DNA from: Paracoccaceae bacterium
Lineage (GTDB): Bacteria; Pseudomonadota; Alphaproteobacteria; Rhodobacterales; Rhodobacteraceae
NCBI GenBank assembly: GCA_024226455.1
Contig: JAAELR010000099.1
Coordinates: forward strand, 1-64,000
DNA: 64,000 nt
Direction of reading: 5' to 3'
Part shown: positions 1 through 64,000 of the stretch, in pieces
Position numbering within the stretch: the first letter of the stretch is position 1
How the letters are laid out: the number at the start of each line of letters is the position of its first letter
Made by a program: the position numbers and the translations under genes
Notes under the pieces: generated by a model
Databases searched by the model: none
What the model was told of the DNA's origin: nothing
What the model saw: the letters and a program-made list of their open reading frames with translations, nothing else

Positions 1-1038
<1,038 letters not shown>

Positions 1039-1390
1039 GATGTCCTCCAGTTCCCCGGCCCCCGCCTGCTTGCGGCGACCGGATCGACCCGGGGTCATTC
1101 CCGCGCCATTGATAAGTGGTCAATAATATTTACCACCCTGCCTTGCCAACAATTTCCTTGACCACTGACCTGCCGTGGCGCGCCACTAACACAATAGAGG
1201 ACTCGGAAACTCAGTCCCCTTCACAGATGCAATCCCGCGATGATGGTATCCAAATGTACGTATTTACAAAAGCTTATGATGACTCAGAACTCACGAACTT
1301 CCTGGCGATCGCCGGCATTTTCCCGCTTTCGCAAGAGGTAAAAAAAGATTACCATGGCGACTGAGCTTTTCCTTCCTAAGGAACCGAAAC
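1039..1390. promoter_or_regulatory. Divergent intergenic region with a 9-bp inverted repeat (candidate GntR operator)
   Basis: This 352-base gap separates the TRAP gene from the GntR gene. It contains AGTGGTCAA at 1115-1123 and its exact reverse complement TTGACCACT at 1158-1166. FadR/FCD-type GntR regulators commonly bind TGGTC/GACCA half-sites, so the neighbouring regulator is the natural ligand; this is inferred. The GntR gene has a plausible ribosome site (TAAGGA) just before its ATG. The short reading frame starting at 1116 shows no protein-like features. Confidence 0.4.
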
Positions 1391-2173
1391 ATGGAAAGCC
1401 CGAAGCAGATATTCGAACCCATCGCGCATGATTCCGTTGCCGACGCCGTCATTGATCAGATCGAGGATCTGATCGTCACCGGCGTGCTGAAAGAGGGGCG
1501 CAAGCTGCCCTCCGAACGCGAACTGGCCGAGTTGCTCGACGTATCGCGCCCAAAACTTCGCGAGGCGCTGAAGGCGTTGGAGGAGCGCGGGCTTATCGAG
1601 GTACGCCATGGCGAAGGCTCGTTCATTGCACCGCTGATCGGCAAGGCCCTGTCACCGGCGCTGATGGACATCTACGCCCGGCATCCGGTCGCCTTTTATG
1701 ACTATCTGGAATATCGCCGCGAGCAGGAAGGCTTTGCCGCCCGACTTGCCGCCATACGGGCAACCCAGGCTGACAAGGATGTGATCGCGGCAATCCTCTC
1801 GGATATGGACGCAGCGCATGAAACCCATGACGCCTTGGCCGCACAGCGCGCCGACATCGCGCTGCACACAGCCATCGTCGATGTCAGCCACAACACCACG
1901 CTCATTCACATGATGGCGTCGATCTATGACCTGACCAGGCGCGGCGTGTTCTACAACCGGGGCTTTTTGCGGACGCTTGACGGAACCGGCGAGAAGCTCC
2001 TGAGCCAGCACCACCAGATCGCATCTGCGGTCCTGAACGGCGACACAGAAGCCGCCGAGGCTGCCGCGCGGGCGCATATCGACTTTGTAGAAAACTCATT
2101 CCGGATCGGTCAGGCCAGCGCAAAGCGCGAAAACATCTCGAGAAAACGATTGATGTTGTCACGGCTGCAATAA
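1391..2173 (+). CDS. FadR-type GntR family transcriptional regulator
   Basis: A 260-residue DNA-binding regulator. The N-terminal 75 residues form a GntR winged helix (KLPSERELAELLDVSRP, then LREALKALEERGLIEVRHG). The C-terminal portion (about 95-240) is an FCD ligand-binding domain, with histidines in LHTAIVDVSHN and LSQHHQIASAV that in this family often bind metal or acid ligands. Its length is typical. It lies divergent from the broken TRAP binding-protein gene, the classic arrangement for a regulator of acid uptake and catabolism, so its target operon may already be lost. The start is supported by TAAGGA eleven bases upstream. The ligand cannot be told from sequence. Confidence 0.9.
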   Translation: MESPKQIFEPIAHDSVADAVIDQIEDLIVTGVLKEGRKLPSERELAELLDVSRPKLREALKALEERGLIEVRHGEGSFIAPLIGKALSPALMDIYARHPVAFYDYLEYRREQEGFAARLAAIRATQADKDVIAAILSDMDAAHETHDALAAQRADIALHTAIVDVSHNTTLIHMMASIYDLTRRGVFYNRGFLRTLDGTGEKLLSQHHQIASAVLNGDTEAAEAAARAHIDFVENSFRIGQASAKRENISRKRLMLSRLQ

Positions 2174-2214
2174 CGCCCAGCTTGTGCTGCCGCTCCTCGC
2201 GTAGCGCGCCCATC

Positions 2215-2536
2215 CCTTGTGCCCGTCATCGGCGCCCTGACAGGCCTTCAGGATCGCCGAGACCGTGCGCCACAGTTGCTCGTCCGGCGCCAGCCCATCG
2301 ATCTGCACCCCTCAGATCTGGTCGCGCCGGTTGATCAGGTAGCTGTCGAGCAGATCGACCAGGATCGCATCCTCGCTGTCATAGTAGTGGTATTTATTGG
2401 CCTTCGAGATACCGCAGACCTGCGCCACCCGGTTCATCGAGGCACAGGCGAGCCACTCGCCAGCGAACACCTTCGCGGCGCCCTTCAGGATCTGGCCGCT
2501 TTTCGCGTCGTGCTCCCTGGCGATGATGCGGGCCAG
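2215..2536 (-). pseudogene. TetR family regulator (PaaR-like), decayed
   Basis: Translated on the minus strand directly after paaK, this stretch reads ILKGAAKVFAGEWLACASMN, RVAQVCGISKANKYHYY and DSEDAILVDLLDSYL, a clear TetR helix-turn-helix domain. The expected start codon is CTG (2534-2536), an in-frame TGA sits at 2312-2314 after RRDQI, and the homologous reading is lost soon after HKGW, so it cannot make a full ~200-residue regulator. In roseobacters a TetR regulator of this kind accompanies phenylacetate genes; the link to the palindrome at 4106-4119 is inferred. Confidence 0.75.
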
Positions 2537-2539
2537 GGG

Positions 2540-3850
2540 CTACTCTCTGGGCCGGTTGTCGACCACCCGCCGCGCCTTGCCCTGCGAGCGTTCCACTCGG
2601 CCCGGGTCCTGCACGTTGACCTCTGTCGACACGCCTACCACATCCTTGATCCGCTTGAACAACATGCGCGCCGCGGCGTCCTTGCTGGCGTCGTCACTCG
2701 CGTCGGGCAACATCTCTACATGCACCCGCATCGCGTCCATGCGGCCGGAACGGTAAAGCTCGACCTGGAAATAGGGCGCCAACCCGCCGGTGGCCATCAC
2801 CTGTTCCTCGATCTGGGTCGGGAACACGTTGACGCCGCGCAGGATCATCATGTCGTCGCTGCGCCCGGTGATCTTCTCCATCCGCCGCATGCTGCGCGCC
2901 GTACCCGGCAACAGCCGCGACAGGTCGCGGGTGCGATAGCGGATCATCGGCAGGCCTTCCTTGGTGAGCGTGGTAAACACCAGTTCTCCCATCTCGCCGT
3001 CGGGCAGCACCTGGCCGGTCTCGGGGTTGATGATTTCGGGGTAAAAGTGATCCTCCCAGATCACTGGCCCATCCTTGGTTTCGACGCACTCATTGGCCAC
3101 ACCCGGCCCCATGATTTCGGACAGCCCGTAGATATCGACCGCATGCATGTCGAACGCCTCTTCGACCTCGCGGCGCATGGCGTCGGTCCAGGGCTCGGCC
3201 CCGAAGATGCCCACCTTCAGCGACGTGGCGCGGGGGTCGAGGCCCTGTTTGTGGAACTGTTCGAGGATGTTCAGCATGTAGGAGGGGGTCACGGCGATGG
3301 CGTCCGGCTTGAAATCGTTGATCAGTGTCACCTGCCGTTCGGTCATGCCGCCAGAGACCGGAACCACCGTGGCGCCCAGACGCTCGATACCGGCATGGGC
3401 GCCCAGACCGCCGGTGAACAGGCCATAGCCATAAGCGTTGTGCACCATGTCACCGCGCCGCACACCGGCGGCACGAAAACTGCGGGCACCCAGATCGGCC
3501 CAGTTTTCCAGATCGGCCTTGGTGTAGCCGACAACAGTCGGCTTGCCGGTGGTGCCCGAAGAGGCGTGGATGCGCGCTATCTGCGACCGCGGCACGGCAA
3601 ACAGCCCGAACGGGTAGTTATCGCGCAGATCGTTCTTGTAGGTGAAGGGAAACTTCGCCAGATCGGCCAGTGAGGTCACGTCGTCCGGATGCACCCCGGC
3701 CTCGTCGAACCGCTTTTTGTACATCGGTACATTGTCATATGCATGGCGCAGCGAGCGCTTGAGCCGGTCAAGCTGCAGCGCACTGATCTCATCGCGTGAT
3801 GCAATCTCGATCGGGTCGAGATCGGTCTTCTTCGGGGTCAGGTCTTCCAT
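2540..3850 (-). CDS. paaK: Phenylacetate-CoA ligase
   Basis: A 436-residue ANL-superfamily enzyme that activates phenylacetate to phenylacetyl-CoA with ATP, the first step of aerobic phenylacetate catabolism. Visible motifs are the P-loop SSGTTGKP (97-104), GLSEIMGPGVA, YRTRDLSRL and the C-terminal lid with GRSDDMMILRGVNVFP. Length and order match PaaK. It is intact although its neighbours (tetR, an enoyl-CoA hydratase and paaZ) are all degraded, and the rest of the phenylacetyl-CoA epoxidase pathway is not in the window. It may act with genes elsewhere, feed another pathway, or be an orphan. Confidence 0.95.
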   Translation of the reverse strand: MEDLTPKKTDLDPIEIASRDEISALQLDRLKRSLRHAYDNVPMYKKRFDEAGVHPDDVTSLADLAKFPFTYKNDLRDNYPFGLFAVPRSQIARIHASSGTTGKPTVVGYTKADLENWADLGARSFRAAGVRRGDMVHNAYGYGLFTGGLGAHAGIERLGATVVPVSGGMTERQVTLINDFKPDAIAVTPSYMLNILEQFHKQGLDPRATSLKVGIFGAEPWTDAMRREVEEAFDMHAVDIYGLSEIMGPGVANECVETKDGPVIWEDHFYPEIINPETGQVLPDGEMGELVFTTLTKEGLPMIRYRTRDLSRLLPGTARSMRRMEKITGRSDDMMILRGVNVFPTQIEEQVMATGGLAPYFQVELYRSGRMDAMRVHVEMLPDASDDASKDAAARMLFKRIKDVVGVSTEVNVQDPGRVERSQGKARRVVDNRPRE

Positions 3851-3885
3851 ATCATCCTCCGCATTCCGGGCCCCGCCGCCCGGCG

Positions 3886-4056
3886 TCAGCCTGGTTTGCC
3901 GCCAAAGACCGGCGCACGCTTTGGCAGCAAAGCGCTAACGCTCCCGGCATAGTCGGGGCTCTCGCAACAGGTTTTCTGCGACCGGGCTTCAAGGTCAAGC
4001 TGTTCGTCGCAGCTTTGCGCAGATGCCGCATGTATCGCCGCCTTGGTCAATCTCAG
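3886..4056 (-). pseudogene. C-terminal remnant of an enoyl-CoA hydratase (PaaG-like)
   Basis: The minus-strand reading LRLTKAAIHAA, then QLDLEARSQKTCCESPDYAG and KRAPVFGGKPG, matches the last ~55 residues of crotonase-family PaaG-type hydratases. Nothing of the preceding 200 residues (oxyanion-hole motifs, catalytic acids) can be read upstream. It lies just ahead of paaK in the same direction, as a paaG gene would. The fragment therefore marks a deletion whose other end probably lies inside the neighbouring paaZ derivative. Confidence 0.6.
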
Positions 4057-4105
4057 AAAAACCACCAATCCTCGTGGTCGCGTCTCAGGCTCTTCGCGCA
4101 TAAAC

Positions 4106-4119
4106 TGACCGGTTGGTCA
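4106..4119. promoter_or_regulatory. 14-bp palindrome, probable TetR-family operator
   Basis: TGACCGGTTGGTCA has perfect TGACC/GGTCA arms around GGTT, the form of many TetR-family operators. It ends one base before the ATG at 4120 of the PaaZ derivative, in a region holding only paa-type genes. The likely cognate regulator is the decayed tetR at 2215-2536. Assignment is by context. Confidence 0.5.
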
Positions 4120-4644
4120 ATGAATATCCAGCAGATCGGCACAGCCATGGGTTACCTCGATCTCGGCCTCGCGGTGGAACTGGCCAACAGGGGTCAGGGC
4201 TCTGGGGCCCCTTCACGCGCAAGTACCACAGATCTGACCATCGGCGAGACGATCCACTCCGCCCCGTGCGCCGTCACCCTGAACGATATCGGGCAATCCG
4301 CCGAATTCACCGATGACACGTTCTATGCTGACATGGACCTGGAGGCGCCAAAGCGGAACCCGTTCTTCCCCGGCCGGGTGGCGCATGGCTATCTGCTGCT
4401 TTTCCTCGCCGCGGGGTTCCTTGTCGAGCCCGGCGCGGGGCGGGCACTGGCCAATTCCGGGCTCGACGGGTTGCGCTTCATAAAGCCGGTCGAGGTCGGC
4501 GATTCGATCCGCGTACGCCTGGCGGTGAAGGAAGAAACCCAACGGGCAGACGAGTTTGGCGAGGTCCGCAGGCAGGTTTCGCTGAACCAGCACAACGACG
4601 AACTGGTGGGGGAATGCGGGCTTCTGACCATGGTCGCATATTGA
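4120..4644 (+). pseudogene. PaaZ derivative: aldehyde dehydrogenase domain deleted, MaoC-type hydratase domain retained
   Basis: The first ~28 residues (YLDLGLAVELANRGQGS) match the middle of the PaaZ aldehyde dehydrogenase domain. The reading then jumps, in frame, to the C-terminal hydratase domain (LTIGETIHSAP, TDDTFYADMDLEA, FFPGRVAHGYLLLFLAAGF, LRFIKPVEVGDSIRVRL). Full PaaZ is about 680 residues; this frame has 174. Intact PaaZ hydrolyses oxepin-CoA and oxidises the resulting semialdehyde, and only the hydratase part could remain. The ATG at 4120 abuts the palindrome and has no good ribosome site, so expression is doubtful. The reading frame itself is open to the stop. Confidence 0.65.
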
Positions 4645-4840
4645 GCGCCTACGGTTTTTCCACAAGTAATCGTAGGTGGTTGCGGTCGCCCAGGGCCTGC
4701 AAACCAGCTCCGATTTCAGAGTGACATTGCGGCCATGACCGGGGGTTATTCGCGATTCCGCCGGAAAAGGCTTTGCGATTCCGGTTTTGGGCGGCAGTCT
4801 GTCTTCAATTGTTACCCCTGTCCGCGAAAGGAAACCAACA

Positions 4841-6475
4841 ATGAAACACGCACCCAGTTTCTCCATGGCAGCCCTGCTGGCAACAACCATCGCCGCCAGC
4901 CCGCTCTGGGCCGGCAGCCACGCCACCCATCCCGCAACCGGAGAAGCACTGGCCGACGACCAGACCTTTACCTATCGCCAGCTTGACGAGTTCAGCTCTG
5001 TCGATCCGCAGGTGGTCGAGGACGTTTCCGGTGCCGAGGTGGTACGCGACCTGTTCGAGGGCCTGATGAACCAGGACGCCGATGGCAATCTGGTGCCCGG
5101 CGTGGCTACGGGTTTCGAGGCCAATGATGCCAACGACGTCTACACCTTCACTCTGCGCCAGGGCGCCAAATGGTCCAACGGCGACCCGATCACCGCGCAT
5201 GACTTCGTCTACGGCTGGCAGCGCGCCGTCGATCCGGCGCTTGCATCGCCCTATTCGTGGTACATGGAACTGATGAGTATCCGGAACGCCAAAGAGATCA
5301 TCGCCGGCGACAAGCCGATAACAGATCTGGCCATCGAGGCGATTGACGACCATACGCTGCGCGTGCATCTTACCGGCTCGCTGCCCTATTTCGCCACCAT
5401 GACCACCCACGGCACCACTTTCCCGGTGCACCGCGCCACTATCGAGGCGCATGGCGCCGAGTGGACCAAACCCGGCAACATCGTCTCGAACGGCGCCTAC
5501 GTGCTGTCAGAGCATATCCCGAACGAACGCTCGGTTCGGGTCCGCAACGAGATGTACTGGAACAACGACGCTACCATCATCGACAAGACCGTGGCCCTGG
5601 TGATCAACGACGAAAATACCGCGCTGACGCGCTACATGGCCGGAGAGCTGGATCGTACCGAGGTGCCCGCCGGCCAGTTCCCGCGGCTGAAGCAAGAGCA
5701 TCCCGATGAGGCGATCAGCTTTCCGCGGCTCTGCAACTACTATTACACGTTCAACCTCAGCGACAACGGTCCCGAAGAATTCAAGGACGTGAACGTGCGC
5801 CAGGCGCTGGCGCTGGCGGTGGACCGCAGGATAATTACCGAAAACATCCTTGCCGGCGGGCAACCGCAGGCCTTCACCTTCACGCCGGCCGCCACCGCCG
5901 GTTTTGAGGTGCCCGACGTGGCGATTGCGTCGATGACCCAGGCAGAACGCGACGCCAAGGCCAGGGAACTGCTGGCCGCAGCTGGCTATGGCCCTGGCAA
6001 CCCGTTGAAATTCTCCATGATCTACAACACTGCCGAGAACCATAAAAAGATTGCAGTGGCAATGAGCCAGATGTGGAAGCAAAAGCTGGGCGTCGAGGTG
6101 GAACTGGGCAACCTGGAGTGGAAGATCTTTCTCGAAACCCGGGAAAACCAGGATTTCGAACTGGCCCGCGGCGCCTGGTGCGGCGACTATAACGAGGCCT
6201 CGACCTTCCTCGACCTGATCACCACGCCTTCGGGCTATAATGACGGCAAGTATTCCAACGCCCGGGTCGACGAGTTGATCCTGGCGGCCAGGACTTCGAC
6301 CGATACCCAGCCGCTATACACGGAGGTAGAGCAGATCCTTGCCGAAGAGATGCCGGTGATCCCGATCTACCACAATGCGGGCGTCTACATGATCGACGAA
6401 GATGTAGGTGGCTGGCCGGTGGATAACGTCGAACAGAACTGGTACTCGCGCGATCTCTACAAACTCGCCAAGTAA
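4841..6475 (+). CDS. oppA: Oligopeptide ABC transporter substrate-binding protein
   Basis: A 544-residue periplasmic protein of the SBP_bac_5 family. The signal peptide (MKHAPSFSMAALLATTIAAS) ends near ASPLWA-GSHA. Family features include DVYTFTLRQGAKWSNGDPIT, AHDFVYGWQRAVDP and the tail RDLYKLAK. It captures peptides for the permease encoded downstream. The start at 4841 is preceded by GAAAGGAAACCA and the signal peptide begins there, whereas an in-frame ATG at 4787 has neither. It is first in a four-gene operon and is separated from oppB by a strong hairpin, which usually means higher expression of the binding protein. Confidence 0.93.
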   Translation: MKHAPSFSMAALLATTIAASPLWAGSHATHPATGEALADDQTFTYRQLDEFSSVDPQVVEDVSGAEVVRDLFEGLMNQDADGNLVPGVATGFEANDANDVYTFTLRQGAKWSNGDPITAHDFVYGWQRAVDPALASPYSWYMELMSIRNAKEIIAGDKPITDLAIEAIDDHTLRVHLTGSLPYFATMTTHGTTFPVHRATIEAHGAEWTKPGNIVSNGAYVLSEHIPNERSVRVRNEMYWNNDATIIDKTVALVINDENTALTRYMAGELDRTEVPAGQFPRLKQEHPDEAISFPRLCNYYYTFNLSDNGPEEFKDVNVRQALALAVDRRIITENILAGGQPQAFTFTPAATAGFEVPDVAIASMTQAERDAKARELLAAAGYGPGNPLKFSMIYNTAENHKKIAVAMSQMWKQKLGVEVELGNLEWKIFLETRENQDFELARGAWCGDYNEASTFLDLITTPSGYNDGKYSNARVDELILAARTSTDTQPLYTEVEQILAEEMPVIPIYHNAGVYMIDEDVGGWPVDNVEQNWYSRDLYKLAK

Positions 6476-6481
6476 CCGTCC

Positions 6482-6530
6482 GCCCGGTCCGCTCGGCAGG
6501 CCCGTAAAGGGCCTGCCGAGCGGACCGGGC
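6482..6530. terminator. 22-bp perfect hairpin between oppA and oppB (mRNA stabiliser or attenuator)
   Basis: Bases 6482-6503 and 6509-6530 are exact reverse complements around a five-base loop (GTAAA). No T-run follows, so this is probably not a full rho-independent terminator. Such hairpins after binding-protein genes usually protect the upstream message from 3' exonucleases and reduce read-through to the permease genes. Confidence 0.7.
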
Positions 6531-6554
6531 ACCCCAGCCCACAAGGCCATCTGA

Positions 6555-7478
6555 ATGCTCGGCTACATCATCCGCCGCCTGCTCGTCGCCATTCCGACGC
6601 TGCTGATCCTGATCGTGATCTGCTTTCTCCTGATGCACTCGGCCCCCGGCGGGCCGTTCACCTCGGAGCGCCCGCTGCCGCCGCAGGTGCTGGCCAATAT
6701 CGAGGCGAAATACGGGCTGGACCAGCCGTTTTGGAAGCAGATGTGGGACTATGTTTGGGGCATCGTCACCCGGTTCGATTTCGGGCCGTCCTTTGCCTAC
6801 AAGGACCGTAACGTCAACGACATCATCGCCCAAGGCTTTCCGGTCACGCTGACCTACGGTCTGTGGTCCTTCGTCGTGGCTTCGACCATCGGCATCAGCC
6901 TCGGCATCGCCGCCGCGATCCGGCACAATACCTGGCTGGATTTCTTCGCCGTCGGCCTTTCCTTCACCGCCCAGGCACTGCCGAATTTCGTGTTGGCGCC
7001 GATCCTGGTCATCATCTTCACACTCTGGCTCGGGCTCTTGCCGGGGGGCGGTTGGTACGGCGGCCAATGGCAATACCTGATCATGCCGGTGATCGCGCTG
7101 TCGACCTCCTACATGGCCTCGATCGCCCGCATCACGCGCTCGTCGATGCTGGAGGTATTGAACACCAACTACATCCGCACCGCGCGGGCCAAGGGGCTGC
7201 CCACACGCACCGTGATCTGGCGACACGCGCTGAAACCAACCCTGATGCCTGTGATCAGCTATCTCGGCCCGGTCTTCGTCTATGTCATCACCGGCTCGGT
7301 CTTTGTCGATCTCTATTTCTCGACCGGCGGGCTGGGGCAAAGCTATGTCAACTCGGCGCTTTCACGCGACTATGCGGTGCTGCTGGGTGTCACCATCCTA
7401 TACGGAGCGTTAACAATCGTTTTCAACCTGATCACCGACCTGGCCTATGCCTGGCTCGACCCGAAAATCCGGTACTGA
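6555..7478 (+). CDS. oppB: Oligopeptide ABC transporter permease OppB
   Basis: A 307-residue inner-membrane permease with about six hydrophobic segments, beginning LGYIIRRLLVAIPTLLILIV as in DppB/OppB proteins. The EAA loop that contacts the ATPase is visible as YIRTARAKGLPTRTVIWRHA, and the end AYAWLDPKIRY is standard for the family. It forms the translocation channel with OppC. Its stop lies three bases before the oppC start, consistent with one operon. Confidence 0.95.
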   Translation: MLGYIIRRLLVAIPTLLILIVICFLLMHSAPGGPFTSERPLPPQVLANIEAKYGLDQPFWKQMWDYVWGIVTRFDFGPSFAYKDRNVNDIIAQGFPVTLTYGLWSFVVASTIGISLGIAAAIRHNTWLDFFAVGLSFTAQALPNFVLAPILVIIFTLWLGLLPGGGWYGGQWQYLIMPVIALSTSYMASIARITRSSMLEVLNTNYIRTARAKGLPTRTVIWRHALKPTLMPVISYLGPVFVYVITGSVFVDLYFSTGGLGQSYVNSALSRDYAVLLGVTILYGALTIVFNLITDLAYAWLDPKIRY

Positions 7479-7481
7479 CCC

Positions 7482-8414
7482 ATGGCGCTGGCAAAGAACA
7501 AACGGGCCGAGGGCATGGCCGAAACGCTGGTCGAGCAAACCGAAATCAGGGGCCGCTCGCTGTGGCGCGATGCGCGGGTGCGGTTTTTCCGCAACAAGGC
7601 CGCGGTGGGCGCGATGATCCTGCTCGGCTGCGTGGTGCTGTTCACCATATTCGGGCCGCTGGCGGCGCAGTGGAGCCGCGAAGAGATCGACTGGAACCGC
7701 ATGGGCGACATCCGCGGCATGGGCGCACCCAGCATCGAGACCGGGCACTTTTTCGGGCTCGACGATCTGGGGCGCGATCTCTATTCGCGCACCATCCAGG
7801 CGACGCAGACCTCGCTGCTGGTCGGGCTGATCGGGGCCGCCGTGGCACTGATCATCGGCGCTCTTTATGGTGCCATTGCCGGTTTTGTCGGGGGCTGGAT
7901 CGACAATTCGATGATGCGCACTGTCGATATCCTGCTGGCGGTGCCGTCGACGCTGGTCATCATCCTGCTGCTGGTCATATTCGGACGCTCGTTCTTCATG
8001 CTCTTCATCGGCATCGGCGTGGTCGGCTGGCTAAGCATGTCGCGCATCGTGCGCGGTCAGACGCTATCTCTGAAGAACCGCGAATTCGTCGAGGCCGCCC
8101 GCGCCGCGGGTGTGGGTGAATTCACCATCATCACCCGCCACGTTCTGCCGAACCTCTTGGGCGTGGTGATCGTCTATGCCTCGCTGCTGGTGCCGGAAAT
8201 GATCCTGACTGAAAGCTTCATCTCGTTCCTCGGGCTCGGGGTGCAGGAACCCAACACCTCGCTCGGCGCGCTGATCTCGGAAGGCGCCGGTACAATCGCA
8301 TACGGTACCATGTGGCAGCTGATGTTCCCGCTGGCGTTCTTTTTGATGACCATCGTGACGCTCTTTTTCATCGGCGACGGGCTGCGCGATGCCCTTGACC
8401 CCAAGGACCGCTGA
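7482..8414 (+). CDS. oppC: Oligopeptide ABC transporter permease OppC
   Basis: A 310-residue inner-membrane permease of the DppC/OppC family. The N-terminal cytoplasmic stretch ([20 protein letters not shown]) precedes the first membrane helix. The periplasmic signature [18 protein letters not shown] is present, the EAA loop reads [20 protein letters not shown], and the protein ends [11 protein letters not shown]. It pairs with OppB. The ATPase gene begins four bases after its stop. Confidence 0.95.
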
Positions 8415-8418
8415 CGCC

Positions 8419-10227
8419 ATGGCCCTGCTCGACGTCACCGACCTGACGGTCACCTTCGACACCAATGACGGCCCGGTTCGCGCGGTCGACCATGTCAGTT
8501 TCTCGATTAGGCCCGGCGAGTGCCTGGGCATAGTCGGTGAAAGCGGCAGCGGCAAAAGCCAGACATTCCTCGCCGCCATGGGGCTTTTGGCGCAGAACGG
8601 TCACACCACGGGCACGGCCAGTTTTGAAGGAACTGACCTTCTGAAGTTGGAAAACTCGGCCCACCGCCACATCCGCGGCGCCGAGATCAGCATGATATTT
8701 CAGGACCCGCTGACCGCACTGACCCCACACCTGACCGTCGGCGCGCAGCTGGCCGAGGTGTTGGATCTGCACAAATCCATCCGCGGCCAACAGGCCACGA
8801 AGATCTGCCTCGACTGGCTCGACCGGGTGAAAATTCCCGACGCGGCCCAGCGCCTGCGGCAATACCCGCATGAGCTTTCGGGCGGTATGCGCCAGCGCGT
8901 CATGATCGCCATGGCAATGCTTTGCGGCCCGAAACTGCTGGTGGCCGACGAACCCAGCACAGCGCTCGACGTTACCGTGCAGGCGGATATCCTCGACCTG
9001 ATGGAGGCCCTTCAGCAAGAGGAAAACACCGCCATTGCCCTGATCACCCACGACATGGGTGTCGTGGCCCGCATGTGCGATCGGGTCGAGGTGATGCGGC
9101 TCGGGAAATTCGTTGAAAGCGGCAACATCGAGGATATCTTCTACCGCCCGCAGAACGCCTATACCCGTACCCTTCTCGACGCCATGCCGCGCATCGACAG
9201 CGACCAGAGCGTGACCCCGCTGCCTAAGGCTGCCCAGGGAGAAATGCTGAACGTGCGGGATGTCCGGGTCGAGTTCTCGATCAAGATCGACAAGGGCCTG
9301 TTTCCCCGCCGCCGAACTCTGAAGGCCGTCGACGGGGTCAGTTTCGAGGTGGGGCCCGGCGAAACCCTGGGCATCGTCGGCGAGAGCGGCTGCGGCAAGT
9401 CCACCCTGGCCCGCGCCGTGCTGAACCTGCTGCCGTCAAGCCACGGTTCCGTCACCTGGCTGGGCCAGCCGCTGCAGGATCTGACCAAGGCCCAGATGAA
9501 GCCCTATCGCAGCGACCTGCAGATCGTGTTTCAGGACCCGCTGGCCAGCCTCAACCCGCGCATGACTATCGCCGCGTCCATTGCCGAGCCGCTAAAGACC
9601 TTTCAGCCCGGCCTGACCTCGGTCCAGCGCCGCGACCGGGTTGGCGCGATGATGGAGAAGGTCGGGCTGGAGCGAACCTTGATCAACCGATACCCGCATG
9701 AACTGAGCGGCGGTCAGAACCAGCGCGTGGGCATTGCCCGCGCCATGATCAATGACCCGCGCCTGATAATCTGCGACGAAGCGGTCAGCGCGCTGGACGT
9801 CTCGATCCAGGCCCAGATCATCAAGCTCTTGAAAGATCTGCAGGCAGAGCTTGGCCTGTCGATGATCTTCATCAGCCACGACCTGAGCGTGGTCTACGAA
9901 ATCTCGCACCGCATTCTTGTGCTCTATCTCGGCCGCACCGTGGAACTGGGCGACCGCGACACCATATGCCGCGCGCCCGCGCACCCCTACACGCAGGCCC
10001 TGATCTCTGCAGTACCGATCCCCGACCCAAGGGTCGAACGCTCCCGGACCCGCATCAAGCTGCCCGGAGAGGTACCCTCGCCGCTGGAACCCGGCTCGGG
10101 CTTGCGCTTTTTGCCGTCCCAGCGTGGCACCGGCCATGTGCCACAGCTGACAGAGATCGCCCCAGGCCATTTCGTGGCAGAGCATGACCCGCTGGAGGTC
10201 CTGCTCGGACAACCGGGGCCGGATTGA
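8419..10227 (+). CDS. Dipeptide/oligopeptide ABC transporter ATPase, OppD-OppF fusion
   Basis: A 602-residue protein with two complete ABC cassettes, like YejF or GsiA. The first has Walker A GESGSGKS, signature LSGGMRQRV and Walker [13 protein letters not shown]. The second has [24 protein letters not shown] and [11 protein letters not shown], followed by the oligopeptide-transporter C-terminal region. It energises OppBC from the cytoplasmic side. ATG 8419 is chosen because it follows the oppC stop by four bases and begins the standard [13 protein letters not shown]; an upstream in-frame ATG at 8389 would overlap oppC. The second Walker B has DEAVSALD where DEPTSALD is usual, which is common in OppF. 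Confidence 0.94.
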
Positions 10228-10385
10228 GGACCATCGCCCCGGCTCACGCGAAAGCTGACAATTCGCTGACCGCCAGCATAAGGCTGGGTTCAACTCTTTG
10301 TTGATAGTACACCAGTACCGGCCCCTGACCAGTTGGCAGCAATCGCCGACAGCAGAGATCCGGTGGGAATGGAAAAGGAAAGAAC

Positions 10386-10718
10386 ATGGCTGACAATCTC
10401 AACGATGGAATGACGCGCCGGCGGGCTTTTGCCAAGATCGGAGCGATTGCACTGGCCGCCTATACGGTACCGGCTTTGACAACCCTGAGCACGGCCCAGG
10501 CCGGGTCGGGTTCCAGCGGGGCATCGGGTGGCGGAGCGTCCGGTGGCGGAGCGTCCGGTGGCGGAGCGTCCGGTGGCGGAGCGTCCGGCGGCGGGGCGTC
10601 CGGCGGCGGCAATTCCGGAAGCAGCGGCCCCTCGGCGGCAGGCGGCGCAAGCACCTCATCGGGGCCGAGTGGCTGCAGCTCGCAAACAAGTACGAACGGC
10701 ACCAGCTCCTGCAACTGA
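10386..10718 (+). CDS. Small exported Gly/Ser-repeat protein (unrecognised; candidate modified peptide)
   Basis: A 110-residue protein with a twin-arginine-like leader (TRRRAFAKIG, hydrophobic stretch, LSTAQA-GSG). Six tandem copies of ASGGG follow (encoded at 10521-10610), then a Ser/Gly/Thr-rich tail with two cysteines (SGCSSQTSTNGTSSCN). No family was recognised. It opens an operon encoding an HPr-kinase-like/PqqD fusion, a PepSY protein with a similar leader, and a two-component system. Because PqqD domains usually hold leader peptides of ribosomally made, modified peptides, this protein is the candidate substrate; that is inference. ATG 10386 follows GGAAAAGGAAAGAAC. Confidence 0.7.
   Translation: MADNLNDGMTRRRAFAKIGAIALAAYTVPALTTLSTAQAGSGSSGASGGGASGGGASGGGASGGGASGGGASGGGNSGSSGPSAAGGASTSSGPSGCSSQTSTNGTSSCN
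10521..10610 (+). repeat. Six tandem 15-bp units encoding ASGGG
   Basis: Units start at 10521, 10536, 10551, 10566, 10581 and 10596. Copies 2-4 are identical (GCGTCCGGTGGCGGA) and copies 1, 5 and 6 differ at one to three bases, mainly at third positions. The near identity suggests recent slippage, so copy number may vary between strains. Confidence 0.95.
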
Positions 10719-10806
10719 CCGCGAAGAGCCGTTGCCCCGGTGCAGCGCAAGCACCGGGGCAAAGGCTGCTTTCTCCGATCTGCACGATGCATTAGACCAG
10801 TTGAGG

Positions 10807-12066
10807 ATGACGGAAACACACAGCGAACCCCAGAGGCTTCTGCATTTCGATGGTCTGACTGCGCCGGTAGTACTGGAGCGGGCAGACCAGCTTTTGCCGG
10901 TGGTCAGTGGAGCATTGCCGAAATGGCCGTTCACGCAGGCCGACAACCCCGGCATGCCCTCCCCCTGCTTCAGTATCGGCGGGGACGGCAGCGGGGAATT
11001 CCTTTGCCGAGCCGGCGACTCGGGCGGCGCCGGCAAACCTTGGGATGCGGTCAACGCCGTCTGTGAAATGGTGGTGGAACTGGCCTGGGAGCAGATCCGC
11101 TGCAACCCCGGGTGGTTGTGCCTGCATTGTGCGGCGGTGGAATTCAACGGGCGTCTGATCCTGTTCCCGAACCGCAGGCGGGCGGGCAAGAGCACACTGA
11201 CGGCTGTGCTGGCGGCGCGCGGCTACCGGGTCTATACCGACGATTTCCTGCCGGTTCATGTGGATGAAGACGGCAGGATATTTGGGGTCGCGAACGGTGT
11301 CGCCCCTCGCATCCGGCTTCCTGTTCCAGACGGGTTCAGCGCGGAATTCCACGCTTGGGCGGCGCAAAACAAGGGCCCTGGCAACCGGCGCTACAAGTAC
11401 CTGGATATCGAAGACCTGGCTGACCGTGGAACCATGTTGCCGGTTGGTGCGGTGGTCGTTCTGGACCGGGACACCGACATGACAGAGGCGACGCTGACCC
11501 CTGCCTTGCGCGGTCAGGTTCTGGACGATCTGATCACGCAAAACTTCGCGCGCACCCTGCATTCGGGCAGGATATTGCTGGCCAGCGAGGGGGTCACCGA
11601 CACTGCCGAGCTCTTTCGGCTGCAATACGGCTCTGCCGAGTTGGCGGCAGACCGGCTGGCGGAACGGTTTCAGACCTGGACCGCGCCGGTTCGCACAATC
11701 AAACACCCCCGGCGTTTGCAGACCTGCGACGCGGATCTGAAGCGGCTGGAGGCTGGCTCGCCAGCATTTCTGCCAGCCGCCCGGTACCTGCGCGCGCCAG
11801 GGGTGACGGAAGTCGAATGCGAAGGGACATTGTATGTTTCCGATGGGTTCGGACTGGGCATTCACCGCCTCAACCCCGGCGCGCGGGCGATCTGGCAGTT
11901 GGTGTCAGAGCCGCTGACGGTCAACGATGTTGCCGGTATTTTGACTGCGGCGTTTCCCGACATTCCCGGCGAGCAGATCGCAACGGACAGTCTGGCGACG
12001 ATGACGGATTTCGTTGCCAACCGGCTTGTCCGGCCAGAACCCGACTTGCCAGAGCCCGTGGCATGA
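10807..12066 (+). CDS. HPr-kinase-like / PqqD-domain fusion protein
   Basis: A 419-residue protein. The middle resembles HprK-related kinases: CLHCAAVEFNGRLILFPN leads into a P-loop NRRRAGKST (122-130), then YTDDFLPV (144-151). The glycine-rich start of a normal Walker A is replaced by NRRR. The last ~80 residues (LYVSDGFGLGIHRLNPGARA, then IWQLVSEPLTVNDVAGIL) form a PqqD-type peptide-binding domain. PqqD domains present precursor leaders to modifying enzymes, and HprK-related proteins accompany such systems, but no reaction is known to me for this fusion. The ATG at 10807 has only a weak GAGG site, and the frame is open further upstream. It overlaps the next gene by ATGA. Confidence 0.8.
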   Translation: MTETHSEPQRLLHFDGLTAPVVLERADQLLPVVSGALPKWPFTQADNPGMPSPCFSIGGDGSGEFLCRAGDSGGAGKPWDAVNAVCEMVVELAWEQIRCNPGWLCLHCAAVEFNGRLILFPNRRRAGKSTLTAVLAARGYRVYTDDFLPVHVDEDGRIFGVANGVAPRIRLPVPDGFSAEFHAWAAQNKGPGNRRYKYLDIEDLADRGTMLPVGAVVVLDRDTDMTEATLTPALRGQVLDDLITQNFARTLHSGRILLASEGVTDTAELFRLQYGSAELAADRLAERFQTWTAPVRTIKHPRRLQTCDADLKRLEAGSPAFLPAARYLRAPGVTEVECEGTLYVSDGFGLGIHRLNPGARAIWQLVSEPLTVNDVAGILTAAFPDIPGEQIATDSLATMTDFVANRLVRPEPDLPEPVA

Positions 12067-12599
12067 CAGAGCCGCTGTCGCGACGCGCTGCGCTTGTCCG
12101 GCTTGGGTTGGGTGTCGGCGCTGCATACTGCGCGCCCGGGCTGACCGTGCTCAGCAAGGCACATGCTGCAAGCGGGCCCAGCCAGCCATCGGCACCGTCT
12201 CCTGCGTCTCCTGCGTCTCCGGCCTCGGGGCCCTCCTCACCTTCCGACCCGGCATCGCCGACGCCGTCGTCCTCTCCACGAGACAGCACGCGGGAATCGC
12301 CGACGCAACCCGTCTCGTCGGGGGTCTGCAGCGCACCCAGCGGCGCCAAGCGCGCCAGTATCAGCCGGCGTGACATGACGCGCGCCAACGCCGCCATCGC
12401 AAGAGGAGAGGCCAAGCCATTGCGCGAAATCGTCGGCATCGTGCAAGGGCAGTATCCCGGCAGGCTGATACGGGTAGGTTTCAAACCGGGCGGCGGGCGT
12501 CCGCAGTACTGGTTACGAATGGTGACCCGGCGGGGCGCGGTTCAGACCGTGACGGTGGATGCTGGATCTGGTCGGATAACAAGCGTGGAAGGGTGTTGA
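12063..12599 (+). CDS. Exported PepSY-domain protein with Pro/Ser-rich linker
   Basis: A 178-residue protein with a leader (LSRRAALVRLGLGVGAAY, LTVLSKAHA-ASG) closely resembling that of the repeat protein at 10386. A long Ser/Pro-rich linker (SPASPASPASGPSSPS) follows, then a C-terminal PepSY domain (IVGIVQGQYPGRLIRVGF, GGRPQYWLRMV, VDAGSGRITSVEG). PepSY domains often restrain proteases or sit with two-component sensors. Its ATG overlaps the preceding stop (ATGA), and its stop overlaps the response-regulator start (TGATG), so it is translationally coupled on both sides. It may be a periplasmic ligand or modulator of the adjacent sensor kinase. Confidence 0.8.
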   Translation: MTEPLSRRAALVRLGLGVGAAYCAPGLTVLSKAHAASGPSQPSAPSPASPASPASGPSSPSDPASPTPSSSPRDSTRESPTQPVSSGVCSAPSGAKRASISRRDMTRANAAIARGEAKPLREIVGIVQGQYPGRLIRVGFKPGGGRPQYWLRMVTRRGAVQTVTVDAGSGRITSVEGC

Positions 12600-13264
12600 T
12601 GCGCATTTTGGTCGTTGAAGACGAAGCCAGAATCGCCGGCCTGATCTCGGAGGTTCTCGAAAGCGAAGGTTATGTCGCCGAGATTGCCACGGATGGCGAG
12701 ACGGGTTGGGAAATGGGCAGCACCGAGCTCTATGCGGCCGCGATCCTCGATATCGGTTTGCCGCGGCTGGACGGCATCAGCGTCCTGCGAAACTGGCGCA
12801 AGGAAGAGGTCGATTTCCCCGTCATGCTGCTGAGCGCCCGCAGCAGCTGGAACGAGCGGGTCGAGGGTATCGATGCTGGCGCTGACGATTACCTGGTCAA
12901 ACCGTTCCAGATGGAAGAGCTTCTGGCGCGCCTGCGCGCCCTTCTGCGGCGAAGCTCGAAACAGAAGATGACTGTACTCAGTGTCGGTGACATGCGGCTA
13001 GACATGCGGCAAATGAAGATCACGGTCGCGGGGAGGCCGATCAAGGTCACACCGCTGGAATACCGTTTGCTTGCCTATCTGCTGCATCACAGAGGCGAGG
13101 TCGTATCGCAGAGCGTTCTGGCCGAGAATATCTATTTTCGCGATCAGGAGCCCGACAGCAATGCGGTCGAGGTTCTGGTCGGACGCCTGCGCCGCAAGAT
13201 CGGGTCTGGCTATATCGAAACAAGGCGGGGGTTCGGATATCTCGTGCCAGAGGAAAAGAAGTGA
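12599..13264 (+). CDS. OmpR/PhoP-type response regulator
   Basis: A 221-residue regulator. The receiver domain has acidic residues E7-D8-E9, phosphorylation site D51 (in LDIGLPRLDG) and K101 (in YLVKPF). The C-terminal half is an OmpR winged helix (KVTPLEYRLLAYLLHHRGEV, then EVLVGRLRRKIG and ETRRGFGYLV). It is coupled to the sensor kinase, whose GTG overlaps its stop, and to the PepSY gene before it. The closest familiar groups are PhoP and QseB. A GTG at 12593 in the same frame is a possible but less typical start. Autoregulation of the operon is likely but not shown. Confidence 0.93.
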   Translation: MRILVVEDEARIAGLISEVLESEGYVAEIATDGETGWEMGSTELYAAAILDIGLPRLDGISVLRNWRKEEVDFPVMLLSARSSWNERVEGIDAGADDYLVKPFQMEELLARLRALLRRSSKQKMTVLSVGDMRLDMRQMKITVAGRPIKVTPLEYRLLAYLLHHRGEVVSQSVLAENIYFRDQEPDSNAVEVLVGRLRRKIGSGYIETRRGFGYLVPEEKK

Positions 13265-14610
13265 GATCGTCACTCAAGCTAAGGCTGACGGTCGCCGCGG
13301 CGGTGTCGACCCTTGCCGCGCTTTTTGCGACGGCGCTGCTGCTGACGCAGCTGTTCAGGGCCTATTTCGAGGAACGTATCAATGCCGAGCTGGAATCCTA
13401 CCTGGTTCAGCTTACCAGCCAGGCCGGTCTGGACGCGAACGGTGAGGTTACCGTGTCGGAACTGGCCGATCCCCGGTTTTCCGAACCGCTCAGCGGGTAT
13501 TACTGGCAGATCCAGGCACCGGACATGCCGGTCGTTCTGTCTCAGTCGTTCTGGTCGGAACCGCTGGAACTCTACCGCCCGGCGCAGCTTGGGCAGGTGT
13601 CCATCCGAACCACGGCTTCCGGCGATGGCACGCGCCTTCAGACAGGAAGCTGGCTGATCACGCTGCAACATGATGGCACCGACCAGGAGCTGTTTTTGAC
13701 AGTCGCCATCGACCTGGCGCAGGTTGAAAGCTCGATTTCCGGGTTCTCAAGAAACGTTTGGGTCGCGATGGCGGTTCTTGGCACGTTTCTGATCGTGGCA
13801 GCCTGGGTCCAGGTGCGCGTCGGCCTGCTGCCATTCGAAAGGATACGCGCCGAGGTCAACCGGGTCCGCGAGCGCCCCGATACCAGGTTGTCCCAGGAAC
13901 ACCCGACCGAACTGGAGCCTCTGGTGGCCGAGGTGAACAGCCTTCTCGACCACCAGCAGGACACCATCGAGGCCGCCCGCGCCCATGCCAGCACCCTGGC
14001 GCATGGGCTGAAGACCCCACTGACGGTGATGCGTGCGCTCTCGGAGGATCTGAAGAAACACGACCATCCGTTAATTTCTGCCGAAATTGACGGCCAGGTG
14101 GACAACATGCACCATCTGGTAGAGCGCGAACTGGCGCGAACCCGCGACCAGGTTCCAGCGCGGGATGCCTGGTGCAGAGCCCGGCCGGTTGTCGACAACG
14201 TCGTGAAGGTCTTTCAGCGCCGCCTGGGCAAGGGCAGGCTGACCTGGCACATTGATGTCGCCGACACCGCGCGGTGCCCGTTTGACGAATACGCCCTGAC
14301 CGAACTTCTGGGCAATTTGATCGACAACGCCTCAAAATGGGCGGAAAACGAGATTTGGGTTTCCGTGCACGAGGGCCGAACCGGCGGGTATATCGAGGTT
14401 TGCGACGACGGTCACGGGGTGGCCGATGCCGATCTGGCGTCGGCGCTGGACCGCGGTACCAGACTGGACAACTCGGTATCCGGCCACGGGCTTGGCCTGG
14501 CGATCGTGATGGACATGGCCGAGCAAAGAGGCGCGCATTTCCACATCGGCAACCGGCCCGAGGGCGGTTTGCGGGCCAGCGTCGACTGGGCCGATGCTGG
14601 CCCGGCCTGA
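13261..14610 (+). CDS. Sensor histidine kinase (PhoQ-like)
   Basis: A 449-residue inner-membrane kinase. TM1 lies at about residues 8-30 and TM2 at about 161-180, enclosing a ~130-residue periplasmic sensor domain. A HAMP-like stretch and the H-box (STLAHGLKTPLTVM, H near 248) follow. The ATPase domain has ELLGNLIDNASKW (N box), CDDGHGV (G1) and SGHGLGLAIV (G2). It starts with GTG overlapping the regulator stop (GTGA). It presumably senses a periplasmic state linked to the PepSY or Gly/Ser proteins of the same operon; that link is inferred from gene order. Confidence 0.92.
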   Translation: MRSSLKLRLTVAAAVSTLAALFATALLLTQLFRAYFEERINAELESYLVQLTSQAGLDANGEVTVSELADPRFSEPLSGYYWQIQAPDMPVVLSQSFWSEPLELYRPAQLGQVSIRTTASGDGTRLQTGSWLITLQHDGTDQELFLTVAIDLAQVESSISGFSRNVWVAMAVLGTFLIVAAWVQVRVGLLPFERIRAEVNRVRERPDTRLSQEHPTELEPLVAEVNSLLDHQQDTIEAARAHASTLAHGLKTPLTVMRALSEDLKKHDHPLISAEIDGQVDNMHHLVERELARTRDQVPARDAWCRARPVVDNVVKVFQRRLGKGRLTWHIDVADTARCPFDEYALTELLGNLIDNASKWAENEIWVSVHEGRTGGYIEVCDDGHGVADADLASALDRGTRLDNSVSGHGLGLAIVMDMAEQRGAHFHIGNRPEGGLRASVDWADAGPA

Positions 14611-14963
14611 CCTGAGAACGCTTCAAAAAATGGGTTCCCAGGCGGGCCGGTTCGTACGTTCCTTCGATTGACCAACTCCTCCGCCCCGAATTCAGCGGTG
14701 AATCCAAGCGCGAGGAGCCACATTGTCGGCGGATTATTTGTCTGCTTGCCGCTAAACAAGAAGAGTATGCAGGGGTTCGGGGCACTTCGCCCGAACGGCT
14801 GTTCTCGCCTTGATGTAGGATTCTGCCCCCTTTCCGGCATTCGATCCCCATTTGCCGCCTTGGGCAAGGTGAAGCGGGCATTCCGAAGGAAACTCCAGTC
14901 GCCAGAGCCCGAAGATCGCATCATCCTGTTCACTCCGGGCTACAGGATGGAACCGCCAGGGGC
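14611..14963. other. 353-base intergenic gap with nothing recognised
   Basis: The gap lies between two convergent units (sensor kinase on plus, flavoprotein on minus). Short frames exist on both strands, but none shows a family motif, a convincing ribosome site or protein-like composition. A clear terminator hairpin was not seen. Confidence 0.5.
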
Positions 14964-16943
14964 CTACAACAACAGACCGGTCTTTCGTCCGTCATAGATC
15001 GCGGCAGAGGCCAGGCGTGGGGCGTGCGCGTCGCCGACCAGCCGGGGCGTGATGGCGATGGCACAGAGATCGTCGAAAAGGCCGGTATCGACGACATTGC
15101 CGGTCGCCAGCACCAGCGCGTCGGCGTCGTGCCTTGTCGTTTCTCCGGTCAGCAGTGACATCACCTCGGCCCGGTTTCCCGTCCAGCGCGCGATGGCGCT
15201 TTCCACCACGAACCGGGTGCCACGGGCTGCCAGCGACTGGCGGGCGGGCAGATCGGTGGCAGAGCGGACCAGATCCCGGGCAATCATCGCACCCGGCGTC
15301 ACGATGGTCACCTCGTGCCCCGCCTCGGCCAGGTGCCAGGCCGTTCCGACCCCGCGCCAGTTGCCGGCCTCATCCAGCACCATCACCCGCCGCCCCAGCC
15401 GCGCCGCCCGTCCCATGACGTCTTCGGCAGACCAGACATTACCCGCCCCGATCCCGGGCAGTTCGGCAATATGGGGCAGGGCCTTTTGAAACCCGGTGCC
15501 CGCCGGCATCGACCCGGTGGCCAGCACCACCTCGTCGGCGGCCATGGCCGCAATGTCCCCGGCATCGAGATAGCTGTTGAACCGCATATCCACCCCCAGC
15601 TTGTCCAGCTGGCGGCCATACCAGGCGATCAGATCGCTGATCTGGGCCCGGCGCGGCTGTAACCCGGCCAGCCGGAACTGGCCGCCAAGCTCTGGCCCGG
15701 CCTCGGCCAGGATCACTTCGTGCCCGCGCTCCGCGGCCACCCGGGCGGTCTCCAGCCCCGCCGGTCCCGCACCGACGACCAGCACGCTCTTGCAGTCGGC
15801 GGCCCGGCTGAACCGGTCGCCGCCCCAGATATGCTCATGCCCGGCAGACGGGTTGATCAGGCAGGAGATATGATAGTCGCGCCCGCGCCGGCCCCAGCAT
15901 TGCTGGTTGCACGACAGACAGCCGCGAATGTCCTCGATCCGGTCCCCGGCGGCCTTGGCCGCGAGATGCGGGTCGGCGATCTGCCCGCGCACGATGGCCA
16001 CCAGATCGGCCTGCCCGGCACCCAGAACCGCGTTAGCATTTTCGGGCGTGCGGATATTGGCCTCAGCGGTGACCAGCGCATGGCGCACCACGCCCTTCAG
16101 GCGCCCGGCCAGATCGGCGCCCAGGTTCTCTGGATACTGGAAACTGGGCAGCAGCCGGTAAAAGTCGAAATAGCTGCCCGAGCCGACGGTGACATAGTCC
16201 ATCAACGCTTCGGCGTCGTGCAGCGCCACGATTCCGGCCATCTCGTCGTGGCTCAGGCAGACCGGTTTGTCGGCGTCGTCATTGACCGACAGACCGATGA
16301 TGAAATCGTCACCGCAGGCCGCCCGGATACGGGCCAGGATCGCGCGCGACAGGCGGGTGCGGTTTTCCAGGTTGCCGCCCCATTCATCGCGGCGCGTGTT
16401 GGAAAACGGCGTCCAGAACTGGTCGAGCAGGCAATGATAGGCAGCCCAGACCTCGACCCCGTCAAATCCGGCTTTGCGGCACCGGATCGCGGCCTGAACG
16501 AAGCCGTCTATGGTCTGTTCGATCTCGTCCGTGGTCATTGCATGACTGCCGTCGCTGTCGTGGTAACTCGGCCCGCCAGAGGGCGACCAGTTGGCGTGCC
16601 AGCTATTGTCCCAATCGCCATGCGCGCCGACATGGTAAAGCTGCTGGATCATCACCGCGCCTTCTGCCTTGCAGGCCTTGGTGATGCGGGCGAAATGCGG
16701 GATCACCGCGTCACTGGAATGGCGGAAATTGCCCCGTGTCAGAACCGCCGAGGCATGCACCGGCATCGGCTCGACCACGATCATCGCCGCTCCGCCGATG
16801 GCGCGCTCCAGGTAATAGGCCAGGTGCTGATCGCCGGGCAGACCGTCCAGCGCCATATTGGTGGTATGCGCCCCGAACACGATGCGGTTGCGCAACGTCC
16901 TGTGGCGCAGTCTGACCGGGTTGAAAACGTGTTTCAGGCTCAT
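14964..16943 (-). CDS. Old-Yellow-Enzyme-type flavoprotein (NADH:flavin oxidoreductase / 2,4-dienoyl-CoA reductase family)
   Basis: A 659-residue protein. The N-terminal ~370 residues are an FMN-binding TIM barrel (LKHVFNPVRLRHRTLRNRIV, WSPSGGPS, DGVEVWAAYHCLLDQFWTP, SNTRRDEWGGNLENRTRL). A 4Fe-4S motif follows (CLSCNQQCW then ISCLINP, spacing C-x2-C-x3-C-x11-C). The C-terminal half is a dinucleotide-binding reductase (VLVVGAGPAGLETARVAAER). This layout is shared by dienoyl-CoA reductase, trimethylamine dehydrogenase and dimethylamine dehydrogenase-like enzymes; the HxxDxW-type variation and lack of context prevent choosing the substrate. The start at 16943 gives the usual N-terminus, and the frame is open 23 codons further upstream. 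Confidence 0.88.
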   Translation of the reverse strand: MSLKHVFNPVRLRHRTLRNRIVFGAHTTNMALDGLPGDQHLAYYLERAIGGAAMIVVEPMPVHASAVLTRGNFRHSSDAVIPHFARITKACKAEGAVMIQQLYHVGAHGDWDNSWHANWSPSGGPSYHDSDGSHAMTTDEIEQTIDGFVQAAIRCRKAGFDGVEVWAAYHCLLDQFWTPFSNTRRDEWGGNLENRTRLSRAILARIRAACGDDFIIGLSVNDDADKPVCLSHDEMAGIVALHDAEALMDYVTVGSGSYFDFYRLLPSFQYPENLGADLAGRLKGVVRHALVTAEANIRTPENANAVLGAGQADLVAIVRGQIADPHLAAKAAGDRIEDIRGCLSCNQQCWGRRGRDYHISCLINPSAGHEHIWGGDRFSRAADCKSVLVVGAGPAGLETARVAAERGHEVILAEAGPELGGQFRLAGLQPRRAQISDLIAWYGRQLDKLGVDMRFNSYLDAGDIAAMAADEVVLATGSMPAGTGFQKALPHIAELPGIGAGNVWSAEDVMGRAARLGRRVMVLDEAGNWRGVGTAWHLAEAGHEVTIVTPGAMIARDLVRSATDLPARQSLAARGTRFVVESAIARWTGNRAEVMSLLTGETTRHDADALVLATGNVVDTGLFDDLCAIAITPRLVGDAHAPRLASAAIYDGRKTGLLL

Positions 16944-17095
16944 GGACCGGCCTCGGTTCAAGGGTTTCAGCCGGTTTCGAATAGACCTTCGAACATGCCC
17001 CTGTCGAGCCATTTCCTTTGGCCCGCCACCGACCCGCTGCGGTGTCGACAGGCAACCGGTCGCGAGCCGAATTCAGACGGGCCCGCGCCGCCGGT

Positions 17096-18664
17096 TCAGG
17101 CCATCTGTAGCGAACGGGGGCTTTCGTCCATCTGGGCCGCAAGATGGTGGATCAGGTGCTCTGCCAGCCGGGCGCGGGTTTCGAAATGCGCCGGATCGTC
17201 CCAAAGGTTGTCGGTCTCGCGCGGATCGTTCTGCAGATCAAAAAGCGCGCCCCAGCTTTCGCCCGCGAACATCGAATAGCGCCAGTGTTTGGTCACCAGC
17301 GTGCGCACGCGGGCGGGCCGGTCAAAGCCGAATTTCGGGGCACCGTCGTTGAATTCGATCAGCACTTCGTCGCGGTGCCCGGCGCCCTGCTCTATTGCCG
17401 GCAGCATCGAACGGCCCTGAATGCCGTGATAGGGCTCCAGCCCGGCCCGGTCGAGGATCGTGGCCGACAGGTCGATGGTCGAGGCCAGCGTATCGCGTAG
17501 CCTCGCCGAGCGGTCTTTTGGGTCTGACCAGATGCACGGTACCCGGGTCAGGCCACGGCCGGCCAGCATGCCTTTCAGCAGCAGGTTGTAGTCGCCCAGA
17601 TAATCGCCATGGTCGGAGTTGAACACGATCACGGTGTTGTCGTACTGGCCGTTGTTTTTCAGCGCCTCGACGATGCGGCCGATCTGGTCGTCGATCATGG
17701 TGATCATGCCCGCGCTCAGCGCCATGGCCTGCTTCAGTTCCTGTTCGTCCTGATAAACCGCCGTCTGGGCGGTCATCTGCTCGCCTGACCCGTGGAAATT
17801 CGCCTCCAGCCACCGCATCGGCGGGACCGGGTTGCGGTGATCGGCAAAGGTCACCGGCAGGTCGAAATCGTCGGGGTCGTACATGTCCCAGTATTTGCCC
17901 GGCGGGTTGAACGGGTGATGCGGGTCGGGGAACGAGACAAAGGCGAAGAACGGCGCATCGCCGCGGGCCGTATCGCCCAGATAGTCGATGGCGCGGTCAG
18001 CGATCCAGGTGGTGGGGTAGATCTCTTCGGGCACCGGCGTGCGGTAGGCCTGCGGGCAGGTATAGTTGTGCGGCAACTGGTTGGCGTCGTCCCAAAGCTC
18101 GCGCCAGTTGGGCACGTTCTGCCTCAACCACTGCTCGTAATGGCCGCCGCAGCGGTCGCCGTGCTGGGTGACAAGGTCCATATGGCCGAACCCGTAATGC
18201 GGCGTTTCGACCTGGTATCGGTCATCGGCGGCGTAGTTCCCGGGCGCCTCCTGGGAATAGCTCTTGCCGTCACCCTTCAGCGCCTCGTCGATCAGCCGGT
18301 CGGGGCCGCGATTGTGCTGCGCATGCCACGACGGCGCGCCGGTGAAGCATTGCAGATGGCTCTTGCCGATGGATGCCGTGTCGTAGCCCGCCGCCGCCAG
18401 TACATCGACAAAGGTATTGGCATTGGCGGGCAGGTTGCAGCCGTTATAGCGCAGCCCGTGCACGCTGGGCATCCGGCCGGTCAACAGGCTGGCGCGGTTC
18501 GGCATGCAGACCGGGGCGGCGGTGTGGAAATCATCGAACCTTGTGTCCTGGGCGGCGATGGCATCGATATTCGGCGTCTTCACCACCGGGTGGCCGTAAC
18601 AGCCCAGCCAGTCGGCCCGATGCTGATCGGAGATCAGGAAAAGGAAATTCGGCCGGTCGCTCAT
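17096..18664 (-). CDS. Sulfatase / alkaline-phosphatase-superfamily hydrolase (Cys-type)
   Basis: A 522-residue hydrolase. The formylglycine signature C-x-P-x-R is present as CMPNR (C53-R57) in PVCMPNRASLLTGR. Metal ligands occur in FLFLISDQHRADWLGCYGHP (D13), and NSDHGDYLGDYNLLLKG carries the distal metal site. No signal peptide is seen, so it is probably cytoplasmic, as in choline sulfatases and phosphonate monoesterases of rhizobia and roseobacters. The cysteine must be oxidised to formylglycine by a maturase not found here. The start is the MSDRPNFLF reading; the upstream extension has no sulfatase features. It lies in tandem with the flavoprotein gene. Confidence 0.9.
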   Translation of the reverse strand: MSDRPNFLFLISDQHRADWLGCYGHPVVKTPNIDAIAAQDTRFDDFHTAAPVCMPNRASLLTGRMPSVHGLRYNGCNLPANANTFVDVLAAAGYDTASIGKSHLQCFTGAPSWHAQHNRGPDRLIDEALKGDGKSYSQEAPGNYAADDRYQVETPHYGFGHMDLVTQHGDRCGGHYEQWLRQNVPNWRELWDDANQLPHNYTCPQAYRTPVPEEIYPTTWIADRAIDYLGDTARGDAPFFAFVSFPDPHHPFNPPGKYWDMYDPDDFDLPVTFADHRNPVPPMRWLEANFHGSGEQMTAQTAVYQDEQELKQAMALSAGMITMIDDQIGRIVEALKNNGQYDNTVIVFNSDHGDYLGDYNLLLKGMLAGRGLTRVPCIWSDPKDRSARLRDTLASTIDLSATILDRAGLEPYHGIQGRSMLPAIEQGAGHRDEVLIEFNDGAPKFGFDRPARVRTLVTKHWRYSMFAGESWGALFDLQNDPRETDNLWDDPAHFETRARLAEHLIHHLAAQMDESPRSLQMA

Positions 18665-18804
18665 GCCGCTGCCTCGCTGGATGCTGTGACAGGGCGATGT
18701 TGCGGCGTTGCGCGGCGGGCCGCAAGCGACAGGTGGCCCCGGGGCGAAAGAATACGCCGGGGATCTTTCGACCCCCGGCGAAGGCATTGCTGTCGCAAAA
18801 GCGC

Positions 18805-19599
18805 CTAGGACGCTTCGACGGCCCGTTTGGCCATCACCCCGATCAGGTTGGCCCGGTATTCGGCGCTGGCGTGGATATCGGCCAGCAACCCTTCGCTGGC
18901 GACGCCGACGCCACCTGCCGCCGCCGCCGACCAGTCCGCGCCCAGGGCCGCTTCCAGCCCGACGTGGCGGAACACGCCGTCCTCGCCTGCGCCGGTCACC
19001 GCGACACGGGTGCCGCCGGCGCCCTGAGCCGCGAAGACGCCGACCAGCGCGAATAGCGACGCCGGCTGGCGGAACTTGGCATAGCCGGCGCGCGAGGCGG
19101 CGGGGATGCGGACCGAGGTGATCACCTCGTCATCGTCCAGTGCCGTGGTGAACAGGCCCTGAAAGAAGTCGTCGGCGCCGATCTGGCGCTTGCTGGTCAC
19201 TACCGTGGCACCCAGCGCCAGCAGGCCCGCCGGATAGTCTGCTGCGGGGTCGTTGTTGGCGATGGAACCGCCGATGGTGCCGACATGGCGCACCGCCGGG
19301 TCGCCGATGCCACGGGCGAGACCGGCCAGAGCCGGGCACAGCCGTTGCACGTCGGCACTGCCGGCAACTTCGGCATGGGTGGTTGCCGCACCGATCACCA
19401 GCATGTCGCCGTCCGTCGAGACGCCGGACATGCCGTCGATGGCGCGGATATCCACCAAGTCGCTGGGCGAGGCCAGATGCTGTTTCATGGTCGCCAGCAG
19501 GGTCTGGCCACCGGCCAGAACCAGTGCCTCTTCACCGGCGCCAAGGGCTGCCACCGCGTCGTCGATGCTGGCGGCTTTGTGGTATTTTGTCGGATACAT
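18805..19599 (-). CDS. coxM: CO dehydrogenase-type medium subunit (FAD-binding)
   Basis: A 264-residue subunit of a molybdenum hydroxylase. The FAD-binding motifs are ALVLAGGQTLLATMK near residue 35 and VGTIGGSIANNDPAADYP near 105, followed by the C-terminal CODH flavoprotein domain. It passes electrons from the Fe-S subunit to FAD. It is last in the coxG-coxS-coxL-coxM order on the minus strand, 14 bases after coxL. The start at 19599 begins the family-typical MYPTKYHKA. Confidence 0.92.
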   Translation of the reverse strand: MYPTKYHKAASIDDAVAALGAGEEALVLAGGQTLLATMKQHLASPSDLVDIRAIDGMSGVSTDGDMLVIGAATTHAEVAGSADVQRLCPALAGLARGIGDPAVRHVGTIGGSIANNDPAADYPAGLLALGATVVTSKRQIGADDFFQGLFTTALDDDEVITSVRIPAASRAGYAKFRQPASLFALVGVFAAQGAGGTRVAVTGAGEDGVFRHVGLEAALGADWSAAAAGGVGVASEGLLADIHASAEYRANLIGVMAKRAVEAS

Positions 19600-19613
19600 G
19601 TGATGTTCCTCCC

Positions 19614-21956
19614 TTACTTCGCCGCCTGAATGGCGTTCCAAACCGCCTGCGGGGTTGCCGGCATGGCCAGATCGTTGCTGCCGATGGCGTCGGTGATGGC
19701 GTTGATCACCGCCGGCGGAGACCCGATCGCCCCGGCCTCGCCGCAGCCCTTCATGCCCAGCGGGTTGTTGGGGCAGGTGGTCGAGGCATGGTGCACCGAG
19801 AAGGACGGCACATCCGATGCGCGCGGCATGGCGTAGTCCATGTAGGACCCGGTCACCAGCTGCGCGTCGTCGTCATAGACGACCTGCTCCAGCATTGCCT
19901 GGCCGATGCCCTGGGCGATACCGCCATGCACCTGACCTTCGACGATATTGGGGTTGATGATGGTGCCGAAATCGTCCGAGGCGGTGAACTGCACGATATC
20001 GGTGACCCCGGTCTCTGGGTCGACCTCTACCTCGCAGATATAGGTGCCGGCAGGGAAGGTGAAGTTGGCCGGATCGTAGAACGCGCCCTCCTTCAGCCCC
20101 GGCTCCATGTCGGGCGGCAGGTTGTGCGCGGTGTAGGCGCTCAGCCCCACCTCGTGCCATCCCATCGCCTTGTCGGTGCCCGCGACCTTCACCTGACCAC
20201 CCTCGATGACGATGTCGTCCTCGGAGGCTTCCAGCACATGCGCCGCGATCTTCCTGACCTTGGCCTCGACCTTGTCCATCGCCTTGACGATGGCCGACAT
20301 GCCGACCGCACCGGAACGCGAGCCGTATGTGCCCATGCCGAACTGCACCTTGTCGGTGTCGCCATGCACAATGGACACGTTCTCCAGCGGCAGGTCAAAG
20401 CGTTCGGCGACGATCTGCGCGAATGTGGTCTCGTGCCCCTGTCCATGGCTGTGGCTGCCGGTCAGAACCTCAATGGTGCCGACCGGATTGACCCGCACCT
20501 CGGCAGATTCCCATAGCCCGACGCCGGCGCCCAGCGACCCGACCGCCGCCGACGGCGCGATGCCGCAAGCCTCGATATAGGACGAATAGCCAAGCCCGCG
20601 CAGCTTGCCGCGCCCGGCGGATTCCGCCTTGCGGGCGGCAAATCCCGCCACATCCGCCGCCGCCATGGCCTGATCGAGATTGGCGCCGAAATCGCCCGCG
20701 TCATAGGCCATGATGACCGGCGTCTGATGCGGGAATTCCTGCACGAAATTCGCCCGCCGCAGGTCGGTCGGGTCCTTGCCCATCTCGCGTGCCGCGGTCT
20801 CCATCATGCGCTCGACCAGAAAACAGGCCTCGGGCCGTCCGGCGCCGCGATAGGCATCCACCGGCACCGTGTTGGTGTAGGCCGCCCGCACGTTGCAGTG
20901 AATGTTTTCGATGTTGTACTGGCCCGACAGAAGCGTCGCATAAAGATAGGTCGGCACAGAGCTTGAAAACAGCGACATGTAGGCGCCGAAATTCGCGATG
21001 GTGTCCACCTTGAACCCGACGATCTTGCCCGCCGCGTCAAAGCCCATCTTCGCGGTGGTGATATGGTCGCGGCCATGGGCGTCGGTGATGAACGCCTCGG
21101 ACCGGTCCGAGGTCCATTTGACCGAGCGGTTGGTCTTCATCGAGGCCCACAGACAGGTGATCTCTTCGGGGTAAATGAAGATCTTCGAGCCGAACCCGCC
21201 GCCCACATCGGGGGCGATCACCCGCAGCTTGTTCTCTGGCGCCACCTGATAGAAGGCCGACAGCACCAGTCGCGCCACATGCGGGTTCTGGCTGGTGGTG
21301 TAGAGCGTATAGTGGTCGTCGCACTCGTCGAATGTCGCCACGGCAGCGCGCGGCTCCATCGCGTTGGGCGACAGGCGGTTGTTGGTCACCGCCAGTTCGG
21401 TCACATGCGCCGCACCTGCCAGGGCGGCATCGGTGGCAGCGCCGTCGCCGATCTCCCAATCGTAGATCAGGTTGCCCGGTGCGTTGTCGTGGATCAGCGC
21501 CGCGCCGCCCGCCAGAGCCTTGTCGGAGGCGGCCACGGCGGGCAGAACCTCATAGTCGACCTCGACCGCCTCGGCGGCGATGCGGGCCAGGGCCTGGGTT
21601 TCGGCGATGACCACGGCCACCGCGTCGCCGACATAGCGGACTTTGCTGGTGGCGAGCGCCGACCAGGCGCCCATGTTCATCGGGCTGCCGTCTTTCGAGG
21701 TGATGGCCCAGCCGCAGATGATGTTGCCGATGCCGTCGCCGGTCAGCTGCTGGCCGTTCAGAACGTCGATCACGCCGTCCATCGCCATCGCGGCGCTGGT
21801 GTCGATGCCGTTCACATTGGCATGCGCGTGCGGGCTGCGGACAAAGGCCGCATAGGCCTGGCTTTCGTTTCTGACGTCGTCGGTGTACTTGCCCTTGCCG
21901 GTGATGTAACGCTTGTCTTCCTTGCGTTGGACGCGGGCGCCTATTCCTGTGCTCAT
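19614..21956 (-). CDS. coxL: CO dehydrogenase-type large subunit (molybdopterin-binding, form II)
   Basis: A 780-residue catalytic subunit of the xanthine oxidase family. The active-site loop reads AYRGAGRPE (near residue 366), the form II signature; form I enzymes have AYxCSFR, so CO is not a certain substrate. Further cofactor motifs are [15 protein letters not shown] and [16 protein letters not shown] near the C-terminal third. The start at 21956 ([14 protein letters not shown]) follows coxS by 19 bases. Maturation needs the MoxR and VWA proteins encoded upstream. Confidence 0.92.
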
Positions 21957-21975
21957 GTTCTGGTCCTCCCTCGGC

Positions 21976-22446
21976 TCACATCTTCGCGGCGGCGTCTTCG
22001 ACCGCCTTGACGATATTGTGGTAGCCGGTGCAGCGGCAGATATTGCCCGCAAGCTCGCCGCGGATCGCTTGTGCGGTCAGCTCTTTGCCATCGGCCTTGT
22101 AGCGGTTCACCATGTCGACGCTGGTCATGATCATGCCCGGCGTGCAAAAGCCGCATTGCAGCCCGTGGTTCTCGGTAAAGGCCTGCTGCATCGGGTGCAG
22201 TCCGCCATTGGCGAGCCCCTCGATCGTGGTGACTTGCGATCCGTCCAGCGACGCGGCCAGAGTCGAGCAGGATTTCACCGCCTTGCCGTTAACATGCACC
22301 ACGCAGGCGCCGCACTGGCTGGTGTCACAGCCCACATGGGTGCCGGTCAGGCGCAGGTGCTCGCGCAGGAATTCAGACAACAGCGTCTCGTCCGGAACCT
22401 CCCGGCTGACGGCCTTGCCGTTTACTGTCATGCTTACATTCGTCAT
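21976..22446 (-). CDS. coxS: CO dehydrogenase-type small subunit ([2Fe-2S] ferredoxin-like)
   Basis: A 156-residue iron-sulfur subunit. The plant-type cluster is bound by C40, C45, C48 and C60 ([12 protein letters not shown], then KSC). The second cluster is bound by C98, C101, C137 and C139 (QCGFCTPG, then CRCTGYHN). It transfers electrons from the molybdenum site to FAD. It lies between coxG and coxL, all on the minus strand and closely spaced. Confidence 0.95.
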
Positions 22447-22518
22447 ATGATACTCCCTGATATCCGGGTCTGATCGCCCGCGTGTTTGCTGTTTTGCGCC
22501 ACCGTTTTTCTACCACCG

Positions 22519-22977
22519 TCAGTCGCCGGGCGGGTCCTTTCCGTTCAGATGGTCGTGGAAATTGTCGAAGAACTGCCTGGCCACCTTCTTGGCGGCGGCG
22601 TCGATCAGCCGACTGCCGATCCGGGCCAGCTTGCCGCCGACCTGGGCCCTGGCCTCGAATTCCAGCACCGTCTCGCCGCCGTCCTCCGACAATGTGACAT
22701 CGGCCGCTCCCTTGGCGAAACCGGCAACACCGCCCTGGCCCTCGCCCTTGATGGTATAGCTTTGCGGCGCATTGACGTTCAGCAATTCGATGGCGCCGTT
22801 GAACCTGGCCTTCACTGGGCCGATCTTCTGCACCACCCTGGCGGTCATGGTGGTTGGTGAGGTCTGTTCGATCTCTTCGCAGCCTGGAATGCACAGCTTC
22901 AGAACTTCGGCGTCGTTCAACGCCGTCCATACCGCCTGGCGCGGGGCTCCGATCCTGTAGCTGCCACTCATGTCCAT
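22519..22977 (-). CDS. coxG: CoxG-like SRPBCC protein
   Basis: A 152-residue protein of the CoxG/START-like family: AVWTALNDAEVLKLCIPGCE near the N-terminus, VKARFNGAIELLNVN in the middle and IDAAAKKVARQFFDNFHDHL at the end. In CO oxidisers CoxG helps anchor the dehydrogenase to the membrane. This version stops soon after the SRPBCC domain and lacks a hydrophobic C-terminal anchor, so the enzyme may stay soluble. It is first in the coxG-S-L-M transcript, behind a possible promoter at 23015-23042. Confidence 0.85.
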   Translation of the reverse strand: MDMSGSYRIGAPRQAVWTALNDAEVLKLCIPGCEEIEQTSPTTMTARVVQKIGPVKARFNGAIELLNVNAPQSYTIKGEGQGGVAGFAKGAADVTLSEDGGETVLEFEARAQVGGKLARIGSRLIDAAAKKVARQFFDNFHDHLNGKDPPGD

Positions 22978-23014
22978 TGATCAAACCAACGTCTCAAATT
23001 GCGCATGAGAATGG

Positions 23015-23042
23015 ATAATACGGCGTGGGCGATTCAGCGCAA
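23015..23042 (-). promoter_or_regulatory. Possible sigma-70 promoter for coxG-S-L-M
   Basis: On the minus strand TTGCGC (23042-23037) and TATTAT (23020-23015) are separated by 16 bases, about 38 bases before the coxG ATG. The -10 match is good and the -35 match is partial. Confidence 0.4.
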
Positions 23043-23080
23043 GGGATTCTACCAACCGCTACCATCGGCAAAACCCGAAG

Positions 23081-24301
23081 TCACATCAGCGCCATGAAGC
23101 GCCGTTTGTCGCCGTCGGTGCCCAGCGCCGTGCCCAGATCCGCAAGGCTGTCGAGCGAATGACAAGCGTGAAAGCTGTCGACAACCGGCAGCAACGTCCG
23201 GATCCCGGCGGCCTCGGGGGCGAATTCCTGCCAGCGCAGCAGAGGGTTCAGCCAGATCAGCCGGCGGCAGGACCGGGCCAGACGCTGTGCCTCGGCCCTC
23301 AGCAGATCCACATCGCCGCGCTCCAGCCCGTCGGTGATCAGCAGCACCACCGCGCCTTGCCCCAGCACCCGGCGCGACCAGTCCCGGTTGAAGCGGTTGA
23401 GCGCCTCGCCGATCCGCGTGCCGCCCTGCCAGTCCGGTGCCTCGCGCCCCAGCGCATCCAGCGCCAGGTCAATGTCGCGCAGCCCCAGCGAGCGGCTGAT
23501 ATTGGTCAGCCGGGTGCCGAAGGCAAACCCGTGAACCCTGCCCCAGCCCGAACCGGGGGCCCAGGTCAGCGCGTGCAGGAAATGCATCATCATCCGCGCA
23601 TAGCTCGACATCGACCCAGAGATATCGCAGATCGCCACCAGGCTCGGGGGCCGGGTGACCGGCAGCTTCAGCGACAACCGGTCGATCTCGCCCCCCTTGC
23701 GCAACGAGCGCCGCAGGATGGCGCGCGCGTCCGGGCGGTGGCCATGGGCCGAGCCGCGAAAGCGCCGCGTGCGCAAGGGATCGACGGGCAGGGTCAGCCG
23801 CCGGATCAGCGCCGCGGCCTGGGCTGTCTCTGCGGCGCTCATCTGCTCGAAATCCTGACCCCGCAGGATCTCGTTTTCCGACCAGCTAAGCTCTGCGTCC
23901 AGTTCCAGCTCTTCGCGCTCGGGCGCCTCTGCCTGCCCGGTCTCCTGATCCCACAGCGCCTCTGCGGCCCGCTTCTGGGCGGCCTGCGGTGGGCCCTGGT
24001 CCTGGGCGACGGTCTGGATCAGCGGCAGCATCGAGCGCACCATGCGCTCCAGAAATTCCGGATCGCGCCAGAACATGCCGAACACCTGGTGATAAACCTC
24101 CAGATGTTCCGGCCGGGTCACCAGCGTCGCGCGCAGCGCAAAGTAATAATCCTCGCGCCGGGTGAACCCCGCCGCCGCGATGGCCGAGATCGCATTGCGG
24201 ACCTGCGAGGTGCCGACCGCGATCCCCGCCTTGCGCAGCGCCCGCGCGAAATGAACGATGTTCTCGACAAGCCGGCCCGGGGTTTGCGGCAACGGCTGCA
24301 T
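23081..24301 (-). CDS. VWA-domain protein (CoxE-like)
   Basis: A 406-residue protein whose C-terminal half is a von Willebrand A domain with an intact metal-ion site (ICDISGSMSSYARMM, DxSxS type). The N-terminal half carries the CoxE family region (LVENIVHFARALRKAGIAVG, DYYFALRATLVTRPEHLEVY). With the MoxR ATPase it is needed to insert or mature the metal centre of form I CO dehydrogenase (known for CoxD/CoxE of Oligotropha). The same role is inferred here. It follows the MoxR gene by four bases. Confidence 0.88.
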   Translation of the reverse strand: MQPLPQTPGRLVENIVHFARALRKAGIAVGTSQVRNAISAIAAAGFTRREDYYFALRATLVTRPEHLEVYHQVFGMFWRDPEFLERMVRSMLPLIQTVAQDQGPPQAAQKRAAEALWDQETGQAEAPEREELELDAELSWSENEILRGQDFEQMSAAETAQAAALIRRLTLPVDPLRTRRFRGSAHGHRPDARAILRRSLRKGGEIDRLSLKLPVTRPPSLVAICDISGSMSSYARMMMHFLHALTWAPGSGWGRVHGFAFGTRLTNISRSLGLRDIDLALDALGREAPDWQGGTRIGEALNRFNRDWSRRVLGQGAVVLLITDGLERGDVDLLRAEAQRLARSCRRLIWLNPLLRWQEFAPEAAGIRTLLPVVDSFHACHSLDSLADLGTALGTDGDKRRFMALM

Positions 24302-24305
24302 GCGC

Positions 24306-25220
<915 letters not shown>

Positions 25221-25433
25221 TGGACGGGCCCTGTTGCAATGGATCGCCGCCATATAACCACCGGCCCGCCGGGGTGTCCACGCGGTAAGATGGTGCGCGG
25301 GGGGCATTCGCGCTCATCGCCCCAGACGCACCCAGACGCCGCGCCGCCACGCGCCAGCCAACCGTCGGCGCATTTGCCAAAACGCCCGGCCCGTGCCAAA
25401 CCGGACGGGCAACCGTTCCGGAGGATCATGCAG

Positions 25434-25898
25434 ATGTTCAAACTCATTGCCCTGACGCTTTCGATGGCCTTTGCACTTGCCGCCCCGGCCGCTGCCCAGT
25501 CCGCGCTCGACTGTCACGGCTGGCAGGGGCAGGCCCGCAACATCCCCGAACCGTGGGAATCCCATATCCGCACCTTCGCCAATGGCAAGATCCGCGTCGC
25601 CCTGCTCGACACCATAGAGCCCGCCGCGGGTGCCTATTACCTGCTGGTCATCGCGCCACCCTATGACGAGATGGGCAACCGGCAATGCGCCATCATCGCC
25701 GAGCATGGCGGCACGATGGGATTTGCGGGAATGTTCTTCGACCAGCTTGGCGCCAGCTATGACCCGGCCAGCGGATTGACCCTGCGCCTGCCCGTCAGCC
25801 GTTTTGCCCCCGCCACCGGCGGCTTCGATCCGGCGATTCTGGCGGTGACGATCAACCAGGTCGTGGGCACCATCGTACCGTTCTTCGAGATCCCATGA
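25434..25898 (+). CDS. Small secreted protein of unknown function
   Basis: A 154-residue protein with a clear Sec signal peptide (FKLIALTLSMAFALAAPAAA-QS). The mature domain has two cysteines (LDCHGW and NRQCAII) and no recognised family. GGAGGA at 25420-25425 is better spaced for ATG 25434 than for ATG 25428. It is divergent from the MoxR gene and upstream of acpS, separated by the phased repeats at 25942-25981. The function is unknown. Confidence 0.75.
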   Translation: MFKLIALTLSMAFALAAPAAAQSALDCHGWQGQARNIPEPWESHIRTFANGKIRVALLDTIEPAAGAYYLLVIAPPYDEMGNRQCAIIAEHGGTMGFAGMFFDQLGASYDPASGLTLRLPVSRFAPATGGFDPAILAVTINQVVGTIVPFFEIP

Positions 25899-25941
25899 CA
25901 CCTGCCGCCCGCCCATTGCCCAACGAGAAGCCCGGGGAAAG

Positions 25942-25981
25942 GTCCGACGCAAGTCCGACTGAAGTCCGACAAAAGTCCGAC
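25942..25981 (+). repeat. Four GTCCGAC heptamers at exact 11-base spacing
   Basis: GTCCGAC begins at 25942, 25953, 25964 and 25975. The 11-base period puts the copies on one face of the helix. The array lies in the gap before acpS. The same motif, in the opposite orientation and with the same period, recurs at 41871-41921. Confidence 0.9.
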
Positions 25982-26001
25982 GGTCTTTTTGGGGGCTCCG
26001 C

Positions 26002-26403
26002 ATGATCCTCGGCATCGGCACCGATCTGGCCAACATAGAGCGGGTCGGGCGCACGCTCGACCGCTTCGGCGACCGGTTTCGCAACCGCGTCTTCACCGAG
26101 ACAGAGCAGCGCAAGGCAGAGCGTCGGCGCGATGCGGCGGGCACCTATGCCAAGCGCTGGGCGGCGAAAGAGGCATGCTCCAAGGCGCTGGGCACCGGCC
26201 TGAGCATGGGCATCTCGTGGAAAGACATGGCGGTTACCAACCTGGAGACGGGCCAGCCCCGGATGGCCGTGACCGGTTGGGCGGCAGAGCGATTAAAATC
26301 AATGACACCAGATGGTTGCGAGGCGGTGATCCATGTCACCCTGACCGACGACCACCCCTGGGCGCAGGCTTTCGTGGTGATAGAGGCGCGGCCACTCGCT
26401 TGA
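26002..26403 (+). CDS. acpS: Holo-[acyl-carrier-protein] synthase
   Basis: A 133-residue AcpS-type phosphopantetheinyl transferase that activates fatty-acid ACP. Metal-binding D8 is in [16 protein letters not shown], and the second acidic residue lies in [18 protein letters not shown]. Length is normal. It heads the acpS-lepB-lepB-rnc series. AcpS enzymes are usually narrow, so the carrier domains of the NRPS-PKS cluster at 46.9-64 kb probably need a separate Sfp-type enzyme, which is not in the window. Confidence 0.95.
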
Positions 26404-26460
26404 CACTCGGCGGCATGGGCCGCATGACACGGCCCGGAACGGTACAAGGCAGGTAGAAGC

Positions 26461-27249
26461 ATGGCGGCCAGGGCAGAAAACAAGAAGGACGGGATCGTCG
26501 AGACCGTCAAGACGATCGTCTACGCGCTGCTGATCGCTGGCGTGTTCCGGACGCTGTTCTTTCAACCTTTCTGGATCCCCTCGGGTTCGATGAAAGACAC
26601 CCTGCTGATTGGCGACTTTTTGTTCGTCAACAAGATGGCTTACGGCTACTCCCGCTACTCCTGCCCATTCTCTATGTGCCCGTTTTCAGGCAGAATTTTC
26701 GGCAACGAGCCCCAGCTTGGCGATGTCGTCGTGTTCCGTCATCCGGTCTCGGGTGCCGACTTTATCAAGCGCGTCGTGGGCCTGCCGGGCGACAAGGTGC
26801 AGGTCAAGAACGGCGTGCTTTTCATCAACGGGGTCGAGGCGAAACAGGCCCCCGACGGCACCTTCGAAGAGATCAAGGAACCCCAGGGGCCCGTCGCCAA
26901 CATCCCGCGCTGCGCCAACCAGCCCGTGGGCACCGGCGGCATCTGCGTCAAGGACAAGGCCATCGAGGTGCTGCCGGGCGGCGTCAGTCATTCTGTGCTG
27001 AATATCACTGGCAACGCCTCGACCGACTCGACCGGCGTCTTCACCGTGCCCAAGGGCGAGTTCTTCTTCATGGGCGATAACCGCGACAACTCCACCGACA
27101 GTCGAGTGCGCCAGCCCAACGGCGTCGGATTTGTGCCCTTCGAGAACCTGATCGGCCGCGCCGACCGCATCATGTTCAGCTCCGCCGGCCGCTCGATGCT
27201 GTATTTCTGGACCTGGCGCAGCGACCGGTTCTTCAAGGGGGTCGAGTAA
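26461..27249 (+). CDS. lepB: Signal peptidase I
   Basis: A 262-residue membrane protease that removes Sec signal peptides. An N-terminal membrane helix (TIVYALLIAGVFRTLFFQPF) precedes the catalytic serine S43 (PSGSMKDTLLIGD) and the general base K103 (DFIKRVVGLPGD). The box [11 protein letters not shown] is present near residue 205. It lies in the conserved acpS-lepB-rnc order and is followed by a second, shorter signal peptidase. Confidence 0.96.
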   Translation: MAARAENKKDGIVETVKTIVYALLIAGVFRTLFFQPFWIPSGSMKDTLLIGDFLFVNKMAYGYSRYSCPFSMCPFSGRIFGNEPQLGDVVVFRHPVSGADFIKRVVGLPGDKVQVKNGVLFINGVEAKQAPDGTFEEIKEPQGPVANIPRCANQPVGTGGICVKDKAIEVLPGGVSHSVLNITGNASTDSTGVFTVPKGEFFFMGDNRDNSTDSRVRQPNGVGFVPFENLIGRADRIMFSSAGRSMLYFWTWRSDRFFKGVE

Positions 27250-27274
27250 CCGCGCAGGCCGGGCAGGGCAACGG

Positions 27275-27943
27275 ATGCTGAAACTTCTCGCCTTCCTACT
27301 GTCGATCCCCACAACCGTATGGGAACCCTACTGGATTCCATTCGGCTCGATGAAGCCGACCCTGTTGCCCGGCGACTCTGTACTTGCAACGCGCGACTAT
27401 ACGGCCCCGGCCCGCGGCGAGGTGGTTGTCTTCAGGCACCCCCTGCGCGGCGGCGACTTTGTCAAACGGATTGTCGGCTTGCCGGGCGATGCGGTTCAGA
27501 TCAGGGGCGGCGTTTTGTATCTGAACGGCACTGAGGCCAGACAAGTGGAGATAGAGGAGTTTGTGGAAAGCATGGCCCGGCAAGGCCCGTCCGGTGGCTT
27601 ACCACGATGTGCAAACGGGCCCGTGGGCTTGGGCGGCGACTGCGTGAAGCAGCGTCTCATCGAAACGCTGCCCGGCGGCCATAGCCATAAGGTGCTGAAC
27701 ATCGGTGACTTGCCCCTGGATGACACGCCCGTGTACTTGGTACCCGATGGCCATGTCTTTGTGATGGGCGACAACCGCGACAATTCCACCGACAGCCGCG
27801 TGCGCCAGCCCAACGGCATGGGCTTTGTACCGTTGGAGAACATCAAGGGGCGGGTTGCCACCATCGTCTTCTCTGCCAAAGGACGCTGGCTCTGGGGTTT
27901 CTGGTCATGGCGCGAGGGCCGGTACCTGAGGCCGGTCCGGTGA
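27275..27943 (+). CDS. Second signal peptidase I (tandem paralogue)
   Basis: A 222-residue S26 peptidase with catalytic S25 ([13 protein letters not shown]) and K64 ([12 protein letters not shown]). Box [17 protein letters not shown] is almost identical to that of the preceding LepB. The N-terminal anchor is reduced to about 15 hydrophobic residues ([15 protein letters not shown]), and the loop between boxes is shorter. It begins 25 bases after lepB and overlaps or abuts rnc. It looks like a tandem duplication that diverged, perhaps for a special substrate set. Catalytic residues are intact, so it is probably active. Confidence 0.9.
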
Positions 27944-28623
27944 AACTGTCGGCGGATCTCGGCGCCTTCTGCGATCGGCTGGGGCATCGCTTCGCCACCC
28001 CTGACCTGCTGTTTGAGGCGCTGACGCACCCCTCGATGTCGTTACCGACCCGTCCCGACAACCAGCGGCTGGAATTTCTTGGCGACCGGGTGCTGGGGCT
28101 GGTGATGGCCGAGGCGCTGCTGCAGGCCGACAAGACCGCCGCCGAGGGCAAGCTGGCGCCGCGTTTCAACGCGCTGGTGCGCAAGGAAACCTGCGCCGAG
28201 GTCGCCCGCGCGCTGGATATCGGCGCGGTGCTGCGGCTGGGGCGGTCCGAGATGCTGTCGGGCGGGCGGCGAAAGCAGGCACTGCTGGGCGACGCAATGG
28301 AAGCGGTGATCGCTGCGGTTTACCTTGATGCAGGGTTCGAAGCGGCGCAGCAAGTGGTGCTGGCCGCCTGGGGCAACAGGGTTTCCCGGGTCGAAGACGA
28401 CGCCCGTGACCCCAAGACCGCCTTGCAGGAATGGGCCCAGGCAAACGGGTTGAAACCCCCGGCCTACACCGTCCGGTCCCGCGAGGGGCCCGATCACGCG
28501 CCGGTCTTTACCATTGAAGCCCGGCTCGCCACGGGCGAGGCTGCTACCGCCGTAGCCAGTTCGAAACGCCAGGCCGAACAGTCCGCCGCTCTCGCCTTGC
28601 TGGAGCGGCTGTCGGTCAAGTAG
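27940..28623 (+). CDS. rnc: Ribonuclease III
   Basis: A 227-residue double-strand-specific RNase for rRNA and mRNA processing. The catalytic signature is [15 protein letters not shown], the second acidic site lies in [17 protein letters not shown], and the C-terminal dsRNA-binding domain runs from about residue 157 ([20 protein letters not shown]). GTG 27940 overlaps the preceding stop (GTGA) and yields the usual N-terminus; ATG 27907 in the same frame would add eleven residues and is the alternative. Confidence 0.95.
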
Positions 28624-28719
28624 ACCCAATAGGATTGGTGCAGGTCAACCTGCTTGCCTCTTTCTGGTCGGATCAAACCTCTCGCGCGCTGCGGTGCAAT
28701 GCACTGTCGACGCTGGCCG

Positions 28720-29640
28720 TTATTGCAGATGCATCCGCAGAAACGCCGCCGTTCGCAGGTTGGAATCCTTGGTTGCCAGATCGTCGGCAAATGTCCGCAC
28801 CGCCGGATCACGAAAGTCAAAGCCGCGTCCCACGCCGGGATAAACGATCAGCCGAACCTCGCGCCCGGCCTGTTTCATGAACGACACCGCGGTCTCGATG
28901 GACCGCCGACGCTGGTATTGCTCGTACTCGCCGATGAAGATCATGGTGGGGATCTCCAGCCCGTCCGCGTCGCGGTGATAGCGATAGACCTGCATCGGTT
29001 CGACCGCGTTCGGATCCTGCCAGTGCGGGTAGAACGAGATGTAACAGGCCACCGCGTCCTTCTGGCGCCCATATTCCACCGCAACCCGCAGCGTGTAGAA
29101 CCCGCCGCGGGTATGCGACACCAGGCAGATCCTCGACCCCGACATGTCGGGTTGCGCCAGCAGGAAATCGACCCCGGCATTCACGTCGCCCTCGGTGGCC
29201 GGGTCATGCTCCATCGGGAACACCTCGATGAACCGCGCCTCGAACACGTCCGGCGCCAGTACCACGAAACCCCGTGCGGCGATGCGCCGGGCCAGGTTCT
29301 GCACCAGCGGATCGAGCCCGCGCCGCCCGTGCTGGAACAGCACGCCCGGGAACTGCCCCTCTGCCGCTGGACGATAGAGGATCGCGGGCACTTCGGTGCC
29401 GTCCGCGGGGTTTTCATAGCTAACGCTGCGTTCAATCACCGCATGGTTCACCGGAACCTCCAGTACGCCGCTTTCGAACCAGTCGTCCGACCACCAGAAC
29501 TTTGCTTCCACGCCGCGGGTGTTGACCGGCGCTTCCATTGCCCGCCCGACCATAGTGTCGGCGGCCTCCTGTGCGGCTGAAATGCCTGGGCCAAGCGCCA
29601 AGAGGCAAAGAGCGACAAGGGATGCGAGATGCTGTTTCAC
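28720..29640 (-). CDS. Dienelactone-hydrolase-like alpha/beta hydrolase, exported, nucleophile replaced
   Basis: A 306-residue protein with a signal peptide (LASLVALCLLALGPGISAA). The fold resembles dienelactone hydrolases: PAILYRPAAEGQFPGVLFQH, ARGFVVLAPDVFE, VDFLLAQPDMSGSRICLVSH, and IPTMIFIGEYEQYQ near the acid. At the nucleophile elbow, where GxCxGG or GxSxGG is expected, it reads SHTRGG, so threonine stands at the catalytic position. It may be inactive, use Thr, or bind a ligand. GTG 29640 begins the signal peptide; ATGs at 29664 and 29676 are alternatives. It interrupts the rnc-era run on the opposite strand. Confidence 0.75.
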   Translation of the reverse strand: MKQHLASLVALCLLALGPGISAAQEAADTMVGRAMEAPVNTRGVEAKFWWSDDWFESGVLEVPVNHAVIERSVSYENPADGTEVPAILYRPAAEGQFPGVLFQHGRRGLDPLVQNLARRIAARGFVVLAPDVFEARFIEVFPMEHDPATEGDVNAGVDFLLAQPDMSGSRICLVSHTRGGFYTLRVAVEYGRQKDAVACYISFYPHWQDPNAVEPMQVYRYHRDADGLEIPTMIFIGEYEQYQRRRSIETAVSFMKQAGREVRLIVYPGVGRGFDFRDPAVRTFADDLATKDSNLRTAAFLRMHLQ

Positions 29641-29776
29641 GGAACTGGTCCCATCGATTGATTGCATTCTTTGCATGAGACGGGTTTCGTCCTCATACGT
29701 CAACTCCGACGCCTGCAAGGCTGGCACATCCGTCGAAACCGCGTTAGGTGCGCCTATCACGCCCGAAAGGACCGCC

Positions 29777-30685
29777 ATGCCCACCCGTGCCGGATTTGTT
29801 GCATTGATCGGAGAGCCCAACGCGGGAAAGTCGACGCTGCTGAATGCCATGGTCGGGCAGAAGGTCTCTATCGTCACCCACAAGGTCCAGACCACCCGCG
29901 CCCGCATCCGGGGTGTCGCCATGGAGGGCGAGGCGCAGATCGTTTTCGTCGACACGCCGGGGCTTTTTCGCCCGCGTCGGCATCTCGATCGGGCCATGGT
30001 GGCGGCAGCCTGGAGCGGCGCGGCGGATGCCGACGTGATCCTGCTGCTGGTCGAGGCGCATCGCGGCATCACCGGTGGCGTAGAGCGCATTCTGGAAGGG
30101 CTGGCCGAACGAGGGCGCGGCCGACCGGTGGCGCTGGCGATAAACAAGATAGACAAGGTGGCGTCCGAAAAACTGCTGGGTCTCTCGCAAGAGCTGAACA
30201 CGCTGCATCCCTTCGCGCGGACCTTCATGATCTCCGCCGAAAAGGGCTATGGCGTCGAGGACTTGCGCGTCTGGTTGGGCGGTGAGTTGCCCGAAGGACC
30301 CTGGCTATACCCTGAAGACCAGATTGCCGACCTGCCGATGCGGATGATAGCGGCAGAGATCACCCGAGAGAAGCTGACCTTGCGGCTGCATCAGGAACTG
30401 CCCTACCAACTGACCGTCGAGACCGAGGCCTGGGAGGACCGCAAGGACGGTTCGGCCCGGATCGACCAGGTGATCTATGTGGTGCGCGACGGGCACAAGG
30501 GCATCGTGCTGGGCAAGAAGGGCGAGACAGTCAAGGCTGTGGGGCAGGCGGCACGCGTCGAACTTGAGGAAATGCTCGACCGCAGGGTGCATCTCTTCCT
30601 GCAGGTCAAGGCGCGTCCGAACTGGATGACCGAAGCGGAACGCTATTCCGCCATAGGGCTCGACTGGTCCGATGCCAAGGGCTGA
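29777..30685 (+). CDS. era: GTPase Era
   Basis: A 302-residue GTPase for 30S ribosome assembly. Its motifs are G1 GEPNAGKST (12-20), G3 DTPG, G4 NKID, and a C-terminal KH domain (VRDGHKGIVLGKKGETVKAVG) that binds 16S rRNA. The ATG at 29777 starts the canonical N-terminus. It sits in the usual rnc-era-recO order, but a minus-strand hydrolase gene separates it from rnc, so it probably has its own promoter in 29641-29776. Confidence 0.96.
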   Translation: MPTRAGFVALIGEPNAGKSTLLNAMVGQKVSIVTHKVQTTRARIRGVAMEGEAQIVFVDTPGLFRPRRHLDRAMVAAAWSGAADADVILLLVEAHRGITGGVERILEGLAERGRGRPVALAINKIDKVASEKLLGLSQELNTLHPFARTFMISAEKGYGVEDLRVWLGGELPEGPWLYPEDQIADLPMRMIAAEITREKLTLRLHQELPYQLTVETEAWEDRKDGSARIDQVIYVVRDGHKGIVLGKKGETVKAVGQAARVELEEMLDRRVHLFLQVKARPNWMTEAERYSAIGLDWSDAKG

Positions 30686-30826
30686 ACCATTGGCTCATCG
30701 CGCCCTTATGGGCGCTCCTCGCCAGCGAAGCGGGACGTCAGGATCCATGCGCAACTTTCAGGCAAAAACGGCACGGCAGCGAGAAAGGCCTCATGGCCTG
30801 ACGAGCGGACCCCCCGGGTTTCCACG

Positions 30827-31159
30827 ATGCCGCGCCTGATCGCCGAGCTTTGGGTGCAGGCCTATCTGACGCGCCTGCGGCTGGCCGATATCCCGGCTTT
30901 CGTCATTGCCCGCGGTGACGCCACCGCGGGCGCGGTGCTGGTCAAGCAGAACCCGCTCGACGGCAGCGCCAGCCTCTACCAGCGAACCGTCGATATCTTT
31001 ACCGGCGACAGGATTTGGACCGAGCTTGCCCGCGGCCCCGACCAAACCGTCGAGGCGGCCATTGCCAAACAGCGCAGTTTCGACCCCGATCTCTGGGTGA
31101 TCGAGGTCGAGGATCGTGATGGGCGGCACCTGCTGGATGAACCGGGGCTCGACAGCTAG
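30827..31159 (+). CDS. DUF1491 family protein
   Basis: A 110-residue protein of the alphaproteobacterial DUF1491 family: ELWVQAYLTRLRLADIPAFV, GAVLVKQNPLDGSASLYQR and SFDPDLWVIEVEDRDGRHLL. The function is unknown. It consistently lies between era and recO in this order, nine bases before recO here, which suggests co-transcription and a housekeeping role. Confidence 0.85.
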   Translation: MPRLIAELWVQAYLTRLRLADIPAFVIARGDATAGAVLVKQNPLDGSASLYQRTVDIFTGDRIWTELARGPDQTVEAAIAKQRSFDPDLWVIEVEDRDGRHLLDEPGLDS

Positions 31160-31168
31160 GCTCTGACC

Positions 31169-31894
31169 ATGGACTGGCAAGACACCGGAACCGTTCTGAT
31201 AGCCCGGCGCCATGGCGAGACCTCGGCGATCGTCGAGGTATTCACCAGGGCACATGGCCGCCACGCCGGCGTGGTGCGCGGCGCCACCAGCCGCAAGACC
31301 GCCCCCAGCCTGCAGCCCGGCAGCCATGTCGCCGTCTCCTGGCGGGCCCGGCTCGAGGATCATCTGGGCAGCTATTCGCTCGAACCGATCAAAAGCCGCG
31401 CCGCGGCGGTCATGAGCGGGCGGCTGGAACTTGCCGCGCTGAACGCCATCACCGCCCTGCTGCTCTTTACCCTGCCCGAGCGCGAACCGCATCCTCGGCT
31501 ATACGGACGCTCCGAGACGCTGCTCGACATGCTCGGCGAAACCGAGGCCTGGCCGCTGGCCTATCTGCACTGGGAACTGGCGCTGCTCGATGAGATGGGC
31601 TTTGGCCTCGACCTGTCGGTCTGCGCGGTCACCGGCGCGCGGGAAGGGCTCGGCTATGTGTCGCCGAAATCTGGCCGCGCGGTCAGCGAGGCCGGGGCGG
31701 GAGAGTGGAAGGACCGTCTGCTGCCGCTGCCCGCCTGCCTGCTGAACCCGGCAGATGCCGCCGCCGCCGACATCGCACTCGGCTTGCGCACCACCGGGCA
31801 TTTTCTGGCCAATTGGCTGGCCCCGGCGCTAGGCGACAGGCCGCTGCCACCAGCCCGGCGGCGTTTCGCCGATCTCTTTGCGCGTCAATCCTGA
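31169..31894 (+). CDS. recO: DNA repair protein RecO
   Basis: A 241-residue recombination mediator of the RecFOR pathway that loads RecA onto SSB-coated DNA. The N-terminal OB fold is seen in [20 protein letters not shown] and [18 protein letters not shown], and the helical domain in [20 protein letters not shown]. The cysteines of the zinc-binding type are few here (only the region near LSVCAVTG). Its end overlaps the convergent META-domain gene by ten bases. Confidence 0.94.
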
Positions 31895-32277
31895 GCGGCG
31901 CGGAATACCATTTCGGCCCCCTCGTCATTCGACAGGATCAGCACGCCGCCGGCCACTTCTGCCAGTGTCATCGCCTCCAGCGCCCCAAAGAAGGCAGCCT
32001 CGTCTACCAGTTCCGGGCAGGCCCGGCGCGTCGCGGCGAGCGCCTCGATCCTGATCCACGGATAGGGTACCGTCTGGCGCGCGGAATAGCTGTTGCACGG
32101 CCCCTGGCCGCGCACCTCGCCGGCCCCCGGAAAGGAGATGGTCGCGCGGGCGGTGAATTCCGCGCCGCTCAGTTCGCCCAAACGATAGACGGCGCCCGGA
32201 TCGGCATAGCCCGAGACGCTTTCGTCCTTCAGGCAGGCCGACAGCAGAATCGGCAGGGTCAGCACCAGTCGCAACAT
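31885..32277 (-). CDS. META-domain lipoprotein (HslJ-like)
   Basis: A 130-residue predicted lipoprotein. The lipobox LLSAC lies near residue 14, and the rest resembles META/HslJ domains ([20 protein letters not shown], then [19 protein letters not shown]-like spacing of cysteines). Such proteins are periplasmic and linked to stress or adhesion. The start at 32277 places the signal at the N-terminus; the longer open frame upstream is not protein-like. Confidence 0.7.
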
Positions 32278-32366
32278 GACCGCACCCTGCCATGCGCTGG
32301 CCCGGCTTGCCAATTCCGGCGTGATCCCAGACAAGCGGGCAGGACCGCGACCAGAGGGGAAAAACG

Positions 32367-33530
32367 ATGAATACCGTACCGGCATTCGATAGGATCGGCG
32401 AAGAGAACGCATTTGCCGTGCTGGCGCGCGCTGGCGCGCTGGCGGCCCAAGGCATGGACGTGATCAACCTTGGCATCGGCCAGCCGGATTTCCCCACTCC
32501 GCCGAATATCGTCGAGGCCGCGGTGAGGGCTCTGCGCGACGGCCACCACGGCTATACCCCCGCCACCGGCATCCCCGAGTTGCGCGAGGCCGTGGCTGCC
32601 GACCTCTATCGCCGCTTTGCGCAAGAGGTCAGCCCCGGCAACGTGCTGATCGTGCCCGGCGGCAAGGTCACCATGTTCACCACCATCTTGATGTTTGGCG
32701 AACCGGGTGGCGATATTCTCTATCCCGATCCCGGCTTTCCGATCTACCGCTCCATGATAGAGTTCACCGGTGCCAACCCGGTACCGGTGCCGATCCGCGA
32801 AGAGAACGGCTTTGCCTTTTCGGCAGAAGAGACCCTGTCGCTGATCACCCCGGAAACCCGGCTTGTCATAGTGAACTCACCCGCCAATCCATGTGGCGGA
32901 GTGACCCCGCGGGCCGAAATCGACCGGCTGGTCGCAGGTCTTGCCGAACACCCGGAGGTCGCGGTGATGTCGGACGAGATTTATGATCAGATGCTCTATG
33001 ATGGAGAGCAACATGTCTCGTTGCTGACTTACCCTGAGATCCGCGACCGGCTGATCGTGCTGAATGGCTGGTCCAAGACCTATGCCATGACCGGCTGGCG
33101 GCTGGGCTATTCGGTCTGGCCGCAGGAGCTTTACGACAAGGCCCGCAAACTGGCCGTTAACGCCTGGTCCTGTGTCAACGCGCCGACGCAATACGCGGCA
33201 CTGGAGGCGCTGACCGGCCCGCAGGATGCCGTCGCCGCCATGGTCGCCGAATTCGATGCCCGCCGGAAGCTGGTGGTCGACCTTTGCAACCAGCTGCCGG
33301 GCGTCTCTTGCATCTCGCCCAAGGGTGCCTTCTATGCCTTCCCGAATGTCGGCCAAACCGGATGGAAGGCCAAGGAGCTTGCCTCGGCGTTGCTGGAACA
33401 GACAGGCGTCGCCACAATCGGCGGGCCCGATTTCGGCATCCTCGGAGAGGGTTATATCCGCCTCAGCTATGCCAACAGTCAAGGCAACATCCGTCGCGCA
33501 TTGACGCGGATGGCGGAGTTTCTGGGCTGA
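32367..33530 (+). CDS. Class I/II PLP-dependent aminotransferase (AspC-like)
   Basis: A 387-residue fold-type I aminotransferase. The features are INLGIGQPDFPTPPNIVEAA, GYTPATGIPELREAV, VNSPANPCGGVTPR and the Schiff-base lysine in NGWSKTYAMTGWRLG (about residue 233). The arginine that holds the substrate carboxylate lies in GYIRLSYANS. It converts an amino acid and a 2-oxo acid; the substrate is not evident. It stands alone between recO and the hpa operon. Confidence 0.9.
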   Translation: MNTVPAFDRIGEENAFAVLARAGALAAQGMDVINLGIGQPDFPTPPNIVEAAVRALRDGHHGYTPATGIPELREAVAADLYRRFAQEVSPGNVLIVPGGKVTMFTTILMFGEPGGDILYPDPGFPIYRSMIEFTGANPVPVPIREENGFAFSAEETLSLITPETRLVIVNSPANPCGGVTPRAEIDRLVAGLAEHPEVAVMSDEIYDQMLYDGEQHVSLLTYPEIRDRLIVLNGWSKTYAMTGWRLGYSVWPQELYDKARKLAVNAWSCVNAPTQYAALEALTGPQDAVAAMVAEFDARRKLVVDLCNQLPGVSCISPKGAFYAFPNVGQTGWKAKELASALLEQTGVATIGGPDFGILGEGYIRLSYANSQGNIRRALTRMAEFLG

Positions 33531-33582
33531 CGGCATGACAGTCTCGCTATTTGCCCGGTCAAGTGGCCATGCCGTAAACCGA

Positions 33583-33610
33583 TTGACAAAAGGAGAGCAG
33601 CATTTAACAT
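33583..33610 (+). promoter_or_regulatory. Sigma-70-type promoter for the hpa operon
   Basis: TTGACA (33583-33588) and TAACAT (33605-33610) are 16 bases apart, about 70 bases before the hpaE ATG. The -35 box is perfect. Confidence 0.55.
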
Positions 33611-33678
33611 CGCAACTATTGCCGCGTTAGTGAAGTGCTGCTGGAGCGGGCGTAGCAAGGACCATTCGGAGCCCCGCC

Positions 33679-35187
33679 ATGTCTGTGCTTGACGAAAACA
33701 TCGCGAAATTGAGCAGCTATCTGGCCGGTTTCAGGGATACGGGCATCCAGAACCGGATCGGCGGCGAGGATTGCGCCGGCTCCGGTGGCGTGTTCCAGTC
33801 GATCTCTCCGGTTGACAGATCGGTGATCTGCGACGTGGCGCGCGGCGACGAGACGGATGTGGACGCCGCGGCCCAAGCTGCGGCTTGGGCATTTCCGGCC
33901 TGGCGCGACCTGCCGGCCACCCAGCGGCGCAAGATCCTGATCGACGTGGCCGGGGCCATCGAGGCCCGCGCCGAAGAGATCGCATTTTGCGAATGCTGGG
34001 ACACCGGCCAGACCCTGCGCTTCATGTCCAAGGCAGCACTGCGAGGGGCAGAGAACTTTCGCTACTTTGCCGATCAGGTGGTGCAGGCGCGCGACGGGCA
34101 GCACCTGAAATCGCCGACCCTGATGAACATCACAACACGCGTACCGATCGGCCCCGTCGGGGTCATCACCCCCTGGAACACGCCCTTCATGCTGTCGACA
34201 TGGAAGATCGCCCCGGCGCTGGCCGCTGGCTGCACCGTGGTTCACAAACCGGCTGAGGATTCGCCCCTGACCGCTCGTCTGCTGGTCGAGATCGCCGAAG
34301 GCGCCGGCCTGCCGCCCGGTGTGCTGAACACCGTGAACGGTTTTGGCCACGACGCCGGCAAACGCCTGACCCGGCACAAGGCGATAAAGGCAATCGCCTT
34401 TGTCGGTGAAAGCCGCACCGGCAGCATCATCACCAGGCAGGGCGCGGATACGCTGAAACGCATGCATCTGGAACTGGGCGGCAAGAACCCGGTGATCGTG
34501 TTCGATGACGCCGATCTGGACCGGGCACTGGATGCGGTGATCTTCATGATCTACTCGATCAACGGCGAACGCTGCACCTCATCCAGCCGCCTGCTGGTGC
34601 AGGACACGATCCGAGAGGAGTTCGAGGCCCGGCTGGTGGAGCGGGTGAACAACATCAAGGTTGGCCACCCGCTGGATCCAGCGACCGAGGTCGGGCCGTT
34701 GGTGACCGAGGAGCATTTCAATAAGGTGATGTCCTATTTCGACATTGCGAGAGAGGATGGCGCGACGGTGGCCGCGGGTGGCCAGACGGTTGGGGACACA
34801 GGTTATTTCGTCCGCCCGACCCTGTTCACCAACGCCGATAACTCTATGCGCATCGCGCAGGAGGAGATATTCGGCCCGGTGCTGACCTCGATCCCGTTCT
34901 CGACCGAAGAAGAGGCGCTGGAGATGGCCAACGACACCGCCTATGGGCTGACCGGCTATGTCTGGACCAACGACCTGACCCGCGCGCTGCGCTTTACCGA
35001 CAGGCTGGAGGCGGGGATGATCTGGGTGAACTCTGAAAACGTGCGCCACCTGCCCACGCCCTTTGGCGGCGTCAAGGCCAGCGGTATCGGTCGCGATGGC
35101 GGTGACTGGTCGTTCGATTTCTACATGGAGCAGAAACACATCGGCTTTGCTACCGGTCAACACAAGATCATGAGGCTGGGCGCCTGA
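33679..35187 (+). CDS. hpaE: 5-carboxymethyl-2-hydroxymuconate semialdehyde dehydrogenase (HpaE-like)
   Basis: A 502-residue aldehyde dehydrogenase. The catalytic cysteine is about residue 299 (NGERCTSSSRL), the general base is the Glu of LELGGKNPVIVFDDAD (about 264), and the cofactor loop is VGPVGVITPWNTPFML. Within the homoprotocatechuate pathway it oxidises the ring-cleavage semialdehyde with NAD. The assignment rests on the following hpaD, FAH-family and hpaH genes in the same direction. It is the first gene after the promoter at 33583. Confidence 0.85.
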   Translation: MSVLDENIAKLSSYLAGFRDTGIQNRIGGEDCAGSGGVFQSISPVDRSVICDVARGDETDVDAAAQAAAWAFPAWRDLPATQRRKILIDVAGAIEARAEEIAFCECWDTGQTLRFMSKAALRGAENFRYFADQVVQARDGQHLKSPTLMNITTRVPIGPVGVITPWNTPFMLSTWKIAPALAAGCTVVHKPAEDSPLTARLLVEIAEGAGLPPGVLNTVNGFGHDAGKRLTRHKAIKAIAFVGESRTGSIITRQGADTLKRMHLELGGKNPVIVFDDADLDRALDAVIFMIYSINGERCTSSSRLLVQDTIREEFEARLVERVNNIKVGHPLDPATEVGPLVTEEHFNKVMSYFDIAREDGATVAAGGQTVGDTGYFVRPTLFTNADNSMRIAQEEIFGPVLTSIPFSTEEEALEMANDTAYGLTGYVWTNDLTRALRFTDRLEAGMIWVNSENVRHLPTPFGGVKASGIGRDGGDWSFDFYMEQKHIGFATGQHKIMRLGA

Positions 35188-35232
35188 CCCGCCGCCTGCA
35201 ACCAAACGCGCTTTGCCCCAAAGGAGGAAACC

Positions 35233-36087
35233 ATGGGAGAACTCGTCCTAGCCGCAAAATGCACTCATGTGCCCACCATGTTGATGTCAGAGCAGGAAGG
35301 CCCCATCAAGGGCAAGCGCCAGCCGGCCATCGACGGCCACCGCGAAATTGCCCGCCGCGCCAAGGCGCTTGGGGCCGATACCGTGGTGATCTGCGATACG
35401 CATTGGGTGGTGAATGCGGGCTATCACATCAACGCCAACCACAGGTTCGGCGGTCTCTTCACCTCGAACGAGTTTCCGCAGCTCATCCAGGACATGGAAT
35501 ACCAGTACACCGGCAATCCCACCCTGGGCGACGCCATCGCAAAGACCGCCACCGACAAGGGCGTCCAGACGCTCAGCCACCAGATCGACAGCCTTGAGCT
35601 GGAATACGGCACCCTTGTTCCGCTGCGTTTCATGTCGCGTGAGCACCAGATGAACGTGGTCTCGATCGCCGGCTGGTGCACGGTGCACAGCCACGAGGAA
35701 AGCCGCATTGTGGGCGAGGCGATCCGCGAGGCGGTCGAGGCCTCTGACAACAAGGTGCTGCTGGTCGCCTCCGGCTCGCTTTCCCACAAGATCTGGCCCA
35801 ACAAGGACTATGCCGCCAACAACGGCACCTTCACCATCTCCAGCGAGTTCAACCGCCAGATGGACCTGCACGTGCTGGAGATGTGGCAACGAGGCGATCA
35901 CGCCACTTTCCTTAAGATGCTGGGCGACTATGCCGGTTTCTGCTGTGGCGAAGGATCGATGCACGACACGGCCATGCTATACGGTGCGCTAGGTTGGGAC
36001 AGCTACGACGCCGAATGTGAGGTCGTCACACCCTATTTCCCATCCTCCGGTACGGGGCAGACCAACGTCATTTTCCCGGTCATCTGA
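35233..36087 (+). CDS. hpaD: 3,4-dihydroxyphenylacetate 2,3-dioxygenase
   Basis: A 284-residue extradiol dioxygenase of the LigB (type III) family, beginning ELVLAAKCTHVPTMLMSEQE. Iron ligands are likely H12 of KCTHVP and the histidine of ICDTHWVVNAG. SGSLSHKIWPNKDY and CCGEGSMHDTAMLYGALGWD are further family signatures. It opens the homoprotocatechuate ring. AAAGGAGGAAACC precedes the ATG. No hydroxylase (hpaBC) lies in the window, so its substrate must come from elsewhere. Confidence 0.92.
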   Translation: MGELVLAAKCTHVPTMLMSEQEGPIKGKRQPAIDGHREIARRAKALGADTVVICDTHWVVNAGYHINANHRFGGLFTSNEFPQLIQDMEYQYTGNPTLGDAIAKTATDKGVQTLSHQIDSLELEYGTLVPLRFMSREHQMNVVSIAGWCTVHSHEESRIVGEAIREAVEASDNKVLLVASGSLSHKIWPNKDYAANNGTFTISSEFNRQMDLHVLEMWQRGDHATFLKMLGDYAGFCCGEGSMHDTAMLYGALGWDSYDAECEVVTPYFPSSGTGQTNVIFPVI

Positions 36088-36132
36088 CCGGGTGCCAAAA
36101 CGGCCAAACACAGGATGGACGGGGTTCCGGCG

Positions 36133-36987
36133 ATGAGATTTGCGACGGTGAGCGTGGCGGGCACGCAGCTATACGGCGCGATGCGCGAGGGCGGGTTCGT
36201 GGCGCTCAGCCCCGGTTTTCCGGAATGGCCCAGCCTGCTGGACGTGGTTCGGGCTGGCGGTCTTGCACGCCTGGCAGAGGCCGCCGAAAACGCTCCTGTG
36301 ACCCACACCGAATACGCCTACGAGATGGTCATGCCCAACGCGCCGCGCATCCTGTGCGTCGGTGTGAACTTTCCCGACCGGAACGCGGAATACAAGGATG
36401 GTAGTGCGCAGCCGAAATACATGTCGCTGTTTGCGCGTTTCGCCAGCGGCTTCACCGGGCACGAATGCAATCTGGTGCGTCCGCCGGAAAACCACACGCT
36501 CGACTACGAGGGAGAGGTGGCGATCGTGATCGGCAAGGCGGGCCGCCGCATCGGCCAGAGCGACGCCTATGACCACATCGCCGCGCTGACGTTGTGCAAC
36601 GAAGGCACGATCCGCGACTGGGTGCGGCACGCCAAGTTCAACGTCACACAGGGTAAGAACTGGGACAGGTCCGGCGCCATGGGTCCCTGGCTGGTGCCCT
36701 TCAGGGATGCGGCCCAACTGGATGAGGCCCGCATCGTCACCCGGGTCAACGGCGAGGTTCGTCAGGACGACTACCTCAGCCGGATGATGTTCCCGATCCG
36801 CCGCGAGATCGAATACATCTCGACATTCATGGCGCTGCAGCCTGGCGACATCATCGTAACCGGCACCCCCACCGGCGCCGGCGCGCGGTTCGATCCGCCG
36901 CGATACCTGAAACCCGGCGACGTGGTCGAAATAGAGGTCGAAGGCATCGGTACCTTGCGCAACGGGGTCGAGGACGAGAACGTATGA
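36133..36987 (+). CDS. Fumarylacetoacetate hydrolase family protein (HpaG-type isomerase/decarboxylase)
   Basis: A 284-residue FAH-superfamily protein. Metal ligands lie in HTLDYEGEVAIVIGKAGRRI, and CNEGTIRDWVRHAKFNVTQG and GDIIVTGTPTGAGARF are typical. In meta-cleavage operons such proteins decarboxylate and isomerise the ring-opened tricarboxylate. It lies between hpaD and hpaH, consistent with that role, though only one FAH domain is present (enteric HpaG has two). The start is at 36133 or, less likely, the in-frame ATG at 36115. It overlaps hpaH by ATGA. Confidence 0.82.
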   Translation: MRFATVSVAGTQLYGAMREGGFVALSPGFPEWPSLLDVVRAGGLARLAEAAENAPVTHTEYAYEMVMPNAPRILCVGVNFPDRNAEYKDGSAQPKYMSLFARFASGFTGHECNLVRPPENHTLDYEGEVAIVIGKAGRRIGQSDAYDHIAALTLCNEGTIRDWVRHAKFNVTQGKNWDRSGAMGPWLVPFRDAAQLDEARIVTRVNGEVRQDDYLSRMMFPIRREIEYISTFMALQPGDIIVTGTPTGAGARFDPPRYLKPGDVVEIEVEGIGTLRNGVEDENV

Positions 36988-37784
36988 CCCCCGAGGATCA
37001 CGTCCGCGCCGCATCGGATCTGTTGCATGCCGAGGCAACCTGCCAGCAGGTGGGCCTGCTGACCTTGCGCCACCCGGACATGACGATGGATGACGCCTAC
37101 GAGGTGCAGAACGCCATTTTCCGCGCCAAGCTGAAGGCCGGGCGCCGGGTGATCGGCTGGAAGATCGGGCTGACCTCGAAGGCGATGCAATACGCCTTGG
37201 GGATCGACATCCCCGACAGCGGTATCCTTTTTGACCACATGGCTTTCGACAATGGCGCCACCGTACCGGTAGGCCGGTTCATCCAGCCCCGTATCGAGGC
37301 CGAGATCGCCTTTGTGATGCAGGCCCCGCTTGCCGGCGCCGATGTCACCCGGGCCGACGTGATCTCCGCCACCGGCCACGTGGCGCCATCCATAGAGATC
37401 CTCGACACCCGCATTCAGCGCGCCGACCCCAGGACCGGGCGCAGCCGCACCGTGCTTGACACGATCAGCGACAACGCGGCCAATGCCGGTATCGTGCTGG
37501 GGGCCGAACGCCACGCGGTTGATGCCCATGACCTGCGCTGGGTGGGGGCGATCACCTTTCGCGACGGCGAAGTAGAAGAGACCGGGCTGGGCGCGGGAGT
37601 GTTGAGCGATCCGGTCGAAAGCGTTGTCTGGCTGGCCCGCCGCATGGCCCAATACGGCCAGAGCATCGAGGCCGGGCATGTGATCTTGTCGGGCAGCTTC
37701 ATCCGCCCCGTCGAATGCCCGCCGAGAACCGCGATTCATGCCGACTTTGGCCCTTTCGGATCCGTGGATGTCAGCTTCGACTAG
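36984..37784 (+). CDS. hpaH: 2-oxo-hept-3-ene-1,7-dioate hydratase
   Basis: A 266-residue hydratase of the MhpD/HpaH family: VIGWKIGLTSKAMQYALGID, GRFIQPRIEAEIAFVM with the metal-binding glutamates, and VAPSIEILDTRI. It adds water to the oxo-heptenedioate formed by the previous enzyme. Its ATG overlaps the FAH gene stop. The final aldolase (HpaI) of the pathway is not in the window. Confidence 0.9.
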   Translation: MTPEDHVRAASDLLHAEATCQQVGLLTLRHPDMTMDDAYEVQNAIFRAKLKAGRRVIGWKIGLTSKAMQYALGIDIPDSGILFDHMAFDNGATVPVGRFIQPRIEAEIAFVMQAPLAGADVTRADVISATGHVAPSIEILDTRIQRADPRTGRSRTVLDTISDNAANAGIVLGAERHAVDAHDLRWVGAITFRDGEVEETGLGAGVLSDPVESVVWLARRMAQYGQSIEAGHVILSGSFIRPVECPPRTAIHADFGPFGSVDVSFD

Positions 37785-37979
37785 CCTTGGCGCGGGATGC
37801 CAGCCCTGCTGCGACATTGTTGGTTTCGGCGGCGGCAGCGGCGAAAACCGATATAGCTTCATCCGGAACCGCGATAGACTGACAGGCGGTCAACACCGAT
37901 GAGGCCCCCGAAGACGCGCATACCCAACGCCGGGCCGTGCCCGGAGCGGGACTAAAGGCCCACTGCAAAGGAGACGCCC

Positions 37980-40163
37980 ATGGATCGGGCCGATATTGTC
38001 GACAAGGCGTTTCGCGACAAACTGGCGAGCGGCGCGCTGCCGCCGGGAAACCCGGCGCGGGGGCCGCTAGCTGATACCGAGGCGGTGGCGATCTTCCGGG
38101 CGCAGTGCCTGAGCCGCAATCTTGACCGGCGGTCGCGCAGGATGCAGGCGGCGGGGCAGGGGTATTACACCATCGGCTCTTCGGGGCATGAGGGCATGGC
38201 GGCGGTGGCCGCGGCCCTGCGCCCCGACGACATGGCGTTCCTGCATTACCGCGACGGGGCGTTTCAGACCATGCGATCGGCCCAGGTGCCCGGCACCACG
38301 CCCGCCTGGGACATGCTGCTAAGCTTTACGACCTCGACCGACGATCCGATCAGTGGCGGGCGTCACAAGGTCCTTGGATCGCGGGCGCTGGCGATCCCGC
38401 CGCAAACCTCGACCATTGCCAGCCACCTGCCAAAGGCGGTGGGGGCGGCCTATTCCATCGGTCTTTGCAGACGTCACCGGCCCGAACATCAGGTGCTGGC
38501 CGATGACGGGCTGGTGATGTGCTCTTTCGGCGACGCCTCTTCGAATCACTCCACCGCCCAAGGGGCGATCAACACCGCCTGCTGGACCTCGTACCAGTCG
38601 ATCCCGCTGCCGCTGCTTTTTGTCTGCGAGGATAACGGCATCGGCATTTCCACCCGCACCCCGCGCGGCTGGGTCGCCGCCAACTTTGCCGTGAAGCCCG
38701 GGCTGAAGTACTTTCATGCTGACGGGCTCGACATCTTCGACACCTACCGTGTGGCACAAAAGGCCGCCGACTACGCCCGTTGCCGCAAGAAGCCGGCCTT
38801 CCTGCATCTCGGCCTCGTCAGGCTCTACGGACATGCCGGGCCCGACCTGCAACAGACCTATCTCGGCAAGGACATCTTCGAGCGCTGGGAGGCCGACGAT
38901 CCGCTGCTGCACTCTGCCCGCTTGCTGATCGACAAGGGCGTGCTGAGCCCCGCCGAGGTTCTGGACATCTACCAGGAGGCCGAAGACCAGTGCACCCGCG
39001 TCGCCGAAGAGGCGGTGAAACGCCCGCGCCTGCAGACCGCCGGGCAGGTCATGGCCTCACTTGTCCCCCCCGCCCGCGCCTGCGCTACCTCGAACGGTCC
39101 GTCGCAAGACGCTCGCCAGAAAGCTTTCGGGCCTGAGTTCAAACATCTCGCCACGCCACAGCCGATGGCGAAGCTGCTGAACTGGGCCCTGACCGACCTG
39201 ATGCTGGAACACGGCGAGATCGTCATGATGGGCGAGGATGTGGGCGCCAAGGGCGGTGTCTATGGCGTCACGCAAAAGCTGATCGGCAGGTTCGGTCCGG
39301 ACCGGGTGATCGACACGCTGCTGGACGAACAGTCGATCCTGGGGCTGGCCATAGGCATGGCGCATAACGGCTTCGTGCCGATGCCCGAGATCCAGTTCCT
39401 CGCCTATCTGCACAATGCCGAGGATCAACTGCGCGGCGAAGCGGCGACGCTGCCCTTCTTCTCGAACGGCCAGTTCAGCAACCCGATGGTGCTTCGCATC
39501 GCCGGGCTTGGCTATCAGAAAGGCTTTGGCGGGCATTTCCACAATGACAACTCACTGGCCGTTCTGCGTGACATCCCGGGCATCGTGATCGCCTGCCCGT
39601 CGCGCGGCGACGACGCGGCATGCATGATGCGCGAGTGTGTGCGGCTGGCGCGCCAGGAGCAGCGCGTGGTGGTGATGGTCGAGCCTATTGCGCTCTACCC
39701 GATGCGCGACCTGATGGCCGAAAAGGATGGCCGTTGGATGGCGACCTATCCTTCGCCCGACCGGCGCATCGCGCTGGGCGAAGTGGGCGTCGACGGCGAC
39801 GGCCCGCTGGCGATCGTGACCTATGGCAACGGGCGCTACCTGTCAGCGCAGGCCGCCGCCGACCTGAAAACCGAGGGCATCGGAACCCGTATCCTCGACC
39901 TGCGCTGGCTTGCGCCGCTGCCCGCGGACGCAATCATTGCCGCACTGGACGGCGCCGAAAAGGTGCTGATCGTAGATGAATGCCGCAGCACTGGCAGCCA
40001 GTCCGAGGCATTGATGGCGCTGCTGCACGAACGCACAGATCTGCCGCACGCCCGCCTCGCCGCCCATGACAGTTTCATCGCCACAGGGCCCGCATATGGG
40101 GCGACCATGCCGTCGCGCGCCTCTGTCACCAAGGCTGCACGAAACCTGTGGGGTGCGGCATGA
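37980..40163 (+). CDS. 2-oxoacid dehydrogenase E1 component, fused alpha-beta (TPP-dependent)
   Basis: A 727-residue protein with an E1-alpha-like half (TPP motif CSFGDASSNHSTAQGAINTA, about residues 180-200, and FVCEDNGIGIS) followed by an E1-beta-like half from about residue 395 (GEDVGAKGGVYGVTQKLIGR, DTLLDEQSILGLAIGMAHNG). It resembles branched-chain 2-oxoacid dehydrogenase E1 fusions. No E2 or E3 gene is adjacent; instead a FabD-like gene overlaps its stop. It may deliver an acyl group to another carrier, or borrow E2/E3 from elsewhere. The start has AAAGGAGA eight bases upstream. Confidence 0.87.
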   Translation: MDRADIVDKAFRDKLASGALPPGNPARGPLADTEAVAIFRAQCLSRNLDRRSRRMQAAGQGYYTIGSSGHEGMAAVAAALRPDDMAFLHYRDGAFQTMRSAQVPGTTPAWDMLLSFTTSTDDPISGGRHKVLGSRALAIPPQTSTIASHLPKAVGAAYSIGLCRRHRPEHQVLADDGLVMCSFGDASSNHSTAQGAINTACWTSYQSIPLPLLFVCEDNGIGISTRTPRGWVAANFAVKPGLKYFHADGLDIFDTYRVAQKAADYARCRKKPAFLHLGLVRLYGHAGPDLQQTYLGKDIFERWEADDPLLHSARLLIDKGVLSPAEVLDIYQEAEDQCTRVAEEAVKRPRLQTAGQVMASLVPPARACATSNGPSQDARQKAFGPEFKHLATPQPMAKLLNWALTDLMLEHGEIVMMGEDVGAKGGVYGVTQKLIGRFGPDRVIDTLLDEQSILGLAIGMAHNGFVPMPEIQFLAYLHNAEDQLRGEAATLPFFSNGQFSNPMVLRIAGLGYQKGFGGHFHNDNSLAVLRDIPGIVIACPSRGDDAACMMRECVRLARQEQRVVVMVEPIALYPMRDLMAEKDGRWMATYPSPDRRIALGEVGVDGDGPLAIVTYGNGRYLSAQAAADLKTEGIGTRILDLRWLAPLPADAIIAALDGAEKVLIVDECRSTGSQSEALMALLHERTDLPHARLAAHDSFIATGPAYGATMPSRASVTKAARNLWGAA

Positions 40164-41212
40164 ACAGGACTGCCCCCAGACAAAACGCCATAGTCGTCGC
40201 CCCGGGCCGCGGCACGTATAACCGCGAAGAGTTGGGGTATCTCGCCCGTCACCATGGCCATCGCGCCGACATGCTGGCCCGCTTTGACTGCTACCGCATG
40301 ACCCAGGGGCAGGCGATGGTCTCGGAGTTGGACGGGGCGGCGCGGTTTTCCGGCCTGACACATACGCGCGGCGACAATGCCTCTGCGCTGATCCACGCCT
40401 GCGCCTATGCCGATTTTCTGGCCATCGACCGCAACCGCTTTGACATCCTGGGGGTCACCGGCAATTCGATGGGCTGGTATATCGCGCTGGCCTGCGCCGG
40501 TGCGCTGGATCTGATGGGCGGGCTGGAAGTAGTCAATACCATGGGCACCCTGATGCACGACCATATGATTGGCGGGCAGCTGATCTATCCTTTCGTCGAC
40601 GAAGACTGGCGCCTCATTCCGGGCGAAAGGGCGCGTATCGAGGCCCAGCTGGCTGCGATCGACGCCCGTCCCGGCCATATGCTGGCCCTGTCCATCGATC
40701 TGGGCGGTATGCTGGTTATCGCCGGCAACGAGGCCGGGCTCGCGGCCTTCGAGGCCGGGATGCCGGTGGTACAGAAAAGGTTCCCCATGCGCCTGCCCGG
40801 GCATGCGGGGTTCCACACCCGGTTGCAGGCTCCGGTCGCCGCCGAGGGGCGGGCGCGTCTGGGGGCTGGGCTGTTCGGCCAGCCCGGCATGCCGCTGGTC
40901 GACGGGCGCGGTGCCATATGGCGGCCCCGGTCCACCGACACCGGCGCCCTGCGCGACTACACGCTGGGGCATCAGGTGATCCAACCCTATGATTTCGCTA
41001 CCGCAATCCGCGTTACCGCGCGAGAGTTCATGCCGGATGTGTTCATCGTCCTGGGCCCCGGCACCACGCTGGGAGGTGCTGTGGCGCAAAGCCTGTTGGC
41101 GGCGAACTGGCGCGGCCTGGCGGGCAAGGCCGCGTTCAAGGCGGCGCAGGATGCGGCGGCGCTTGTGCTGTCGATGGGAATGGCCGACCAGCGGACAATG
41201 GTCACCGGCTGA
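40160..41212 (+). CDS. FabD-like acyltransferase (malonyl-CoA:ACP transacylase fold)
   Basis: A 350-residue protein with the acyltransferase nucleophile elbow GNSMGW (GxSxG) near residue 100 and the active-site histidine in RLPGHAGFHTRLQ. Unlike FabD it begins with VVAPGRGTYNREELG rather than the usual FPGQG, and the arginine of the malonyl pocket is not evident, so a non-malonyl acyl group is plausible. Its ATG overlaps the E1 stop (ATGA), giving tight coupling and suggesting it receives or edits the acyl product of the E1 enzyme. Confidence 0.75.
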   Translation: MNRTAPRQNAIVVAPGRGTYNREELGYLARHHGHRADMLARFDCYRMTQGQAMVSELDGAARFSGLTHTRGDNASALIHACAYADFLAIDRNRFDILGVTGNSMGWYIALACAGALDLMGGLEVVNTMGTLMHDHMIGGQLIYPFVDEDWRLIPGERARIEAQLAAIDARPGHMLALSIDLGGMLVIAGNEAGLAAFEAGMPVVQKRFPMRLPGHAGFHTRLQAPVAAEGRARLGAGLFGQPGMPLVDGRGAIWRPRSTDTGALRDYTLGHQVIQPYDFATAIRVTAREFMPDVFIVLGPGTTLGGAVAQSLLAANWRGLAGKAAFKAAQDAAALVLSMGMADQRTMVTG

Positions 41213-41303
41213 TCCACCGACCCCGGGCAAAGCGGCGTTCGCCAGTCAATTGGGATCGGCGGTGCGACTGGATTGCGGTCAATCACCAGTCAACGGTCTG
41301 ACC

Positions 41304-41639
41304 TCAGGTCTTCGGCCAGTCCTCGGCGTCGCAGATACCCACGGCGCAGCCGCGGATGGTCAGGCCGCTGTCGCCGAAGGTCACGGTGCCGTTGAACCGC
41401 AAGCGATCGGACATGTCGGGATGCTGCATGCGGCGCCCGGCCCAGGTGCCGTCGGTGCGCGGGCTGAGACCGTTGCACAGCTCGTACCCGTCCTCGACGC
41501 GGGTGCAGAACAGCTTGTCATTCTCGATGTGCACATCGATTTCCTCGGCGCCGTTGCGCAGGTAGATCTCGGACTGCGCCGCGCCAGCGACGACGGCGAA
41601 GAACGCGGCGGCGAGCGCGGGTTTCAGGATGCGGGTCAT
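41304..41639 (-). CDS. Small secreted protein (DUF2147-like)
   Basis: A 111-residue protein with a Sec signal peptide (ILKPALAAAFFAVVAGAAQS). The tail GTVTFGDSGLTIRGCAVGIC resembles DUF2147 proteins, and four cysteines are present. The start at 41639 puts the signal at the N-terminus. A good sigma-70 promoter lies upstream at 41689-41717. The function is unknown. Confidence 0.7.
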   Translation of the reverse strand: MTRILKPALAAAFFAVVAGAAQSEIYLRNGAEEIDVHIENDKLFCTRVEDGYELCNGLSPRTDGTWAGRRMQHPDMSDRLRFNGTVTFGDSGLTIRGCAVGICDAEDWPKT

Positions 41640-41688
41640 GGTGTTCTCCCGGGTGGTTGCGGCCAGGTCGGCGGATGCTTGCATGTGT

Positions 41689-41717
41689 ATATTACAACAT
41701 CTGGATATTACAATCAA
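41689..41717 (-). promoter_or_regulatory. Sigma-70 promoter with direct repeats TTGTAATAT
   Basis: On the minus strand TTGATT (41717-41712), 17 bases, then TAATAT (41694-41689) precede the gene at 41639 by about 50 bases. Two direct copies of TTGTAATAT (41713-41705 and 41697-41689, 16 bases apart) overlap the promoter, a position suited to a regulator. Confidence 0.55.
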
Positions 41718-41870
41718 TGAATAGCACGGGATTGCGACCGGGCGGCCACGGATGCCGGGGAGTGGGCAGAGCTGTGGGTCCGGTGCTGCCGGGTTAATCA
41801 AAAGTGGCCGCGTCGCGCGGCCAGCGCCGCGAATCGGGGATTAACGGGTTTTTTCATGGCAGATTTCGGT

Positions 41871-41921
41871 GTCGGATTTGCGTCGGACACCCGTCGGACC
41901 TGTGTCGGACCCTTGTCGGGC
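41871..41921 (+). repeat. Five GTCGGAC-type heptamers at exact 11-base spacing
   Basis: Copies begin at 41871 (GTCGGAT), 41882, 41893, 41904 (GTCGGAC) and 41915 (GTCGGGC). This is the reverse complement of the GTCCGAC array at 25942-25981 and has the same 11-base period. It lies in a noncoding stretch between the promoter at 41689 and the lysR remnant. Confidence 0.9.
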
Positions 41922-42014
41922 AAAGGCCCGGGTTAACAGACCGAGCGGGATAGCCCGGGGGTGGCCAGATGGCAGAGAGTGGCGGAGTGGGGAACCCGGG
42001 CCTTTGCGGGGGGA

Positions 42015-42032
42015 GGTGCGCTGAAGCGCACC
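42015..42032. repeat. REP-like palindrome
   Basis: GGTGCGCT and AGCGCACC are perfect arms around GA, followed by CTACGCC. This is the style of extragenic palindromes common in roseobacter genomes. The rest of 41922-42066 shows nothing recognisable. Confidence 0.4.
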
Positions 42033-42066
42033 CTACGCCGGATGCAGGCGGGGCGAACAGTCGCGG

Positions 42067-42543
42067 TCAATCGGTAACCGCCCTAGCGATCCGGCCCGAC
42101 ATGAACTCCAAAAACAGCCGCGACCTCGGGTCGTTTTCGGTGCGGTACGGGCGAAAGACAGGTCAGTTTCGTCGGCGTCGGCGGCGTGGCCCCGGCGACC
42201 AGATCGCCGGTGGCGAGGCGGGCGGCGACCTCGAAGACCGGTTTCATCACGATGCCGCGCCCGGCCAGCGCCCAGGCGGTGAGCACGTCGCCGTCATCGG
42301 ATTCGAAGGGACCGGTGACGGCGTGGCGTTTGTCTCCTGCTCTGTCTGCCGGGTCCACTGGAACTCCGGCCCGCCGGGCAAGCGCAGGTTGAGACAGTCG
42401 TGACCGGCAAGGTCGTCTCCGGTTTGCGGCATGCCGCGGGCCTCTATATAGGCGGGCGAGGCGCGCTGGTCGCGGGCAGCGGCGGACATGCTGCCAGGCT
42501 CATAGACCCGGGTGAACATGCGCAGGGTCTTCAGATAGGATAT
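42067..42543 (-). pseudogene. LysR family regulator, internal deletion plus frameshifts
   Basis: The minus strand begins with a LysR N-terminus (YLKTLRMFTRVYEPGSMSAA, ARDQRASPA) and jumps in frame to the effector domain (YIEARGMPQTGDDLAGHDCL, LRLPGGPEFQW). After a frameshift near 42350 it reads AVTGPFESDDGDVLTAWALA, GRGIVMKPVFEVAARLATGD. After another near 42140 it reads PYRTENDPRSRLFLEFMSGR, IARAVTD and stops at 42067. About 110 codons between the HTH and effector domains are missing. It is divergent from puuD and may once have regulated it. Confidence 0.8.
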
Positions 42544-42637
42544 TTGGCGCGTTTCACTGAAAGTCCCGAGTTTTTCAGGAATGGCGCGAAAAAGCCGGGC
42601 GCGATAGAGTGGCGGCGAACCAAGGGGGAGAGGCACG

Positions 42638-43858
42638 ATGCTGGAACTGGTGATCCTGGAGGCCTGGGCCGAGTTCGCGGTGCGGTGGCTGCATGTCATC
42701 ACCGGTATCGCGTGGATCGGGTCGTCGTTCTATTTCATCGCGCTGGATCTGGGGCTGCGGCGCGACGGGGACCTGGGCGATGCGGATGGCGAAGAGTGGC
42801 AGGTGCATGGCGGCGGCTTTTATCATTTGCGCAAGTACCTGGTGGCGCCCAAGGAGATGCCGGAGCATCTGATCTGGTTCAAATGGGAGAGTTATTCTAC
42901 CTGGCTGTCGGGCATGGCGCTGCTGGTGCTGGTCTACTGGATGGGGGCGGAGCTGTATCTGATCGACGCCAACAAGGCGGATCTGGCGCTGTGGCAGGGG
43001 GTGCTGATTTCCGCCGCCTCGCTGACCGTTGGATGGCTGGTCTACGATGTTCTGTGCAAGTCGGGGCTGGGCGCGCGACCGACCGTACTGATGCTGTTGC
43101 TGTTCGTGCTGCTGGTGGTCATGGGCTGGGCCTATAACCAGATCTTCACGGGACGGGCGATGATGCTGCATCTGGGTGCCTTTACGGCGACGGTGATGAC
43201 GGCGAACGTGTTCTTCATCATCATCCCGAACCAGAAGATCGTGGTGGCGGATCTGAAGGCCGGGCGGGTACCGGACGCCAGGTATGGCAAGATCGCCAAG
43301 CTGCGTTCGACCCACAACAATTACCTGACCCTGCCGGTGATCTTTCTGATGCTTAGCAACCACTATCCGCTGGCCTTTGCCACGCAGTGGAACTGGATCA
43401 TCGCCGCGCTGGTGTTCCTGATGGGGGTGACGATCCGGCACTATTTCAACAGTCTGCACGCGCGCAAGGGCAATCCGCACTGGACCTGGGGGGCGACGGC
43501 GGTGCTGTTCGTGCTGGTGGTGTGGCTGTCGACCGGGCCGCGGCTGGAGATGAGCGCCGAGGCGGCGCCGAGGCCGGGGGCGATGCGGTTCATCGAGGCC
43601 GAGGGGTTCGAGGAGGTGGCCGATATCGTGCTGGGGCGTTGTTCCATGTGCCACGCGCAAGAGCCGTTCTGGGAGGGGATGCATTGGCCGCCCAAGGGGA
43701 TACGGCTGGAGACCGAGGCCCAGATCGCGGGGGCCGCCAAGGCGATCTATCTGCAGGCCGGGCGGAGCCAGGCGATGCCGCCGGCGAACCTGTCCTGGAT
43801 GGAGCCCGAGGAGCGGCAGGCGATCGTGGCCTGGTACCGGGACGCGCTGTCGAATTGA
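42638..43858 (+). CDS. puuD: Membrane-bound urate hydroxylase (PuuD) with cytochrome c domain
   Basis: A 406-residue integral membrane protein with about eight hydrophobic helices. The N-terminus (FAVRWLHVITGIAWIGSSFY) and the loop WQVHGGGFYHLRKYLVAPKE are diagnostic of the PuuD/urate oxidase family. The C-terminal ~90 residues carry one c-type haem site, CSMCH (near residue 336), with a candidate axial methionine in QAMPPANLSWMEPEER. It oxidises urate to 5-hydroxyisourate and passes electrons to the respiratory chain. No other purine-catabolism gene is adjacent. Confidence 0.93.
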   Translation: MLELVILEAWAEFAVRWLHVITGIAWIGSSFYFIALDLGLRRDGDLGDADGEEWQVHGGGFYHLRKYLVAPKEMPEHLIWFKWESYSTWLSGMALLVLVYWMGAELYLIDANKADLALWQGVLISAASLTVGWLVYDVLCKSGLGARPTVLMLLLFVLLVVMGWAYNQIFTGRAMMLHLGAFTATVMTANVFFIIIPNQKIVVADLKAGRVPDARYGKIAKLRSTHNNYLTLPVIFLMLSNHYPLAFATQWNWIIAALVFLMGVTIRHYFNSLHARKGNPHWTWGATAVLFVLVVWLSTGPRLEMSAEAAPRPGAMRFIEAEGFEEVADIVLGRCSMCHAQEPFWEGMHWPPKGIRLETEAQIAGAAKAIYLQAGRSQAMPPANLSWMEPEERQAIVAWYRDALSN

Positions 43859-44170
43859 GTGCGCTGCGCGCACGCTTGCTTGAGCCCGTCCTCGCCTTCG
43901 GCTGCGGGCGGGCAGTTGGTGCGCGTTGCCTGCGATTTGGCTGATTTCCGGGCGAGTCAGACGCTGAGAAGCTCCAGCCTGCGGTTGGCATTGCCCAGGG
44001 CGCGGGCGGTCAGGGTACCGCAGCGGTCGGCCAGAACGCGCGCCTCCCATTCGCGGAGCGCGCGGGTGTGCGGTCAGGGCCGTGGCGCGGTGGCAGGGCG
44101 AGAGAGAGGTGGTTTTGCCCATGTGAGGCGCCTCTTGTGATGCTCGACAGGTGCGTTGAGCGGCGCGGGG
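43859..44170. other. Noncoding stretch with a possible gene tail and a small palindrome
   Basis: GTGCGC-TGC-GCGCAC (43859-43873) lies right after puuD. On the minus strand 44060-43958 reads LREWEARVLADRCGTLTARA, then LGNANRRLELLSV and a stop. This has protein-like composition and may be the tail of a lost phage gene. No start or family was recognised. Confidence 0.3.
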
Positions 44171-44684
44171 TCAGCCTGGTGCGGCGTAGTGCATGTAATG
44201 GGCGGCGAGGGTGATTTGGCCGAAGGTGAAGTCGCCGTCCTCGCCGAATATCCTGACGCTGGTGTCGGCCCAGAACGTTTCAAGGCCCGAGGGGTCGGTG
44301 AAGGTGCTGTCGAGCGCCGGCGAAAGGCCGCTGGAGAACTTCGATGCCTGGCGGTCGATGCCGGCCGAGAATGTGGTCAGAGTGCCGGTGATGGCGCCGG
44401 TGACACGGTCCGAGACGCAAAAGAGCGAGGCTTTGTTCGGGATGATGAGCCCGGCGGTGTTGATGGCGCCGGCGGCCGCGGTGTGGGCCACCTCTGCCAC
44501 CGAGTGCCGGGTCATGGCCCCGGTTGTGCCCATGGCCAGAACGCCCGTGACCCAATCTGTGCCGTCCCATTGGGCGCGCTGTGCCTCATCGGCGATATGC
44601 GCGGTCCAGCCCGTGACGGGCGGGATGAAGTGCCACGCGCCGTAGAGGAACATGGCGATCTTGCCATCATGGCTGGCGGTGTGA
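44171..44684 (-). pseudogene. Phage tail-type protein (DUF2793-like), 5'-truncated
   Basis: The minus strand reads SHDGKIAMFLYGAWHFIPPV, TGWTAHIADEAQRAQWDGTD, which matches the repeated module of DUF2793 phage structural proteins, and runs to a proper stop at 44171 after HYMHYAAPG. Upstream of about 44684 the frame becomes the antisense of the HTH gene at 44690, so the N-terminal part has been lost at a junction. It is part of a prophage scar together with the truncated integrase. Confidence 0.6.
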
Positions 44685-44689
44685 GTGTC

Positions 44690-44905
44690 ATGGATGCTGA
44701 ACCCAAAGCCGCAATCACGATTGACCCATCCGACCGATCCCTCGCGCACTTTCTGAAAGAGGCCGAAGCTCAATATCTGGCCTGTGTCATGACCAGCACG
44801 GGCGGCAACAAAAGCAGAGCGTCGAAACTGGCAGGTATTGCCCGCGATACATTCCAGAAGAAGCCGCAACGCTACACCGTGCGCGCGTTCTACAGGCTCG
44901 AATGA
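44690..44905 (+). CDS. Short Fis-type helix-turn-helix protein (possible regulator fragment)
   Basis: 71 residues: MDAEPKAAITIDPSDRSLAH, then an NtrC/Fis-type HTH (EAEAQYLACVMTSTGGNKSR, ASKLAGIARDTFQKK). GGNKSRASKLAGI is the classic pattern. It could be a complete small DNA-binding protein or the tail of a longer regulator cut at the junction near 44684. No clear ribosome site was seen. The start may instead be ATG 44669. It overlaps phage scars on both sides. Confidence 0.5.
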   Translation: MDAEPKAAITIDPSDRSLAHFLKEAEAQYLACVMTSTGGNKSRASKLAGIARDTFQKKPQRYTVRAFYRLE

Positions 44906-44929
44906 TGATGTGATCAACAGGAACCGCCG

Positions 44930-45512
44930 ATGGTTTGCCCTGGCCGTCCTTGGGCGATGTCACCTCGACAAGGTTGTTCACGGCACGCTCGCGGGGCAGC
45001 TTCCATTTGTGCCTCTGTGCCTCCGATTTCTTGAGGTGCCGCGTTTTTGTCAGCTCATAATTCTCTGCAAGGATTTCCGGCATGGAGGGAAGTGTTTCGG
45101 GCACTGTTCCCAGCAGGGCCTCGGCGGTGGCAAGCGAGGCCGTCAATTGCGGTGGTTGCTGCCGGCTGCCTTCGGCAAGTGCGAGAACGCGGTTGAGCAT
45201 GTCGATCACGTCACCGGCGGCGACATTCTCGACGGGGCGATAGGGAAACCCGCGCGCCGCCGCCAGTTTGCGGGCCGCCTCATAGTGCTTGCGGGCGCTG
45301 GCGCTATCACCGGCGGCCAGCGCCTCCCATTCGGCCAGCCGGGCGCCCTCGATCTGTGCGGCCTTGATTTTGGCCTCGGCCTTGTTGTCGGTGTGCAGTG
45401 CCTGGCGTACCTGAGTGACGGTCTGGCCATCGACACCGCGCACCAGCCCGGCAAACCGTTTCGGCACCCGTTTGACCCAATAGTACCGGCCTCGGTCGTT
45501 GAGGATGCCCAC
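44930..45512 (-). pseudogene. Phage-type tyrosine integrase, N-terminal fragment
   Basis: The minus strand from 45512 reads GILNDRGRYYWVKRVPKRFA, then the arm and core-binding portion typical of roseobacter phage integrases (AAQIEGARLAEWEALAAGDS, RHLKKSEAQRHKWKLPRERA, VNNLVEV). After about residue 190 the family sequence stops, and the catalytic domain with the R-H-R-Y residues is absent. The remainder of the frame (to 44787) is antisense of the HTH gene. It cannot be an active recombinase. Confidence 0.75.
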
Positions 45513-45871
45513 ACAAGGATCCCTTTTTCTTTCCTGCTTGATAGCGGAAGGCGAAACGGATTGTGTTAATACTCTCAGAAAATCCCGCGCGTCAAAGCGA
45601 TGATCTGCACCGCCCAGGGAGCGGCAACGCCGGAAATTGCAAGGGCGCCGAATGCCAGGCTGTCCACTCGGAACCAGAACCCCGGCGGTTAGGGGGCGGC
45701 GCCGGCGAGCGATTCCACCGGCGCTGAATTGGGGAACGGGACTATCCCTGCGGGCACAAACGGGCGCCTGAATGTTGCGGATTGTGTTGCGGAAAAGGTT
45801 GCGGGATTTGGTGAGTTATTCCAATCTCTCCCAAAGCCGACCCTTGGCTAAGGTATTGTTTTATAAGGGAT

Positions 45872-45908
45872 ACGAAAGAAAAAGCCCGATGCTCTTTGCA
45901 CCGGGCTT
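45872..45908 (-). terminator. Rho-independent terminator (minus strand)
   Basis: On the minus strand AAGCCCGGTGC (45908-45898) pairs with GCATCGGGCTT (45892-45882) around a five-base loop and is followed by TTTCTTTC. It would end a transcript coming from the right, where only transposase relics remain. Confidence 0.6.
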
Positions 45909-45980
45909 CTATCCTGTGGCTGTGCAGGCAGTCTCCAGCCATCCAGTCTGCGCCCTAAATCCCTGTTTATCGGGAATCTA

Positions 45981-46128
45981 CAGGGAAATATTGAAGAACA
46001 AACTGATATCGGTGCACCTGGTCGTCAATTATCCACCTGTTATCAGTATCTTGCCGTGGATTTCCCTGCGTGAATTATCAGGGAACTTCTTCACGAACAT
46101 CAGGGAATTTTTCTCCCTCAACAGGGAA
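45981..46128 (+). repeat. Cluster of CAGGGAA motifs
   Basis: CAGGGAA occurs at 45981, 46079, 46101 and 46122, and its inverse TTCCCTG at 46062. The last three direct copies are 22 and 21 bases apart, two helical turns. Similar clusters are a recurrent sight near integrase genes in roseobacters (from memory, not checked). They may be integrase arm sites or a host repeat. Confidence 0.6.
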
Positions 46129-46254
46129 ACCAATCCGGACAATCGAGATCATATTCAGTCGTGATAGGTGTGCAGAAGCGATTGACCTGAGTGGGGCCGA
46201 GCGCGACGCGGCCCACTTGTGGCATCGACTTCCCAAGTTCCTAGTCTGGCTCGA

Positions 46255-46675
46255 ATGCGATGGGTTTCAAAACTTGCGATCGTTGGCCCACTGATGGATT
46301 GGACAGTTTCATATTAAAATTCAAAGCTCTAAATGGTTCCGTGTGCACTATGAGCTTGCTGAAGTCCGGCGCGTCCCAGTCCAGGCCGATCGGGTAAAGC
46401 AGGCTCTCGACGAGGTCAATCGTTTGCCGCAGCGCCATTCCGAACAGCACCTTTATCGCCAGACCAGTCTGAATGTGAGGGTCGCTGTAGAAATGCTGCC
46501 TCCCACGCCACGTTAGGATCGCCCCAGATCGTCAGCGATCCGCGCCGCTTGAGCGCAGTGTTGTACGCGGGCCAGTTCTGGGTCTTGAAGTCGGAGTGTT
46601 AGGTCCGCTCATCCACCACAGCTACCACGCTGGATTCACGAGATGAATCCCTCACTGGATTTGTGCAACAGATCC
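46255..46675 (-). mobile_element. IS5-family insertion sequence remnant
   Basis: The right end GGATCTGTTGCACAAATCC (minus strand, 46675-46657) resembles IS5/IS903-group termini. Inward, the minus strand reads DFKTQNWPAYNTALKRRGSL, TIWGDPNV, then after a frameshift FYSDPHIQTGLAIKVLFGMA, LRQTIDLVESLLYPIGLDWD, APDFSKL, the N-terminal region of an IS5 transposase. The catalytic DDE part and the other terminus are missing. It is a truncated, frameshifted relic. Confidence 0.75.
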
Positions 46676-46849
46676 ATCCTCTCAATTGCGGTAGCTAAGA
46701 TTTGCGGCGAAGGGAAGCGGGAACGGACCAGAATCTCCCCCGAGTTACTGACAGCTATCGCACTAAAACCAGCTCCGAGATCGCGAAACAGAAACGAAAG
46801 GAGAGACCAGCATTGACTACGTTATGAGGAACAAGTCAGAATGACTGGG

Positions 46850-46900
46850 CGGGTCAATTCTCGGTGACAATACCGGGTCAGTTAAAAGTGATATTCAACA
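46850..46900. mobile_element. Possible IS21-family end with two related direct repeats
   Basis: GGGTCAATTCTCGGTGACAA (46851-46870) is followed by a related copy GGGTCAGTTAAAAGTGATAT (46875-46894) and TCAACA. Paired repeats of the GGGTCARTT type are typical of IS21-family termini. No istA/istB genes are left. It lies about 55 bases from the last gene of the biosynthetic cluster. Confidence 0.45.
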
Positions 46901-46956
46901 GCGCTTTGGGTCAGGGCGTGACGGATGCCGGCGCGTTGGCGGCTGTGCCAGAGGCC

Positions 46957-48045
46957 TTAGGCGATGGTGACGTTTGGGAAGGCCCGGCGGTGAAACCGGC
47001 TGCTGAGGCAGCCTGTATAGGCGCCGAGCCCCTGGAATTCGAGCAGTTCACCAACGCGCGGGACGCGGCACAGTGGCAAACGGTAGAACGGGGCGAATTC
47101 GCAGGTCGCATCCACAAACACAACTGTCGGCATTTCGCCGGTGTCACCGCGGAGATGGGCATCGAGCGAGTACAGCGGTTCGCGCCCGGCGACGGTTACA
47201 GCGCTGATCGCAGAGGGGTGGGCACCCGGCTTTGTCCCGATATTGAGTTCAAGCGCGACGACATGTTCGTGCGCTGCGGCGCGGACTTGCAGAACTCGGG
47301 TTTGCAGAGACCCCGCCCGTTCGACCAGCGCCCTGCCGGGTTCGGCCCAGACCCGGATCGAATGCCGGGCGCGCAGACAGCCCAGCCGCTCAGTGACGGT
47401 GCGGTAAAACCGTTCAAGATCGAACTTCAGGGCCAGATGCGGAGGCAGGGTATTGCGATAGCCGCCGCCGATATTCAGAATCGGCGACGTGGTGCCCTGC
47501 AGCCGGTCAAGAACGGCCCCGGCCCGGTCGAGCACCCGTTCGAGCAGTTTCGGGCGGTAATTGCGACTCAGGTGAAACGAGACCCCGTCGATCTGGGCAA
47601 GAACACCGCCGCTTTCGGCGACCCAGGCATCGAGGGTGTCGGGTGACATCCCCCAGCCGATGCTTGTGCTGTCGAGATCCTGGACGGCGATGCGCAGCAG
47701 CCTGACCGCCGACGGCGCATGGCACAGCAGGTCGGCGTGTTCCTCGGGGCAATCGAAAGCAAAGGCGCGGCAGCCCTTGGCATACATGTCGGCGATCAGG
47801 TCGGGGCCTTTCATCGGCAGCCCACAAATGATGTCCTGCGCCCCGACACCGATGTCCAGCAGTGCCTTGTTTTCTTCGGCGCTGGCAACCTCGAATCCCA
47901 GCCCGTGGGCGGCCAGTTCACCCAGCACCAGCGGTTCGGCGCAGGCCTTGGCCGCGTAGAAAAGCCTGATCCCCGGCAGGCGCGCCTGCAGTGCGGCAAC
48001 GTCTGCGCGCAGCGTCGCCCGGTCGTAGATGAGCCTGGCCGGCAT
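46957..48045 (-). CDS. PLP-dependent type III decarboxylase (LysA/ODC fold; BtrK-like role possible)
   Basis: A 362-residue alanine-racemase-fold decarboxylase. The PLP lysine is K33 (FYAAKACAEP), the PLP phosphate loop is the NIGGGYR region, and the acceptor-side cysteine is C315 (DATCEFAPFYRLPL). The tail GAYTGCLSSRFHRRAFPNV is typical of ornithine/diaminopimelate decarboxylases. In butirosin synthesis a homologous enzyme (BtrK) decarboxylates glutamyl-ACP. The presence here of a carrier-like gene and a BtrH-like gene makes an analogous use possible, but a free amino acid substrate is equally allowed by the sequence. It is the last gene of the minus-strand cluster, 19 bases after the SPASM gene. 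Confidence 0.85.
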   Translation of the reverse strand: MPARLIYDRATLRADVAALQARLPGIRLFYAAKACAEPLVLGELAAHGLGFEVASAEENKALLDIGVGAQDIICGLPMKGPDLIADMYAKGCRAFAFDCPEEHADLLCHAPSAVRLLRIAVQDLDSTSIGWGMSPDTLDAWVAESGGVLAQIDGVSFHLSRNYRPKLLERVLDRAGAVLDRLQGTTSPILNIGGGYRNTLPPHLALKFDLERFYRTVTERLGCLRARHSIRVWAEPGRALVERAGSLQTRVLQVRAAAHEHVVALELNIGTKPGAHPSAISAVTVAGREPLYSLDAHLRGDTGEMPTVVFVDATCEFAPFYRLPLCRVPRVGELLEFQGLGAYTGCLSSRFHRRAFPNVTIA

Positions 48046-48064
48046 GTGTCAGGGTAACTTGCTG

Positions 48065-49525
48065 TCAGGAGTAGATTTCATATTTGCCTTCCTGCGCAAA
48101 GGTCTTGACGGCGTTGCGCGCTGCAGAATGCGAGTTGAACAGCTCGCAGCGTGTCTTGCCCTCGATTGTGTTGTAATACGGGCATTTCAGGCCAAAGCAC
48201 AGCGGTTGCAGGACGCAGTCCTTGCAATAGCCGGGCGGTTCGATGGTGTTCCAGTCCTGGAGATTGCTGGCATTTTCGACCAGCGCGCCCTCCTGGGTCA
48301 GATCGCCGAGAAAGGTGACGTGTTTGTCGTTCATGCACATGTCGCATTTGTAGAACCGGCCATCGGAATTGACGAAATACGTGTTCTTCTGGCGCGATTT
48401 GCACATCAGGTCGCCGGGGCCATCGACGCGCAGAGAATTGAGCCGGATGTCACGGTCGATTGCGGCATCGAACATCGAATCCACCACGTCTTCGGTCTTG
48501 TCTAGATACTTTTCGGACATCTCGTCGGCACGTTTGCCGTCATGTTCCTCGACGCCCTGAATATAGAGCTGAAAGCGCCAGTCGTCGCCGAATTCACTGC
48601 GGTAGAAGTCAAGAAACTCGTCGAGATAGGGCTGAGTTTCCTTGGTCACGTTCAGGCGAACGATGAATTCAAAGCGCCCGCGCACCTGATCGCAGATGTC
48701 GCGCAGGTTTTGCAGAATCCGGTCATAGGTCCCGCGTTTGGCGAACTGGAGCAGTTCTTTACCCAGAGCCTCGGGGTTTTCCCTAGCGAGAGATTCGGCG
48801 CGGCGGCCGCTTTTGAGGGGGCGGTTGCGGTCGTGCAGGGCCTGAGGCCCGTCAAGCGTGACCTGAAAGAAGCGAGTGTGGTATTTCAGCAGGAATTCGA
48901 AACGCTCGACGGTCAGCATGGTGCCGTTGGTGGTCAGCGAGCAAAAGTAGGGAGTTTTCTGCGATTTGCAGATTTCGTCGATCCGGCGCGACAGGTTCTG
49001 CATGACGGGGTAGGCCATCATCGGTTCTCCGCCAAACCATTCGATATTCAACGCCGAGAACGAGGGCAGTTGCGCCTCGATATATTGCAGGAGCCGTTCC
49101 TGCGCCTCTGCGGGCATCGCGTCGTTCGAGTCCTTGGTATCCTCCCAGCAGTACACGCATTTCAGGTTGCACTGGTATGTCGGGATGATGGTCAGTGTCA
49201 GCGTGTCTTCCTGACGGGTTTCGAAGTCGATCTTCTTTTGCGTGATGAGCGCGGATTCGTCGGTATCCGAAGGGATCAGGCAGCCGGCCCGCAGCAACGG
49301 TTCAAGCAGAGGTTCATGGGCATGGGCGGCGGGGTCGTCAAGGATAGCGTCGATCAGCGCTGCCTTGTCCTGCGGCACCAGAAACCCGGTTTCACGCAGC
49401 AGGTTGTGCACGATGGTGTGGGTTGATTTGAAACCGGTTATTATGTTGTATCGCGACTTCTTGAGCTGGGTCAGAGCGGCGGTGTTCAATGGTTCGGGCA
49501 GGGGAAAGGGTGCGGTATGGTTCAT
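48065..49525 (-). CDS. Radical SAM protein with SPASM domain (peptide-maturase-like)
   Basis: A 486-residue enzyme. The N-terminal ~100 residues (LKKSRYNIITGFKSTHTIVH) resemble the leader regions of radical SAM peptide maturases. The radical SAM cluster is bound by the CxxxCxxC in YQCNLKCVYCWED (near residues 119-126), followed by WFGGEPMM and TTNGTM. A cysteine-rich C-terminal SPASM domain (YKCDMCMNDKHVTFLGDL, CKDCVLQPLCFGLKCPYYN) would hold two more 4Fe-4S clusters. Known SPASM enzymes cross-link peptides, oxidise sulfatase cysteines or dehydrogenate aminocyclitols (BtrN). Its ATG overlaps the stop of the preceding radical SAM gene (ATGA), so the two are coupled. Confidence 0.9.
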   Translation of the reverse strand: MNHTAPFPLPEPLNTAALTQLKKSRYNIITGFKSTHTIVHNLLRETGFLVPQDKAALIDAILDDPAAHAHEPLLEPLLRAGCLIPSDTDESALITQKKIDFETRQEDTLTLTIIPTYQCNLKCVYCWEDTKDSNDAMPAEAQERLLQYIEAQLPSFSALNIEWFGGEPMMAYPVMQNLSRRIDEICKSQKTPYFCSLTTNGTMLTVERFEFLLKYHTRFFQVTLDGPQALHDRNRPLKSGRRAESLARENPEALGKELLQFAKRGTYDRILQNLRDICDQVRGRFEFIVRLNVTKETQPYLDEFLDFYRSEFGDDWRFQLYIQGVEEHDGKRADEMSEKYLDKTEDVVDSMFDAAIDRDIRLNSLRVDGPGDLMCKSRQKNTYFVNSDGRFYKCDMCMNDKHVTFLGDLTQEGALVENASNLQDWNTIEPPGYCKDCVLQPLCFGLKCPYYNTIEGKTRCELFNSHSAARNAVKTFAQEGKYEIYS

Positions 49526-51141
49526 GAGTCTGCCTTCTTTCTGAATGCTAGGCCAGCGATCTTGCCCAACTGGTCGTCGTCGGGGAACGTGCTGTCGTTC
49601 TGCAGCATCGCCGTGACCAGTTCGAGAAGTGTTTCTTCGCCTTCGCCCAGGACAACCAGGTCAATGCTTTGGTCTTCGAGGACCCGTTCGCAGGCGGTGG
49701 TCGGATGTGCCCCGCCAACGATGATCGGAGCGGTAACGCCATTGCCGCGCAGGTGGGCGGTCAGTTCGTGCAGGAAGTCGCGGTAATACGTCATGCTGCG
49801 AAAGCCGATCAGTGCCGGGTCGTATTCTTCGACGATCTTGAGCAATTCGTCGTGGCTGTCGAAATCCGCGTAGGATTTGATGACCTTGCATTGCACGCGG
49901 CCGGGCAGCGCGCGATGCAGATGAGTGGCCAGATACATCAGACCGATCGGTGGGTGCAAAAAGCCTTCCAGCGCGCCTTCGTCCCTGTCGGCGTAGTGCC
50001 GTGTTGCGTCAATTAGGAGTACCTTCATACCTTGGTCACGCAGCGGATAGAGCGGTTTGAAATGCCGGGTCATCTTGGCGTGCAGGTCGGGCACGGCGAC
50101 GGCGCTTTCGGCGACGCATTCCGTTGACGGCAGTTCGTTCTCGGCGATATTGAAATGCCGCAGGAGCTGGGGAAGCGTCGTCATCTTTTGCTGCAGGAAT
50201 CCGGAGTAGTAGTTCAGGAGTTCGCTTTCGGTCATGATCTTCATCTGTCCGGGCAATGTGGCGACAAGCCGGTCCTTTCGCATCCAGTAACGCGACAGAA
50301 ATTTCATCCGCAGTTTGGACACGAAAGCGGGATCCTTGAAGGGAGTGGTTTCGGGGATTTCGTGTACGGCGGAATCTTCTGATCGCAGGATCGATTCACG
50401 GCTCATCCCTGTTTCGAGCGCCAGGTCGACCAGTTCCGTGCCGGGATAGAGATGCACAACGAAGAATTCGGGGAAATGTATCCATTTGGTGTTCATGACG
50501 AAATCAAGTGTCTGGTGGGCTTCTTCCTCGGTTTCGGTCGGAAAGCCGATCATGAAGTAAAGCCCGGTAATGACATCCGGGTGCGCCGTGCAGAGGTAAT
50601 CTAGCGCCTCGCGCAGTCGGTCCAGCTTGAGCTTTTTCTTGATCAGCTGTTGCAGCCGGGGTGACCCGGTGTCGAGCGCCAGCGGCATATAGACCGTGCC
50701 CGCCTTGACCATCAGGTCGATATAGTCCGGGGTCAGCAGGTCGCCGCGCAGCCCGTTGGAAAAGAACAGATCAATGTCGAGGCCGGACTGGATGATGAGA
50801 TTGAAGAAACGCTCGCTGTTCTTGCGATTGACGTTGAAGATGTCGTCGACAAACCCGAAACGGCGGACACCCATGTCGGCATAGAGTTTGATTTCCTCAA
50901 GCAGGCTTTCGGCGGAGCGATAGTGATGGGTTTTCCAGGTGATGTGGCAATACGTGCAGCGCCACGGACACCCGCGTGTGCCCTGCACGGTGATCGCGTG
51001 GCGCACGGCGGTTTCACTGGGAAAGAGACTGTAGCGATCATAGTCGATCAGACTCCGATCAGGAGCCGGAAGCGTGTCGAGATCGCGGATTTGTGGCCTC
51101 GGCATCGTTCTGCAAATACTTGTCTCATCAAAATCTTTCAC
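49522..51141 (-). CDS. Radical SAM protein with C-terminal cobalamin-binding domain (permuted order)
   Basis: A 539-residue protein. It opens with the linker that normally follows a B12 domain (PRPQIRDLDTLPAPDRSLID). The radical SAM core follows with CxxxCxxC in RGCPWRCTYCHITW (near residue 58), DDIFNVNRKNSERFF and LYFMIGFPTETEEEA. Only from about residue 370 comes a B12-binding Rossmann domain (MKVLLIDATRHYADR, LHPPIGLMYLATHLHRAL, PIIVGGAHPTTACERVL, VVLGEGEETLLELV), ending IAGLAFRKK, where the usual protein would pass into the linker. BchE-type proteins have the B12 domain first. The family methylates or rearranges unactivated carbons. The canonical DxHxxG is not seen. There is one open frame, with no sign of a frameshift. 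Confidence 0.85.
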   Translation of the reverse strand: MKDFDETSICRTMPRPQIRDLDTLPAPDRSLIDYDRYSLFPSETAVRHAITVQGTRGCPWRCTYCHITWKTHHYRSAESLLEEIKLYADMGVRRFGFVDDIFNVNRKNSERFFNLIIQSGLDIDLFFSNGLRGDLLTPDYIDLMVKAGTVYMPLALDTGSPRLQQLIKKKLKLDRLREALDYLCTAHPDVITGLYFMIGFPTETEEEAHQTLDFVMNTKWIHFPEFFVVHLYPGTELVDLALETGMSRESILRSEDSAVHEIPETTPFKDPAFVSKLRMKFLSRYWMRKDRLVATLPGQMKIMTESELLNYYSGFLQQKMTTLPQLLRHFNIAENELPSTECVAESAVAVPDLHAKMTRHFKPLYPLRDQGMKVLLIDATRHYADRDEGALEGFLHPPIGLMYLATHLHRALPGRVQCKVIKSYADFDSHDELLKIVEEYDPALIGFRSMTYYRDFLHELTAHLRGNGVTAPIIVGGAHPTTACERVLEDQSIDLVVLGEGEETLLELVTAMLQNDSTFPDDDQLGKIAGLAFRKKADS

Positions 51142-51203
51142 GAACTGACCTCCAAAAGAATAACTCCGTCAATACCGTAAGCATCCGAAACGGATACCCA
51201 ACT

Positions 51204-54200
51204 TCAGAAAAATCCGACCCGGCACAGCTCATCCAGGCTTTCGACGTGTGCCTGCAGGATTTCCTCCATGTCTGCGTCGCTATGCATCACTGAGAAATGC
51301 GCCAGTTTTGCATCTCCTATGTATATCCCTTTTGATCGTAAAAGGGGAGGAAGAATTTCAAAGCTCATCTCTTGGGGTTGCGTTTTATAGGTGGCGAAGC
51401 TGGCAAAAGACTGCATTTCAGCACCGATTCCGCGGTCGCGGAAATGCTGGTTGAGCCGGTCGCGAAACCGTCGCACGCGGTGTGTCGTCTCGAAAGGCAG
51501 CGCATTGCCCCCGGCGGCGAGGTGGCGCAGCGCGGCGCGCGCCGCGGCCATGGCAAGCGGATGGCGCACAAATGTGCCCGCCAGAAAGGTACGGGGGACA
51601 CCGGGGGCGGAGGTATCGCCGAACTGCCACGGGCCGCCGTCGATGTGGTCCAGCAGCGCCGCCTTGCCCGCGACGGCGCCGATGGGCAGCCCGCCTCCGA
51701 TCACCTTTCCGTAGGTTGCAAGATCGGCGGGCACGTCAAACAGCGCCTGCGCGCCGCCCGGGTGGGTGCGAAATCCGGTCACGATCTCGTCAAAGATCAG
51801 GACAACGCCACGCGCACTACACAGGGTTCTGAGATTGTGAAGAAAGGCGATGGGAATATTGGCGGGGTTACGGGTTTGCACCGGTTCGACCAGCACGGCG
51901 GCGATGTCGTCTGACTGCGCGGCGATGTGGTCCAGCGCGGCCTGCGACCCATAGTCGAACAGCCGCATGTCGGCGAGGGCCGAGGCGGGAATGCCCTGTG
52001 CGATGGGCATTGCTGTGCCGTCTTCGCGATCACGCAGAGGCCGTCCCAGGACCGCGTCGAAGCCGCCGTGATACGACCCCGAAAATGCAACGATCCTGTC
52101 GCGGCCCGTGGCGGTACGGGCGATGCGGCAGGCGGCGGCCACTGCCTCTGACCCTGTGTTGCAGAAGGCCACGCGTTCGGCCCCGGTCAGGGCGCTCAAG
52201 TGTTCGGCGACCTCGACGGCCAGCGTGGTCTGCGGGCCGAGTTCATAGCCCCTGTCGAGCTGGGCCCGAATAGCCTCGGTAACATAGGTCGGTGAGTGCC
52301 CGAGGTAGTTGGCGCCAAAGCCCATGACCATGTCGAGATAGCTGTTGCCGTCGAGGTCACTGAACGAGGCACCCGCGGATTTGTCCGCGACAATCGGGTA
52401 ACAGATGTCTTTCCAGCGTAGGTCAAAGCCGGAAATGGTGCGAGGGTCAGCCATGACGGACCGCGCCCGGATCGCCATCGCGCGGGACGCATCGGTGCGG
52501 GCACGGTAGCGTGTCTGCAAGTCATCGAGGAACTGGCGCTGTTCCCCGGTGAGGCTGCGCGCGGTGTCACGGGTGGCGGTGAGCGGCACCAGGTAGGGGC
52601 CTGAGGCGGTGTCGGTCGGGCTGGGTGTTTCCGATGTCGTGCGGGGAACGGTGGCGTGCGGCATCTGTTCCAGCTTTTGCAGAAGGTGCGCCGGTGATGT
52701 TCCGGGGTCTGCAAGGTCGAGCAACGTCAGCTCTAGGCCGGTTTCGCGGCGCAGCCGTCCGGCCAGTTGCGACATGGTCAGCGAGTCAAAGCCGAGATCG
52801 AGGAAGTCTCGGGGCATGTCCGCAGGTGTGAGCGGGTCAATCGCGACTTCGTTGATGAGCGCGATGAGCCTGTCGCGTGCGTTGGTCTGCGTCGGCCCGG
52901 CAGGGGCGGGCGTTTGCGCGGGGGGAGCGACCCAAAGCCGCCTGCGCTGAAACGGAGTTTCGGGCCGTGCATCGGGTTCCTGGCCGAGCCGCGTCCGGTG
53001 CGCGACCGATTGCGGCACCGCCGCGAGCACCGCGTGAACATTGGTGCCGCCGACGCCGAATGAGCTTACCCCCGCTATCCGGCGATGAACCGGCAATTGT
53101 GTGGTCCGGGTCCGGATACGGAAAGGGCCGGAGGTGAGGTCGATCCCGGTGCCCGGAGATTCAAACCCTGTGAGGCCGGGCACGAGGCCGGTGTTCACGA
53201 CGTGGATCGCATTGATCAGGCCGACGACGCCGGACGCCACATCGAGGTGGCCAACGCTGGCCTTGGCCGTGCCGAGCGCGATCTCGGTATCTTTTGCAGC
53301 GCCAAAAACGCTTTGCAGTGCGCGGAATTCCACCGCGTCGCCGATGGCGGTTCCGGTGCCGTGCGCTTCGATATAACCGAGGTCGCCCGGCGCCACCCCG
53401 GCAATGTCGAGCGCGTCGGCGATCACTTCGGCCTGGCCCTGCATCGAGGGGGCGACATACCCCGCCTTGCGCGCGCCATCGTTGTTCACTGCGGACCCCA
53501 GGATCACGGCATGAATCGGGTCGCCGTCTTTGAGGGCATCGGCATAGTGTTTCAGCGCGACAACGCCACCGCCGCTGCCAAAGACGGTCCCGTCGGCGCG
53601 CGCATCAAAGGGTCGGCAAACACCTTGCCGGGACAGGATGCTGCCGTCTTTCCACAGGTAGCCGACCCGCGCGGGAAGCCGCAGCGACACCGCACCCGCC
53701 AGCGCAACATCGCATTCGCCTGACATCAGGCTCTGGATTGCCAGATGCACCGCGAGGAGCGAGGTCGAGCAACACGACTGGACAGTGACGGCAGGTCCGG
53801 TCAGGCCCAGGCAATAGGCGGCTGTGAGGGTGGCGTGGTCCTTGTTACCGCCGAGTTCCAGGTCGTCCTCGGTGAATGTGTGCGCCACCTCGGGATTGCC
53901 GAGAAGGTTCTGCACGAGGTAGGCGTTTGCCGATGTTCCGCCGAACACGCCGACGCGGGCGTTTTGCCGTTTGCCGGGCTGGCCGGCCTGTTCGAGCGCC
54001 TCCCAGCAGCATTCCAGGAACAGACGTTGTTGCGGGTCCATGAAGCGCGCGCGCCTGTCATCTAGGCCAAAGAACCGTGGGTCGAAGAGGCCGATGTCGC
54101 CGCTCAGGAATGCGCCTGCCGGGACGTAGTCGCGGTGCGCCAGCAGGTCGCCGGGAACTCTGTCGCCCAGTTCCCGGGGGTCGAGGATTTCGAAGGCGGC

Positions 54201-54314
54201 GCGTTTTTCCAACACAGAGCGCCAGAATTCGCCGGGGGTATCGCCGCCGGGCACGCACAGCGCCATTGCGACAACGGCGATGGCATTTGACATGTCCCGT
54301 TCTGTTTCTGGCAT
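51204..54314 (-). CDS. Hybrid PKS-aminotransferase: ketosynthase, carrier domain, class III aminotransferase
   Basis: A 1036-residue megasynthase subunit. The ketosynthase (about 8-430) has active-site Cys near 182 in VQSCCSTSLLAVH, with EAHGTGTAIGDAVEF and GHLDVASGVVG. The carrier domain (about 475-550) has attachment serine near 508 in DLGFDSLTMSQLA. The class III aminotransferase (about 610-1036) has RVAFCNTGSEAVAAACRIAR, DEIVTGFRTHPGG and PLP lysine near 869 in TYGKVIGGGLPIGA. No acyltransferase or reductase is present. Mycosubtilin/iturin synthases use a similar PKS-linked aminotransferase to make a beta-amino acyl chain. The same chemistry on a tethered beta-keto acyl group is inferred. 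AGGG precedes ATG 54314; ATG 54293 is an alternative. Confidence 0.92.
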   Translation of the reverse strand: MPETERDMSNAIAVVAMALCVPGGDTPGEFWRSVLEKRAAFEILDPRELGDRVPGDLLAHRDYVPAGAFLSGDIGLFDPRFFGLDDRRARFMDPQQRLFLECCWEALEQAGQPGKRQNARVGVFGGTSANAYLVQNLLGNPEVAHTFTEDDLELGGNKDHATLTAAYCLGLTGPAVTVQSCCSTSLLAVHLAIQSLMSGECDVALAGAVSLRLPARVGYLWKDGSILSRQGVCRPFDARADGTVFGSGGGVVALKHYADALKDGDPIHAVILGSAVNNDGARKAGYVAPSMQGQAEVIADALDIAGVAPGDLGYIEAHGTGTAIGDAVEFRALQSVFGAAKDTEIALGTAKASVGHLDVASGVVGLINAIHVVNTGLVPGLTGFESPGTGIDLTSGPFRIRTRTTQLPVHRRIAGVSSFGVGGTNVHAVLAAVPQSVAHRTRLGQEPDARPETPFQRRRLWVAPPAQTPAPAGPTQTNARDRLIALINEVAIDPLTPADMPRDFLDLGFDSLTMSQLAGRLRRETGLELTLLDLADPGTSPAHLLQKLEQMPHATVPRTTSETPSPTDTASGPYLVPLTATRDTARSLTGEQRQFLDDLQTRYRARTDASRAMAIRARSVMADPRTISGFDLRWKDICYPIVADKSAGASFSDLDGNSYLDMVMGFGANYLGHSPTYVTEAIRAQLDRGYELGPQTTLAVEVAEHLSALTGAERVAFCNTGSEAVAAACRIARTATGRDRIVAFSGSYHGGFDAVLGRPLRDREDGTAMPIAQGIPASALADMRLFDYGSQAALDHIAAQSDDIAAVLVEPVQTRNPANIPIAFLHNLRTLCSARGVVLIFDEIVTGFRTHPGGAQALFDVPADLATYGKVIGGGLPIGAVAGKAALLDHIDGGPWQFGDTSAPGVPRTFLAGTFVRHPLAMAAARAALRHLAAGGNALPFETTHRVRRFRDRLNQHFRDRGIGAEMQSFASFATYKTQPQEMSFEILPPLLRSKGIYIGDAKLAHFSVMHSDADMEEILQAHVESLDELCRVGFF

Positions 54315-54322
54315 CGATATCC

Positions 54323-54607
54323 CTATTCGTAATACATCGCGTCGGGCAGTCCCGGAACAAAACCCATTTCTGCGAAAAGGTTGCCGGTGTCTGGCTCACG
54401 GGTGTCGGGATTGGTGAAGCATTCGGCCAGTCCGGCTATGGTCATCCCCCCCCATATCAGTTCGGGTGCCTTGCGGCCCGTCCGCAGCGCGACCTGCCGT
54501 ACATCGGCAGCGCTGATGCCCTGTTCTGCAAAGGCCACATCCCTCGCGATCATGTCCGGGCGGACACCGAGGATTGTGGCCAGTTCCTGTGTCAGGTCGT
54601 CTTCCAT
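54323..54607 (-). CDS. Small acyl-carrier-like protein with displaced serine
   Basis: 94 residues. The first ~65 resemble a phosphopantetheine carrier (LTQELATILGVRPDMIARDV, AFAEQGISAADVRQVALRTG, MTIAGLAECF). Where GxDSL is expected it reads GISAA, so the attachment serine is shifted by one residue or lost. A ~25-residue tail (TGNLFAEMGFVPGLPDAMYY) follows. It lies 8 bases before the KS-ACP-aminotransferase gene and 5 bases after the BtrH-like gene. It could be a free-standing carrier, a docking protein or a non-functional carrier relative. Confidence 0.65.
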   Translation of the reverse strand: MEDDLTQELATILGVRPDMIARDVAFAEQGISAADVRQVALRTGRKAPELIWGGMTIAGLAECFTNPDTREPDTGNLFAEMGFVPGLPDAMYYE

Positions 54608-54612
54608 CCGGC

Positions 54613-55638
54613 CTAGCCTTTTTCCAGCGCGTGGCGCAGCGCCGCGATCAGATCCGGCGTCTGTTCTTCGCACGCGAAGACAGTCGCAAGCAGCTGGGGC
54701 AGCTCTGCCAGAGCTTTGAAATCGTCATCCGAGACGCTGGTTTCCATTGATAGGTTGAGCAGGAACCAGCGTTTGTAGAGCCATGCCATTTGCCTTTGCA
54801 TCGCGGTGACCTCTTTGTGTGCGCCCGCCGTCAGGGACGGGTCCAGTGCAGCAAGAAACCGCAAGTTGTTTTTATAGGTGCACATCAGAGTCCAGAATCC
54901 CGGGACAATAAAAGGAGCATCCACGCGTTTTAGGAAATCGACAATGTCGGACGAAAAAACCTTCAATGCCGAAAGGCCTTTATCATTGGTGTCGCTATTG
55001 AGATTGTCGATTGATGCGGAGAGATCCGCGAGGATCGAGGGGAGTGAAAGCGCGTTGTCAATTGCTGCGTCGCGGCTGACATGCATCAGATAGAACGGAC
55101 GGCCACGGTGTCGGCGATCCTCGAAACAGGCGAGATATGAAGCGAGCGGCAATTCCGACCAGCCAAAGACCGCTTCGAGAACTGAGAGAGTGTCGGGTGC
55201 GTGGCCCTTGCCGCCCAGGATCATCATGTGCCCGTCGCGGGTGTTGCCGCAGAACGGGTGCCCCGGCATGAAAAAAAGATCAATCTCGGAAATGACCGGT
55301 ATGTCCTGTGCGGCAAACCTATCGATGTCGGCAAGCAGGGTTTCGAAGTCGTCATACCCCTTGTGTGACAGTGAAATGCCGTAACAATGACTCAAACGTT
55401 GCAGAAATTCTGGTTTTTCCAGCGGCAGGGACCGGCTGAAGGAGCTGTTGAGAACTGGCGCAGCGGCAAAATCCAGACCGGAAGCGGCGCGGTTGTATGC
55501 AAAACTGCAATTGTAAAACAGCCGATTGAAATTCGGAACCTCAAGGCGGCTCCGCGCGATCGCTTCGCAGGAGCCCATAAGACAATTCGGACTGAAGTCT
55601 GTGATCCTGAGCGGTGCTGCAACAAGGGTATTCACCAC
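54613..55638 (-). CDS. BtrH-like protein (tentative acyltransferase/peptidase fold)
   Basis: A 341-residue protein starting at GTG 55638 (or 55635) behind GAAAG. The N-terminal cysteine region (TDFSPNCLMGSCEAIARSRL) and the segment EIDLFFMPGHPFCGN with a following GHMMILGG recall the BtrH N-terminal family, whose founder transfers an acyl group from ACP to an aminoglycoside using a cysteine/histidine site. The resemblance is partial and judged by eye. The C-terminal half is helical with no recognised family. Its position directly before the carrier-like gene supports a role in handling carrier-bound acyl groups. It is first in the six-gene minus-strand run. Confidence 0.5.
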   Translation of the reverse strand: MVNTLVAAPLRITDFSPNCLMGSCEAIARSRLEVPNFNRLFYNCSFAYNRAASGLDFAAAPVLNSSFSRSLPLEKPEFLQRLSHCYGISLSHKGYDDFETLLADIDRFAAQDIPVISEIDLFFMPGHPFCGNTRDGHMMILGGKGHAPDTLSVLEAVFGWSELPLASYLACFEDRRHRGRPFYLMHVSRDAAIDNALSLPSILADLSASIDNLNSDTNDKGLSALKVFSSDIVDFLKRVDAPFIVPGFWTLMCTYKNNLRFLAALDPSLTAGAHKEVTAMQRQMAWLYKRWFLLNLSMETSVSDDDFKALAELPQLLATVFACEEQTPDLIAALRHALEKG

Positions 55639-55732
55639 AATATTCTTTCTGCAACACGTCCCGGGAACGCGCCGCCCCAAGCCAGCACAATGCCCGACCG
55701 GCCCCTTTGATCAGCAGAAATACTGAACAGAG

Positions 55733-55826
55733 GTGTAGACAAAAACCCGCGCAAACGCGTCCTCGGGCTTTCATTCAAGGCCTCTGGGTCAGTTGTCGCA
55801 GAGGTTGAACATGTGCTTGTCTACAC
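55733..55826. promoter_or_regulatory. Divergent control region with a 10-bp inverted repeat 84 bp apart
   Basis: GTGTAGACAA (55733-55742) and its exact reverse complement TTGTCTACAC (55817-55826) lie between the BtrH-like gene (minus) and the YciI-like gene (plus). The 84-base offset equals eight helical turns, a spacing suited to looping by a dimeric regulator. A smaller inverted repeat, CCTCTG/CAGAGG, lies at 55781-55804 between them. Confidence 0.45.
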
Positions 55827-55902
55827 AAGGAATATCTGTAAACTACTCATGGGTCCACACATAAAGTTAAACGTCATACTAAGGCCTCAGGAGGAATAAA
55901 CC

Positions 55903-56217
55903 ATGAAATTTTTGATTTTGACAGATGACGCAGGTGTCGATACGGAACGGGCATTTGTGGATTTAGAAGCCAACGAACGCTGGCTGAACGACGGCCGCGA
56001 AAAAGGTGAAATCGAAGCGATATATTCGCTGGCCGGTGCACATGGTGTCGCGATGATCGTCGATGTGAAAAGCCCCGAAGCGCTGGACGAACTGATGGCG
56101 CGCCGTCCCGCCTGTGCCGAACAATCGCTTCGCGTGCTTACTTTGGCTGACCACGGCGCGGCCTCCAAGACATTGCGAGCCACCTACAAGAAGCGGCTTG
56201 CCGAAATTAAGCGCTGA
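55903..56217 (+). CDS. YciI-like small protein
   Basis: A 104-residue protein of the YciI/ferredoxin-like dimeric fold: FLILTDDAGVDTERAFVDLE at the start and ALDELMARRPACAEQSLRVL later. The function of such proteins is mostly unknown; some act as small lyases or isomerases in natural product clusters. A strong GGAGGAATAAACC precedes the ATG. It is divergent from the BtrH-like gene and shares its control region. After it, bases 56228-56265 hold two GC-rich hairpins (CGCGCCA/TGGCGCG and GCGGGC/GCCCGC) without a T-run. Confidence 0.75.
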   Translation: MKFLILTDDAGVDTERAFVDLEANERWLNDGREKGEIEAIYSLAGAHGVAMIVDVKSPEALDELMARRPACAEQSLRVLTLADHGAASKTLRATYKKRLAEIKR

Positions 56218-56319
56218 CTCTTTGCCACGCGCCAGGCGTGTTTTGGCGCGCGGGCTTTTGCCCGCAGGTCAAGCGCCATGGAACGCCGAAAACGCGGCGA
56301 CAAACGACGTGGAGCCTGA

Positions 56320-57207
56320 ATGAGCGGCCTGCAACAGCTTGAGACGGTGCGGGATGTGCGCGCGGATGTGCGCCAGTTTGCAGGTTTGAATGACCTGATC
56401 GACGATGTTTTCGGCGTCAGCTTTGCCAGTTGGGACGAAGCCGGTTTCTGGGACCCGCGGTATGTGCCGACCACGCTGTTTGACGATGAGGTCGCGGTTG
56501 CGAACGCCAGCATCTATTCGCTTGATATGGTGATTGACGGTCGGCCTTGCAGGGTTGCGCAGGTCTGCACCTGCGCAACACGTGAAGGCTGGCGCGATCA
56601 GGGGCTTGGGAGCGGTCTGCTTGGTGATGCGATCGCGCGGGCCCGGACCGATCATGATCTGGTGTTTGTGATGTCGACGAATCGCGCGATCCCATTTTAC
56701 CTGCGGCAGGGGTTCGAGCCGGTACTGGAACAGATCCCAACGCTGCGGACTGGTCGGGTGCGACCCAAACTAGGGCTCATCAAGCTCGATATCGAAAACA
56801 GCGACGATTTGGAGCTGATTTCGCAGATTGCGGGGCAACGGTCGCCGGTTTCCCGGCTTTGCGGTGTCCTGAGTTTGGGGTTGTTCATGTTTCATGTGCT
56901 GAATGTGCTGCCCGGGTGTCTGTACTACTGCGCTGATCTGTCGTGTCTTGTTCTTATGAAACGGCGGGGCAAGCGACTGCGGGTGTTCGATATCGTGACT
57001 CCAAAGATGCCGCGGTTTTCCGAGCTGCATCCCTATCTGAGCGAAGGCCGCAGGGATCTGGTTGAATTCAGGTTTCTGCCGGATCAGCTGGGCGTCAGCG
57101 GTCTGCGCTGGCGGCGGAGCCGCGAGAACAACCTGCACATCCTGCCAGGCTCTGCCTCTGCGCTGGACATGCGGCGGGTCCTGATCCCGTTCACCGCGCA
57201 GGCCTGA
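56320..57207 (+). CDS. GNAT family N-acetyltransferase
   Basis: A 295-residue protein. The acetyl-CoA-binding motif is seen at CTCATREGWRDQGLGSGLL (about residues 85-105) followed by the typical NRAIPFYLRQGFEPVLEQIP. The C-terminal ~140 residues have no recognised family and include a hydrophobic, cysteine-containing stretch (LFMFHVLNVLPGCLYYCADL) that could be buried or membrane-associated. It is convergent with the NRPS-PKS gene and probably tailors or detoxifies the product by N-acylation; this is inferred from position. Confidence 0.82.
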   Translation: MSGLQQLETVRDVRADVRQFAGLNDLIDDVFGVSFASWDEAGFWDPRYVPTTLFDDEVAVANASIYSLDMVIDGRPCRVAQVCTCATREGWRDQGLGSGLLGDAIARARTDHDLVFVMSTNRAIPFYLRQGFEPVLEQIPTLRTGRVRPKLGLIKLDIENSDDLELISQIAGQRSPVSRLCGVLSLGLFMFHVLNVLPGCLYYCADLSCLVLMKRRGKRLRVFDIVTPKMPRFSELHPYLSEGRRDLVEFRFLPDQLGVSGLRWRRSRENNLHILPGSASALDMRRVLIPFTAQA

Positions 57208-57218
57208 GCGCGAGCAAA

Positions 57219-60200
57219 TCAGCTGGTTTTCACCGGTTTGGCGCTGCGCGCTCGCTGCTGACGGCGTCGGGCGCGCCGTCGTTCGGCAAGACGGTCGTCT
57301 GTGGCCAGGGGGACGGATGTGTCGTTTTCCAACTGCCGGACAAGCCCGGCAACTGTCGGCGCTGCAAAGAAGTCCGGTGGCGCGAAGGTTGACCCGAACG
57401 CCGCATTCACCTGTCGCACCAGTTCGATCGCGCGCAGGGAATCGCCGCCTTGGTCGAAGAACGTGGCATCCGGATCGGGCGCGCTGCCCAGAATTGCCTG
57501 CCAGATGGCCGACACCCGGTCCTCCGCGGAGGTGCTGTCGTTGGCATGTGTTGCTTGTTGGTGCGGTGTGTCATGCGGGTTGGGCTGTGTATGTCCGATC
57601 TCTTGAGGGGTCGCCCGCGATACCAGCAGGCGCCGCTCAGCGATGTGGCACAGTGCAAGGTTCTGCACCGGCACGACCTGTTGAGGAGAGAGCGCGCGTG
57701 CGTCGCGCAATTTGGTGGCCTCGGTGTCAGGACGGGTGGGGTCGGACGCGGCGTCGCCCCAGGAGGTCCAGCCGTCCCATGCGACAGACAGATATGGGCG
57801 GGTTGAACAATGCGCCTGCACCAGCCCGTCCAGCATGGCGTGGGCGGCGGCATAGGCAGCAAGCCCGTGCCCGCCCAACACGACCGAAAGCGAGGAAACG
57901 AAGTACCCCAGTTCGAGCGGGCGATCCTGAAACAGGTCATGCAGAACCATGGCACCTTGGACTTTTGGGGCCATGATACGTTGCCAGTCCTGCAGGCTGG
58001 ATTCCGCTATCCAACGGGTGGCGTTCCGCGCTGGAACGCCCGCGCAGTGCAGGAATGACCGGGCCGGGCCGTACATCGCATCGGCGTGCGTGACCGCCCC
58101 GGCCATCTGTTGGCGGCTGTTCACATCGGCCTGCACCACGTCGAAGGCTATGCCGTCACGCTGCCATTCCTGCAGCCTGGCAAAGCGCGGGTTGCCCTCC
58201 CGGGCCAGCCTTGGCCATTCGTCGCGCGGCGGTACCATAGAGGATGTCGTGAGGATCAGCGGCGTGCCGGACGCCTCCCATAATGCGCGGCCCAGTGTCA
58301 TGCCGATGGGCCCAAGCCCGCCTGTCACCAGACAGGGGGCCCCGGGCGTCAGTGTCAGCGGTGTTCCCGGATCGGTGATTGCGTTGAAATGGCGGGTCCA
58401 GAGATTGTTCCCGCGCAGCGCCAGCAGGGTCGTTTCGCGGGGCTGTGCACGCATGTCGGCTAAGTGGCCGGTGGACATGGAATCAAGATCGAGTACGCGT
58501 GCGGCAATCCTTGGGAACTCTTGTTGCAGGACCGGTACCAGACCGACATAACCTGTCTGCAACGGAACGATAGCCTCTTCGCCGGTCACGTCACACGCGC
58601 CGTTGGTGACAATATCCACGGGCAGCATCGCAGTGCCCGGCAGGCCGCGCAACAGTTCGACAAAGGCATGCTGGCCCGAAACGGCGGCGTGAAAATCCGA
58701 GGGTTCGTGTTCTTCGAATCCCCAGCCACAAAGGACAGCATCGGGGCAATGCCCGTCAGCCGCGATCATGGCGGCGATTTCGCTCCCGGCCCCGGCGTTG
58801 CCGAGGTCGATGCGATAGTCACGCGGGCCGACCCGCGTGGTCGTGTCTGCCGGTGTGACCGTGATCTGTGAGCAGCGCTGTTGCTGGTCAAGCAGTCTGA
58901 GCAGCAGGCCGCGCCGGTCAGCCAGTACCAGACAGGTCTTGCCGGTCGCATCGGACTTGCGCGCAGTGGCCCCAAGCCGGTTGCCACGCTGCCAGCTTTC
59001 GCGGAACAGCCGTGGCGACGACAGGTGCGCGGCCTTGTGGCCCTTGGGTTGGGCGCTGGTTTCGGTTTCGCCGGTCCACCAGCAATGTCGGCGTGTCAGC
59101 GGGTGGCTGGGCAGGGCCATGCGGCGGCCCCGGTTTGCGAAAGGCACGTCCGGCCATTGAATGTCGACGCCGCGCGCCCAGCAGTCGGCCAGAACACGCA
59201 GGAACCAGCCGGCGCTGTGTTCGGTCGCGCAGCACGGGTCTGTGACGGTTTTTGCGTTCACAAGCGGTGATCCCTTGCACAGCCAGAGCACCACGGTCGC
59301 AGCGTCGTCGTGCCCGACGGGGGCTGTCTGGTGCTCCGGGGCATCTGCGATCCGGCGCAGGGAATCGCGCAGTGTCATGGTGCCCGCAACCACATCCCGT
59401 GCCAGCGGCGACAGGCGGCCGCTCGGGATGATCTGACAGGTTCCGCCGCTGGCGCGTTTCCACACCTGCAGTGCCGCCACCAGTGCCACCAATCTGGCAG
59501 CGGAGGCATCGGTGCCGGGGTCAAGTGCCGTCAATACAGTTTCGGGCATCGGCGCATTGTCAGTACCATCAAGGCATTGCGCGATCAGTTCAACCCCGGT
59601 AATCGCACGGTCGGCAAGCCACCGCAGATCGGCGCTGTCGTCCAGTGCTATGGTCAGGCTCTTTTCGGCAGGGGCGGCAGGGTCGATATGGTCCAGCGCG
59701 CGCGCGAATTCGGCGGGGCTGCGGCCAAGAACGGCGTAACGCCAGCCATAGGTGCGCCGACCCAACTGCAATGTCGTTGCGATGTCCGGGGTGTTCATGT
59801 CCGACGTGATGGCCAATTCGTCGGCTGTTGCGCGCGCCAGTGTTTGGAGTGCATTGCATGAGCGCGCGCTGAGCGGGGCGATCTGCCAATCGGGGGGGAG
59901 TTCGGGATGCGTGTTTTGGGGCGATGCGCTGCGGTGCGGGGGTTCTTCGAGAACAACGTGGGCGTTGCTGCCGCCAAGCCCGAAGGAGCTGACGCCGGCA
60001 CGTCGTTTGCCGGGCATCGGCCAAGGCAGGGCGGTGGTGTTGACGAGAAACCGCGCCTGATCCAGCCCCAGAGCTGGATTTGCCTGTTTGAAGGATGGAT
60101 GCGGGGGGATGGTGCCGTGTTTGACGGTCAGGATCGTCTTGATCAGCCCGATCACGCCGGCAGCGGCGGCAAGGTGGCCGACGTTGGCCTTGACTGCGCC

Positions 60201-63200
60201 GAGGACCCGGTGGTGCAGCGCGCCGGTGTCACTACCAAGGGCGTCTTTCAGCGCTGCCACCTCGACTGCGTCGCCCAGAGCGGTGCCGGTGCCGTGTGCC
60301 TCGACAAAGCCGATATCGCGGGCCGTGAGGCCCGCGTCGGCGAGCGCCGCACGCAAAAGCGCCACCTGACCGTCGACGCCGGGCGCGGCGAAACCGGCAC
60401 GCGATGCGCCGTCATTGTTGGTTGCCGATCCCTGAATGACCGCGTCGATGTGGTCACCACTTGACAGAGCGACGTCGAGCTGGCGAAGCGCCACGAGACC
60501 GAGGCCATCGGCAAACGGGGTGCCTGCGGCAGCGGCGTCAAAGGCGCGGCAATTTCCGTCGGGCGAGAACATCAGGTTGGCCTCGTGCCTGTATCCGGGC
60601 AGCGGCGTGACATGCACCGAAACGCCGCCCGCCAACGCGATGTCGCATTCCCCGGACTGCAGGCTGCGAATGGCCTGATGCACGGCAACGAGTGAGGAGG
60701 AGCATCCGGTTTGCACCGCCATGCTTGGCCCGGTCAGGCCAAGTGTGTAGGAAATTCGGGCGGGCAGGAAATCCTTGTCGTTGGCCAGCATGATCTCTGT
60801 CCCGCTTTGCGAGGCCAGATCACACGTGTCTTCGCGCAGCACGTTCAGCAGGTAGGTGTTCATTGCGCTGGCCGCAAACAGACCGATGCGCGGCTTGGTC
60901 GGTCCGTCATACCCGATCCGCTCGAGCAGCTCCCATGTCGATTCGAGCATGAGGCGGTGCTGCGGGTCCATCCGCGCGGCCTCGCGCTGCGAAATGCCAA
61001 AAAATTCGGGATCGAACAGGGACCGATCCGGCAACGCGGTGTCAACCGGCACAAATGATGAATCGGCGATCAGGTCGTCGGGGACGCCGGCCTGACGAAG
61101 CTCATGTGGCCGCAGCCGCGCCAGACCCCTGCGGCCATTCACAAGCGCAGACCAGAACGCATCAGGTGTGGCGGCACCCTGGAGGCGGAGCGACATGCCG
61201 ATGACCGCGATCGGCCTGTTGGTGGCGCGCCGGGGTGGCGTGACGCTGACCGGGTGCGGTGTATCGGCAGTGGCCACGGTCTTTTCGACAAAGGCGCGCA
61301 GACTGCGCAGGGTTGTGTGGCGGAACAGGTCGCTTGGCAGCAATGCACCGAGTCCGGGTTTGCGCGCCAGCGCTGCATGCACCTGCATAAGCGAAACCGA
61401 TGTTCCGCCGAGATCGAAAAAATTGGCATTCTGCGGGATGTCGTCCCGTCCGAGCGCGTCGCGCCAAAGCGCATGCAAATCGGAGGCAAGTCCAAGGGCG
61501 CTGTTGTCATGGGGCGGGGCCGGACCAGTGGGCGGCGCGGACGCCGCATCTGCGACCATGGCAGCGCGGTCGAGTTTGCCATGCCGGGTCCGCGCCAGCG
61601 CGGGGACAAGACTAATGCGCTCCGGGATCATGTACCCCGGCAGGAGCGCGCGCAGTGCCACACGCACCGCGTCAGGGTCGGTGGCATCTGGCCGAGTCGG
61701 GACGACAAAGGCCCAAAGCCCGGCGTCGCTGACGGTGGCGGCGCAGTGCCTGACACCATCAAGCGACAGCAACGCGTTTTCGACCTCGACCAGTTCGACG
61801 CGATGGCCGCGCAGCTTCACCATCGTGTCGCGGCGACCGCGGTAGTGGATGCTCTGACCATCCCAATGGCCCATATCCCCGGTGCGATACCAACGTGACA
61901 GGCCGCTGCTGTCCGGGCTGTCACAAAATCGCGCTGCGTTCTGGTCCGGCAGACCAAGGTAGCGCTGCGCCAACGATGGGCCGCGAAGTTCGATTTCGCC
62001 TTCGACAAAATCGGGAAGCGCCCGCCCGTAGGGGTCGATGATCCGGATCGCCGCAGACCCCAGAGGCACGCCAAGCGGCACTGGCCCGGTGCCCGGCAGA
62101 TCCTTGGTCACGTGCTGTGCGGTCGAAAAAACAGCGGCTTCGGCAACGCCGTACAGGTTCCAGAGTGTCAGCCTGTTGTTGACGGCCCGTCGTGCGGTTT
62201 CAACGGGCAACGCTTCGCCGCACAGGACAAGTTTGCACAGGGTCTTTGGCACCTGTCCGCCGCGTCTGTCGATTTCACCCAGGAGCAGCGCCAACGCGCT
62301 TGGGGTCTGCGACAGGATCGTGACCTGACTGCGGTCGATCAAATCGAATAGGGCATCCGGTTGATTTCGCACGGCTTCCGGAACCACGATCAGGGTTCCG
62401 CCATTGGAAAGCGCGCTCCAGATTTCCCAGACCGAAAAATCGAAACTGGCCTCGTGGAACCAGACCGAACGGTCAGCGGCGCGGATGTCGAGCCGCGTTC
62501 GCACGGCTTGCAGCATCGCCGTCAACGCCGCGTGGCTGACCACCACGCCCTTGGGGGTGCCGGTCGAGCCGGAGGTGAAGACGGCGTAGGCCGCGCTGTC
62601 AGCGGCCGGATAGGGCAGCACAACCGGCGCTGTCATGCTGACATCCGGAGAGACAAGAGTGACGGTTTCGGGAAGCGTTGGCGGATCGTCCGGGTCAGAA
62701 ATGGCGAGCTTGACTGACCCGGTTTCCACAATATCGGCGGCCCGGGCGGACGGCGTTGCGGGATGGATCGGGACATAGGCCCCGCCGGCCCGCATCACCG
62801 CCAGCATCGCAACAACTGCGGTTGTCGAGGGGCGCATGGAGACCGCGACCCGGTCACCCTGGCCGACGCCAAGCGCGACAAGCTGCGCCGCGAGAGCAGT
62901 GGAGCGGTCGTCAAGTTCGCCATAGCTCACATGGTCATCACCGCAGATCACAGCGTCTTTGAGCCGGTCGCTGGACACGGCAGCCGCGAAAAGTTCGGGG
63001 AAACTCTGCTGCAGTTGTGTCCGGGACATACCCTCGGGCGGCAGGATCATCGCACCCTGCTGCAGTCCGGCCAGATCCGCATCGGCAAGGCGATCATCCG
63101 GATGTCTGAGCCAATGGCCCAACTGCTGCCTGAATGCATCGCTCAGACATTGGGCCAGAGATTCGGAAACATGGCGGGTGTCGGTCTTGAGGACAAACCG

Positions 63201-64000
63201 GAAAATGTCACCGCTTTGGACTGCTTCGAGCAGCGCATCGACTTGGCCCTGTTGCTGCGCAAGTGTCCAAGGAGCGAGCGCAAGCCCAGCCCAAGACGCG
63301 CCTGTCGTGTTGTCCGAACCCGGCGTCAGGTAGAGATCGGACCACGGTTGCCAGATTTTCGCGGTCTGGAATGCCACAATGCTCTGGAAGAGCGGGTGGC
63401 GGCTGTCGCCCCCGGTCGCACCGGCCTCGACAAGGATTTCGGCAAAAGGCAGGGCGCGATGATCGAGGCCATCGAGCAGGCTGTCGCGAGCCGCGAGCAC
63501 CATGGTTCTGAAACTGCTCTGCGCATTTCGGTACAGCCGGACCGGCAGCATGTTGATCTGGTAGCCGACAATCGACCGCGTCTGTTCATCGCGCAACGAG
63601 ACCGGAGTGCCGATGACGCAATCGTCTTGCGCGCTGTATCTGGCGACGACCCCGGCCCAGACGGCCAGAAAGACCGCCAGAGGCGTGACCGAATTGTCGC
63701 GGCAGTATTTGAGAAGCAGGGCGCTGTCCTGCTCTGCGAGGTTGAACTGTATCGCAGCCGCCGGGGTCTTGGCCGGTCGCGAATCCGATGGCCACGACAC
63801 CGGAGGGGGGCAGTCGCGCAGCAGGTCACGCCAGAATAGACGGTCGGCGGTGCATTGGCCGCCTGACAAATAGGCCTGTTCGCGCATCTGCAGCAGGTGC
63901 TGACCTTTGGGGGGCTGTGTCGCGGCGGTTTCATTGGCGGGTTGCGCGCGATACGTGGCCTCCAGATCGCGCATCAGCAGTTCAAGCGAGGTGAAATCCC
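57219..64000 (-). CDS. Hybrid NRPS-PKS, partial: C-A-PCP-KS-KR-ACP without acyltransferase
   Basis: The frame runs off the right edge; at least 2260 residues are visible (numbering from Met 63974). C domain, C-terminal half, to about 300 (GTPVSLRDEQTRSIVGYQIN, DHRALPFAEILVE). Adenylation domain about 310-760 (FTSGSTGTPKGVVVSH, FDFSVWEIW, YRTGDMGHW). Carrier with serine near 856 (DLGGTSVSL). Ketosynthase about 920-1340 (QTGCSSSLVAVH, EAHGTGTALGDA). Then a ~280-residue spacer that keeps only the end of an AT-linker (RGVDIQWPDVPF) with no GHSxG. Ketoreductase (VTGGLGPIG; SSLSVV and AAYAAAHAMLDG for the Ser/Tyr site). Final ACP near 2178 (DQGGDSLRAIELV). There is no thioesterase. The missing AT implies a trans-acting one. 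Confidence 0.95.
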   Translation of the reverse strand, partial: DFTSLELLMRDLEATYRAQPANETAATQPPKGQHLLQMREQAYLSGGQCTADRLFWRDLLRDCPPPVSWPSDSRPAKTPAAAIQFNLAEQDSALLLKYCRDNSVTPLAVFLAVWAGVVARYSAQDDCVIGTPVSLRDEQTRSIVGYQINMLPVRLYRNAQSSFRTMVLAARDSLLDGLDHRALPFAEILVEAGATGGDSRHPLFQSIVAFQTAKIWQPWSDLYLTPGSDNTTGASWAGLALAPWTLAQQQGQVDALLEAVQSGDIFRFVLKTDTRHVSESLAQCLSDAFRQQLGHWLRHPDDRLADADLAGLQQGAMILPPEGMSRTQLQQSFPELFAAAVSSDRLKDAVICGDDHVSYGELDDRSTALAAQLVALGVGQGDRVAVSMRPSTTAVVAMLAVMRAGGAYVPIHPATPSARAADIVETGSVKLAISDPDDPPTLPETVTLVSPDVSMTAPVVLPYPAADSAAYAVFTSGSTGTPKGVVVSHAALTAMLQAVRTRLDIRAADRSVWFHEASFDFSVWEIWSALSNGGTLIVVPEAVRNQPDALFDLIDRSQVTILSQTPSALALLLGEIDRRGGQVPKTLCKLVLCGEALPVETARRAVNNRLTLWNLYGVAEAAVFSTAQHVTKDLPGTGPVPLGVPLGSAAIRIIDPYGRALPDFVEGEIELRGPSLAQRYLGLPDQNAARFCDSPDSSGLSRWYRTGDMGHWDGQSIHYRGRRDTMVKLRGHRVELVEVENALLSLDGVRHCAATVSDAGLWAFVVPTRPDATDPDAVRVALRALLPGYMIPERISLVPALARTRHGKLDRAAMVADAASAPPTGPAPPHDNSALGLASDLHALWRDALGRDDIPQNANFFDLGGTSVSLMQVHAALARKPGLGALLPSDLFRHTTLRSLRAFVEKTVATADTPHPVSVTPPRRATNRPIAVIGMSLRLQGAATPDAFWSALVNGRRGLARLRPHELRQAGVPDDLIADSSFVPVDTALPDRSLFDPEFFGISQREAARMDPQHRLMLESTWELLERIGYDGPTKPRIGLFAASAMNTYLLNVLREDTCDLASQSGTEIMLANDKDFLPARISYTLGLTGPSMAVQTGCSSSLVAVHQAIRSLQSGECDIALAGGVSVHVTPLPGYRHEANLMFSPDGNCRAFDAAAAGTPFADGLGLVALRQLDVALSSGDHIDAVIQGSATNNDGASRAGFAAPGVDGQVALLRAALADAGLTARDIGFVEAHGTGTALGDAVEVAALKDALGSDTGALHHRVLGAVKANVGHLAAAAGVIGLIKTILTVKHGTIPPHPSFKQANPALGLDQARFLVNTTALPWPMPGKRRAGVSSFGLGGSNAHVVLEEPPHRSASPQNTHPELPPDWQIAPLSARSCNALQTLARATADELAITSDMNTPDIATTLQLGRRTYGWRYAVLGRSPAEFARALDHIDPAAPAEKSLTIALDDSADLRWLADRAITGVELIAQCLDGTDNAPMPETVLTALDPGTDASAARLVALVAALQVWKRASGGTCQIIPSGRLSPLARDVVAGTMTLRDSLRRIADAPEHQTAPVGHDDAATVVLWLCKGSPLVNAKTVTDPCCATEHSAGWFLRVLADCWARGVDIQWPDVPFANRGRRMALPSHPLTRRHCWWTGETETSAQPKGHKAAHLSSPRLFRESWQRGNRLGATARKSDATGKTCLVLADRRGLLLRLLDQQQRCSQITVTPADTTTRVGPRDYRIDLGNAGAGSEIAAMIAADGHCPDAVLCGWGFEEHEPSDFHAAVSGQHAFVELLRGLPGTAMLPVDIVTNGACDVTGEEAIVPLQTGYVGLVPVLQQEFPRIAARVLDLDSMSTGHLADMRAQPRETTLLALRGNNLWTRHFNAITDPGTPLTLTPGAPCLVTGGLGPIGMTLGRALWEASGTPLILTTSSMVPPRDEWPRLAREGNPRFARLQEWQRDGIAFDVVQADVNSRQQMAGAVTHADAMYGPARSFLHCAGVPARNATRWIAESSLQDWQRIMAPKVQGAMVLHDLFQDRPLELGYFVSSLSVVLGGHGLAAYAAAHAMLDGLVQAHCSTRPYLSVAWDGWTSWGDAASDPTRPDTEATKLRDARALSPQQVVPVQNLALCHIAERRLLVSRATPQEIGHTQPNPHDTPHQQATHANDSTSAEDRVSAIWQAILGSAPDPDATFFDQGGDSLRAIELVRQVNAAFGSTFAPPDFFAAPTVAGLVRQLENDTSVPLATDDRLAERRRARRRQQRARSAKPVKTS

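Follow-up and report, generated by a model that had tools for sequence, protein, structure and literature searches.

An orphan hybrid NRPS-PKS cluster with two radical SAM enzymes, one of them a circular permutant

Cobalamin-dependent radical SAM enzymes are recognised in two classes, class 1 with an N-terminal B12 domain and class 2 with a C-terminal one, which in class 2 is four-stranded and CFeSP-like (PMC13331322). A 2025 review names Mmp10 as the sole characterised enzyme of this kind with a C-terminal B12 domain; Mmp10 is grouped with DUF512 proteins, and the B12 domain of both is of a different type (PMC13331322). As related in an account after Mocibob and others, enzymes of the Bll0957 type charge a carrier protein (PMC2922099). 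For algal PKSs, one proposed route of evolution is the displacement of AT domains in trans (PMC4661987). Here we describe a locus that can be compared with each of these systems: a real orphan hybrid NRPS-PKS cluster with two radical SAM enzymes, apparently intact on its contig.

The stretch of DNA analysed, the window, consists of bases 1-64,000 of contig C99, which is 73,801 bases long and belongs to the 4.36 Mb draft genome of a relative of the marine roseobacters. The cluster occupies about 46,957-73,260 (Table 1), and the window holds only its left two thirds (46,957-64,000), while two carrier proteins, an aaRS-like ligase, an AMP-ligase and an SDR lie outside it on the right. Since the contig stops 541 bases upstream of P0006, further genes may be missing. 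The frames are long and the catalytic motifs present, so the domain calls are not due to chance. The G+C content is 0.57-0.59 over parts of the locus as against 0.60-0.66 to its left, where there are also an integrase-type (DUF6538) fragment, a phage-type DUF2793 frame and a transposase remnant (PF13737, 4e-12). Horizontal acquisition of the cluster is likely, though not proven. Condensation domains were found in the genome only here and on contig C409.

Table 1. Genes of the cluster on contig C99, in order from the right-hand end
Feature	Positions	Strand	Remarks
ACP P0006	72,954-73,259	minus	
aaRS-like amino acid:[carrier protein] ligase P0004	72,136-72,948	minus	
AMP-ligase P0005	70,793-72,202	minus	
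SDR P0003	about 70,053-70,800	minus	longer open frame; only last 240 residues match
ACP P0002	69,668-70,036	minus	
megasynthase P0001, 4,149 aa	57,219-69,668	minus	Pfam domains, motifs, alignment of AT stretches
GNAT P0014	56,320-57,207	plus	Pfam GNAT 1.5e-7; C-terminal half without recognised kind
P0013, small, weakly muconolactone isomerase/YciI-like	55,903-56,217	plus	PF02426 1.9e-5, just under cut-off
P0012, without family, possibly BtrH_N-type transferase	54,613-55,680	minus	start codon uncertain
P0011, carrier-protein-like, serine absent	54,323-54,607	minus	frame may begin further upstream
P0010, KS-ACP-class III aminotransferase	51,204-54,314	minus	AT deleted, linker PFQRRRLW kept
P0009, circularly permuted cobalamin-dependent radical SAM	49,522-51,141	minus	PF04055, PF02310, swapped alignments, permuted relative
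P0008, radical SAM with SPASM cysteines	48,065-49,525	minus	
P0007, alanine-racemase-fold PLP decarboxylase, closest to ODC/LODC	46,957-48,045	minus	

The most surprising element of the cluster is P0009. An earlier note on this DNA had described it as a B12 radical SAM protein of permuted order, and both parts of the description were borne out. Pfam places a radical SAM domain (PF04055, residues 54-215), with the CxxxCxxC motif CPWRCTYC at 58, ahead of a B12 domain (PF02310, residues 394-508, 5e-17), and each of eleven relatives with the normal order, when compared by BLASTP, gave two swapped matches. Against the relative L066, residues 18-332 of P0009 align to 180-509 (33%, 4e-53) and residues 373-522 to 10-158 (34%, 2e-21). 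The N-terminus of P0009 corresponds to the linker that normally comes after the B12 domain (PRPQIRDLDTLPAPDR) and its C-terminus to the segment normally ahead of that domain (IAGLAFRK), so that the break of the permutation lies at the domain joint. An assembly or frame error was dismissed as an explanation since P0015, from another alphaproteobacterial MAG, has the same permuted order and is 42% identical to P0009 over both halves; its gene has transketolase halves and apparent sugar genes nearby. Nor is the permuted order common, as the eleven relatives are normal by alignment and a twelfth (L065) by inspection, and at the cut-offs used no third permutant was found in 385 class, 398 phylum and 391 order genomes (the samples overlap). 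From these alignments P0009 is a true circular permutant. Its predicted model is poor overall (pLDDT 52) but better in the C-terminal domain, and towards the C-terminus it is similar to the B12 domains of TokK, OxsB and mutases.

Pfam reads the megasynthase P0001 as KS, AT, PS-DH, KR, ACP, C, A, PCP, KS, KR, ACP, which together with alignment gives the order KS-AT-DH-KR-ACP / C-A-PCP / KS-(dead AT)-KR-ACP, with the KS, AT, DH, C, A and carrier motifs all present. The part inside the window (57,219-64,000) comprises most of C and then A-PCP-KS-(dead AT)-KR-ACP. The C-A-PCP-KS-KR-ACP megasynthase reported before was thus confirmed by its Pfam domains as part of a larger protein, and the KS-ACP-aminotransferase by the domain content of P0010. 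The earlier note saw no acyltransferase beside either ketosynthase. This is right for those two, but does not extend to the cluster as a whole, of which AT1 of P0001, just beyond the window, is the only intact AT. AT1 keeps GQGSQ, GHSVG and AFHSH, motifs that we take to point to malonyl. The stretch after KS2 was compared by alignment with AT1 and with modules from Aliiroseovarius M344 and Rhizobium CCGE531 whose AT is intact. It retains both linkers, that between KS and AT and the post-AT one (ALPSHPLTRRHCWW), but none of the three AT motifs; in P0010 the AT is wholly deleted and the post-AT linker remains. KR2 of P0001 has His in place of the usual Asn after the active-site Tyr, so its activity is uncertain. 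A modular cis-AT PKS has a working AT in each extension module, and here one is intact, one a remnant and one deleted; a trans-AT PKS has a free-standing AT, and none is found among the cluster genes. An AT-like protein at 40,148-41,212 was set aside as a trans-AT of the cluster since it occurs in 19/80 family genomes. In this respect the cluster is a small, self-contained example of AT loss from cis-AT modules with one AT retained.

At the right-hand end, P0004 shows homology (1e-16) to Bll0957, an amino acid:[carrier protein] ligase that has been crystallised. It has a class II aaRS-like core, keeps the PAAC, RRE and TGC segments, which in Bll0957 hold the zinc ligands, and adjoins the carrier gene P0006; its NCBIfam score of 86 of 357 bits marks it as a distant member of the type. 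Elsewhere, ligases of the P0004 type are found next to carrier genes, in biosynthetic loci of several kinds. One such locus has a diiron oxygenase and a nitronate monooxygenase, another with the same pair has a small unnamed gene where the carrier would stand, a further one has a diiron oxygenase and a carrier, and a Streptomyces locus has an apparent aminomalonyl-type extender set. Aminoacyl loading gains support from the aaRS-like ligase beside a carrier protein, and it is this component of the amino-acyl polyketide-peptide proposed in the earlier note that the gene pair would favour. P0004 thus looks like an aaRS-derived ligase that supplies an NRPS-PKS.

We rate the chances as about even that this cluster, which looks intact and was probably acquired horizontally, makes a short amino-polyketide-peptide in the following way. 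The ligase P0004 would load an amino acid onto the discrete carrier P0006 and the AMP-ligase P0005 an acid onto the second carrier P0002. Module 1 (KS-AT-DH-KR-ACP) would use malonate to lengthen the starter into an enoyl chain, C-A-PCP would add one amino acid, KS-KR-ACP would add a C2 unit and then reduce it, and the KS-ACP-aminotransferase P0010 would add a further C2 unit and aminate the beta carbon. With no working AT of their own, the KS2 module and P0010 would depend on loading in trans, for which AT1 or the FabD of the cell would be the simplest candidates. Release of the chain would need no thioesterase and might fall to P0012. The permuted P0009 could carry out a C-methyl transfer or a ring-forming step, and together with the SPASM enzyme P0008 and the decarboxylase P0007 it may modify carrier-bound or released intermediates. 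Module order alone would give a product made up of a starter, an enoyl C2, an amino acid, a hydroxy C2 and a beta-amino C2. The domain content and order, the motifs, the AT decay, the ligase homology and the permutation are read directly from the sequence; the substrates, like the trans-loading, the release, the radical chemistry and the product itself, are what we infer from the genes. Extension of the window to the right supplied one of the parts that had seemed to be missing, the AT, but no thioesterase (contig C99 has no PF00975 match, in agreement with the earlier claim), no exporter in the cluster and, in the genome search, no Sfp-type PPTase, the single PPTase match in the genome lying at 26,011-26,277. 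These absences speak against the pathway, as do the His of KR2, the want of a firm family for P0012 and P0011, and the fact that P0007 and P0008 have no assigned step.

The catalytic segments of fold-III decarboxylases are retained in P0007, whose nearest solved structures are ornithine/lysine decarboxylases (2e-15), with DAP decarboxylase at 9e-6; BtrK was not among the solved structures matched, and judged by score P0007 is not closer to DAPDC/BtrK than to ODC. What had been called a LysA-type decarboxylase is thus a fold-III PLP decarboxylase, but one that scores nearer to ODC than to LysA. The carrier-like P0011 does resemble a carrier protein, but it matches PP-binding only at E=0.13-0.22 and has GISAAD in place of GxDSL, with Ala where the phosphopantetheine Ser belongs. 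The suggestion of a BtrH-like protein is possible but weakened, depending as it does on the sole Pfam match of P0012, a sub-cut-off one to BtrH_N (E=0.063, residues 86-161, 13.9 of 29.7 bits), in a protein whose predicted structure has a pLDDT of 38. A similar reserve applies to the YciI-like protein, P0013, a sub-threshold match to muconolactone isomerase/YciI; the GNAT was confirmed (Table 1). A pathway primed by an amino acid, of the vicenistatin/fluvirucin or butirosin kind, would account for several of these genes together: an acidic amino acid would be tethered to a carrier via its side-chain carboxyl, the PLP decarboxylase would remove the alpha-carboxyl on the carrier, and the resulting beta- or gamma-amino acyl unit would prime the PKS or be moved via P0012. 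Adenylating enzymes, discrete carriers and a fold-III decarboxylase do co-occur here, VinN/VinL/VinO being such a set (PMC11284099), and BtrK, which groups with DAPDC, works on carrier-bound glutamate (PMC7857480). We nevertheless consider this unlikely, as P0007 is nearer to ODC than to DAPDC and did not match BtrK, its gene stands at the far end of the cluster with the radical SAM genes, and no discrete VinK-like transferase or ATP-grasp ligase was seen.

Both radical SAM proteins have an intact CxxxCxxC motif, and P0008 has in addition the cysteine set of a SPASM protein (C375-X13-G-X4-C394 with C434, C437, C443, C448 and C460), in keeping with its earlier description. P0008 is most like RiPP maturases, distantly, every RiPP maturase model scoring far under its cut-off. 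This likeness, and the occurrence of P0009 relatives in apparent sugar or surface loci, would fit a separate pathway, for example of peptide or sugar modification, in which the radical SAM pair and the decarboxylase merely adjoin the NRPS-PKS genes. The gene spacing makes this quite improbable: P0009 follows P0010 on the same strand after 62 bases, P0008 overlaps P0009 and P0007 comes after 19 bases, which suggests one apparent operon, and no RiPP precursor stood out among the small ORFs at 45,400-47,000. That the cluster is decaying and nothing is made is very improbable, for although the AT remnant, the AT deletion, the serine-less carrier P0011 and the transposase and integrase-like remnants alongside would agree with it, every frame is open (one of 4,149 codons), the AT deletion of P0010 is clean with its linker kept, and the motifs downstream of the lost ATs are retained.

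The earlier note knew of no cluster of this make-up, and this stands for the genome and plasmid collections searched. No such cluster was recognised in the sampled genomes, in a scan of genome contigs with P0008 or in plasmid searches with P0008, P0009, P0012, P0010, P0004 and P0007; the contig scan used P0008 alone and finds close relatives only, so a relative of the cluster could be missed by it. The source genus is represented by one genome only. P0012 had no match at E<=1e-10 in 296 family genomes and only a trivial one in 398 phylum genomes, P0009 had no match in 391 order genomes, and viral and phage collections gave distant radical SAM matches only. No paper among those searched unites radical SAM, NRPS, PKS, cobalamin, SPASM and aminotransferase. 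Any compound that the cluster makes is unlikely to be one already known.

Compared with known systems, the cluster has in common with the butirosin side-chain genes (BtrI, BtrJ, BtrK, BtrH) a carrier, a fold-III decarboxylase and a possible BtrH_N-type protein, but no ATP-grasp ligase or BtrG was recognised, the decarboxylase is nearer to ODC and the BtrH match has only E=0.063. P0004 shares with Bll0957 sequence homology, active-site segments and an adjacent carrier gene, but is distant, shorter and beside an NRPS-PKS. In P0010, both the KS and the class III aminotransferase can be aligned from end to end (37-45%) with KS-AT-ACP-aminotransferase modules of NRPS-PKS hybrids in Aliiroseovarius sp. 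M344 (WP_260519409) and Rhizobium sp. CCGE531 (WP_120669916), which in contrast to P0010 have an intact AT and whose loci carry exopolysaccharide-type genes and a PPTase, with no radical SAM gene annotated. It is tempting, if on the doubtful side, to go further and see in the cluster a ligase-primed line with a single AT for three ketosynthases, a third architectural class of cobalamin radical SAM enzymes, in which a class 1 B12 domain is circularly permuted to the C-terminus, and a new class of beta-amino polyketide-peptides. With class 1 enzymes (TokK, OxsB, TsrM; BchE-like) P0009 shares a MetH-like (PF02310) B12 domain and a radical SAM domain with CxxxCxxC, but its B12 domain is not N-terminal to the radical SAM domain, the order being reversed by circular permutation. 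With class 2 (Mmp10 and DUF512 proteins) it shares a B12 domain that follows the radical SAM domain, but that B12 domain matches PF02310 instead of DUF512 and is not of the four-stranded CFeSP-like kind. P0009 thus fits neither class, the PF02310-type C-terminal arrangement being undescribed in PMC13331322, and it offers a natural experiment on how the two halves, B12 and radical SAM, have to be linked for the enzyme to work.

To the left of the hybrid NRPS-PKS cluster lie integrase-like, phage-type and transposase sequences. The integrase-like fragment and the phage-type frame at its left edge are probably what is left of a prophage or island, and a transposase remnant sits between this integrase-like fragment and the cluster. 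Further left is an AT-like gene that adjoins an E1 dehydrogenase fusion gene. A Pfam search with its product gave no match. Among 80 genomes from the host's family, 19 carry the gene, which is thus ordinary there. At the right end of the contig a short frame lies directly upstream of the first carrier gene of the cluster (P0006); its likeness to an AMP-ligase N-terminus receives no support from Pfam. The same genome holds a second PKS.

Features around the cluster and in other loci (L-numbered stretches have their own numbering)
Feature	Location	Strand	Remarks
AT-like protein gene	window 40148-41212	plus	GNSMG and GFHT segments, read by eye
DUF6538-match fragment (integrase N-terminal type) and DUF2793 phage-type frame	window 44171-45512	minus	left edge of cluster
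Transposase remnant	window 46241-46516	minus	PF13737, 4e-12
Short frame, AMP-ligase N-terminus-like	L009 16333-16587 (contig 73332-73586)	minus	by eye
Second PKS, 2,584 aa	L033 (G000:C409) 1318-10471		other contig; condensation-domain frame behind
Split transketolase loci	L040 2202-4104; L073 1358-3127; L075 1549-3311		
Two radical SAM genes, alanine-racemase-type gene, DUF3050, TldD-like gene	L073 3292-9707		Mesorhizobium huakuii plasmid p_3
aaRS-like ligase, carrier, hydroxyacyl-CoA dehydrogenase, acyl-CoA dehydrogenase, AT domain gene, in a row	L051 9278-14147		Streptomyces sp. NBC_00984 plasmid
Diiron oxygenase, small carrier-size gene, aaRS-like ligase	L052 10634-13919; L053 8884-11832; L054 8777-10777		recurring

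B12 radical SAM genes adjoin split transketolase genes in three unrelated loci, which look like sugar clusters. On the M. huakuii plasmid, the alanine-racemase-type product shows 25% to P0007, the PLP decarboxylase of the cluster, and the gene set is not known to belong to a described pathway.

Elsewhere, too, genes for aaRS-like ligases such as that of the cluster (P0004) adjoin carrier or carrier-size genes. The Streptomyces row is possibly an aminomalonyl extender route with loading by the aaRS-like enzyme. Where such a ligase recurs with a diiron oxygenase, a nitronate monooxygenase gene comes next in two of the three sets, and these genes may carry out N-oxidation of an amino acid on a carrier.
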